From: an uncultured beta proteobacterium
GTDB taxonomy: Bacteria > Pseudomonadota > Gammaproteobacteria > Burkholderiales > Burkholderiaceae_C
Direction of reading: 5' to 3'
Assembly (NCBI GenBank): GCA_903856025.1
Contig: CAIOAQ010000338.1
Coordinates: 1 to 35,799, forward strand
Length of the DNA: 35,799 bases
Each line of letters starts with the position of its first letter. Position 1 is the first letter of the stretch. The position numbers and the translations under genes were made by a program. Positions 1 to 35,799 of the stretch are shown here, one piece after another. The notes beneath the pieces are model-generated. The model was not told the origin of the DNA and ran no database searches. It saw only the letters and a list, made by a program, of their open reading frames with translations.

Positions 1-447
1 CAAACCCGCATGTTGCACGGCCAAACCCGCTACAACCTGAAAAGCCGCTTCTTTGAAGAGCTGCCCGAAGAAGCCATGAAGTGGATCACCCCCAAGAACC
101 AGGGATTTGGCGGCGCGGCGGGCTTTGGCGGGGGATTTGGCTCTGGCTATGGTCCTGGAGTTGCTTCAAATTCAGGAGCTGCTCGCGCATATCAGACGGG
201 GGCTAGAGGCCAATTCGGCACTGACTATTCAAAGTACACCACCACGGTTGCTGCCCCGGTGCCTGCACAAAAAACGCCCCCCGGTGGGTTGCAGGTTAAA
301 CAAAAAGTGTTCCACGCCAAGTTTGGTGAAGGCACAGTGCTCAGCCTGGAGGGCAATGGGGACGATGCACGTGCGCAGATCAACTTCCCGCGCCACGGCA
401 TCAAGTGGTTGGCATTGTCCGTGGCCAAGCTCACACCCGTGCCTTAA
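1..447 (+). CDS. uvrD: UvrD/PcrA-type ATP-dependent DNA helicase, C-terminal fragment
   Basis: The frame is open from base 1 and ends at TAA 445-447, so only the last ~148 codons are present. The first residues (QTRMLHGQTRYN, then SRFFEELPEE) match the end of the UvrD superfamily-1 helicase core, just after motif VI. A Gly/Ser/Ala-rich linker follows (about residues 37-75). The C-terminus (KVFHAKFGEGTV, then RAQINFP and KWL) is the small Tudor-like domain that ends UvrD/PcrA/Rep proteins and contacts RNA polymerase in UvrD. By family, UvrD unwinds 3'-to-5' in nucleotide excision and mismatch repair. The catalytic motifs lie upstream of the window, so integrity cannot be judged. UvrD is preferred over Rep because of the Tudor-like tail. 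Confidence 0.9.
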   Translation, partial: QTRMLHGQTRYNLKSRFFEELPEEAMKWITPKNQGFGGAAGFGGGFGSGYGPGVASNSGAARAYQTGARGQFGTDYSKYTTTVAAPVPAQKTPPGGLQVKQKVFHAKFGEGTVLSLEGNGDDARAQINFPRHGIKWLALSVAKLTPVP

Positions 448-458
448 ACGTGGGTGTT

Positions 459-492
459 TTGTCACGAGACTGTCACATAACCCAGTCACACT
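459..492 (+). promoter_or_regulatory. PhoB box and -10 of the ppk1 promoter
   Basis: TTGTCAC (459-465), spacer GAGA, CTGTCAC (470-476): two 7-mers with an 11-bp period, matching the PhoB half-site consensus. The candidate -10 CACACT (487-492) lies 10 bp after the second half-site, the position expected where PhoB replaces the -35 contact. This predicts induction of ppk1 under phosphate limitation. Confidence 0.8.
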
Positions 493-518
493 GAAAGGCA
501 CTCACTAAATGCGTTAGC

Positions 519-2627
519 ATGATTGCCTCTTCACCTGTTCCAGATAAAACTACGTCAAAACCTGTTGACACCCATTGGCTAGACCGCGACGTGAGTCTGC
601 TGGCGTTCAACGCGCGGGTGCTTTATTGGGCGCAAAAGCCTGACGTTCCCCTGTTGGAGCGGTTGCGCTACCTGTGCATCGTGTCGTCCAATCTGGACGA
701 GTTTTTTGAAGTGCGTGCAGCCCTTTACACCAGTCTGGCCAAGCCCAAGGCTGACCTGAGCGCTATTGATGCGAAGGCCCAAGAGGCGCTGAGTCTGGCG
801 GTGCACACCTTGGTAGATGCGCAATATGCCCTGTACAACGAAGTGTTGATGCCTGCGTTTACCAAGGAGGGCGTACGCATCGTCCCGCATGGTGACCGCA
901 CCCAGGCGCAACACAGGTGGGTGAAATCTTTTTTTGAGCGGGAGGTGCGACCCTTGCTGCTGCCGGTGGGGTTGGACCCGGCTCACCCTTTCCCGCAGGT
1001 GGCCAACAAGTCGCTAAATTTCATAGTGCGTTTGTCAGGACACGACGCGTTTGGCCGTGACAACGAGATTGCCATCGTCAAGGTGCCGCGCAGCCTGCCG
1101 CGCCTCATTCGGCTGCCCGACAAGCTCTCTGGAAAACGAACGCTGTTTGTGTCGATCTCCAGCGTGATCCGCAGCCACCTTAAAGACTTGTTTCCTGGTC
1201 GTGTGGTGGGTGATTTTTCGCAGTTTCGCGTGACCCGTCATTCTGACCTGTCGGTAGACGAAGAGGATGTGAAAAACCTGCGAACTGCGCTGCGACAAGG
1301 TCTGGTACACCGCAACTATGGTCAGGCCGTGCGTCTGGAGGTGTCGGCAGGCTGTGTAGAGTATTTGGCTGACATGTTGCTGCGCCAGTTTGAGTTGCCG
1401 GCTTCAGCTTTGTACCGTGTGCACGGGCCTGTGAACCTGGTGCGGCTCAACCAGTTGATTGATATGGTGGATCAGCCCAAATGGTTGTTCCCGCACTACG
1501 AGCCGAGTTTTCCTCAGCAACTCGTCACCCATACTTCCATTTTTGATCGGCTTAAAACGGGCGATGTGTTGATCCATCAGCCGTATGAAAGTTTTGACGG
1601 CGTACTGGCATTTTTGAGAGAGGCCGTACACGATCCCGCTGTGCTGGCCATCAAGCAAACCATTTATCGTACCGGATCGGACTCGGCACTGATGGAACTG
1701 CTGCGCCAGGCGGTCCAGCGTGGCAAAGAGGTTACGGTGGTGGTAGAGCTCAAAGCCCGTTTTGATGAAGAGGCCAATATCAACTGGGCAGAGAAACTGG
1801 AGTACATCGGCGCACAAGTGGTGTACGGCGTGGTGGGCCTGAAGACCCATGCAAAGATGCTGCTGATCTCAAGGCGCGAAGGACGCGTCATTCATCGCTA
1901 TGCACATCTGTCCACGGGCAACTACAACCCCAAAACTGCACGGTTGTATACCGATTTGAGCTATCTCACCGCCAACCCCAAAGTGACGCAAGACATCGAG
2001 GCGGTGTTTGGGCTGCTTGCCAACCAAAGCCGCATTCCGCGCTTGAACAAGTTGATCTTGGCGCCGTTTGCCTTGCAGCGAAGCATGATTGATTGGGTGG
2101 ACAAGACTGCAAAGGTCGCCGCAGCAGGCGTGGCGAGCCGCATTATTCTGAAGATGAACTCACTCACCGACGACAAGTTGATGGAAGCGCTGGTACGTGC
2201 GGGTCAGGCAGGGGTACAGATTGACCTGATTATTCGTGGTGCCTGCATGCTGCCAGCCCAGCGTGTGGGGTTCACCGACAACATTCGCGTGCGTTCCATC
2301 ATCGGGCGCTTTTTGGAGCATTCGCGGGTGTTCTATTTTTGCGCTGGCAATGAGGTAGCCCTGTATCTTTCTAGCGCTGACTGGATGAGTCGCAACATGC
2401 TGCGTCGTGTTGAACTGGCTTGGCCGGTAGAAGATGTTGCTCTGCGCCAGAGAATTGTGGACGAATGTCTACAGACCTATTTGCTAGACAGTGTAGATGC
2501 CTGGACGATGCATTCAGACGGCCGATATACCCAGGTGCATCCAGTAAAAAGCCGACCTACGGCGAAGCCCAAAGTGGTGCTGGGTGCGCAAGGTAAGCTG
2601 ATGGCCATTCATTCGGCAAAGTCATAA
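519..2627 (+). CDS. ppk1: Polyphosphate kinase 1
   Basis: 702 aa, normal for Ppk1, which reversibly moves the gamma-phosphate of ATP onto a polyphosphate chain. The N-terminal domain has the family signature SNLDEFFEVR. The two catalytic histidines are visible: H444 in LKTHAKMLL (the residue that becomes phosphorylated) and H463 in YAHLSTGNYN, followed by TARLYTDLSY. The C2 domain contains IIRGACML and SIIGRFLEHSRVFYF. ATG 519 is chosen because the Ppk N-terminus (LDRDVSLLAFNARVL) follows about 20 residues later; there is no strong ribosome binding site directly in front. A PhoB box lies upstream and the sixA-like gene follows after 19 bp, so they are probably co-transcribed. Confidence 0.97.
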   Translation: MIASSPVPDKTTSKPVDTHWLDRDVSLLAFNARVLYWAQKPDVPLLERLRYLCIVSSNLDEFFEVRAALYTSLAKPKADLSAIDAKAQEALSLAVHTLVDAQYALYNEVLMPAFTKEGVRIVPHGDRTQAQHRWVKSFFEREVRPLLLPVGLDPAHPFPQVANKSLNFIVRLSGHDAFGRDNEIAIVKVPRSLPRLIRLPDKLSGKRTLFVSISSVIRSHLKDLFPGRVVGDFSQFRVTRHSDLSVDEEDVKNLRTALRQGLVHRNYGQAVRLEVSAGCVEYLADMLLRQFELPASALYRVHGPVNLVRLNQLIDMVDQPKWLFPHYEPSFPQQLVTHTSIFDRLKTGDVLIHQPYESFDGVLAFLREAVHDPAVLAIKQTIYRTGSDSALMELLRQAVQRGKEVTVVVELKARFDEEANINWAEKLEYIGAQVVYGVVGLKTHAKMLLISRREGRVIHRYAHLSTGNYNPKTARLYTDLSYLTANPKVTQDIEAVFGLLANQSRIPRLNKLILAPFALQRSMIDWVDKTAKVAAAGVASRIILKMNSLTDDKLMEALVRAGQAGVQIDLIIRGACMLPAQRVGFTDNIRVRSIIGRFLEHSRVFYFCAGNEVALYLSSADWMSRNMLRRVELAWPVEDVALRQRIVDECLQTYLLDSVDAWTMHSDGRYTQVHPVKSRPTAKPKVVLGAQGKLMAIHSAKS

Positions 2628-2646
2628 ACCAGAAAGTGACTTGGTG

Positions 2647-3123
2647 ATGGATTTGATTCTTTGGCGACACGCGCAAGCACATGATGCCTTACCTGGTTGT
2701 GAAGATTTGTCGCGGCAATTGACCCATAAGGGTGAGGGTCAGGCGGCACGTGTGGCCGGATGGCTTGATCGTCAATTGCCGCAAAGTGCCCGAGTTATTT
2801 CGAGTCCTGCACGGCGTGCTGAGCAAACTGCCAGGTCACTGGGTCGAAAGTTCAAACTGCGTGACGAATTGAGGCCAGATGGATCAGTCGATGACGTGTT
2901 GAACCTGATCAAATGGTCAGTTGACAGTGGTCCTCCGCACAAAGGTGCGGTATTGCTGATAGGGCATCAACCGACGTTTGGGCAGATCGTCGCACGCTTG
3001 ATGGGTGTCAGCGAACAAGCATGCGATATACGCAAAGGTGCAGTATGGTGGCTGCGCAGTCGTTTGCGCGACGATCAACTGAAAACCTCACTGTTGGTAG
3101 TCATTAGCCCAGATCTCATTTAG
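2647..3123 (+). CDS. sixA: SixA-like phosphohistidine phosphatase (histidine phosphatase superfamily)
   Basis: 158 aa from ATG 2647; TTG/GTG starts at 2641/2644 are possible but add only two residues. The superfamily signature RHA (R7-H8 in LILWRHAQA) is at the N-terminus. SSPARRAEQTA supplies the second arginine and LLIGHQPTFG the second catalytic histidine. Length and motifs fit SixA, which dephosphorylates phosphohistidine on histidine-kinase phosphotransfer domains or the nitrogen PTS. The gene follows ppk1 by 19 bp, so it probably shares its phosphate-responsive promoter. The substrate here is not determined by sequence. Its 3' end overlaps the convergent gene by 8 bp. Confidence 0.85.
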   Translation: MDLILWRHAQAHDALPGCEDLSRQLTHKGEGQAARVAGWLDRQLPQSARVISSPARRAEQTARSLGRKFKLRDELRPDGSVDDVLNLIKWSVDSGPPHKGAVLLIGHQPTFGQIVARLMGVSEQACDIRKGAVWWLRSRLRDDQLKTSLLVVISPDLI

Positions 3124-3568
3124 TGTGCTTAGGCCGACCAGTTTTCAGTGTAGGGACGTCGCTCAAAGCCGCTTTGAGCTGAATATCACTCAGATTGGCC
3201 AGCACCTTGATACCAGCACGTAACAATTCACTCTTCTTCACTGATTGGCCCAGCTTGCCAGAACGTACTTTCAAGCTGTCAATGACGGCGTATTCGTCTT
3301 TGGGCATGGTAAAGCTGTCTCGCACAAGCTTGGGTTTTTTGACCTTAACGGGATCGATTTTGGCAATGATTGATTTGACTGGTGCAGTTTTTGTTGCAGT
3401 GGGTTTAGCCACTGTTTTCGCGATTATTTTTGGTTTAGTGTTGACTACGGGCTTCTTGACTGCAGGTTTGGCCAGTTTGGACTGTGATGGTGCTGCTTTT
3501 TTGGCGACTGGTGCTTTGACAGCACTGGCAACCACTGCGGCAGGTGATTGAATGGGGTTTGTAGCCAT
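3116..3568 (-). CDS. Lys/Ala/Pro-rich histone-H1-like protein with a C-terminal DNA-binding-like domain
   Basis: 150 aa from ATG 3568, chosen because AAAGG lies about 7 bp upstream; the frame extends to 3625 but that part overlaps the promoter. Residues 1 to ~85 are a low-complexity tail of KKAAP, KPAVKKP and KPTATKTAP-type repeats, like the basic tails of bacterial H1-like proteins. The last ~65 residues (DSFTMPKDEYAVIDSLK, then KKSELLRAGIKVL) look like a folded domain, with a short strand, an EY..ID..K helix and a SELLRAG helix that resemble a ribbon-helix-helix unit. The probable role is nucleoid or DNA binding. It is monocistronic and convergent with the sixA-like gene. A palindrome overlaps its promoter, suggesting autoregulation. 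Exact family not identified. Confidence 0.75.
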   Translation of the reverse strand: MATNPIQSPAAVVASAVKAPVAKKAAPSQSKLAKPAVKKPVVNTKPKIIAKTVAKPTATKTAPVKSIIAKIDPVKVKKPKLVRDSFTMPKDEYAVIDSLKVRSGKLGQSVKKSELLRAGIKVLANLSDIQLKAALSDVPTLKTGRPKHTK

Positions 3569-3593
3569 GACTGAACCTTTGAAGAGTAAAAGA

Positions 3594-3630
3594 TGTAAAC
3601 AGTATATATCGTTTACATTTTTCAAGTCAA
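3594..3630 (-). promoter_or_regulatory. Promoter with overlapping palindromic operator for the H1-like gene
   Basis: On the minus strand a -35 TTGACT (3625-3630) and -10 TATACT (3601-3606) are 18 bp apart. A perfect inverted repeat TGTAAAC-N10-GTTTACA (3594-3617) covers the -10. A dimeric repressor bound there would block RNA polymerase; the encoded protein itself is a candidate. Confidence 0.55.
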
Positions 3631-3774
3631 CTTGCGGTCCTGCGACATTCGGCCTCGCGTTTGAATATTTTTTGAACGAATTTGATATGCATCAGATATC
3701 CGATAGTTTTGGCTCGGTCTGAATGTTTCAGATGGTTACCATTTCACCAGTCATCCAGACGAAAGGCTTTGTAC

Positions 3775-3999
3775 ATGTCAAGACACACAGACAACCTTGA
3801 GAGGCTTTTCCATCAGCTGCAATGTTGGCTTGGAAATGAAGATGAGATGGTTCTCGAGGTTAAGCGTGACCTGGAGTCACAACGAACTATTGAAATAAAT
3901 CAACGTAGATGCCACGATTGGTCCATCTGCTACCAAAAGTTTCTGGACAACAATAAGGTCTCTGTTAGCTACGGCTATCCGAACGAAACATGTGTTTGA
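3775..3999 (+). CDS. Small hypothetical protein
   Basis: 74 aa, starting MSRHTDNLERLFHQLQ. ATG 3775 is chosen because GAAAGG lies about 8 bp upstream; the frame is open back to 3682 but without a ribosome binding site. The protein is hydrophilic, has no signal peptide or membrane segment, and carries acidic and basic stretches (GNEDEMVLEVKRDLE) with two C-terminal cysteines. No family recognised. It stands alone between the H1-like gene (divergent) and the chemotaxis receptor (convergent). The ribosome binding site and position make it plausible; conservation would decide. Confidence 0.5.
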   Translation: MSRHTDNLERLFHQLQCWLGNEDEMVLEVKRDLESQRTIEINQRRCHDWSICYQKFLDNNKVSVSYGYPNETCV

Positions 4000-4070
4000 G
4001 GTTGCGTTCAAAATCAGCAGTGAGCGGCCGATTTTTCGCTTAAATTCGCGTTGGTCCTATCTTGGTTGTT

Positions 4071-5660
4071 CTATAAAAGCGCCAGGGCCAACCCAGGCAA
4101 CTTGAATCGACTCGTGACATCACGCAAATCATTCGCTTGGTCTTGAAGATTTTTTGCCGCCGCCGCCGATTCTTCCACGACTGCTGCATTCTGCTGGGTC
4201 ATTTGATCTAGCTGGCTGATCGCCACGTTGATGCTTGCCATACTGCTGCTTTGTGAACTGCTACCTGCATGTATTTCTCCAATTGCAACAGTGACGTTTT
4301 CAATGGATTTGGTAATGGTGCCCATGGTGGCACGGGCAAGTCTCACTTTGTTCGTACCTGTATTGATTTTTGCCACCGAGCTATCAATCAGCGTTTTAAT
4401 TTCACGTGCCGCTTGCGCTGATCGATTTGCGAGTGCTCGCACTTCGGTCGCCACCACTGCAAATCCGCGCCCCTGCTCACCGGCACGTGCGGCCTCGACA
4501 GCAGCATTGAGTGCCAGGATATTGGTTTGAAAGGCGATGCTGTCAATGACCCCAATGATGTCGACAATTTGCTGCGATGACTCATTGATTTCGTTCATTG
4601 TTTGCATCACCTCGGACATAACTGCACTGCCGGTGACCGCCTCCAGGGAAGTCGACTTCGCCAACGATTCACCTCGAAGCGTTGCTTCGAGCGAAGCCTG
4701 CGACGATGCGGAAATTTCATAAATGGCCGAGGCGGTCTGCTGAAGAAAGGACGCAGCCAACTCGGTACGATTGGATAAATCAAGGTTACCCGCTGCGATT
4801 TGTGTTGCACCCTCTGCGACATTGTGGCTCGCGCCTTGAACCTGATGCACTAGTGTATGAAGTGAAGCCTGCATCATATTCAATGCCACTAACAATCGGC
4901 CGGCTTCATCGCGTTCATGACCTTCAATGATGCTTGTTAAGTCTAACGACGCTACCAGATTGGCTGTGGTGACGGCCTGCTGAATTGGACGAGTGATGTT
5001 GCGGACCAGCCATGTTGACAATATGCCACCTAGCAAGAACGCGCAGATGCTGAACAAGATCAAACCCCAGCGAGCCGTCAGGCTCAATTCGTTGATGGCT
5101 GCAACCGAAGATTCAATATTGCTGCGCTGGGCATCTCCCAGCTGATTTACGGACTTTTGTAGCTCTTGTGCTGCTGGTGTAAACGTGTTGGCATAGACCT
5201 GTTCAATCTTTGCAGTGACACCGCTGTCACGAGCATTAGTTAATTCCTGGCGGGCCTTGTTGAACTTGAGATTCGCCTCTGTCATACGACTAAGGGTTTC
5301 CCTGTCCTCTGGTGCGGTGAGCTTGGTGCTCAAGTTTTGCAACACGGTGTCAATTTGGGCAGAGGTCTGATTGATTTCAGGTATCAGTGCGTCTCCGACC
5401 TGCGGTTCAGAACTCAGGGCAAAGGCTTTGGAACGTGCCACATTGATCAAAATATGGCGTTGCAATTCACCCGTCAAACGTTCTGTCGATATGACTTCAT
5501 CAACCATTCTTTCAGTTTCTTTCGAGACCTTGAGAAGTGACCAAAATCCAAGCGTTGAGCCCAAAAGTGCCACTGCCAATACCAATGCAAAAACTATTTT
5601 TATTTTGCTGGAAAAGGATCCTCGTTCATTGATCAATGGTGTTGAATCTGACTTTGACAT
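4071..5660 (-). CDS. Methyl-accepting chemotaxis protein
   Basis: About 529 aa from ATG 5660 (a GTG at 5672 is the alternative). TM1 lies at about residues 20-42 ([19 protein letters not shown]). A periplasmic four-helix-type sensor domain follows, then TM2 ([20 protein letters not shown]), a HAMP linker ([11 protein letters not shown]) and a long signalling coiled coil. Its hairpin tip is recognisable ([20 protein letters not shown], then [15 protein letters not shown]), the region that binds CheA/CheW. There is no C-terminal CheR-tethering pentapeptide. The sensor resembles the Tar/Tsr-like 4HB class, whose ligand cannot be read from sequence. It is a single gene with no chemotaxis genes nearby. 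Confidence 0.93.
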
Positions 5661-6073
5661 GAAGGAATGCACTTTCTGACTGTCCGGTCAAGGTGGATAT
5701 GACTAAGGGTAAACCCCTGTAGATTACGACCGGAATATGACTGTTTGATGAACGTGCAGGGTGTGCCATTCCCTCAGCGTTATCCGTTGGTCAAGGGATG
5801 AAAGGCATGCCGTGTGGAACTTGTTATCGCCGGTTCATCAAACGAGATCGCTGCAGCGCAACCATCTCCACGAGGCCTCCAACAATGCATGCTGGAATGG
5901 CAATGAACCTATAAAAATTGAGCTTGAATTGCATGCGTGCCCCTTGTCGAAAAAATGCGAAACGTCTAGCAGCATGCCTGCCAAAAATGACACTTTCGTG
6001 TCACTGCAAAATTACAACAATCTCAGTGGTTTCGGGTGTTTGCGGCAGGCGACTGCCTGTATGCTCCGCGGCT
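5661..6073. other. Non-coding gap between chemotaxis receptor and M14 gene
   Basis: About 410 bp between divergent genes. It holds the promoter of the receptor gene (no clear -35/-10 or sigma-28 site seen) and a candidate PhoB-like/palindromic site at 5987-6004. A plus-strand frame at 5761-6084 is open but has no ribosome binding site and no recognisable protein features. Confidence 0.5.
5987..6021 (+). promoter_or_regulatory. Candidate weak PhoB box, also a perfect inverted repeat
   Basis: ATGACAC (5987-5993), spacer TTTC, GTGTCAC (5998-6004) have the 11-bp half-site period, with AACAAT (6016-6021) as a -10 11 bp later. The same bases form the perfect inverted repeat TGACAC-TTTC-GTGTCA (5988-6003). 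It could therefore be the operator of an unrelated dimeric regulator instead. Confidence 0.4.
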
Positions 6074-7075
6074 ATGTTGCCTGAACTCAATGCGTTGGAA
6101 CGCATCATCGAACTAGGTGCCGGAAGGTTGCAGTCCCGCGTTGTGTGCGATGTGACTTTGCCAGGTGGCGACACTTACCCGGTGCATGTCATCACACTTG
6201 GAAATCCGTCTAACAAAGTACCTGGTGTGGGCTATTTTGGCGGGGTTCATGGCCTTGAACGCATTGGCGCTGAAGTGGTGATTGCCTACTTGCACAGTCT
6301 TGTCATGCGTCTGCAGTGGGATAGCACGCTGCACAGGCAACTTGAATCGGTTCGTTTGGTTTTCATGCCCATTGTGAATCCTGGTGGAATGGCATTGGGC
6401 ACACGTGCCAATCCCAACGGAGTCGATCTGATGCGTAATGCGCCGATAGAAGCTCAAGAGCCGGTGCCTTTTTTAGTGGGCGGGCAACGCATCAGTTCAG
6501 GCTTGCCATGGTATCGGGGTCAAAAAACCGGGGACATGGAAATTGAGAATCAGGCGGTGTGCGAGGTTGTCCGTTCTGAGTTGTTGAGCCGAGATTTCAG
6601 CGTGTCTGTGGACTGCCACTCTGGCTTTGGAACGCGTGACCGCATCTGGTTTCCATTTGCACATAAACGTGCTCCGATTCCACACCTGGCAGAGATGCAG
6701 GCACTCAAAACTATTTTTGTTCAGTCCAATAACCATCACCGATATCTCATCGAGCCTCAAAGCCTGCAATACCTCGCACATGGCGACTTATGGGACTACC
6801 TTTACCTGCAGTCTTGCGAAGAATCACAGCGGCTGTTTTTGCCATTGACGCTGGAAATGGGGTCGTGGCTGTGGGTGAAAAAAAATCCACGACAACTTTT
6901 TTCGCGGCATGGCATCTTCAATCCCCTGTTGGAGCATAGGCAGCAGCGTGTACTGCGTCAGCATCTTTTGTTTCTGGATTTTTTGTCACGTGCTGCCTGC
7001 GGACATCAACTTTGGCTTCCCACGCCAGATGTTCGTGCGCAACACCATGCTCAAGCCTTACAAGATTGGTATTAG
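6074..7075 (+). CDS. M14-family zinc carboxypeptidase-like protein
   Basis: 333 aa from ATG 6074, which gives a normal N-terminus (LPELNALERIIELG); the frame is open to 5918 but upstream residues look non-coding. The zinc site of M14 peptidases is present: H59 and E62 in GGVHGLERIG, and H182 in VDCHSGFG. DLMRN (R121) takes the place of the substrate-binding Asn-Arg motif, and the general base is probably E261 in LTLEMGSW. There is no signal peptide, so a cytoplasmic amidase or carboxypeptidase acting on a small peptide or amide conjugate is likely. Its partner is the alpha/beta hydrolase 6 bp downstream. The substrate is unknown; aspartoacylase/succinylglutamate-desuccinylase-like activity is an alternative. 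Confidence 0.8.
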   Translation: MLPELNALERIIELGAGRLQSRVVCDVTLPGGDTYPVHVITLGNPSNKVPGVGYFGGVHGLERIGAEVVIAYLHSLVMRLQWDSTLHRQLESVRLVFMPIVNPGGMALGTRANPNGVDLMRNAPIEAQEPVPFLVGGQRISSGLPWYRGQKTGDMEIENQAVCEVVRSELLSRDFSVSVDCHSGFGTRDRIWFPFAHKRAPIPHLAEMQALKTIFVQSNNHHRYLIEPQSLQYLAHGDLWDYLYLQSCEESQRLFLPLTLEMGSWLWVKKNPRQLFSRHGIFNPLLEHRQQRVLRQHLLFLDFLSRAACGHQLWLPTPDVRAQHHAQALQDWY

Positions 7076-7081
7076 TGACTC

Positions 7082-7828
7082 ATGACAACCTGGATATTTT
7101 TGCGAGGGCTAACACGTGAAAGCCGACATTGGGGGGATTTTGTTGGGCAATTTCAGCATGCATTGTTGGCGCGACAGGTCGTGACTTTGGACTTCGCGGG
7201 CAACGGCCAGTTGAACCATCTGGTAAGCCCATGTCAGGTCAACGAGATGGTGGAGCAATGCCGCGCTCAACTGGCTAGCCGGTGCATCGATCCGCCCTAC
7301 CATTTGCTGGCTTTGTCGTTGGGTGGCATGGTTGCAGTGGCGTGGGAGCAGGCTTATCCGAAAGAGGTTGAAGCTCAGGTCCTGATCAACACCAGCATGC
7401 GACCATTCAGCCCTTTTTATCAACGCCTCAAGCCCGCTAACTACGCCACGTTGTTGAAGCTGATATTTTTTGATGCGGGACCTGATCAGTGGGAGAGTGC
7501 CATACTGTCCATGACGAGTCAACGCAAGGAAATTTCTGTTTTACCGAGATGGTTGGCAGTTCGAATGTCCAAGCCGGTGTCAAAGTTCAACGCGTTTCGG
7601 CAATTGTGGGCTGCAGCTCAGTTCATTGCCCCGCCTGCAGCACTTTGTGTTCCCACTTTATTGATGGCGAGTGAACATGACAATTTGGTGTCGGTTGAAT
7701 GCTCCAAATCTATGGCACGGCATTGGCAGTGTGCTTTGCAAGTTCACGCCACCGCAGGTCACGACCTGCCGCTGGATGACGGCGGTTGGGTGATTCAGCA
7801 AGTTCAAAAATGGTTGTCGGCTTCCTAA
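7082..7828 (+). CDS. Alpha/beta-fold hydrolase
   Basis: 248 aa. The catalytic triad can be placed: S79 in the nucleophile elbow LALSLGGMV, D200 in ASEHDNLV and H227 in TAGHDLPLDD. The N-terminal strand (TTWIFLRGLTRES) supplies the oxyanion hole. No signal peptide, so cytoplasmic. It starts 6 bp after the M14 gene and is almost certainly translated from the same mRNA, suggesting successive hydrolysis of a compound with both an ester and an amide bond. The substrate is not predictable. The gene ends just before the PhoB-box array of the next operon. Confidence 0.82.
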   Translation: MTTWIFLRGLTRESRHWGDFVGQFQHALLARQVVTLDFAGNGQLNHLVSPCQVNEMVEQCRAQLASRCIDPPYHLLALSLGGMVAVAWEQAYPKEVEAQVLINTSMRPFSPFYQRLKPANYATLLKLIFFDAGPDQWESAILSMTSQRKEISVLPRWLAVRMSKPVSKFNAFRQLWAAAQFIAPPAALCVPTLLMASEHDNLVSVECSKSMARHWQCALQVHATAGHDLPLDDGGWVIQQVQKWLSAS

Positions 7829-7837
7829 TAGGAAAAT

Positions 7838-7893
7838 TTGTCATTGAAATGCAATGTAAGTGCCATATGGTTGTCACTCGGAAAGGTCAGGAT
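7838..7893 (+). promoter_or_regulatory. PhoB-box array and -10 of the plcP promoter
   Basis: Four half-sites with an exact 11-bp period: TTGTCAT (7838-7844), ATGCAAT (7849-7855, weak), GTGCCAT (7860-7866) and TTGTCAC (7871-7877). The candidate -10 CAGGAT (7888-7893) lies 10 bp after the last one. Two tandem PhoB dimers could bind. Confidence 0.82.
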
Positions 7894-7919
7894 AGCGCAT
7901 CACTGACTGGAGAAAACAG

Positions 7920-8801
7920 ATGCGCGCTGAATTCGATGCCATGGTTCCCAGGCTCAACAACTTGCTGGCTCATGACACCGATGAGCCTGAAGGGACACGT
8001 CGTGAGCGCTTGCGTGCCATATTCATCTCCGATCTGCACTTAGGTACACCCGGCTGTCAGGCCAAAGCGTTGCTTGAGTTCATCAAAGCTAACCCCAGTG
8101 ATTATCTTTACTTGGTTGGGGACATCGTGGATGGGTGGCAATTACGTCGTCGATGGTTTTGGCCGGAGTTGCATAACCAAGTGGTACAAAAGTTGTTGCG
8201 ACGTGCACGAAAAGGATGCCGCATCATTTATGTACCTGGTAACCATGATGAATTTGTCAGGGCGTTTTTCGGTCATCAATTTGGTGGCATCGAAGTGGTC
8301 GATGATGCTGTTCACGTTACCGCTGATGGAAAAAGTTTATGGGTCACCCATGGCGACCGCTTTGATGCAGTGATTCAGTGCGCCAAGTGGCTGGCTTACC
8401 TGGGTGACAACATGTATGAGCTGACATTGCGACTCAATAGTCATTTGAACCATTGGCGTGCCCGTTTGGGCTTGCCGTATTGGTCCCTTTCTGCCTATCT
8501 CAAACACCGTGTGAAGAAAGCAGTCATGTATGTCAATGACTTTGAAGAAGCCGTGGCCCATGAAGCGAAACGCCGAGGCCACCATGGTGTGGTGTGCGGA
8601 CACATTCACCGGGCCGAAATGCGTGACATTCACGGTGTACTTTATTGCAACGATGGTGATTGGGTAGAGAGTTGCACCGCGTTGGTAGAACATCACGATG
8701 GCCGTCTGGAGTTACAGCATTGGCCCAATGGCATCGGAATGGACACCGATACAAGCCGAATCGAAGTCTCTCGTCCATTTGTCACCGTACTGACACCGTA
8801 G
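7920..8801 (+). CDS. plcP: PlcP-type metallophosphoesterase (phospholipase C of the LpxH-like family)
   Basis: 293 aa; GGAG lies 8 bp before ATG 7920. All metallophosphoesterase blocks are present: D38/H40 in ISDLHLG, D68 in VGDIVDGW, N108-H109 in PGNHDEF, H144 in THGDRFD, and H228/H230 in CGHIHRAEM. The pattern (GDIVDGWQLRRRW, NQVVQKLLRRARKG) matches, as I recall it, the group often annotated UDP-2,3-diacylglucosamine hydrolase that includes Sinorhizobium meliloti PlcP. PlcP removes the phosphorylated head group from phosphatidylcholine or phosphatidylethanolamine during phosphate starvation, leaving diacylglycerol. The PhoB array upstream and the ols genes nearby favour PlcP over the lipid A enzyme LpxH. 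It is in an operon with the EAL-GGDEF gene 9 bp downstream. Confidence 0.85.
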   Translation: MRAEFDAMVPRLNNLLAHDTDEPEGTRRERLRAIFISDLHLGTPGCQAKALLEFIKANPSDYLYLVGDIVDGWQLRRRWFWPELHNQVVQKLLRRARKGCRIIYVPGNHDEFVRAFFGHQFGGIEVVDDAVHVTADGKSLWVTHGDRFDAVIQCAKWLAYLGDNMYELTLRLNSHLNHWRARLGLPYWSLSAYLKHRVKKAVMYVNDFEEAVAHEAKRRGHHGVVCGHIHRAEMRDIHGVLYCNDGDWVESCTALVEHHDGRLELQHWPNGIGMDTDTSRIEVSRPFVTVLTP

Positions 8802-8810
8802 TGGATAACA

Positions 8811-10679
8811 ATGAAATCCAAACAATTTTTGGATTCGGTCATGCTCTATTCCATCCCACAATCACGCTATCGCGCCAACATTGTTGAGCTTGATAAACCA
8901 AGTGCCACGATACTGACTTTGACCGGTGGTCAAGGTCCTCTGGGGGCGGTGCTGCAAAAGAATCAATTGCACCCGGTGTTTCAGCCCATCGTTCATCTTG
9001 GTGAGGCGAACGTTTACGCACATGAGGCACTCATTCGCGGGCCGCTGGGCGATGCATTGCATACCCCAGATGCACTGCTGGCAGCAGCAGCAGCAGAACA
9101 CCTTGAATACGAATTTGAATTGGCCTGTATGCAGGTGCAGTTGCAAGGTTGGGGACAACGCAAGGCTGCGGGTCGACTGTTTTTGAATGTCAGCGCGTCG
9201 GTATTGATTGAGTTTGTTTTGTCGGCAGGAGTCCATGGCATGCTCAGCATGATCAGACTTTCTGGCGTTTCGCCACGCATGATCGTGTTTGAAATTACTG
9301 AGCATGTGCGCGTAACCGACATGGATCAATTAGGAGCCGTGGTGCACCAACTTCGGTCAGCTGGAATTTCGCTGGCGTTGGACGACTTTGGGGACGGGCG
9401 TTCAAGCCTGCGGTTGTGGTCTCAACTTCGCCCAGAGATCGTGAAGATTGACAAGTATTTCATCTCAAACATCAGCGAGCAGGCCGACAAATTGAAGACA
9501 GTGCGAGCGTTGATTCAACTGGCCGAAATTTTTGACACGCAACTTGTGGCAGAAGGTATTGAACGCCCGGAAGATTTGCGTGTCTTAAGGGACATGGGAA
9601 TCACTTTTGGGCAGGGCTATTTTTTTGGTCGTCCCGATACGAGCCCGTTGGCGACGGTCGCTCCTCAGGCAACGGCAGTTCTTGAAGAACGAGGAATTTC
9701 CGTGTTCCCTCAATTGAGCAAAGCAACGCCCGAAGGCTATTTGAGTCAAATGAGCATCTTGAATGCGCCTGCGGTGACGCCACAAACAACGAACGACGAG
9801 GTGGCAACCATTTTCCTGGCGCACCCCGATCTGCATGCGCTTGCGGTGTTGGACGAAGGTAGGCCAGTGGCGATCCTTAATCGCCTGAAATTCATCAATG
9901 AATATGCCAAGCTCTATTACCGCGACATCTCTGGGCGAAAGAGCTGTCTCATCAATGCCAATACTGAACCGCGACTGATCGAAAAATGTCATCAAATTGA
10001 TGAGTTGGTCGGTATTCTGACCTCTGAAGATCAGCGCTATCTGACGGATGGTTTTATCGTGACCGACAATGGCCGTTACGTGGGGTTGGGTACGGGGGAT
10101 CAATTGGTACGCTCAGTCACCGAGACGCGCATTGAGGCCGCCAGGCATGCCAATCCGTTAACCTTTTTGCCTGGCAACATTCCGATCAGTCAACACATTG
10201 ATCGGCTCCTGAAGAAACAGAGCAATTTTGTGGCTTGCTACGCAGACTTGAACAACTTCAAGCCCTACAACGATTGTTACGGATATTGGCGTGGTGATGA
10301 AATGATTCGCCTGATGGCCAACATAGCCAAGCAACACTGCGATGCGCAGCGCGACTTTTTAGGACATGTCGGTGGCGATGACTTTATTTTGTTGTTTCAA
10401 AGCGCAGATTGGCGAACACGCTGTGATCGAATTGTGAGCCAATTCAATGCGCGTGCCGTCGAACTTTTTGATGAAGCTGCCAGACAAGCAGGCGGGATAC
10501 ATGCAGAAGACCGCCACGGTGTGGCGCGTTTTTTCTCGTTCACAACGGTGTCAGTTGGGGCGGTAGCTGTCTTTGGCGGTCAATATTCGCGGGCGGCGGA
10601 CGTCGCCAACTTGGCAGCACAGGCAAAGCATGAAGCCAAACGCACCGGTGCGGGCTTGTACGAGCTGGTCTTTCACTGA
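8811..10679 (+). CDS. EAL-GGDEF c-di-GMP enzyme with a central CBS-like region
   Basis: 622 aa from ATG 8811 (ATG 8841 is possible). EAL domain at about 45-280, with the catalytic set E72 (EALIRG), N126 (LNVSAS), E161/E164 (FEITE), D191-D192 (LDDFGDG), K212 (VKIDK), E248 (VAEGIE) and Q268 (GQGYFFGRP). It should therefore hydrolyse c-di-GMP. The middle region (~300-440; APAVTPQTTNDEVATIF, then FIVTDNGRYVGLGT) looks like a degenerate CBS pair. GGDEF domain at ~455-622 with the active-site loop GGDDF (521-525); no RxxD inhibitory site is seen at the usual position. EAL-first order is less common than GGDEF-EAL. It is cytoplasmic, with no membrane segment, and is co-transcribed with plcP, which implies phosphate-controlled c-di-GMP turnover. 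Confidence 0.88.
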   Translation: MKSKQFLDSVMLYSIPQSRYRANIVELDKPSATILTLTGGQGPLGAVLQKNQLHPVFQPIVHLGEANVYAHEALIRGPLGDALHTPDALLAAAAAEHLEYEFELACMQVQLQGWGQRKAAGRLFLNVSASVLIEFVLSAGVHGMLSMIRLSGVSPRMIVFEITEHVRVTDMDQLGAVVHQLRSAGISLALDDFGDGRSSLRLWSQLRPEIVKIDKYFISNISEQADKLKTVRALIQLAEIFDTQLVAEGIERPEDLRVLRDMGITFGQGYFFGRPDTSPLATVAPQATAVLEERGISVFPQLSKATPEGYLSQMSILNAPAVTPQTTNDEVATIFLAHPDLHALAVLDEGRPVAILNRLKFINEYAKLYYRDISGRKSCLINANTEPRLIEKCHQIDELVGILTSEDQRYLTDGFIVTDNGRYVGLGTGDQLVRSVTETRIEAARHANPLTFLPGNIPISQHIDRLLKKQSNFVACYADLNNFKPYNDCYGYWRGDEMIRLMANIAKQHCDAQRDFLGHVGGDDFILLFQSADWRTRCDRIVSQFNARAVELFDEAARQAGGIHAEDRHGVARFFSFTTVSVGAVAVFGGQYSRAADVANLAAQAKHEAKRTGAGLYELVFH

Positions 10680-10704
10680 CGAAGGCTGAAATGGCTGGTC
10701 GTTA

Positions 10705-12198
10705 CTAGGCGATGATCAACTCAAACGTCCAGGAGGTTTTTTGCCAAGAAACACACTCCTGGCGCAAAAGATGTGTGGACTGCGGATAGTTGGTCACCCA
10801 AGCTTCACTGATGGCCAAGGTGAAGCGTTGACGTTGGATATTGCAGCTCAATTTCAACCCATGATCATCGGGGACTCGGCGGGCGTGGCACAAAATAACA
10901 GCCAATCGTAAAGCCAATAGCTGTATGACAAATTCTGGCTCCTCAAAGTCGTCATCCAGCTTTTTTAATTTACCACGATGGCCCAGCACCAGCAGCCCTA
11001 AGCGATGTAATTCAGGCAAGCTGAAGCCCACTGTATCGGCGTTTTCCAGGATGTAGGCACCATGTTTATGGTAATCGCTGTTGGAAATAGCCATACCTAT
11101 TTCGTGGAGCGTGGCCGCCCATCGCAGCTTGCGCGTGAGTTCCATGGTGCGTACGGATGCTTCATGCATGAGTTGCGCCATCAGGTTACACGCCACTTGG
11201 CTCACACGTTCGCCTTGCGCAATATCCACCGCAAATTTTTGTGACAAACGTTGTACAGAAGTGTCCCTCGCGTCCGTGTCATGGTCATGACGATCTACCA
11301 TTTCAAGCAGCACACCATGGCGCAAGGCACCTTGCGCCACCTGCAGAGTGTCAATGTGCAGCAACTCCATCAGACCGCGCAGTACGCTGACACCACCACC
11401 GATCACGGCCCGGCGGTCGTCTTTCAGGCCTTCGAGTTGAATTTTATTGGCGTTACCAGCGCGAATCAAACATTTGACCAGCCAGTTCAAGCCATCCCGA
11501 CTGATTTGATTCGCGGGCCATCCAGCCATGGTTAGCACGTCGGCCACCGCTCCGACGGTACCGGATGCGCCGTACGCGGCATCCCACTGGCTGCGCGGGT
11601 AAGTTTGAAGTGCCTCCTCCAAGACGGCTTGTGCGGCAATTTCGGCGCGGTAGAAGGCTTGTTCTGTGAATTCACCCTTTGGAAAGTATTTCATTGACCA
11701 AGCCACGCTGCCCACCCGAAACGATGCGGTTTGCAAGGTCTGCGTGCCCACACCCAGCACCAGTTCGGTGGATCGCCCCCCAACGTCAATGACCAAGCGG
11801 TGTTCATCGCTTTGCGGCAACCCATGCACGACGCCTTGGTAGATCAGCCGTGCCTCTTCGGTGCCCGCGATCACTTCAATGGGAAAACCAAGGATTCTTT
11901 GACCGTGTTCAATGAATTCATCGCGATTTTTGGCTTCGCGCAGGGTTTGTGTGGCCACGGCACGCACCTGCTCGGGGGCAAAACCAGATAAACGCTCGGC
12001 AAAGCGTGCCAAGCAATCCCAACCGCGCGTCATCGCTTCCAGCGATAGATTGCGGTCGTCATCGAAGCCATTGCCTAAGCGTACGGTTTCCTTGAGGTAA
12101 TCCACGCGAAAGATTTGACCATGGTCGTAACGACCTATTTCCAGCCTGCAGCTGTTGGAGCCCAAGTCAATGGCTGCTAAAAAAGTACCGTTTTGCAT
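10705..12198 (-). CDS. ppx: Exopolyphosphatase, Ppx/GppA family
   Basis: 497 aa from ATG 12198, which sits immediately before the ASKHA-fold phosphate-1 motif (LAAIDLGSNSCRLEI). Further motifs are GTEEARLIYQGV, IDVGGRSTELVLG (phosphate-2) and the C-terminal HD-like part (WAATLHEIGMAI, then HKHGAYIL). The long form with the C-terminal domain is typical of Ppx, which releases phosphate processively from polyphosphate, and also of GppA. The ppk1 gene nearby and the phosphate-type promoter favour Ppx. It is transcribed away from olsB, and its tail is convergent with the EAL-GGDEF gene. Confidence 0.92.
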   Translation of the reverse strand: MQNGTFLAAIDLGSNSCRLEIGRYDHGQIFRVDYLKETVRLGNGFDDDRNLSLEAMTRGWDCLARFAERLSGFAPEQVRAVATQTLREAKNRDEFIEHGQRILGFPIEVIAGTEEARLIYQGVVHGLPQSDEHRLVIDVGGRSTELVLGVGTQTLQTASFRVGSVAWSMKYFPKGEFTEQAFYRAEIAAQAVLEEALQTYPRSQWDAAYGASGTVGAVADVLTMAGWPANQISRDGLNWLVKCLIRAGNANKIQLEGLKDDRRAVIGGGVSVLRGLMELLHIDTLQVAQGALRHGVLLEMVDRHDHDTDARDTSVQRLSQKFAVDIAQGERVSQVACNLMAQLMHEASVRTMELTRKLRWAATLHEIGMAISNSDYHKHGAYILENADTVGFSLPELHRLGLLVLGHRGKLKKLDDDFEEPEFVIQLLALRLAVILCHARRVPDDHGLKLSCNIQRQRFTLAISEAWVTNYPQSTHLLRQECVSWQKTSWTFELIIA

Positions 12199-12205
12199 AC
12201 GGTTA

Positions 12206-12239
12206 AGTGTAAGCAAACCGCATGACAAAACGGTGTCAG
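12206..12239 (-). promoter_or_regulatory. PhoB box and -10 of the ppx promoter
   Basis: On the minus strand CTGACAC (12233-12239), spacer CGTT, TTGTCAT (12222-12228) are followed after exactly 10 bp by -10 TACACT (12206-12211). The ATG is only 7 bp further on, so transcription would start at or within a base or two of the start codon. No ribosome binding site is visible, consistent with a leaderless mRNA. Confidence 0.8.
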
Positions 12240-12272
12240 CTTGGCCGAGATTTTAAATAGTAGTTACCGTTG

Positions 12273-12328
12273 ATGTCACAAAATTGCCATGAAACCGCCA
12301 TCAAGGTGTCACTAGAGGTGCAGATCAT
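12273..12328 (+). promoter_or_regulatory. PhoB-box array and -10 of the olsB promoter
   Basis: Four half-sites at exact 11-bp steps: ATGTCAC (12273-12279), TTGCCAT (12284-12290), CCGCCAT (12295-12301) and GTGTCAC (12306-12312). The candidate -10 GATCAT (12323-12328) lies 10 bp downstream. The olsB ribosome binding site AAGGAG is at 12343-12348. Confidence 0.85.
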
Positions 12329-12354
12329 TGCGTCGTTTAACCAAGGAGAACGAC

Positions 12355-13193
12355 ATGAAAGAACTGCCAAACCCAACATTTGCTTTTTCCCCTGTCTCCC
12401 AGCCCAGGGGGTCACTTCACCGATCCGAAACAACACCGCTGGGTTCGCCGATTTCTGGCGCTGCGCGAGGTGGTATCACCGTGGCTTGGGCAAGGCACAC
12501 AGATGAAGTCCGTGCGGCGCAGCGCCTGAGGTACCAGATATTTGCCGAGGAAATGGGTGCGCGTCTGACGAGCCCGATTCCAGGGCACGACATGGACTTG
12601 TTTGACAATTACTGCGAACATCTTTTGGTCCGCGATCAAGCAAGTCAGGAGGTGATTGGCACCTACCGGGTGCTCACCCCCGCGCAGGCCAAACGCGTAG
12701 GCAGCACCTACAGCGACACCGAGTTCGATTTGACACGCCTGCGTGGCCTGCGCGACCGCATGGTGGAACTGGGCCGCAGTTGCGTGCATCCGGAGCACCG
12801 CCACGGCGGGGTGATCATGGCGTTGTGGGGTGCACTCGCAGAGTTCATGGTACGCAACCAGTTGGACACCATGATCGGCTGCGCCAGCATCCCGATGTTG
12901 CACAACGGTGTGATCAGCGGCGATGTGGCAGCCAGCATTTGGCAGCAACTCAAAGCCACCCATCTCGCGCCGATTGATTACCATGTGCGCCCACGTCTGC
13001 CATTGCCGGTGGATCAGCTCGATGGCAGTCTGCCAGTGGAGCCGCCGGCACTTATCAAGGTTACTTGCGCTTGGGTGCCAAGGTGTTAGGTGCACCTGCT
13101 TGGGACCCGGATTTCAACAGCGCTGATCTGCCGATGATGATGTGCATCAACGACCTTCCGCTTCGTTATCGCAAGCATTTTTTAGGTGCTTAA
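12355..13193 (+). pseudogene. olsB: OlsB-like L-ornithine N(alpha)-acyltransferase, frameshifted near the 3' end
   Basis: ATG 12355 has AAGGAG 6 bp upstream. The product is a GNAT/hemolysin-like acyltransferase (RYQIFAEEMGARL, HLLVRD, GTYRVL, VELGRSCVHPEHR, LIGCASI-type core) of the OlsB family. OlsB transfers a 3-hydroxyacyl chain from acyl carrier protein to ornithine, giving lyso-ornithine lipid. The zero frame is normal up to ALIK (codon 235) and then runs to TAG 13087-13089 as a short aberrant tail. Reading one base back from 13060 restores a typical OlsB ending for 43 codons (YLRLGAKVLG, then PAWDPDFNSADLPMMM, then RYRKHFLGA) to TAA 13191-13193. One G appears to be missing in the AAGG at 13058-13061. 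No classic slippery site is visible. A recent mutation or an assembly error fits best. Confidence 0.85.
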
Positions 13194-13203
13194 CCCAAAT
13201 CGA

Positions 13204-13944
13204 TCACGGCGCTAACCGCAAATCGCTGACTGCCGCACGCACATCTGCAGCCATCCTTCGGCGGTCACGCCCCTGTGGATGCTGCAGCGAGCCAAAGTTG
13301 AGCGTTGCACGAAGCGGTGGGGCTTTGAGCGTGCGCCAAATGGAGGCCATCAGGGAGTCTTGGTCAATATAAATCGGGGCCATGCTCGGTTGCCCCGTGG
13401 TCAGGTCTGAGTACTGCAGGGCCACAGGTTGTACGGAAACTTGGGCTGAAATGGCAGCCTGAAACAGGTTTGAATGAAAGGGAAGCACCTGCAGACCGTT
13501 GCTGGTGGTGCCTTCGGGGAAAACAGCCAGCTTGTCACCGGTTTGAAGATGCTCCGTCATTTGGTGCACCACCCGCACGGCATCCCGGGGCGATTGGCGA
13601 GTGATGAACAACGTACCGGCGGCAACGGCCAGTCTGCCCACCACGGGCCACTGGCGCACCTCGGATTTGGCTACGAAGCGGCAGGGAGATGTGGCCAGTA
13701 CGACGTAAATGTCCAGCCATGACACATGATTGGCCGCCAACAACACCGGACCTGGTTTGGGTTGCTCACCGATCACTACTAAATTAATAGCTATCTTGTC
13801 AAGAAGTACGAGGGCCCAAGCCTGAATTCTTATATTTTTTTGTGCTTGGTTCAATTTCGGAAAAATAAGCGTGATGGTCGCCAGACCGCTGACTAGGTGG
13901 AACGCTACGCGTGTCAATTTCCAGCAGGCACGAAAAGTGTTCAT
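13204..13944 (-). CDS. olsA: OlsA-like lyso-ornithine lipid O-acyltransferase (PlsC family)
   Basis: 246 aa. The two main PlsC-family acyltransferase blocks are visible: NHVSWLD (HX4D) and VFPEGTTSNG, with a hydrophobic N-terminus (RVAFHLVSGLATITLIF) for membrane association. PlsC proteins add an acyl chain to lysophosphatidic acid, while the OlsA branch acylates lyso-ornithine lipid. OlsA is favoured because the gene ends 10 bp from the restored olsB stop, convergent with it, and has its own PhoB array. Residues ~36-57 are encoded by a copy of the interspersed repeat inserted before the HX4D motif, so this copy is slightly longer than usual. Confidence 0.82.
   Translation of the reverse strand: MNTFRACWKLTRVAFHLVSGLATITLIFPKLNQAQKNIRIQAWALVLLDKIAINLVVIGEQPKPGPVLLAANHVSWLDIYVVLATSPCRFVAKSEVRQWPVVGRLAVAAGTLFITRQSPRDAVRVVHQMTEHLQTGDKLAVFPEGTTSNGLQVLPFHSNLFQAAISAQVSVQPVALQYSDLTTGQPSMAPIYIDQDSLMASIWRTLKAPPLRATLNFGSLQHPQGRDRRRMAADVRAAVSDLRLAP
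13775..13836. repeat. Interspersed ~60-bp repeat, copy 1 (inside olsA)
   Basis: Contains ACTAAATTAATAGCTATCTT followed about 20 bp later by GAGGGCCCAAGCCTGAATTC. It aligns at equal length with the copies at 21807, 23719, 27366 and 30855 on the pattern TAGC-N21-GGG-N6-GCC/GTT-GAATT. It is read in frame within olsA. Confidence 0.65.
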
Positions 13945-13964
13945 GTGTATTTCAATTTGGCAAA

Positions 13965-14004
13965 CGACAGATGATGTGGCAAATCCATGTCAGTTTGATG
14001 ACAA
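13965..14004 (-). promoter_or_regulatory. PhoB-box array and -10 of the olsA promoter
   Basis: Minus strand: TTGTCAT (13998-14004), CTGACAT (13987-13993) and TTGCCAC (13976-13982) at exact 11-bp steps. CATCAT, 10 bp after the second half-site, is a plausible -10 (13971-13976). The array directly abuts the plus-strand array of the next gene. Confidence 0.8.
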
Positions 14005-14009
14005 ACCAC

Positions 14010-14054
14010 AGTTCACGCGGCTGTCACAACCTTGTCACACCGCGCGTCCAAGAT
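14010..14054 (+). promoter_or_regulatory. PhoB-box array and -10 of the HAD phosphatase promoter
   Basis: AGTTCAC (14010-14016), CTGTCAC (14021-14027) and TTGTCAC (14032-14038) at exact 11-bp steps, the last two near consensus. The candidate -10 CAAGAT (14049-14054) lies 10 bp after the last half-site. Confidence 0.85.
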
Positions 14055-14087
14055 TGCGTGACCAATCATCTGAAAAGGATATTTCTC

Positions 14088-15371
14088 ATGCATCGTCGTT
14101 CTTTGATCAAAGCCTTGGGCACTGGCATGCTCGCCGTACCGGTTCTTTCGTCTGCAGCCAATTCAGGCAAGGCGGGATCAACGCCGTTTCAATCAATTGA
14201 CCCGGCACGTTGGTCCGGCTTCAATGCGGGCGAATTGAACCATTTGCTGCAGACACACGGCAAGACAAGCAAAAGTTACAACCCGAACAAAAGACCTTAC
14301 GCCGTCTTTGACTGGGATAACACCTGCATCATGAACGACTGCGAGGAAGCGCTGTTGGTGTATCAGATTGACCGGTTAGCGTACAAGCTCAACCCGCAAG
14401 AATTCGCTGAAGTCCTGCGAACTGGCGTACCCAACGGACCATTCAAGGTAGAAGCGGGCTACAAGAACACGGAAGGCAAGCCGGTCTTGTTTGAGGACAT
14501 CGCCGCTGACGTGGAAGCAGACTATCGGTGGATTTATGCCAACTTCAAAGACTTCGCTGGTTCGATGACACTGGAGCAGATTCAGGGTACTGAACAATTC
14601 AAAGACTTCCGCGCCAAGATGTACTTCATGTATGACGCGATCTGTGACAGCCACCCTATAGAAGTTGGCTACAAATGGATACTCTACTTCTACAAAAACA
14701 TGTCAGTTGCTGAGTTGCAAACTTTGGCAGAAGCGTCCAATGATTTCAATCTTGGTGACGCGTTGCGCAAAGTCAAAATGCCCAGTTCCGACAAACTGAC
14801 CGGAAAAGCTGGTCAGGTCATTGCAAGCCACTTTTTTGGATTACGGATCCATAGCGAGATGGTGAACTTGATGAACACCTTGCGTGCTGACGGTTTTGAT
14901 GTTTACGTTTCTACCGCGTCGATTGATGATGTGGTGCGCGTATTTGCTGGAAACACCAAGTATGGCTACAACATTCCCCCAGAAAATGTCATAGGTCTGC
15001 GCCTGGACATGCAGGACGGCAAGTACACCAATAGTTACCGTAAAGACTGGCATTTCAACTGGGGTCCAGGCAAAACTGTGGGTATACAAAATGAGTTGGT
15101 GGCCAAGAAAGGATACGGACCAGCCTTGGTATTGGGCGACAGTGACGGTGATGCATGGATGCTCAAGGACTTTAGCGACACCCAACTGGGGGTGGTGGTT
15201 AATCGCCTTAAAACCGGGGAAATTGGCGAGCGCAGCAAGTCTGCAGCGGCCACCATTGGGCAACCCGGCACACGCTTTATTTTGCAAGGGCGAAATGAAA
15301 GCACGGGCATATTCATACCAGACGAAAAGACGCTGAAGTACGGTAAGACAGAGGTAAAATTGCTGGCTTAG
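14088..15371 (+). CDS. Exported HAD-superfamily phosphatase
   Basis: 427 aa from ATG 14088, preceded by AAAAGGAT; the frame is open to 13911 but that part overlaps the PhoB boxes. The N-terminus MHRRSLIKALGTGMLAVPVL is a signal peptide with a twin-arginine-like RRSLIK, so a periplasmic site is likely. HAD motifs: I, D75/D77 in VFDWDNTC; II, S275 in VYVSTAS; III, a lysine in PGKTVGI; IV, D351/D353/D355 in LGDSDGDAW. It should hydrolyse phosphate monoesters by a phospho-aspartate route. Periplasmic phosphorylcholine phosphatase (PchP) of Pseudomonas has the same general plan, but substrate identity here is a guess. PhoB-type promoter upstream; TRAP genes follow after 120 bp. Confidence 0.85.
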   Translation: MHRRSLIKALGTGMLAVPVLSSAANSGKAGSTPFQSIDPARWSGFNAGELNHLLQTHGKTSKSYNPNKRPYAVFDWDNTCIMNDCEEALLVYQIDRLAYKLNPQEFAEVLRTGVPNGPFKVEAGYKNTEGKPVLFEDIAADVEADYRWIYANFKDFAGSMTLEQIQGTEQFKDFRAKMYFMYDAICDSHPIEVGYKWILYFYKNMSVAELQTLAEASNDFNLGDALRKVKMPSSDKLTGKAGQVIASHFFGLRIHSEMVNLMNTLRADGFDVYVSTASIDDVVRVFAGNTKYGYNIPPENVIGLRLDMQDGKYTNSYRKDWHFNWGPGKTVGIQNELVAKKGYGPALVLGDSDGDAWMLKDFSDTQLGVVVNRLKTGEIGERSKSAAATIGQPGTRFILQGRNESTGIFIPDEKTLKYGKTEVKLLA

Positions 15372-15491
15372 CCGGGTGCTGATCCTGTGCCTGCCTACGC
15401 ACCGTGGTGGGGCGTAGCGGTTGCGTGCCGATGCAACCCAGCAAGTTGATGCAATGTTTATCGCCAAAATAAGAATGCGATACTCGAAAAT

Positions 15492-15974
15492 ATGCGATCG
15501 ACTTTTCTGCCCGTTTCAAATTTGATGCAATCGGTGACTGCAAGTGTGCGTGTTCTGGTTATTCCGTTGAGCTTGATGTTGTTTATTCAATGGCCACTAC
15601 GGGATTGGATACACGCTTATTCGACCACCGTCAATGACCTCGGACAAATCCTATTTGCAGTCTATGCTTCTGTGGCAATCACAGCAGCATCCGTGTCGAA
15701 TAGCCACCTTGCCATTGCCAAACAAGAAGACCATGCGGTTGAAGGCAAGTTGAGGTGGCGCAGCTGGTCTCTGCTTTTGTGTCTGGCACCTTGGGCACTC
15801 TTTTTGATATACACGGCTGTGCCGCAAATGTTCGTCTCGGTGGCGCATCTGGAATCCTTTAGCGAAGGGCTCACGCCTGGGTATTTCGTTTTACGCATTG
15901 CCCTGGTGTTACTGGCGGCACTGGTGCTACTTGAAGCTGTGAGCCGTGTTTTTGCCAGTTTTCGGCAGCGGTGA
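15492..15974 (+). CDS. TRAP transporter small permease subunit (DctQ-like)
   Basis: 160 aa with four predicted membrane helices at about residues 22-40, 50-70, 92-112 and 130-150. The segment QWPLRDWIHAYSTTVNDLGQ, followed by LFAVYASVAITAAS, resembles DctQ subunits. These pair with the large subunit, which follows after 12 bp, in sodium-driven uptake of organic acids or related anions. ATG 15492 is the first start; ATG 15525 is an alternative. No ribosome binding site stands out. No PhoB box was found in the 120 bp upstream, so it is either read through from the phosphatase or has its own promoter. Confidence 0.78.
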   Translation: MRSTFLPVSNLMQSVTASVRVLVIPLSLMLFIQWPLRDWIHAYSTTVNDLGQILFAVYASVAITAASVSNSHLAIAKQEDHAVEGKLRWRSWSLLLCLAPWALFLIYTAVPQMFVSVAHLESFSEGLTPGYFVLRIALVLLAALVLLEAVSRVFASFRQR

Positions 15975-15986
15975 TATTGAGCCGTC

Positions 15987-17441
15987 ATGATGAATGCCTT
16001 CCCAGTAGCAGGTATCTGGATGTTGGTGGTATTGTCAATACTGATCTTCACTACAGGACTACCTGTTTGGGCTTTGCTTATTGGAACTGCCAGCCTTTTC
16101 TCGATCGGCGGTTGGTTGACTGGCCTGTTCGATGCACAGGTGCTCAGCGCCATCAGTGGACGAATTTTGGGACTGCTGGAGCATGATTTGCTGCAGGCAC
16201 TACCGCTGTATGTGTTCGTCGGCATCCTGTTGCAACGCCTCAGCGTTGCGGACACGCTGTTTTCCTCGCTGGCTCATCTGTTTCGCTGGACGAATTCCGG
16301 GACATCGCTGGCAGCGCTGGGCGTGGGAGTCCTTGTATCACCGATGAACGGGTCGGTCGCTTCAAGCTCGGCCATGATGGCGCGTCTGGTTGCGCCGCGT
16401 CTGGGTCGAATGGACAGCGCGTCGGCAACTGCGCTCATCAGCGTCTCCAGCACCATTGGCGTGGTGGTGCCACCTTCTTTGGTGCTGATTCTGTTGGGCA
16501 CTGCCATGATGGGCGCGCACACTGAAGCCAGCAATCTGCCGGGCTACCTGTTGGGAGGGCAACGCGTCATCAACACGCAGGACGTATTTCATGCCACCTT
16601 GCTTCCGGCCGCCATCGTGCTTGTGCTGTGGCTGTTGATCGCTTGGTGGCAGGGGCGTGGACTACCGGAAGATTCTGCCAAAAAACCGCTGACGCTACGC
16701 CATTGGCTGCTTTCGGCCACCATCATCTGCGCCATCCTGCTGCTGCTGGGCAGTGTTTTCATGGGATGGATGTTTGCTGTGGAAGCTGCTGCCACGGCCG
16801 GCGTTGTGCTGGTGCTTGCCACGTTGATCACCCGGGCGCTGAGCCGCGCTCAGTGGTATGCGGTGTTGGGCGATACCATGAATTTGAGCGGTGCACTATT
16901 GGCCCTGCTGGTTGGGGCGACGACCTTTAGTCTGGTTTTTAGACTGTGGGGCACCGATCGTTGGATTTCCAGCATGGTGCTGGGTTCGGATTTGTCCCCT
17001 GTGGCCACCGCTGCGGTGGTATTGCTGCTGGTTGCGTTGTGCGCGTTGGTGTTGGATGCTTTTGAAATGATTTTTGTGATCATTCCCATCGTTGCACCAC
17101 CACTGGTGGTTTTGTTGGGTGATGCTCAGCAAACTGCAGTGCTTTTCCTATTGGTGTTGCAATTGAGTTTTTTGATACCGCCAATGGGCTACGCGGTGAT
17201 GATGGCCAGATCCCGATCTGGGTTGGTTAATACCTCCATCTGGTACACCCTTTTGGCACTGTTGCCCTATCTTGTGGTGCAAGGCGCAGTCACTTTGGTT
17301 GTGTTTCTTAACCCCTGGATGGTTCATCAACTCGACGCTTCACCTGTGCCTGCATCTGCCCCAATTTCTGCGGAAGATCTCGATCAACAAATGCGGAATA
17401 TGTCAGAGCCAGTGAATGTGCAGGAGACACTTGCACGTTAG
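15987..17441 (+). CDS. TRAP transporter large permease subunit (DctM-like)
   Basis: 484 aa with about 12 hydrophobic helices. DctM-type features are visible: the N-terminal TGLPVWALLIGTASLF helix, LPLYVFVGILLQR, SPMNGSVASSSAMMARL, STIGVVVPPSLVLILLG and FVIIPIVAPPLVVLLG. It forms the transport pore with the DctQ subunit encoded just upstream. A hydrophilic C-terminal tail of about 35 residues follows the last helix. The substrate-binding protein DctP is absent from the window; TRAP systems need one, so it must be encoded elsewhere. Convergent with the ABC ATPase gene. Confidence 0.9.
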   Translation: MMNAFPVAGIWMLVVLSILIFTTGLPVWALLIGTASLFSIGGWLTGLFDAQVLSAISGRILGLLEHDLLQALPLYVFVGILLQRLSVADTLFSSLAHLFRWTNSGTSLAALGVGVLVSPMNGSVASSSAMMARLVAPRLGRMDSASATALISVSSTIGVVVPPSLVLILLGTAMMGAHTEASNLPGYLLGGQRVINTQDVFHATLLPAAIVLVLWLLIAWWQGRGLPEDSAKKPLTLRHWLLSATIICAILLLLGSVFMGWMFAVEAAATAGVVLVLATLITRALSRAQWYAVLGDTMNLSGALLALLVGATTFSLVFRLWGTDRWISSMVLGSDLSPVATAAVVLLLVALCALVLDAFEMIFVIIPIVAPPLVVLLGDAQQTAVLFLLVLQLSFLIPPMGYAVMMARSRSGLVNTSIWYTLLALLPYLVVQGAVTLVVFLNPWMVHQLDASPVPASAPISAEDLDQQMRNMSEPVNVQETLAR

Positions 17442-17529
17442 TTGATGAAGGTTGTTTGCGGTTCGTTCAGTCGCTATAAGGCTGTATTAGTTAAATTTGC
17501 AACAATATCTACGACAGCCAGACCGAACG

Positions 17530-18840
17530 TCAGTGTTCGTGGACTTCATCCGGTTCTGGCAATTGAATCATGCCGGTGTTGTAGTTGTAGCTGTATACCT
17601 CGCCGTGGCGTCCCCAGCCGATGGCAACGTTAAGGACGCGTTCGGCTTCTTCCTTGTCAAGGGTTTCACGCAACATGTCCAGGAAATGTTCCTCTTTAAG
17701 CTCTCTTGCAGGCTCTTGGCTCAGGCTATGTTGAATGTGTGCGGCCAGCGGCACCCGTTTTAACAATTGTTTGGCGAACATCGTCTGGCGTTCGTCATTT
17801 TCAGCTGCAACATAGCGTTTGCCAAGATCGGTAACCGACACGTCGCCCCGTGCAAGCATTGCAAATTCCAGCAATTCAAGCGCCTCCGCTGCGGGCAGCA
17901 ACTCTTCGTCAGTCAGTTCGGTTTCATCACCCAATTGCGGCAAGTCGGCATGACCCAAGAAGGGGTCTTCCATGAGGCGTTCGAGCAGGCCTTCCATAAG
18001 ACCAATATCCGCATCGGGAAGACGCGCATCCAGTCGCATCGGTTCCAACTCTTCCGTGGTTCTCCCCGTACGCACGCGGCCCGCGGTCATGACGGCATAA
18101 ATTTCATCGACCAAATATCTGACCTCTTGGCTGTCTGCATCGCGCGGGCGGGGAAGATCTACACGCATTTCATAACGAACTCGCCCTGGATCACTGGCAA
18201 ATATCAGCACCCTGTCCGCCATCATGATTGCTTCCTGGATATTGTGCGAAACCACCAAAATGGCCTTGGTGGAGATTTGTTCCTCTTCCCAAAGCTCCAA
18301 AATATCATCGCGCAGACGTTCCCCAGTGAGCACATCCAAGGCGGAAAATGCCTCGTCCATCAACAATACGTCGGGGTCCACCACCAAGGCACGGGCAATG
18401 CCCACACGCTGGCGCATGCCACCCGAAAGCTCTCGTGGCAATGCACCTTCAAAACCTGAAAGACCGATCAAATCAATCACCTTCTCGGCACGCTCTTCAC
18501 GCTCTGCAGCGGGAACGCCTTGAGCCTCCAGCCCAATTTCCACGTTTTGTTGCACGGTGAGCCAGGGAAATAGCGCAAAGGACTGGAAAACCATGCTGAT
18601 TCCGCGTGCTGGCCCAAACAGCGGCTGCCCGCGGTACAACACGTCGCCGCGGTCTGCCATCACCAAACCGGCCATGATGCGCAACAAGGTGGATTTGCCG
18701 GAACCAGATTGACCCAACAACGCAACGATTTCTCTCTCTCTCAGGGTGAAATCGACATTGTCCAGAACCGTCCGCGGCGCGCCGTCTGCCGAACTGAAAG
18801 ATTTACCGACACCCTTGAGGCTAACGATAGTGGGGTTCAT
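17530..18840 (-). CDS. ABC importer ATPase with C-terminal AAA-associated domain (nitrate/sulfonate-type)
   Basis: 436 aa from ATG 18840 (the frame is open further upstream inside the permease gene). Walker A GQSGSGKST (43-51), Q-loop MVFQSFALFPW, signature LSGGMRQRVG, Walker B VLLMDEAFSALD and H-loop VVSHN are all intact, so it should hydrolyse ATP. The first ~255 residues match NitT/TauT-type importer ATPases. The extra ~170 C-terminal residues (MEGLLERLMEDPFLGHADLP onward) look like the AAA-associated C-terminal domain found on some of these ATPases, with a presumed regulatory role. It starts 8 bp after the fused permease gene, in the same operon. Confidence 0.9.
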   Translation of the reverse strand: MNPTIVSLKGVGKSFSSADGAPRTVLDNVDFTLREREIVALLGQSGSGKSTLLRIMAGLVMADRGDVLYRGQPLFGPARGISMVFQSFALFPWLTVQQNVEIGLEAQGVPAAEREERAEKVIDLIGLSGFEGALPRELSGGMRQRVGIARALVVDPDVLLMDEAFSALDVLTGERLRDDILELWEEEQISTKAILVVSHNIQEAIMMADRVLIFASDPGRVRYEMRVDLPRPRDADSQEVRYLVDEIYAVMTAGRVRTGRTTEELEPMRLDARLPDADIGLMEGLLERLMEDPFLGHADLPQLGDETELTDEELLPAAEALELLEFAMLARGDVSVTDLGKRYVAAENDERQTMFAKQLLKRVPLAAHIQHSLSQEPARELKEEHFLDMLRETLDKEEAERVLNVAIGWGRHGEVYSYNYNTGMIQLPEPDEVHEH

Positions 18841-18848
18841 TCTGATCC

Positions 18849-20579
18849 TTAGAAATGCATGCGGTCTTCGGCCATGCGGTACAGCCGACGCCACAAGAAG
18901 TGATTCAGTGACATGACATAGACGCACATGACGCCTATACCGAGCGCAATGCGGGGGAAGTCGCCGGTGGCAGTCATCTCCGCGATATAGCTTCCAATGC
19001 CGTGGGCTTGAACGGTGGTGTCGCCCCAAGTGACATATTCGGAAACAATGCTGGCATTCCATGAGCCACCACTCGCGGTAATCGCGCCAGTCACAAAACT
19101 AGGGAACACCGCGGGGAGAAGGTACCGTCGCCAGCGCAAGGTTCCTTTCAGGCCAATGTTGCGCGCAGCAAATCGCAATTCAGTCGGGATGGTGGATGCG
19201 CCGGCGATCACGTTGAACAGCAAATACCACTGTGTACCAAAAATCATGAGTGGCGAGAGCCAGATGTCGGGGGTGAGATGAAAATGCACGATGCCCACCA
19301 CAAACATGGGAAACATCAAATTGGCAGGGAACGCCGCCAGAAACTGCGCAACCGCCTGAACCCGTGCCGCAATCTTTGGGTTCATGCCGATCCAGATACC
19401 CACAGGCACCCAAATCAGGGCAGCGAGTGCGATGAGAACCATGACGCGAACGAAGGTGTAGAAGCCCAAAACGAAAACGTGACCGACCTCTGTCCAGCCC
19501 ACTTCAGTTTGGATAAAAACCATCAGCCGCCAGGATGCAAACATGATCAACGCTGCCAAGATGGCATCCCACGCACGAACCAGCGTTTGAGACGGTAGCT
19601 CGACTCGGGATTTGATAGAGGTTCCATCATGGTGCTTACGGAATAAACCAAAGCTACGGTTAAGCAAGCCAGCGAGACCTTCGCCCAATGACTGCAGCCG
19701 TTCAGTTCTGCGAAGCCACGTTAATAACCACGAGGTCTGGTCCTGTGTGCCGCCAATTTCCTCAAAGCGGAACTTGTCGGCCCATGCCAACAGTGGGCGA
19801 AAGAACAATTGGTCATACAAAAGTATTCCAATCAGCATGGCTATGACTGCTAACCCAATGGCTCCCAAATTTTTGACCTCAATCGCCATCGCGATATAGG
19901 AGCCGATACCCGGTAGTTTGATGTTTTGGTTGGAAACGGAGATCGCTTCGGAGGCAACCACGAAGAACCAACCGCCAGACATGGACATCATCATGTTCCA
20001 CAGCAGGGACGGCATGGCGTAGGGCATGTCCAAACGCCAGAAACGATGCCAGCCGGAAAGTTGAAATACCCGGGATGCCTCTACCAACTCGGATGGAATG
20101 GTTCTGAAAGACTGGTAAAGGCTAAAGGCCATGTTCCAGGCTTGTGAAGTAAAAATTGCAAAAATTGCAGCGCACTCAACGCCAAAAAGGCTGCCTGGAA
20201 AAAGGGCGATGAATCCTGTCACCGTAATGGACAGAAAACCCAGAATCGGTATGGACTGCAAGATGTCCAACATTGGCACCAGAAACTTTTCCGCTGCGCG
20301 GTACTTGGTTGCCAATACCGCAAAGGCCACGCTAAAAATCAAGGACGCTGCCAGTGCCATGAACATGCGCAGGATGGTGCGCAGAAGGTAGTACGGCAAG
20401 TAGGCGATATCGAGTGATATCGGCAACTCATTGCCGATTTGATAAGGCGTCGCCATTTGTCGTGCCCCATACGCGATGAGCACGATGACCGCCAGCACCA
20501 AGGGCAACAACGCCCAATCCCAACGGTTGCCACCGGCTTCCACCACCTGCCGAGGGAAGAATGTTTTTTGATCAGCCAT
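18849..20579 (-). CDS. Fused two-domain ABC transporter permease (NitT/TauT family)
   Basis: 576 aa, roughly twice a normal permease, with two binding-protein-dependent transport domains: about residues 70-265 (ILQSIPILGFLSI and the SELVEASRVFQLSGWHRFWR coupling loop) and about 330-570 (FLAAFPANLMFPMFVVGI and the PTELRFAARNIGLKGTLRWR loop). Each half has five to six helices, so one chain supplies the whole pore. First gene of an operon with the ATPase. A PhoB box lies 50-70 bp upstream. Neither gene is accompanied by a substrate-binding protein. The substrate is unknown; a small anion is the family expectation. Confidence 0.9.
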   Translation of the reverse strand: MADQKTFFPRQVVEAGGNRWDWALLPLVLAVIVLIAYGARQMATPYQIGNELPISLDIAYLPYYLLRTILRMFMALAASLIFSVAFAVLATKYRAAEKFLVPMLDILQSIPILGFLSITVTGFIALFPGSLFGVECAAIFAIFTSQAWNMAFSLYQSFRTIPSELVEASRVFQLSGWHRFWRLDMPYAMPSLLWNMMMSMSGGWFFVVASEAISVSNQNIKLPGIGSYIAMAIEVKNLGAIGLAVIAMLIGILLYDQLFFRPLLAWADKFRFEEIGGTQDQTSWLLTWLRRTERLQSLGEGLAGLLNRSFGLFRKHHDGTSIKSRVELPSQTLVRAWDAILAALIMFASWRLMVFIQTEVGWTEVGHVFVLGFYTFVRVMVLIALAALIWVPVGIWIGMNPKIAARVQAVAQFLAAFPANLMFPMFVVGIVHFHLTPDIWLSPLMIFGTQWYLLFNVIAGASTIPTELRFAARNIGLKGTLRWRRYLLPAVFPSFVTGAITASGGSWNASIVSEYVTWGDTTVQAHGIGSYIAEMTATGDFPRIALGIGVMCVYVMSLNHFLWRRLYRMAEDRMHF

Positions 20580-20614
20580 TTGAACAGTGGTTTATAAAGA
20601 GAAATAGACCTTCA

Positions 20615-20649
20615 ATTGTCGCTTGTGGCGTGTGACAGTTATGTGACCA
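20615..20649 (-). promoter_or_regulatory. PhoB box and -10 of the ABC importer promoter
   Basis: Minus strand: TGGTCAC (20643-20649), spacer ATAA, CTGTCAC (20632-20638), then after 11 bp a -10 GACAAT (20615-20620). The leader would be about 30 nt. The remaining gap up to 20799 shows no other gene. Confidence 0.82.
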
Positions 20650-20799
20650 TTTGAACGGAAAATCGCAACGCACGGCGGCAGGGATGCGTTGAACATGGCT
20701 AGGCGGTAGAACTCTAGGTCACCCGGTCTATACATAAAGGGGCTGGCCAGATGTCAGTCTGGCCGTGCAGGTCTAATGTCGCCGCCAGCGGCGTGTGGT

Positions 20800-21591
20800 T
20801 CAGTCGTGGTCTTGTGCAGGGGCAGGTGCCTCTGCCTCGAACAAGTCACGGTAAGTGAAATACAACGAGGTAAAAAACATGGCCGCCACCAGCATCAGGC
20901 CGGGAAACAGCAGGGTGCCCGCCAAGTCGGGGCTGTCCAGCAGGCTTGAAAGCGCGGTGATGCACAGCACCATGCCCACCATAATGCCCATCCAAACCAG
21001 GCCGAATACCACCAACGCCCAAAAATTACGCAGACAAGCCACGATGCTGAAAAACATGCTTTTGACAGGCGACAAATCCTGCCAAAAAACAAGCGCTGGT
21101 GCGTGCCAGAACATCAGTGACAACGGCAGGTGCAGCCCAATAAAGGTCCACATGGCGGCCATGAATGCATTGGACTCCAGCATCTCTTTGCTGGGCGTGT
21201 GTCCAGCAAGGTACATGTTGGCAAATCCGCCGCCATCGATCAGGTAAGACACGCCCATGACGCACATGAAGCCAAGGGCGTACAACCCACCCAACACCAG
21301 CATGGCGCGCACTTTGACGGGGCCAGCGCGAAAACCGCTTAGCAACGTCAATGGCATGGGAAATTTACCCTGGGTTGCCTCCAAGGTGGCGGCCATCAGA
21401 CCCAGGGTGCAGGCCGGTAGTATGGTCATCGCGATGGGCAGGCCGATCATGGGGGCCATGCTGGCCACAGACATGAGCGCCATGAACATGAAAAACAAAC
21501 CGATCAGCGCCAGGGGTTGTTTGGCAAAAGTCTGGATGCCCAGCTTGACCCAGAGGACACCTGTGCGTGCGGGAACCAGGTTGAGCTTCAT
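20800..21591 (-). CDS. BPSS1780-type integral membrane protein, function unknown
   Basis: 263 aa with about six hydrophobic helices (among them LALIGLFFMFMALMSVASMA, MLVLGGLYALGFMCVMGVSY and FWALVVFGLVWMGIMVGMVL) and a short acidic, Pro/Ala-rich C-terminus. The N-terminus (VPARTGVLWVKLGIQTFAKQ) is characteristic of the family often annotated as BPSS1780 family membrane protein in Burkholderiales. Its ATG overlaps the thrB stop codon by 4 bp, so translation is probably coupled. No enzymatic motif is visible. Confidence 0.78.
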   Translation of the reverse strand: MKLNLVPARTGVLWVKLGIQTFAKQPLALIGLFFMFMALMSVASMAPMIGLPIAMTILPACTLGLMAATLEATQGKFPMPLTLLSGFRAGPVKVRAMLVLGGLYALGFMCVMGVSYLIDGGGFANMYLAGHTPSKEMLESNAFMAAMWTFIGLHLPLSLMFWHAPALVFWQDLSPVKSMFFSIVACLRNFWALVVFGLVWMGIMVGMVLCITALSSLLDSPDLAGTLLFPGLMLVAAMFFTSLYFTYRDLFEAEAPAPAQDHD

Positions 21592-22583
21592 ACGTGTTGC
21601 ACCAGTTCGTCGAACGAGAGCACATCAGTTGACCGGTGGCGCAGCACCCGTTCGAAGTGGCTGGGGTCATGGGCCTGCAGCACGCTGGCTTCGCGCGGCA
21701 GGTAAAAGTCCCACAGGCGCGAGAGCCAAAATCGCAGGGCCCCGGCGCGCAACATGGCGGGTAACAGTGCATATTCAGCTGCCACCAGGGGGCGCTCGGC
21801 GACGTAAGCTGCTATTAAACAATGAGCTAACTGCGCTTTATGTACGCCGGTTGCAAGGTCAATACACCAATCATTCAGGCACACGGCCAAGTCAAATACC
21901 CAGGTGTCGATACCGGCAAAATAGAAATCAAAAAATCCAGTCAACAGTGGAACACCATCCGTTGTTTCAAACATCACGTTGTCACGAAACAGGTCGGCAT
22001 GGATGGGGCCACGGGGCAGGGCGCAATAGCTCGATTGCGCCGCGACATGGTTTTGGTAGGCCAGTTCTTGGGTCATCAAGGCCTTTTGGCTATCGGTCAA
22101 GTACGGCAGCACCACCGGCACGGTGTCGTTCCACCAGTTCAGGGCACGCAGGTTGGGCTGTTGCAAATCAAAGTCGCGTCCGGCCAGGTGCATCCGCGCC
22201 AGCATGGCCCCCACTTGGGCGCAATGCTCAGCGGTAGGTGCCAGTTCGCTCTTGCCACGCAGCTTGTTGACCACTGCAGCAGGTTTACCTTTGAGATCAA
22301 ACACCAGCGCACCTTTGGCGTTGGCCATGGGCTCGGGCACGGCAATGCCACGCTGTGCCAGGTGTTTCATCAGCTTCAAGTAGAACGGCAATTGTTCAAA
22401 GGTCAAGCGCTCGAACAGCGTCAGCACGTAGTCATGGGCTTGGCCGTCCAGTTCTGTGGAGGCAAAGTAGTTGGTGTTCTCAATCCCACCCGAGCAGCCC
22501 TTCAGGCTGGTGAGTTCGCCCAATTTGAGTTCGCGTAGGAGCGCGCGTGCCTCAGCTGCTGAGACTTCTGTATAAACCGCCAT
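21588..22583 (-). CDS. thrB: Homoserine kinase, ThrB type II (aminoglycoside-phosphotransferase fold)
   Basis: 331 aa. The N-terminus SLKGCSGGIENTNYF forms the nucleotide-binding loop. The catalytic loop is IHADLFRDNVMF with D197, and FFDFYFAG (D219) is the metal-binding counterpart of the kinase DFG motif. This fold phosphorylates homoserine in threonine synthesis in many proteobacteria and is unrelated to the GHMP ThrB of E. coli. Residues ~240-259 are encoded by a copy of the interspersed repeat. Downstream it overlaps the membrane protein gene; upstream a DUF2782 gene follows by 3 bp. Confidence 0.9.
   Translation of the reverse strand: MAVYTEVSAAEARALLRELKLGELTSLKGCSGGIENTNYFASTELDGQAHDYVLTLFERLTFEQLPFYLKLMKHLAQRGIAVPEPMANAKGALVFDLKGKPAAVVNKLRGKSELAPTAEHCAQVGAMLARMHLAGRDFDLQQPNLRALNWWNDTVPVVLPYLTDSQKALMTQELAYQNHVAAQSSYCALPRGPIHADLFRDNVMFETTDGVPLLTGFFDFYFAGIDTWVFDLAVCLNDWCIDLATGVHKAQLAHCLIAAYVAERPLVAAEYALLPAMLRAGALRFWLSRLWDFYLPREASVLQAHDPSHFERVLRHRSTDVLSFDELVQHV
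21807..21866. repeat. Interspersed ~60-bp repeat, copy 2 (inside thrB)
   Basis: AGCTGCTATTAAACAATGAG, then GCGCTTTATGTACGCCGGTT and GCAAGGTCAATAC. More diverged than the other copies but aligning at equal spacing. Read antisense and in frame by thrB. Confidence 0.5.
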
Positions 22584-22586
22584 CGT

Positions 22587-22877
22587 TTAAAACCCCAGCA
22601 CTTTCCAGGTACGTTCACCTGTCTTGGGTGCCACTTGGTAGGCAGGCATGCCCCCCTTGGGTTGAACGGAAATGCGCTTGGTCTCACCCCCTACGCGCAA
22701 CTCGTCGATACGCGCTGCAGCGTCTTCCACATGAATGTTTTCGGTACGTGTGTCCACCACTTCGCGGGGGCTGCTCGGTGGCGGTGTGTTGGTTGATGCT
22801 GCCGCAGGAGCGGGAGCTTGGCACCATGCTTGGCCGCAAACCAGCAGGAGGGGAAAGATAAAGTGGGTTGAGCGCAT
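22587..22877 (-). CDS. DUF2782-type small exported protein
   Basis: 96 aa from ATG 22877. A signal peptide (MRSTHFIFPLLLVCGQAWCQ) is followed by an Ala/Pro/Thr-rich linker and a conserved-looking C-terminal half (TENIHVEDAAARIDELRVGG, then KRISVQPKGGMPAYQV). Small exported proteins of this kind (DUF2782) are found beside polA and thrB in betaproteobacteria. No biochemical role is known to me. It is divergent from polA (54 bp apart) and upstream of thrB by 3 bp in the same direction. Confidence 0.78.
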   Translation of the reverse strand: MRSTHFIFPLLLVCGQAWCQAPAPAAASTNTPPPSSPREVVDTRTENIHVEDAAARIDELRVGGETKRISVQPKGGMPAYQVAPKTGERTWKVLGF

Positions 22878-22930
22878 CTTTTGATTGTAGATATAGCGGC
22901 TTGGCGGGTTAGGGCAGGCAAAATGCCGCC

Positions 22931-25795
22931 ATGAACAACGTTTCCCCCAAAAAACTGCTGTTGGTTGATGGCTCCAGCTACCTCTACCGCGCCTTTCACG
23001 CCATGCCAGACTTGCGCGCGGTGCCCGGTGACCCCACCAGCTCACCCACGGGTGCCATTCGCGGCATGATCAACATGCTGCAAAGTTTGCGTAAAGAAGT
23101 GCCGGCTGAATTTGCGGCCTGTGTCTTTGATGCCAAAGGCCCCACCTTCAGGGACGATTTGTACCCGCAGTACAAGGCCAACCGCTCTCCCATGCCTGAT
23201 GACTTGCGCAGCCAGATTGAGCCGATTCATGAGGTGGTGCGCCTGATGGGCTGGAAAGTGCTGGCCATTCCAGGTGTCGAAGCCGATGACGTGATTGGCA
23301 CCCTGGCAGCAACAGCGGCTGAACAAGGCCTGCAGGTCACCGTCAGCAGCGGCGACAAGGACCTGGCACAGCTGGTTAACGAACGCGTCACCATCATTGA
23401 CACGATGAATGGTCGTGTGCGCGATGTGGCCGGGGTCACCACCGAATTTGGCGTGCCGCCGAACCTGATGCGTGACTACCAGGCGCTGGTGGGCGACACG
23501 GTAGACAACGTGCCTGGTGTGGCCAAGGTGGGTCCGAAAACGGCGGTCAAATGGCTCAGTGAGTTTGGTTCACTGGATGCGATCGTGGCCAACGCTGCCA
23601 ACATCAAAGGCGCGGTGGGCGAAAGCCTGCGCAACTCCCTGGACTGGTTGCCGACAGCACGCACACTTGTCACGATCCGAACGGATTGCGACCTGCGGGA
23701 ATGGTTGCCCGATTTGCCAGCTATGGAAGGTATAGCTACTGGCTCAATGGATACGAGGGCTCTGGCCGAATTTTATGAAAAATATGGTTTCAAAGAGCTG
23801 GTGCGGGCGCTGGGTGCCGCGGCGGGCGCGTCTGAGCCTGCTGGATCAGCCATGGGGGCTACATCCGCGAAGCGAAGCGCAGATGGCTCTGGCACCACTT
23901 CCGTGCGGCCACTGGTCAAGGAACGGGATCTTTTTGATGACCCTGAGGACGCGCCAGCGCTGGTTGAGGCCGTGCCGCCCAAGCCGATCAGTACCGTCCG
24001 CTACGACACGATCCTGACCTGGGAAGCCTTTGACGCCTGGCTGGTCAAAATTTTGGCGGCTGATCTGGCGGCGGTAGACACAGAAACCACCTCCCTGGAC
24101 GAAATGCGCGCCCAAATTGTGGGCATCAGCTTCAGCGTGGTCCCTGGGGAAGCGGCGTACATTCCGCTGGCCCATGTGTACCCGGATGCGCCGGTGCAGC
24201 TGCCTCTGGATCAGGTGCTGGCAAAACTCAAACCCTGGCTGGAGGATGCCACGCACCAGAAATTGGGGCAGCACGTCAAATACGACCGCCATGTGTTTGC
24301 CAACCATGGCATCGAGGTGCAAGGCTACGTGCACGACACCATGCTGCAAAGTTACGTGCTTGAGGTGCACAAGCCGCATGGACTGGCCAGCCTGGCCGAG
24401 CGCCATTTGGGACGCAGCGGCATCAGTTTTGAAGACCTGTGTGGCAAGGGGGTCAACCAGATTTGCTTTGACCAGGTCGACATTGCCCGTGCGGCCGAGT
24501 ATTCGTGTGAAGACTCTGACATGACACTCGATGTCCACCGTGTCTTGTGGCCGATGCTTGAGCGTGACGAAAAACTGCGTTTTATCTATGAACTGGAAAT
24601 CAAGAGCAGCGAGGCCTTGTACCGCATTGAGCGCAATGGTGTGTTGATTGATGCGCCTATTCTTGCTGCGCAAAGCCATGAACTTGGGCAGCGCATCCTG
24701 CAACTTGAAACAGAGGCGCATGAGCTTGCGGGTCAGCCCTTCAATCTGAGCAGTCCCAAGCAGATTGGTGAGATATTTTTCATCAAGCTCGGCCTGCCGG
24801 TAGTCAAAAAGACCCCTACAGGCGCGCCCAGCACCGATGACGAGGTGTTGCAAAAGCTGGCTGAAGACTATCCGCTCCCCGCCAAAATCCTGGAGCACCG
24901 TGGCCTGTCCAAACTCAAGGGCACCTATACCGACAAGTTGGCACAGTTGGCCAATCCCCGCACCGGACGGGTGCACACCCACTACGCACAGGCTGTGGCA
25001 GTCACGGGACGCTTGAGCAGCAACGACCCCAATCTGCAAAACATTCCGGTGCGCACGCCTGAAGGTCGGCGGGTGCGCGAGGCGTTTGTGGCGCCGCAGG
25101 GCAGTGTGATCGCCAGTGCGGATTACAGTCAGATCGAGTTGCGCATCATGGCGCACATCAGCGGCGATGCGGCCTTGTTGTTGGCATTTCACGATGGCAT
25201 GGATGTGCACCGTGCCACTGCGGCCGAGATTTTTGCCGTTGGCACCGCGCAAGTCACCAGCGAGCAGCGCCGCTATGCCAAGGTGATCAATTTTGGTTTG
25301 ATCTATGGCATGAGTGCCTATGGTTTGGCCAAGGCGCTGGGCATTGACAATACGGCAGCCAAAAACTACATCGAACGGTACTTCGACCGTTATCCTGGTG
25401 TGAAACAGTACATGGAGCACACCCGGGCCTTGGCAAAATCTCAAGGGTATGTTGAAACCGTGTTTGGCCGCAGGCTGTATCTGCCTGAGATCAATTCGCC
25501 CAACGGTCCACGCCGCAGCGGTGCCGAGCGCGCCGCCATCAATGCGCCCATGCAGGGCACGGCGGCGGATTTGATCAAGCTGAGCATGGTGAAGGTACAA
25601 GAGGTGATTGATGCCCAGCATCTGAACACCAAAATGATCATGCAGGTGCACGATGAACTGGTGTTTGAGGTGCCACAGGCGGAAGTCGATTGGGTGCGAC
25701 ACGAAGTACCAAAATTGATGGCGGGTGTGGCCCACCTCAGGGTGCCGCTGCTGGCGGAGGTCGGGCTAGGCCCGAATTGGGACAAGGCGCACTGA
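22931..25795 (+). CDS. polA: DNA polymerase I
   Basis: 954 aa. The 5'-nuclease domain begins with LLVDGSSYLYRAFHA and contains GVEADDVIGTLA and SSGDKDLAQLV. The 3'-5' exonuclease domain has its acidic residues (D383/E385 in AVDTETTSLDE, KLGQHVKYDRH, YSCEDSDMTLD) and should proofread. The polymerase domain shows motif A (SADYSQIELRIMAHISGD), the O helix (RRYAKVINFGLIYGMSAYG) and motif C (MQVHDELVFEV). It acts in Okazaki-fragment maturation and repair. It is slightly longer than the E. coli enzyme because of the linker after the 5'-nuclease domain, where a repeat copy (codons ~263-282) and a palindromic insert (codons ~306-320) lie. Confidence 0.97.
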   Translation: MNNVSPKKLLLVDGSSYLYRAFHAMPDLRAVPGDPTSSPTGAIRGMINMLQSLRKEVPAEFAACVFDAKGPTFRDDLYPQYKANRSPMPDDLRSQIEPIHEVVRLMGWKVLAIPGVEADDVIGTLAATAAEQGLQVTVSSGDKDLAQLVNERVTIIDTMNGRVRDVAGVTTEFGVPPNLMRDYQALVGDTVDNVPGVAKVGPKTAVKWLSEFGSLDAIVANAANIKGAVGESLRNSLDWLPTARTLVTIRTDCDLREWLPDLPAMEGIATGSMDTRALAEFYEKYGFKELVRALGAAAGASEPAGSAMGATSAKRSADGSGTTSVRPLVKERDLFDDPEDAPALVEAVPPKPISTVRYDTILTWEAFDAWLVKILAADLAAVDTETTSLDEMRAQIVGISFSVVPGEAAYIPLAHVYPDAPVQLPLDQVLAKLKPWLEDATHQKLGQHVKYDRHVFANHGIEVQGYVHDTMLQSYVLEVHKPHGLASLAERHLGRSGISFEDLCGKGVNQICFDQVDIARAAEYSCEDSDMTLDVHRVLWPMLERDEKLRFIYELEIKSSEALYRIERNGVLIDAPILAAQSHELGQRILQLETEAHELAGQPFNLSSPKQIGEIFFIKLGLPVVKKTPTGAPSTDDEVLQKLAEDYPLPAKILEHRGLSKLKGTYTDKLAQLANPRTGRVHTHYAQAVAVTGRLSSNDPNLQNIPVRTPEGRRVREAFVAPQGSVIASADYSQIELRIMAHISGDAALLLAFHDGMDVHRATAAEIFAVGTAQVTSEQRRYAKVINFGLIYGMSAYGLAKALGIDNTAAKNYIERYFDRYPGVKQYMEHTRALAKSQGYVETVFGRRLYLPEINSPNGPRRSGAERAAINAPMQGTAADLIKLSMVKVQEVIDAQHLNTKMIMQVHDELVFEVPQAEVDWVRHEVPKLMAGVAHLRVPLLAEVGLGPNWDKAH
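23719..23778. repeat. Interspersed ~60-bp repeat, copy 3 (inside polA)
   Basis: AGCTATGGAAGGTATAGCTA, then CTCAATGGATACGAGGGCTC and TGGCCGAATTTTATG. Same spacing of TAGC, GAGGG and GAATTTTTAT as the intergenic copies at 27366 and 30855. Read in the sense direction by polA. Confidence 0.6.
23848..23888. repeat. Imperfect palindrome in the polA linker
   Basis: AGCCAT (23848-23853) and ATGGCT (23883-23888) enclose a second pair, CATCCGCG and CGCAGATG, around AAGCGAA. The RNA could fold as a hairpin. It encodes a Ser/Ala/Lys linker, so it is probably a tolerated insertion. Confidence 0.4.
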
Positions 25796-25839
25796 AGTGC
25801 GTGAATAGGTTTGATTTTCTGAGTTGAAAGGTTTTCAGG

Positions 25840-26511
25840 ATGGATCCCGTCGTCATTTTTGCAATTTCCGGCTGTTTGCTGAGTGCTGGCATCGTGTATG
25901 TGATGCTGAAGGTGAGCCATTTTGGGGAAACCCAAGCCGTGGCAGACCAGCTTTCAAAAGCCCATGTTGTAGCCGAAGGGCTGAAGAAAAAAATCTCTGG
26001 CTACACCAAGTACGCGGAGTGTCTCGATGCCGCCAAGTTGGCCTTGGCAGAGCAACTCAAACCACCGGTGGCCAAGATCGTGCGTGACTACGTCTATTCC
26101 ACTGAATTGGGTAAAGAAGAGTTTCATTTGGTGGCCGATGCCACGGCCATCATGACCTATTCGGTCGAATTCAGCTTCACGGTGGATGCCAGTGCCAACG
26201 CCCTGGAATTGAAACCCCTGGACAATGGGGTGAGCCTGCGCATCAACCGGCCTGTTTTGGCGGGTGACCCAGTCATCAAACCTCAGTCAGAGCGCCTGAT
26301 GAGCGCCATTTCAATACCCAATGAAAGTGCCCTGATGCCGGCCGTTCACAGTCGATTTGCTGACTTTGTCAAACGCAACGGGAACGTCATGAGTTCGGAG
26401 CCCACGGTTCAGGCCATGTGCAAATTAAAGGCGCTGGAGTGTTTGCGCGATGCCTTGGCCAAGCAGCCGGGGGTGCTTCATTTGCCGGGGATTTTTGTCG
26501 ATTTCAAATAA
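25840..26511 (+). CDS. Hypothetical membrane-anchored protein
   Basis: 223 aa. An N-terminal hydrophobic helix (VVIFAISGCLLSAGIVYVML) is followed by a soluble domain with helical (DQLSKAHVVAEGLKKKI) and strand-rich parts (ATAIMTYSVEFSFTVDA, then LELKPLDNGVSLRI). The helix is likely an uncleaved anchor, with the rest facing the periplasm. No family recognised and no catalytic motif seen; two cysteines lie near the C-terminus. It follows polA by 44 bp in the same direction and has AGG directly before ATG 25840. Confidence 0.7.
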   Translation: MDPVVIFAISGCLLSAGIVYVMLKVSHFGETQAVADQLSKAHVVAEGLKKKISGYTKYAECLDAAKLALAEQLKPPVAKIVRDYVYSTELGKEEFHLVADATAIMTYSVEFSFTVDASANALELKPLDNGVSLRINRPVLAGDPVIKPQSERLMSAISIPNESALMPAVHSRFADFVKRNGNVMSSEPTVQAMCKLKALECLRDALAKQPGVLHLPGIFVDFK

Positions 26512-26518
26512 GTCGCTG

Positions 26519-27367
26519 TCAGACTTCCAGGTTGTCAATCAGCCGGGTGTTGCCAATGCGGGCCGCACCCAGCACCACCAAACCGTTGTTTTGTACCAGG
26601 TTGGCAAGGTCGCTGTTTGCCGGCGATTGCAGGTCGTGACGGCGACGCACCGTCAGGTAATCGGGTTGCCAGCCACGTTCGGTTAAATCATGCTGGGCTT
26701 GCTGCTCTAGGGCAGTGATGTCCGATGCACCGTCGCGCAGGGCTTGTGCCATGGCTTGAAGTGATTTGGACAGGTGCACCGCTTCACCGCGGTCAGCGGG
26801 TGACAGGTAGTTGTTGCGTGAGGACAAGGCCAAGCCGTCGGCGGCACGCAAGGTGGGCGCGCCCTGTACGTCAATGGGCAGGGCAAATTGCTGCACCATG
26901 CGCCGTATCACCATCAGTTGCTGGTAATCCTTTTGCCCAAACACCGCAACACCGGGTTGCACGCAGGCAAAAAGCTTCATCACCACGGTACAGACACCGA
27001 CAAAAAAACCGGGCCTGAAGTGACCCTCCAGCAGGTCCGCCAGTTCCGTCGGCGGGTGAATCTTGAAGCCTTGGGGCTCCGGGTAAAGCTCTTGCTCGCT
27101 GGGAGCAAACACCACATCGCATCCTGCAGCTTCTAGCGCCTGGCAATCGGCTTCCCAAGTGCGCGGGTAGGTGTCAAAGTCTTCATGTGGCAGAAACTGA
27201 AGACGGTTCACAAAGATGCTGACCGCCAGCACATCCCCCAGGGGCTTGGCCTGACGCACCAGCGCCAGATGGCCCGCATGCAGATTGCCCATGGTGGGCA
27301 CGAAAGCAGGGCGTTTGAAGACGGCCAAATGGCTTCGCAATTCGGCGATGGTTTTTATAATTTTCAT
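26519..27367 (-). CDS. panC: Pantothenate synthetase
   Basis: 282 aa, the usual length. The ATP-binding signature FVPTMGNLHAGHLALV is at the N-terminus. VSIFVNRLQFLPHEDFDTYP, VFGQKDYQQLMVIRRMV and SSRNNYLSP are the other conserved blocks. It joins pantoate and beta-alanine with ATP to make pantothenate for coenzyme A. One residue is unusual: the classic VNPxQF motif reads VNRLQF. It lies downstream of panB, separated only by a repeat copy, so the two form an operon. Confidence 0.96.
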   Translation of the reverse strand: MKIIKTIAELRSHLAVFKRPAFVPTMGNLHAGHLALVRQAKPLGDVLAVSIFVNRLQFLPHEDFDTYPRTWEADCQALEAAGCDVVFAPSEQELYPEPQGFKIHPPTELADLLEGHFRPGFFVGVCTVVMKLFACVQPGVAVFGQKDYQQLMVIRRMVQQFALPIDVQGAPTLRAADGLALSSRNNYLSPADRGEAVHLSKSLQAMAQALRDGASDITALEQQAQHDLTERGWQPDYLTVRRRHDLQSPANSDLANLVQNNGLVVLGAARIGNTRLIDNLEV

Positions 27368-27422
27368 AGCGTATCACCCATTGTTTATAAGGGGTAGAAG
27401 CCAAATTGTTATATTAAATAGT
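27366..27422. repeat. Interspersed ~60-bp repeat, copy 4 (panB-panC gap)
   Basis: ATAGCGTATCACCCATTGTT, then TATAAGGGGTAGAAGCC and AAATTGTTATATTAAATAG. It fills the whole gap between panB and panC, so it is transcribed within the operon mRNA. Confidence 0.65.
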
Positions 27423-27423
27423 G

Positions 27424-28323
27424 TCACCAAGCATGAAGGGCATTGTCTGGGAAAGTGCCGCTCTTGACTGCTTGTACATAGGCTTGCATGGCTTCCTTGA
27501 TGCCGTGTTGGCCTTGGACGCCAGGAAGATCGGCCATGAAGTTGCGTACAAACTTTGGCATCTTTCCCAGGTTCAGCCCCAGCATGTCGTGCAGCACCAG
27601 CACCTGACCAGCGGTGCCGCTACCTGCGCCAATCCCGATGGTGGCGCAATGCGGCAGCTCCAAGGTGAGCTCAGCCGACAGTGCGGCGGGCACCATCTCA
27701 AGCACCAGCAGTGACGCACCGGCATCTTGCAATTCATGGGCGTGGCGTTTCATGAGGGCTGCAGACTCCACCGTCTTACCTTGCACCCGGTAGCCACCCA
27801 GGGCGTGCACGGTTTGCGGCGTCAGGCCCAAGTGGGCGCATACAGGGATGCCGCGCTCAACTAAAAAGTGCACGGTGTCGGTCGTCCAGCCACCGCCCTC
27901 CAACTTGACCATGTGGGCCCCGGCCTGCATCAGCACCGCGGCGCTGCGCAGTGCCAGTTCTTTGGATTCGTGGTAAGTGCCGTAGGGCAGGTCGCCAATC
28001 AGCCACGTGGTCGCTTGAGAGCGGCGCAAACCACGTGCCACGCTTTCGACGTGGTAGCGCATGGTCTCCAGCGTCACGCCCATGGTGCTGGACAGGCCCT
28101 GACACACCATGCCCAGCGAGTCACCCACCAGAATACTGTCGACACCAGCGGCATCGGCCACAGCGGCAAACGTGGCATCGTAGGCGGTGAGCATGGTGAT
28201 TTTTTCACCACGTGCGTGCATCTCCAGCAGACGCGGCAGGCTCACTGGCTTGCGTGTGGCTGGGCTGCTGACAGGTGGCAGGGTGCCGTAGGGCGACGCG
28301 CCCTGGGTGGAAGTCTGGTTCAT
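27424..28323 (-). CDS. panB: 3-methyl-2-oxobutanoate hydroxymethyltransferase
   Basis: 299 aa. Family blocks are [33 protein letters not shown] (metal and substrate binding), [24 protein letters not shown] (catalytic glutamate) and [16 protein letters not shown] with LHDMLGL. It makes ketopantoate from alpha-ketoisovalerate and methylene-tetrahydrofolate, the first step towards pantothenate. About 25 extra N-terminal residues, Ser/Pro/Thr-rich, precede the core. In an operon with panC; nadB lies 55 bp upstream in the same direction. Confidence 0.96.
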
Positions 28324-28378
28324 AGGGTAATCCCCAAAAAAGTGGCGCGAGTCTAACCGAGGTCGCAGGCTTTGAAAA

Positions 28379-29974
28379 TCAATTGCCGGGGTTCAGAACA
28401 GTCGGGATCGCTTGGTCGAGCAGTTTCGGGTAGTCGCGACTGAAGTGCAGTCCACGGCTTTCGTGACGCGCCTGAGCAGAGCGAACAATCAGATCCGCCA
28501 CTTGCACCAGGTTGCGCAACTCCAACAAGTCACGGGTGACGTGGAAGTGGGAATAAAACTCGTGAATTTCTCCTTGCAGCAGCGCAATGCGGTGGGCGGC
28601 GCGCTCAAGGCGCTTGTTGGTGCGTACGATGCCCACGTAGTCCCACATGAAGCGGCGCAGTTCGTCCCAGTTGTGTGAGATCACCACCGATTCGTCGGCA
28701 TCGCTGACGCGGCTATCGTCCCAGGCGGGCAGGGCAGCTGTGGGCGCAGTCGTGGACTGCGCAATATCGTCGGTGGCAGCCTGCGCAAAAACCAGGCATT
28801 CGACCAGCGAATTGCTGGCCAGCCGATTCGCGCCATGCAAGCCGCTGCAAGCGGTTTCGCCTATGGCGTGCAGGCCGGCAATGTCGGTGCGGCCTTGCAG
28901 GTCGGACAGCACGCCGCCACAGGTGTAGTGGGCGGCCGGCACCACGGGAATCGGTTGCTTGGAAATGTCGATGCCCAGCTCCAGGCATCGTGCGTAGATA
29001 TTGGGGAAGTGCTCCATCAAGAAGCTCAGCGGCTGGTGCGAGATGTCCAGGTAGACGCAGTCAAAGCCGCCTTTCTTCATCTCGAAGTCTATGGCGCGTG
29101 CGACCACGTCACGCGGGGCGAGTTCCAGACGGGGGTCATGGTGGGTCATGAAGCGTGTGCCGTCGGGCAGCAGCAGGCGACCACCCTCGCCACGAACCGC
29201 TTCGCTGATCAAAAACGATTTGGCATGCGGGTGGTACAGGCAGGTGGGGTGGAACTGGATGAACTCCATGTTTTGCACCCTGCATCCGGCGCGCCAGGCT
29301 GCAGCAATGCCGTCGCCGGTGGCAGTATCAGGGTTGGTGGTGTACAGATAGACCTTGCCCGCGCCGCCCGTGGCCAGAATGGTTTGCGGTGCTTCAAAGG
29401 TGAGTACTTCATCGGTGTCGCTGTCCAGCGCGTACAGCCCGACGCAACGCTGACCAGGCAGGCCGAGTTTGTCGGTGGTGATCAGGTCCACCAGCGTGTG
29501 TTGCTCAAACAAGGTGACGTTGGGCGCATTCTTAACCGCTTCAATCAAGGTCCGTTGCACCGCAGCACCGGTGGCATCGGTGACGTGGACGATGCGCCGG
29601 GCACTGTGGCCTCCCTCGCGCGTCAGGTGCAATTGACCATCTTCCTCTGAAAACGGCACACCCATGGCTTGCAGCCAGGCAATGCCTTTGGGCGCGTTTT
29701 CCACCACGAAACGCGTGGCTTGCGGGTCGCACAGCCCGGCACCGGCGATGAAGGTGTCCTGCACGTGTGCCTCGAAACTGTCGTTTTTGTTCCATACCGC
29801 TGCCATACCGCCTTGCGCCCAACCGCTGGAGCCTTCCATGACTGCGCGTTTGGTGATGATGGCAATGCGCTTGGTGGCGGGTAGCAGCAGCGCGGCACTC
29901 AGGCCTGCCAGGCCACTGCCCACAATCAGGACATCAAAATGCAGTGGATCGGGCGTGGTCTGGCGTGAATTCAT
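28379..29974 (-). CDS. nadB: L-aspartate oxidase
   Basis: 531 aa from ATG 29974, chosen because GGAG lies 7 bp upstream; an upstream in-frame start at 30034 would overlap scpA. The FAD-binding motif [17 protein letters not shown] is at the N-terminus. [42 protein letters not shown] and [20 protein letters not shown] are typical of the NadB/SdhA flavoprotein family. The first enzyme of NAD synthesis, it oxidises aspartate to iminoaspartate. No nadA or nadC is in the window. Confidence 0.95.
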
Positions 29975-29993
29975 GTCAACTCCGGTGAAGGAT

Positions 29994-30851
29994 TCAGGAA
30001 GGTGTGTAGGCCAGCCGCACATAGATGGGTGCAAAGGCTTCGGCCTGGGTGATTTCGATCAGGGTCTCTTTGGCAAGTTCCAGCAGGGCGATGAAAGTGA
30101 CCACCAGCACGGCAGCCCCCCTTTCAGGTCGAAAGAGGTGTTCAAATTCGACAAAACGCTGCCCTTGCAACTGTTTGAGCACCATGCTCATGTGCTCGCG
30201 CACCGAGAGCTCTTCGCGTGTGATTTTGTGGCGTTGGATCAGCTTCGCGCGTTTCAGGATGTTGGCCCAAGCCTCTTGCAACTCGCTGACACTGACATCA
30301 GGAAAGCGCGGTTGCATCGATTGTTCAATATAAACCTGCGCCCGCAAAAAATCCCGGCCCAGTTGGGGCAGGTTGTTGAGCCGGGCTGCGGCCAGCTTCA
30401 TTTGCTCGTATTCCAGCAGGCGGCGCACCAGTTCGGCGCGCGGGTCATCTACCTCATGACCGTCTGCGACATGTTTGGGCGGCAACAACATGCGCGATTT
30501 GATTTCAATCAGCATGGCCGCCATCAACAGGTACTCAGCCGCCAACTCCAGATTGTGGTGACGAATTTCTTCCACATAGCTCAGATACTGACGGGTCAGC
30601 CCGGCCATCGGAATGTCAAGAATGTTGAAGTTTTGCTTGCGGATCAGGTACAGCAGCAAGTCCAGCGGGCCTTCAAAGGCTTCCAGAAAGACCTCTAAGG
30701 CATCCGGTGGGATGTAGAGGTCATGGGGCATGGCAAACAAGGGCTCGCCATACAGTCGCGCCACGGCGACTTGGTCGATTACCTCGGGCATGCCCGGCAA
30801 AGCGGGCTCGCTGCCAGTGACTTTGGAGGCAGAGTCAACCATCAATCGCAT
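29994..30851 (-). CDS. scpA: Segregation and condensation protein A
   Basis: 285 aa. The core begins with VFLEAFEGPLDLLLYLIRKQ and continues NFNILDIPMAGLTRQYLSYV, then AAEYLLMAAMLIEIKSRMLLP, the hallmark N-terminal block of the kleisin ScpA. The C-terminus (AVLVVTFIALLELAKE) is the winged-helix part that binds the SMC head. A ~45-residue N-terminal extension is present. It acts with SMC and ScpB in chromosome compaction. It is followed by nadB; the DUF3460 gene lies upstream across a repeat copy. Confidence 0.94.
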   Translation of the reverse strand: MRLMVDSASKVTGSEPALPGMPEVIDQVAVARLYGEPLFAMPHDLYIPPDALEVFLEAFEGPLDLLLYLIRKQNFNILDIPMAGLTRQYLSYVEEIRHHNLELAAEYLLMAAMLIEIKSRMLLPPKHVADGHEVDDPRAELVRRLLEYEQMKLAAARLNNLPQLGRDFLRAQVYIEQSMQPRFPDVSVSELQEAWANILKRAKLIQRHKITREELSVREHMSMVLKQLQGQRFVEFEHLFRPERGAAVLVVTFIALLELAKETLIEITQAEAFAPIYVRLAYTPS

Positions 30852-30854
30852 TGA

Positions 30855-30917
30855 TTGCTATATAATAAATAGCTGCAAACCCTTATTTAATAAGGGATAC
30901 AGGTTGAATTTTTATTT
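30855..30917. repeat. Interspersed ~60-bp repeat, copy 5 (scpA-DUF3460 gap)
   Basis: Two small inverted repeats: GCTAT/ATAGC (from 30857) and CCCTTATTTAATAAGGG, then ATACAGGTTGAATTTTTATT. It occupies the entire gap between the two genes and could form a double hairpin in the mRNA. Best-preserved copy in the window. Confidence 0.7.
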
Positions 30918-31118
30918 TGTGGTGTTCTGGTACACGTAGGGCTTTTGGGCCACGCGTGCATCTTCGAATGCGCCGATGGCATCGCGGTCCACGGATTTGT
31001 CCCACAACAAAGCCAATCCTTCGCGTTGACGCTCTTCCATGCCTGGGGTTTCGGCTTTAAGTTGGTCGATGAACAGCGTGGCATCGGATTGGTATGACGG
31101 GCGATAAAAAATGTTCAT
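30912..31118 (-). CDS. DUF3460 family protein
   Basis: 68 aa, starting MNIFYRPSYQSDATLFIDQL and continuing GMEERQREGLALLWDKSVDR. Small proteins of this type (DUF3460) sit next to scpA and the pan genes in betaproteobacteria. No signal peptide or membrane segment; soluble and charged. Function unknown. It is the first gene of the leftward scpA-nadB-panBC run and divergent from hyfB. Confidence 0.82.
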   Translation of the reverse strand: MNIFYRPSYQSDATLFIDQLKAETPGMEERQREGLALLWDKSVDRDAIGAFEDARVAQKPYVYQNTTK

Positions 31119-31241
31119 GGTGTTACCTTTTCACTCTATTTTAGACCTGCTGCCGGGACGGTCCTTTTCTGGGCCCTCACACCCGTAAGGTCTGGGAGCT
31201 TGGGTGTAACATCACAACGAACCCCCCTATTTTTTGAACCC

Positions 31242-33266
31242 ATGAACAGTCTCAGCCCAATCAACTCCTGGGTCCATTTGGACTGGGTATTGGTTGTGGT
31301 GGCTGCTTGGCTGTTGATCGGATTTTTGGGTGTGGTGGCGCTGCGGCGGTTTCGCTTCGTGGCCATTGTGCTGTTTCCGCTGGGGGCAGGTTTTTCGCTG
31401 CTGTTGATGGCCGTTGCGCTGAGCGCCGCATTTGCGAGCCCAGAAACGGCGGTTTTGCCCTTGGGATTGCCGCAGCTCCCGTTTCACCTTCGTCTGGACA
31501 GCCTTTCCGCCTTTTTTTTACTGCTGATTGGCGGTGTTTCGGCAGGTGTTTCTGCCTTTGCCGCTGGCTATTTCCGTCAGGGTGAAGGGACACCGCCTGG
31601 CTTGATCTGCCTGGAATACCACGTGTTTCTGGCGAGCATCGCCATGGTTGTGATGGCTGACGATGCCTATGTGTTCATGGTGGTGTGGGAAACCATGGCG
31701 TTTTCGTCCTTCTTTCTGGTCATGGCCAACCACCGTATCCCGGAAATTCGCAATGCGGGCTACCTGTACATGTTGATCGCACACATAGGTGCCCTGGGTA
31801 TCTTGCTGTGTTTTGGCTTGCTGCAGGCCAACACCGGCGACTACACGTTTGCCAATATGCGCACCCAGCAGCTGACACCGTTTTGGGGCTCGGTGGCGTT
31901 TGTGCTGGCGGTGTTTGGCTTTGGCGCAAAAGCGGGCCTGTTACCGCTACATGCCTGGCTGCCAGAGGCACACCCCGCAGCACCCTCGCCGTTTTCAGCG
32001 TTGATGAGCGGTGTGATGCTGAAAATTGCGCTGTACGGCATCTTGCGTGTGTCCTTTGACCTCTTGCAAACACGGATCTGGTGGTGGGGCGTTTTGCTGA
32101 TGGCGGTGGGTTTGGTAACTGCACTGTTTGGTGTGGTTTTTTCGACCGTTCAAGTGGAAATGAAACGGTTGCTGGCGTATTCATCCATTGAAAACATAGG
32201 TCTGATTTGCGCAGGCTTGGGTTTGTCCTTGCTGTTTTCAGCCTACGGTATGAAGGCACTTTCTGCATTGGCGCTGACGGCGGCGCTGTACCACATGATG
32301 GCGCACGCTTTTTTCAAAAGCCTGTTGTTTTGTAGTACCGGTGCCGTGATGCATGCCACGGGGGAACGCAGTCTGGGCAAACTCGGGGGCCTGATGCGCT
32401 ACATGCCTTGGGTTGCCTGGCCCACGCTGGTGGGGGTGCTGGCGTGCGCTGGTCTGCCGCCGTTTGGTGGTTTTGTCGCTGAATGGCTGCTGTTACAAAG
32501 CTTTTTATTCACCACCGGTTTGCCAAACGGTTTTCTGGACATGTTGGTGCCTGTGATGGCTGCGCTGATCGCCTTGATCGCTGCGCTGTCGGGCTACACC
32601 ATGGTCAAGTATTTTGGCGTGATCTTTCTGGGTCAACCACGCGAAGAAAGCTTGTCCAAGGCCCATGATGCTGGCCCCTGGGAGCGATTGGGCATGCTCT
32701 GGCTGGTGGCGGGTTGTCTGCTGTTGGGACTTTTCCCGAACCAGGTGATTGCCACGATGGAACCTGTGACGCAATTGTTGGTGCACGCCGGTCTGGCACA
32801 GACGGTGGCTGACAACGGATGGTTGTTGGTACCGATGAGCGTGGAGCGGGCCAGCTATGCACCGGCGATTTTTCTGTTGGGTGTTCTGGCAAGTCTTGGG
32901 TTGGTTTTTTTACTGGTGCGCAAGCTCTACCACGGCCGCATGCGCCGCGTGCCGCCGTGGGATTGTGGCTACCCTTGGCAAACCCCGCGTATGCAGGATA
33001 CAGCTGAAGGGTTTGGTCAGCCAGTCAGGCAGATTTTTGAGCCCTTTTTCCGCATGCGGCGGGAGTTGCCATCCGTGTTTGACGAGCATCCAAGTTACAA
33101 GGTAACCGTGGAAGATCCTTTGTGGTACTGGCTTTACCTGCCGCTGGCCAAGCTGGTTGAACGGGTGTCCAGAATCATCGGCATGTTGCAGCAGGGGCGC
33201 ATTGCGGTCTACTTGATGTACAGTTTTGTGACCCTGATTGTGGTGCTGCTGGTGGTGAAACGATGA
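31242..33266 (+). CDS. hyfB: Hydrogenase-4 component B-like membrane subunit (NuoL/MrpA-related)
   Basis: 674 aa from ATG 31242; the frame extends to 31200 without an ATG. About 14-16 membrane helices. The proton-pumping signature region is present: VWETMAFSSFFLVMANHR, FGFGAKAGLLPLHAWLPEAHPAAPSPFSALMSG, HMMAHAFFKSLLFCSTGAVMH and CAGLPPFGGFVAEWLLL. These belong to the antiporter-like subunits shared by complex I and group 4 membrane hydrogenases; length and C-terminus match HyfB/HycC. First gene of a rightward operon whose next gene overlaps by 4 bp. Confidence 0.9.
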   Translation: MNSLSPINSWVHLDWVLVVVAAWLLIGFLGVVALRRFRFVAIVLFPLGAGFSLLLMAVALSAAFASPETAVLPLGLPQLPFHLRLDSLSAFFLLLIGGVSAGVSAFAAGYFRQGEGTPPGLICLEYHVFLASIAMVVMADDAYVFMVVWETMAFSSFFLVMANHRIPEIRNAGYLYMLIAHIGALGILLCFGLLQANTGDYTFANMRTQQLTPFWGSVAFVLAVFGFGAKAGLLPLHAWLPEAHPAAPSPFSALMSGVMLKIALYGILRVSFDLLQTRIWWWGVLLMAVGLVTALFGVVFSTVQVEMKRLLAYSSIENIGLICAGLGLSLLFSAYGMKALSALALTAALYHMMAHAFFKSLLFCSTGAVMHATGERSLGKLGGLMRYMPWVAWPTLVGVLACAGLPPFGGFVAEWLLLQSFLFTTGLPNGFLDMLVPVMAALIALIAALSGYTMVKYFGVIFLGQPREESLSKAHDAGPWERLGMLWLVAGCLLLGLFPNQVIATMEPVTQLLVHAGLAQTVADNGWLLVPMSVERASYAPAIFLLGVLASLGLVFLLVRKLYHGRMRRVPPWDCGYPWQTPRMQDTAEGFGQPVRQIFEPFFRMRRELPSVFDEHPSYKVTVEDPLWYWLYLPLAKLVERVSRIIGMLQQGRIAVYLMYSFVTLIVVLLVVKR

Positions 33267-34213
33267 GCATTCTTGGCGTTATTTCACAGCTTTTGGCAAT
33301 GGCGCTGGCGCTGGTGCTGGCACCCTTGCTGACTGGATGGATCAATCAATGGCGCGCGCGCTTCCAAAACAAGTCTGCCCCAGGCCTGTTGCAGTCCTAT
33401 CGCATGTTGCACAAGCTGTTCAACAAGGACTCGGTGATGGCAGAGCACGCATCGCCCTTGTACCGAACGGCGCCCTATGTGATCTTCGGTTGCATGTTGA
33501 TGGCCAGCGCGATCATTCCGACGATTTCTACTGACTTGCCCTTGTCTCCTGCAGCAGATGCAATTGCGTTGGTAGGCCTGTTCGGTTTGGCGCGTGTGTT
33601 CATTTCCCTGGCCGCCATGGATGTGGGAACGGCCTTTGGCAGCATGGGTGCACGGCGCGAAATGTTGGTCGGTTTTTTGGCTGAACCTGCGTTGTTGATG
33701 GTGCTGTTTTGTGCGTCCATGATCACGCGGTCCACCTCGTTGACTGTCATTGTGGAGACCCTGGCGAATCGCGACCTAGAGATTTATCCCAGCATGTTGC
33801 TTGCTGGTGTGGCGTTTACCATGGTGTCCTTGGCCGAGAATGCCCGTGTGCCGGTGGACAACCCGGATACCCACCTTGAACTGACCATGATCCATGAGTC
33901 GATGATTCTGGAATATTCGGCTCGCCATTTGGCCCTGATGGAATGGGCCGCCAGCCTGAAGCTGTTTGCCTATTCCTGCGTCGGGTTGGCGCTGTTTTTT
34001 CCCTGGGGCGTGTCCGAGGCGAATTCACCTCTGGCCTTGTTCCTTGCTTTGCCGGTGCTGATCTTCAAGCTGGCAGTCGGCGGATTTTCAATGGCTGTGA
34101 TTGAAACCCTAAGTGCCAAGATGCGTATTTTTCGGGTGCCGGAATTTTTGGGTACGGCATTCCTGATTGCCGTGATCGGTTTGCTGGTGAATGTGCTGCT
34201 GGGGGTTCGATGA
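33263..34213 (+). CDS. hyfC: Hydrogenase-4 component C-like subunit (NuoH-related)
   Basis: 316 aa, about eight helices. Conserved blocks PGLLQSYRMLHKLFNKDSVM, AMDVGTAFGSMGARREMLVG and the acidic VPVDNPDTHLELTMIHESMI (quinone-site region of NuoH, HyfC and HycD) are present. This subunit anchors the peripheral arm of group 4 hydrogenases or of related complexes. ATGA overlaps with hyfB before it and hyfE after it indicate translational coupling. Confidence 0.92.
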   Translation: MSILGVISQLLAMALALVLAPLLTGWINQWRARFQNKSAPGLLQSYRMLHKLFNKDSVMAEHASPLYRTAPYVIFGCMLMASAIIPTISTDLPLSPAADAIALVGLFGLARVFISLAAMDVGTAFGSMGARREMLVGFLAEPALLMVLFCASMITRSTSLTVIVETLANRDLEIYPSMLLAGVAFTMVSLAENARVPVDNPDTHLELTMIHESMILEYSARHLALMEWAASLKLFAYSCVGLALFFPWGVSEANSPLALFLALPVLIFKLAVGGFSMAVIETLSAKMRIFRVPEFLGTAFLIAVIGLLVNVLLGVR

Positions 34214-34869
34214 TCAAATTTGCGCCCCAACTGATCAATCTGTTTGCAACTTTGATCCTGTTGTTGTCCTTTGCAATGATTTCGCAGCGACGCATTGTGT
34301 CGCTGATCAACTTGTTCATGGTGCAGGGGGCAGCTCTGGTGGCTGCGTCGTTTTTGCTGGCTTATGCAACCCACCAGTCTGATCTGTACGTCTCGGGCAT
34401 CTTGACCCTGGTGCTTAAGGTGATTTTTATCCCATGGATGCTGCATCGGGTGATTCGCAAACTCAACGTGAGATGGGATGTTGAGACACTGTTCAACGTG
34501 CCGACTACCATGTTGTTCGGTATCGGTTTGGTGATCTTCTCGTTCAGCCTGGCGTTGCCTATTTCACGCCTTTCCAGTTCCATAGCTGGGGGCTCGCTGG
34601 GCATCGCGCTGGCGTGCGTGTTTCTGTCGTTCATGATGATGATCACCCGGTCCAAGGCGGTGCCGCAGGTGATTGGCTTTTTATCGATGGAAAACGGGCT
34701 GATTTTTGCAGCCACCACAGTGACCAACGGCATGCCAATGATTGTCGAGTTTGGTATCGCGTTGGATGTGTTGGTGGGCGTGTTGATATTGGGTGTGTTC
34801 ATGTTTCAAATTCGTGAGAAGTTTGACAACCTGGATATTCACAACCTTGAAGCGCTGAAGGAAGACTGA
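34210..34869 (+). CDS. hyfE: Hydrogenase-4 component E-like subunit (NuoK-related)
   Basis: 219 aa, about seven helices. MISQRRIVSLINLFMVQGAA, VLKVIFIPWMLHRVIRKL and VIGFLSMENGLIFAATTVTN are HyfE-like; the last carries the membrane glutamate shared with NuoK. It overlaps hyfC by 4 bp and is followed by hyfF after 2 bp. The charged C-terminus (REKFDNLDIHNLEALKED) is cytoplasmic. Confidence 0.88.
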   Translation: MIKFAPQLINLFATLILLLSFAMISQRRIVSLINLFMVQGAALVAASFLLAYATHQSDLYVSGILTLVLKVIFIPWMLHRVIRKLNVRWDVETLFNVPTTMLFGIGLVIFSFSLALPISRLSSSIAGGSLGIALACVFLSFMMMITRSKAVPQVIGFLSMENGLIFAATTVTNGMPMIVEFGIALDVLVGVLILGVFMFQIREKFDNLDIHNLEALKED

Positions 34870-34871
34870 GC

Positions 34872-35799
34872 ATGCACGCGCTGTTGTTTGTGCTTGGTAT
34901 TCCTTTGGTTGGTGGCACGGCCTTGGGTTTGTTGGGGCACCGCCCGTTTGCGCGAGACGTTAATGTGGTGTTCAGCTTGGGCACCTTCATTGCATCGTGT
35001 GTGTTGGCGGCACAGGTGGTGTCTGAAGGACCTCAGTTTGTTCTGCACAAGCAGTTCTTCATCGATCCACTTAACGTGTTTTTGGTGACATTGACCGCGT
35101 TTGTCAGCCTGACTACAGCGATTTTCTCCAGGCCCTACATGCGCATCGAGCAGGACCACGGCAAGATGACGCCACCGCGCATGCGCCTGTACCACAGCAT
35201 GTACCAGTTGTTCAGTTTCACCATGTTGCTGGGCTTCACCACCAACAACCTGGGCATTGTGTGGGTGGCCATGGAGGCGGCGACACTGACCACCGTGTTG
35301 CTTGTCAGTGTGTACCGTACCACGGCCAGCCTGGAAGCGGCCTGGAAGTACTTCATATTGTGCGGCGTGGGCATTGCCCAAGCCTTGTTTGGCACCATTC
35401 TGCTGTACATGGCTGCAGACAAGGTGCTTGGCCCCGAAAACGCTACGCTGCTGTGGACCAACCTTAATGACATCAAGGGTCAACTCGACCCCAACATCAT
35501 CACACTGGCCTTTGTCTTTTTGCTAATTGGTTACGGTACCAAGATTGGCATGGTGCCTGTGCACAGCTGGTTGCCCGATGCGCACGCAGAAGGTCCAACC
35601 CCCGTGTCGGCGGTGCTCTCTGGCCTGTTGCTCAATGTGGCCATGTATGCGGTGTTGCGCTGCAAAGTACTTACAGATGGTGCCTTGGGCACCAACATGG
35701 CGGGACAGCTGATGATGGGTTTTGGCTTGCTGTCGGTTACCGTAGCGGCGTTTTTCCTGTCCCGGCAAAAGGACGTCAAGCGCATGTTTTCATATTCCA
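34872..35799 (+). CDS. hyfF: Hydrogenase-4 component F-like subunit (NuoN/NuoM-related), N-terminal part
   Basis: 309 codons, open to the end of the window. ATG 34872 follows the hyfE stop by 2 bp. Recognisable segments are FFIDPLNVFLVTLTAFVSLT, TNNLGIVWVAMEAATLTTVL (with the conserved glutamate), YGTKIGMVPVHSWLPDAHAE and GPTPVSAVLSGLLLNVAMYA, the antiporter-type proton channel. This matches HyfF. Catalytic hydrogenase subunits (HyfG/HyfI-like) would be expected further right, outside the window, so it is unknown whether the complex is a true hydrogenase. Confidence 0.92.
   Translation, partial: MHALLFVLGIPLVGGTALGLLGHRPFARDVNVVFSLGTFIASCVLAAQVVSEGPQFVLHKQFFIDPLNVFLVTLTAFVSLTTAIFSRPYMRIEQDHGKMTPPRMRLYHSMYQLFSFTMLLGFTTNNLGIVWVAMEAATLTTVLLVSVYRTTASLEAAWKYFILCGVGIAQALFGTILLYMAADKVLGPENATLLWTNLNDIKGQLDPNIITLAFVFLLIGYGTKIGMVPVHSWLPDAHAEGPTPVSAVLSGLLLNVAMYAVLRCKVLTDGALGTNMAGQLMMGFGLLSVTVAAFFLSRQKDVKRMFSYS

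Follow-up and report, generated by a model that had tools for sequence, protein, structure and literature searches.

PhoB-type promoters in a rearranged phosphate-starvation neighbourhood of Comamonadaceae, including one before a probable c-di-GMP phosphodiesterase gene

Genes and Pho arrays of the window

The window, by which we mean the whole stretch of 35,799 nt that was analysed, carries genes for polyphosphate and lipid metabolism, many of which stand behind direct repeats of TGTCAY-like half-sites (Pho arrays). Polyphosphate kinase 1 is encoded by ppk1 (519-2627, + strand; TIGR03705 at 854.6 bits against a cut-off of 465.85, the sole match in the genome). It is preceded by the dimer TGTCACGAGAC-TGTCAC (460-476, +), and another GTCAC follows at 13 bp, sharing bases with the -10-like hexamer CACACT. 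The SixA-like histidine phosphatase gene that follows (2641-3123, +; PF00300) is probably co-transcribed with ppk1. The exopolyphosphatase gene ppx (10705-12198, -; TIGR03706 at 311.1 bits against a cut-off of 307), whose start we set at the M of MQNGTFLAAIDLGSN, lies behind a dimer at 12222-12238 (-) with -10-like TACACT. A second ppx adjoins pstS.

The lipid genes are named with some reserve. A plcP-like metallophosphoesterase (7920-8801, +; PF12850/PF00149) scored below cut-off with the LpxH-family models, and we consider it a phospholipase C candidate on the strength of its domain, which belongs to a broad family, and of its gene context. Its array (7838-7877, +) has four units, the middle ones poor, and -10-like CAGGAT. 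The two acyltransferases predicted for ornithine-lipid synthesis are the N-acyltransferase of step 1 (12328-13089, +; PF13444 above cut-off), behind a four-unit array at 12273-12312 (+) with -10-like GATCAT, and the O-acyltransferase of step 2 (13204-13944, -; PF01553), behind a three-unit array at 13975-14004 (-) with -10-like CATCAT. Because the NCBIfam equivalog models were not reached (129.6 against 350 bits for OlsB, 137.3 against 300 bits for OlsA), we call these proteins OlsB-like and OlsA-like; the gene names olsB and olsA reflect broad families and gene context.

Next to olsA, a HAD phosphatase gene (14088-15371, +) is preceded by a three-unit array with -10-like CAAGAT (14011-14038, +; one mismatch to the three-unit pattern). 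The protein is a sequence relative of phosphorylcholine phosphatase (4as2; phmmer, 1e-12), and is closer to 4gxt (7.4e-67), a structure deposited as functionally unknown. Its N-terminus carries what we take to be a twin-arginine-like motif, and the phosphatase is probably exported. An ABC permease of the duplicated type (18849-20579, -; PF00528) lies behind a dimer at 20632-20648 (-) with -10-like GACAAT at +11, and is followed by an ATPase (within 17530-19062; PF00005, PF09821). The permease resembles nitrate/sulfonate-type permeases, all models being below cut-off.

The most informative site of the window, a dimer at 8780-8796 (+) with -10-like AACAAT at +10 (matrix score 11.9), was absent from the original prediction. 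It precedes a gene for an EAL-CBS-GGDEF protein (8811-10679, +; PF00563 at 3.6e-46 and PF00990 above cut-off, CBS below cut-off). The box overlaps the 3' end of plcP, and the first ATG shares bases with its -10; the start is uncertain, with an in-frame ATG at 8841.

Enrichment, spacing and the probable regulator

We scanned the 4.04-Mb genome with the plain pattern TGTCAYN5TGTCAY (at most one mismatch), using the reversed pattern as a control, and the window also with a PhoB matrix trained only on pstS promoters (32 sites, from relatives and the pstS of this genome). All seven PhoB-box arrays originally proposed are present at their positions and on their strands, each oriented to a gene. The plain pattern gave 61 matches in the genome against 16 for the control; ten of the 61 were on the 35.8-kb contig, where about 0.5 was expected, two of these being the two strands of a single palindrome at 5987/5988. 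At a matrix score of at least 10, there were 10 sites in the window and 5 in 308,494 bp of other stretches of the same genome, which were hand-picked rather than randomly drawn. The weight-matrix comparison that had been proposed as a check thus gave about 17 times more sites in the window than in this background. Four of the ten window sites do not represent promoters of their own: 461- is the ppk1 site seen as a shadow on the opposite strand, 5987- is the palindrome, 11241- falls within ppx, and 12285+ marks another half-site pair inside the olsB array.

Matrix scores were strong for ppk1 (29.8), olsB (20.1), the ABC permease (17.9) and the HAD phosphatase (17.6), the highest background score being 15.1; those of olsA (10.6), plcP (9.8 for its best pair) and ppx (9.3) are weak on their own and close to the background tail. 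Gene-oriented pairs of TGTCAY-like half-sites at an 11-bp period, two or more per array, were likewise strong in the first four and weaker before plcP, ppx, olsA and the EAL gene. As for the claimed exact 11-bp recurrence, ppk1, ppx and ABC have two units that obey it, and plcP, olsB, olsA and HAD have three or four, some of them poor; the third GTCAC of ppk1, at 13 bp, departs from it.

That three of the seven arrays score close to the background tail is what one would see if the arrays were chance or compositional repeats of intergenic DNA. Nevertheless, the enrichment over the genome, single-base shuffles (which reached the matrix threshold in 0-0.8% of cases for ppk1, plcP, olsB, olsA and ppx) and the conservation in relatives described below make this explanation extremely improbable and rule it out for the whole set, although individual weak arrays could be chance.

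Pho regulon promoters have their -10 at the usual spacing past the Pho box, and so it is in the window: as had been suggested for most of the arrays, a NANNNT hexamer stands at +10 or +11 past a half-site pair in 8/8 promoters (the seven reported and that of the EAL gene), with a free choice, in olsB and olsA, of the pair from which the distance is measured. The same hexamer occurs at 8.3% of random positions and in 22/300 cases after a single TGTCAY.

When up to two mismatches were allowed, the three-unit pattern was uninformative (27 genome matches, 36 in the control). Of the 8 exact matches to the plain pattern in the genome, 4 were inside ORFs of other genes. We looked up ten proteins beside other genome sites and several were phosphate-type, namely a phosphate-binding-type protein, a metallophosphoesterase/porin pair and a PF04185 phosphoesterase.

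As for the regulator, direct repeats of 10-11 bp are general for the OmpR family, and in this bin, which is 92% complete and contains many other response regulators, a profile search gave no PhoB that exceeded the family cut-off. Both facts would suit another OmpR-family regulator as the protein bound to these repeats. Against this, an exact match of the motif (C328:4704-4720) precedes the probable pstS ATG of the same genome by about 75 bp, the motif occurs upstream of pstS in 31/31 relatives (core pattern counted over a 400-bp stretch, in which the reverse strand also gave 27/31), and PhoB exceeded the cut-off in 14/14 other genomes of the genus that were searched. We therefore consider another regulator improbable and PhoB the probable one; since the pst contig begins at phoU, phoB may fall in an assembly gap of this bin.

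Conservation of the arrays and of the neighbourhood

The matrix also scores flanking bases and so undercounts sites beyond the genus; for this reason, the plain core pattern was also counted in relatives, with the caution that its coding-stretch controls can be high (olsB 31/79, SixA 13/66, UvrD 6/6). A core dimer precedes ppk1 in 62/67 relatives (reverse strand 12, coding 2) and olsB in 64/79 (reverse strand 12). For ppx it was found in 6 of the 8 relatives with at least 74% identity, and overall in 13/50 against 12/50 on the reverse strand, while olsA gave 9/17 against 6/17. In three relatives in which plcP is distant from olsB (L245, L246, L248), its box scored 8.2, 9.8 and 12.3, respectively. 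No counterpart of the HAD box was found before any of the 4 homologues, by matrix or plain pattern. The ABC-permease box was found by matrix in 0/29 relatives and, as a looser plain dimer, in 5/29 (reverse strand 1, coding 0). All five of these dimers have a -10-like hexamer, a combination that neither the reverse nor the coding controls contained (0 and 0), and with two mismatches allowed it occurs in 8/29 relatives and again in none of the controls. The palindrome (M14 peptidase) had no counterpart in the M14 upstream stretches of relatives that were examined.

The original prediction was that polyphosphate turnover, phospholipid degradation, phosphorus-free lipid synthesis, ester hydrolysis and import are switched on together by PhoB. 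With the motif conserved before pstS, ppk1 and olsB, there is good sequence support for PhoB-type promoters of the polyphosphate and lipid-remodelling genes. Conservation is unequal, however, and the counts just given for the ABC and HAD boxes leave import and ester hydrolysis less securely linked. It is possible, if somewhat doubtful, that Pho control is limited to a core cluster of ppk1, ppx, olsB and plcP, that the HAD and ABC arrays are accidental or lineage-specific, and that the ABC genes are unrelated to phosphate. The lack of a matrix box in 29/29 ABC-permease and 4/4 HAD relatives agrees with this, as does the nitrate/sulfonate-type resemblance of the permease, itself below cut-off. 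On the other hand, both arrays score above the top of the background, both have a -10-like hexamer, and for ABC the dimer with a -10 recurs in relatives and not in the controls.

The clustering of so many Pho promoters had been called unusual. Array density in our sample of the same genome was 0.32 per 20 kb, and the window is far above it. However, around olsB the family has a mean of 3.2 per 20 kb (63 loci) with a maximum of 8, and the window has 9 by the same count, shadows included, which is just above the top relative; the neighbourhood is thus Pho-rich family-wide and not peculiar to this genome. In many Comamonadaceae, olsB, plcP, ppk1, sixA, ppx and often pstSCAB-phoU are kept together (ppk1 in 68/80 family loci, SixA in 66/80), and the window has this neighbourhood in a rearranged and denser form. 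Regulation is preserved while gene order shifts: plcP is immediately 3' of olsB in 46 of the 47 family loci that have it, yet here it stands apart, with its own array. The relatives compared include records of Rhodoferax, Polaromonas, Limnohabitans and Acidovorax, groups of fresh water and soil; the present bacterium is of a freshwater type.

The window resembles the proteobacterial Pho regulon (PhoR-PhoB) in its 11-bp direct repeats at pstS, polyphosphate and lipid-remodelling promoters, and differs in having many predicted targets within one stretch of about 20 kb as separately promoted units. In marine bacteria, plcP clusters with a Pho box lie near phosphorus-free lipid genes, their partners, in the part of the source used here, being betaine- and glycolipid genes (PMC4796936) rather than the olsB/olsA-like genes, ppk1, ppx and c-di-GMP gene of the window.

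A probable c-di-GMP enzyme and a chemoreceptor behind putative Pho arrays

A PhoB-type dimer precedes the EAL-CBS-GGDEF gene in 54/65 relatives, against 6/65 on the reverse strand and 3/65 in coding stretches. By group, it was present in 25/27 wider-family relatives and in 29/38 of the genus, some of the 38 being near-identical, and missing in the other 9. It was found wherever the gene sits in the relatives' genomes. As most relatives have the dimer regardless of gene location, PhoB control of this enzyme is likely a core trait of the family. The idea that the island predicts roles for its unknown members finds its best case in this gene, the array of which had been overlooked.

Among 41 sequences of the protein (our own counted twice), at least 95% keep HEALIRGP, DDFG and GGDDF. 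By a list of residues that we take to be the EAL signature, HEALIRGP, EITE, DDFG, KIDK and AEGIE are conserved as strongly as GGDDF and its surroundings, and we consider the protein a probable c-di-GMP phosphodiesterase. The enzyme might instead be PhoB-controlled and raise c-di-GMP, or act as a sensor, with the GGDEF domain dominant; this is unlikely, since the retention of GGDDF and its surroundings, which would suit it, is matched by that of the EAL signature, and the phosphate-controlled analogue RapA of Pseudomonas fluorescens Pf0-1 is a phosphodiesterase (PMC3032545, from part of that source). Like the predicted product here, RapA is a c-di-GMP enzyme behind an upstream Pho box; the domain order of the present protein is EAL-CBS-GGDEF.

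With the phosphodiesterase reading, the following model can be proposed. At low phosphate, phosphorylated PhoB would bind the 11-bp direct repeats and recruit RNA polymerase to the -10 elements about 10 bp downstream, turning on, as separate units, ppk1 and ppx (polyphosphate synthesis and breakdown), plcP (phospholipid cleavage) and olsB with olsA (ornithine-lipid synthesis). The probably exported HAD phosphatase, the ABC transporter and the EAL-CBS-GGDEF enzyme would be turned on too, the last lowering c-di-GMP, the signal that holds cells on surfaces, so that phosphate starvation would be tied to surface release and movement. We are fairly confident that what lies here is the phosphate-starvation neighbourhood of the family, rearranged and enlarged, and driven by PhoB as separate units that include a c-di-GMP arm.

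With less assurance, though leaning towards it, we suggest that the EAL-CBS-GGDEF enzyme belongs to the core of the Pho regulon across Comamonadaceae and is driven there by PhoB, so that starvation would lower c-di-GMP (with a chemoreceptor up in some genomes) alongside phosphorus-free lipid synthesis, and that the CBS part may let adenylates, affected by the polyphosphate metabolism of the island, tune the enzyme. The gene moves about the genome and yet mostly retains its Pho box, so selection would act on the regulatory link and not on location. If true, phosphate would act as a direct lifestyle signal in these bacteria, through a PhoB box that stands before the gene of a c-di-GMP enzyme throughout the family.

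A Pho-driven chemoreceptor would perhaps act together with this enzyme. The candidate is a methyl-accepting chemotaxis protein (MCP; 4071-5672, -; PF00015, PF12729) preceded by a weak candidate array, also absent from the original prediction, at 5726-5752 (-), with two mismatches to the three-unit pattern, whose genome count of 27 is not above the control of 36. The phosphate chemoreceptors CtpL and CtpH of P. aeruginosa, the expression of which goes up at low phosphate according to part of PMC4926252, are the nearest comparison; the MCP of the window differs in having a 4HB-type sensor and a weak box. Among its orthologues, L282 had no box upstream, and strong boxes were found in L257 (17.8) and L256 (21.4).

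PhoB-type sites in the window and elsewhere in the genome

All seven arrays of the original prediction, before ppk1, plcP, ppx, olsB, olsA, the HAD phosphatase gene and the ABC permease gene, were present in the window, which is one entire contig (C338) of a genome bin of 4.04 Mb (592 contigs, 92% complete); the nearest relatives of its OlsB were Rhodoferax records (Comamonadaceae). The pattern TGTCAYN5TGTCAY, with at most one mismatch, occurred 61 times genome-wide versus 16 for the reversed control pattern, and 10 of the 61 sites were on this contig, one palindrome accounting for two. We also used a PhoB weight matrix of 26 columns, built from 32 pstS promoter sites of relatives and of the source genome, none of them from the window. 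The arrays scored 29.8 (ppk1), 20.1 (olsB), 17.9 (ABC permease) and 17.6 (HAD), with a lower group of olsA (10.6), plcP (9.8) and ppx (9.3). At scores ≥10 there were 10 window sites, four of which (461-, 5987-, 11241- and 12285+) are not independent promoters, versus 5 in 308,494 bp of other stretches of the genome; the comparison with background proposed beforehand thus gave an enrichment of about 17-fold.

The −10 elements claimed for most arrays were also recovered: NANNNT lay 10 or 11 bp beyond a half-site pair in 8/8 promoters (the seven reported and a new one), with some freedom of choice, the distance being counted from the last pair for olsB and from the first for olsA. The background was 8.3% of random positions and 22/300 single TGTCAY sites. 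Two good half-site units were seen in the ppk1, EAL-CBS-GGDEF, ppx and ABC arrays, and three or four, part of them poor, in those of plcP, olsB, olsA and HAD.

Ten proteins next to other genome sites of the pattern were looked up. Such sites stand upstream of pstS (C328), of a phosphate-binding-type protein (C67) and of a solute-binding protein (C361); a further one separates a metallophosphoesterase from a porin (C14), and another is at the beginning of a PF04185 phosphoesterase ORF (C144). Of the eight exact sites, four (C2, C340, C413, C564) are within called ORFs and look like chance matches; that on C413 (L127:2900-3360) is a dimer about 600 bases 5′ of another chemoreceptor gene, its ORF being short. 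One-mismatch Pho-like sites precede one gene for a TonB receptor and one of ExbB type (C392, C435; L136, L137). On C328 (L123:4752-5735) a second Ppx/GppA-like gene is divergent from pstS, and both ppx queries match the same loci in relatives.

No PhoB above the family cut-off was found in the 92% complete bin, and PhoB was found in 14/14 other genomes of the genus searched. It is plausible that phoB lies in an assembly gap beside phoU, since the pst contig of the source genome starts at phoU and in L287, a locus of another genus genome, the PhoB gene is directly 3′ of phoU.

Clustering and box conservation in the Comamonadaceae

The clustering, originally called unusual, is so relative to the source genome (9 arrays per 20 kb, shadows included, versus a background of 0.32), but not relative to the family, in which 63 loci >18 kb around olsB had a mean of 3.2 and a maximum of 8. 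The window is the top of a family-wide range, because relatives' neighbourhoods reach 8 arrays per 20 kb, and L287 has 8 arrays in 17 kb (M14 carboxypeptidase gene, abh, olsB, plcP, u3116, the EAL gene, pstSCAB, phoU, phoB and an olsA-like gene). Of the 80 family loci examined around olsB, 68 had ppk1, 66 a SixA-like gene, 51 ppx, 47 plcP and 31 a pstS with a usable start. A frequent order was olsB-plcP-ppk1-sixA-u3116-ppx-pstSCAB-phoU, sometimes with interposed genes; the closest Rhodoferax loci (e.g. L035-L037) differ, having olsB and olsA between uvrD and polA and no ppk1 nearby. The conserved gene u3116 (3116-3625), present in 41/80 loci, has no Pfam or NCBIfam match.

Conservation was evaluated with the core GTCAYN6GTCAY (at most one mismatch) in a stretch of 280 bp around each start, or 400 bp in the case of pstS, with the reverse strand and coding stretches as controls. 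The dimer was upstream of ppk1 in 62/67 loci (reverse 12, coding 2/67), of olsB in 64/79 (reverse 12, coding 31/79), of pstS in 31/31 (reverse 27, coding 0/30), of olsA in 9/17 (reverse 6, coding 1/17) and of ppx in 13/50 (reverse 12, coding 0/50), with 6/8 for ppx at ≥74% identity. A divergent ppx stands beside pstS in many loci. For plcP the dimer was found in 0/47 relatives (reverse 0, coding 0); the gene is directly 3′ of olsB in 46 of these 47, and in three genomes with plcP separate from olsB the upstream matrix score was 8.2 (L245), 9.8 (L246) and 12.3 (L248). There were 0 matches upstream of SixA, u3116, pstA, pstB, phoU, BPSS1780, APH, polA and UvrD, and 1/28 for pstC.

The ABC permease gene occurs in 31/150 family genomes, own included. 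By the matrix its box was found in 0/29 relatives (best score 7.5); the plain dimer was found in 5/29 (reverse 1, coding 0), all five with a −10-like hexamer, and at two mismatches with such a hexamer in 8/29 (both controls 0). The HAD gene occurs in 5/150 family genomes, own included, with a box in 0/4 relatives. The genes 3′ of it (15492-17441), for a small protein without family match and a TRAP large permease (DctM), may share its promoter; no binding protein was seen beside them.

The EAL-CBS-GGDEF gene

The new promoter precedes a gene at 8811 encoding EAL, GGDEF and sub-threshold CBS domains. Its dimer (8780-8796, plus strand), TGTCACCGTAC-TGACAC with AACAAT 10 bp downstream, was absent from the original prediction. 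The gene is in 44/89 genus genomes (E 1e-120 or better) and in 67/250 wider-family genomes, own included in both. Among the 40 genus loci fetched, 39 had sufficient upstream sequence, and 26 of these, own included, scored at least 10 with the matrix (dinucleotide shuffles 0.6%, coding stretches 0/39). With 30 wider-family loci also fetched, the core dimer was found in 29/38 genus loci (reverse 5, coding 3) and 25/27 other family relatives (reverse 1, coding 0), four rows being left out as own or duplicates and one as too short, and the near-identical L246, L288 and L291 being included. The neighbours vary, being ppk1-sixA-ppx in some genomes, plcP in others and pstS in L287; some other genomes have none of these within about 1.5 kb. 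As the box is kept while the neighbours differ, the Pho box travels with the gene and not with the location.

Among the 41 sequences compared (own counted twice), the EAL signature residues are conserved and at least 95% have GGDDF as the GGDEF motif; because of the conserved EAL residues, we expect the protein to be a phosphodiesterase.

Under phosphate scarcity, activated PhoR/PhoB would switch on the turnover of polyphosphate, the cleavage of phospholipids and the synthesis of ornithine lipids, together with a phosphatase whose sequence is related to phosphorylcholine phosphatase, the ABC transporter and this putative c-di-GMP-degrading enzyme; PhoB binding, induction and the direction of the c-di-GMP enzyme are what we infer. 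P. fluorescens RapA, which is PhoB-controlled, depletes c-di-GMP, with release of the adhesin LapA (PMC3032545); it is an earlier case of c-di-GMP under Pho control and the nearest working model. Pho boxes by plcP and lipid genes are already known (PMC4796936). Among the open-licence papers listed in searches, no title or abstract opening dealt with a Pho-controlled EAL-CBS-GGDEF gene in Comamonadaceae.

Weaker candidates

A poor array at 5726-5752, before the MCP gene (4071-5672), is a weaker, ninth candidate. Orthologues have strong boxes in L257 (17.8) and L256 (21.4), two more have too little upstream sequence, and in L282 an upstream box was not found. The palindrome TGACAC-N4-GTGTCA (5987-6004), Pho-like on both strands, is close to the M14 carboxypeptidase start and did not recur upstream of M14 in the relatives examined. 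The M14 and alpha/beta hydrolase pair itself (5918-7828) recurs by olsB or plcP in several genomes of the genus (L249, L256, L285 and L287).
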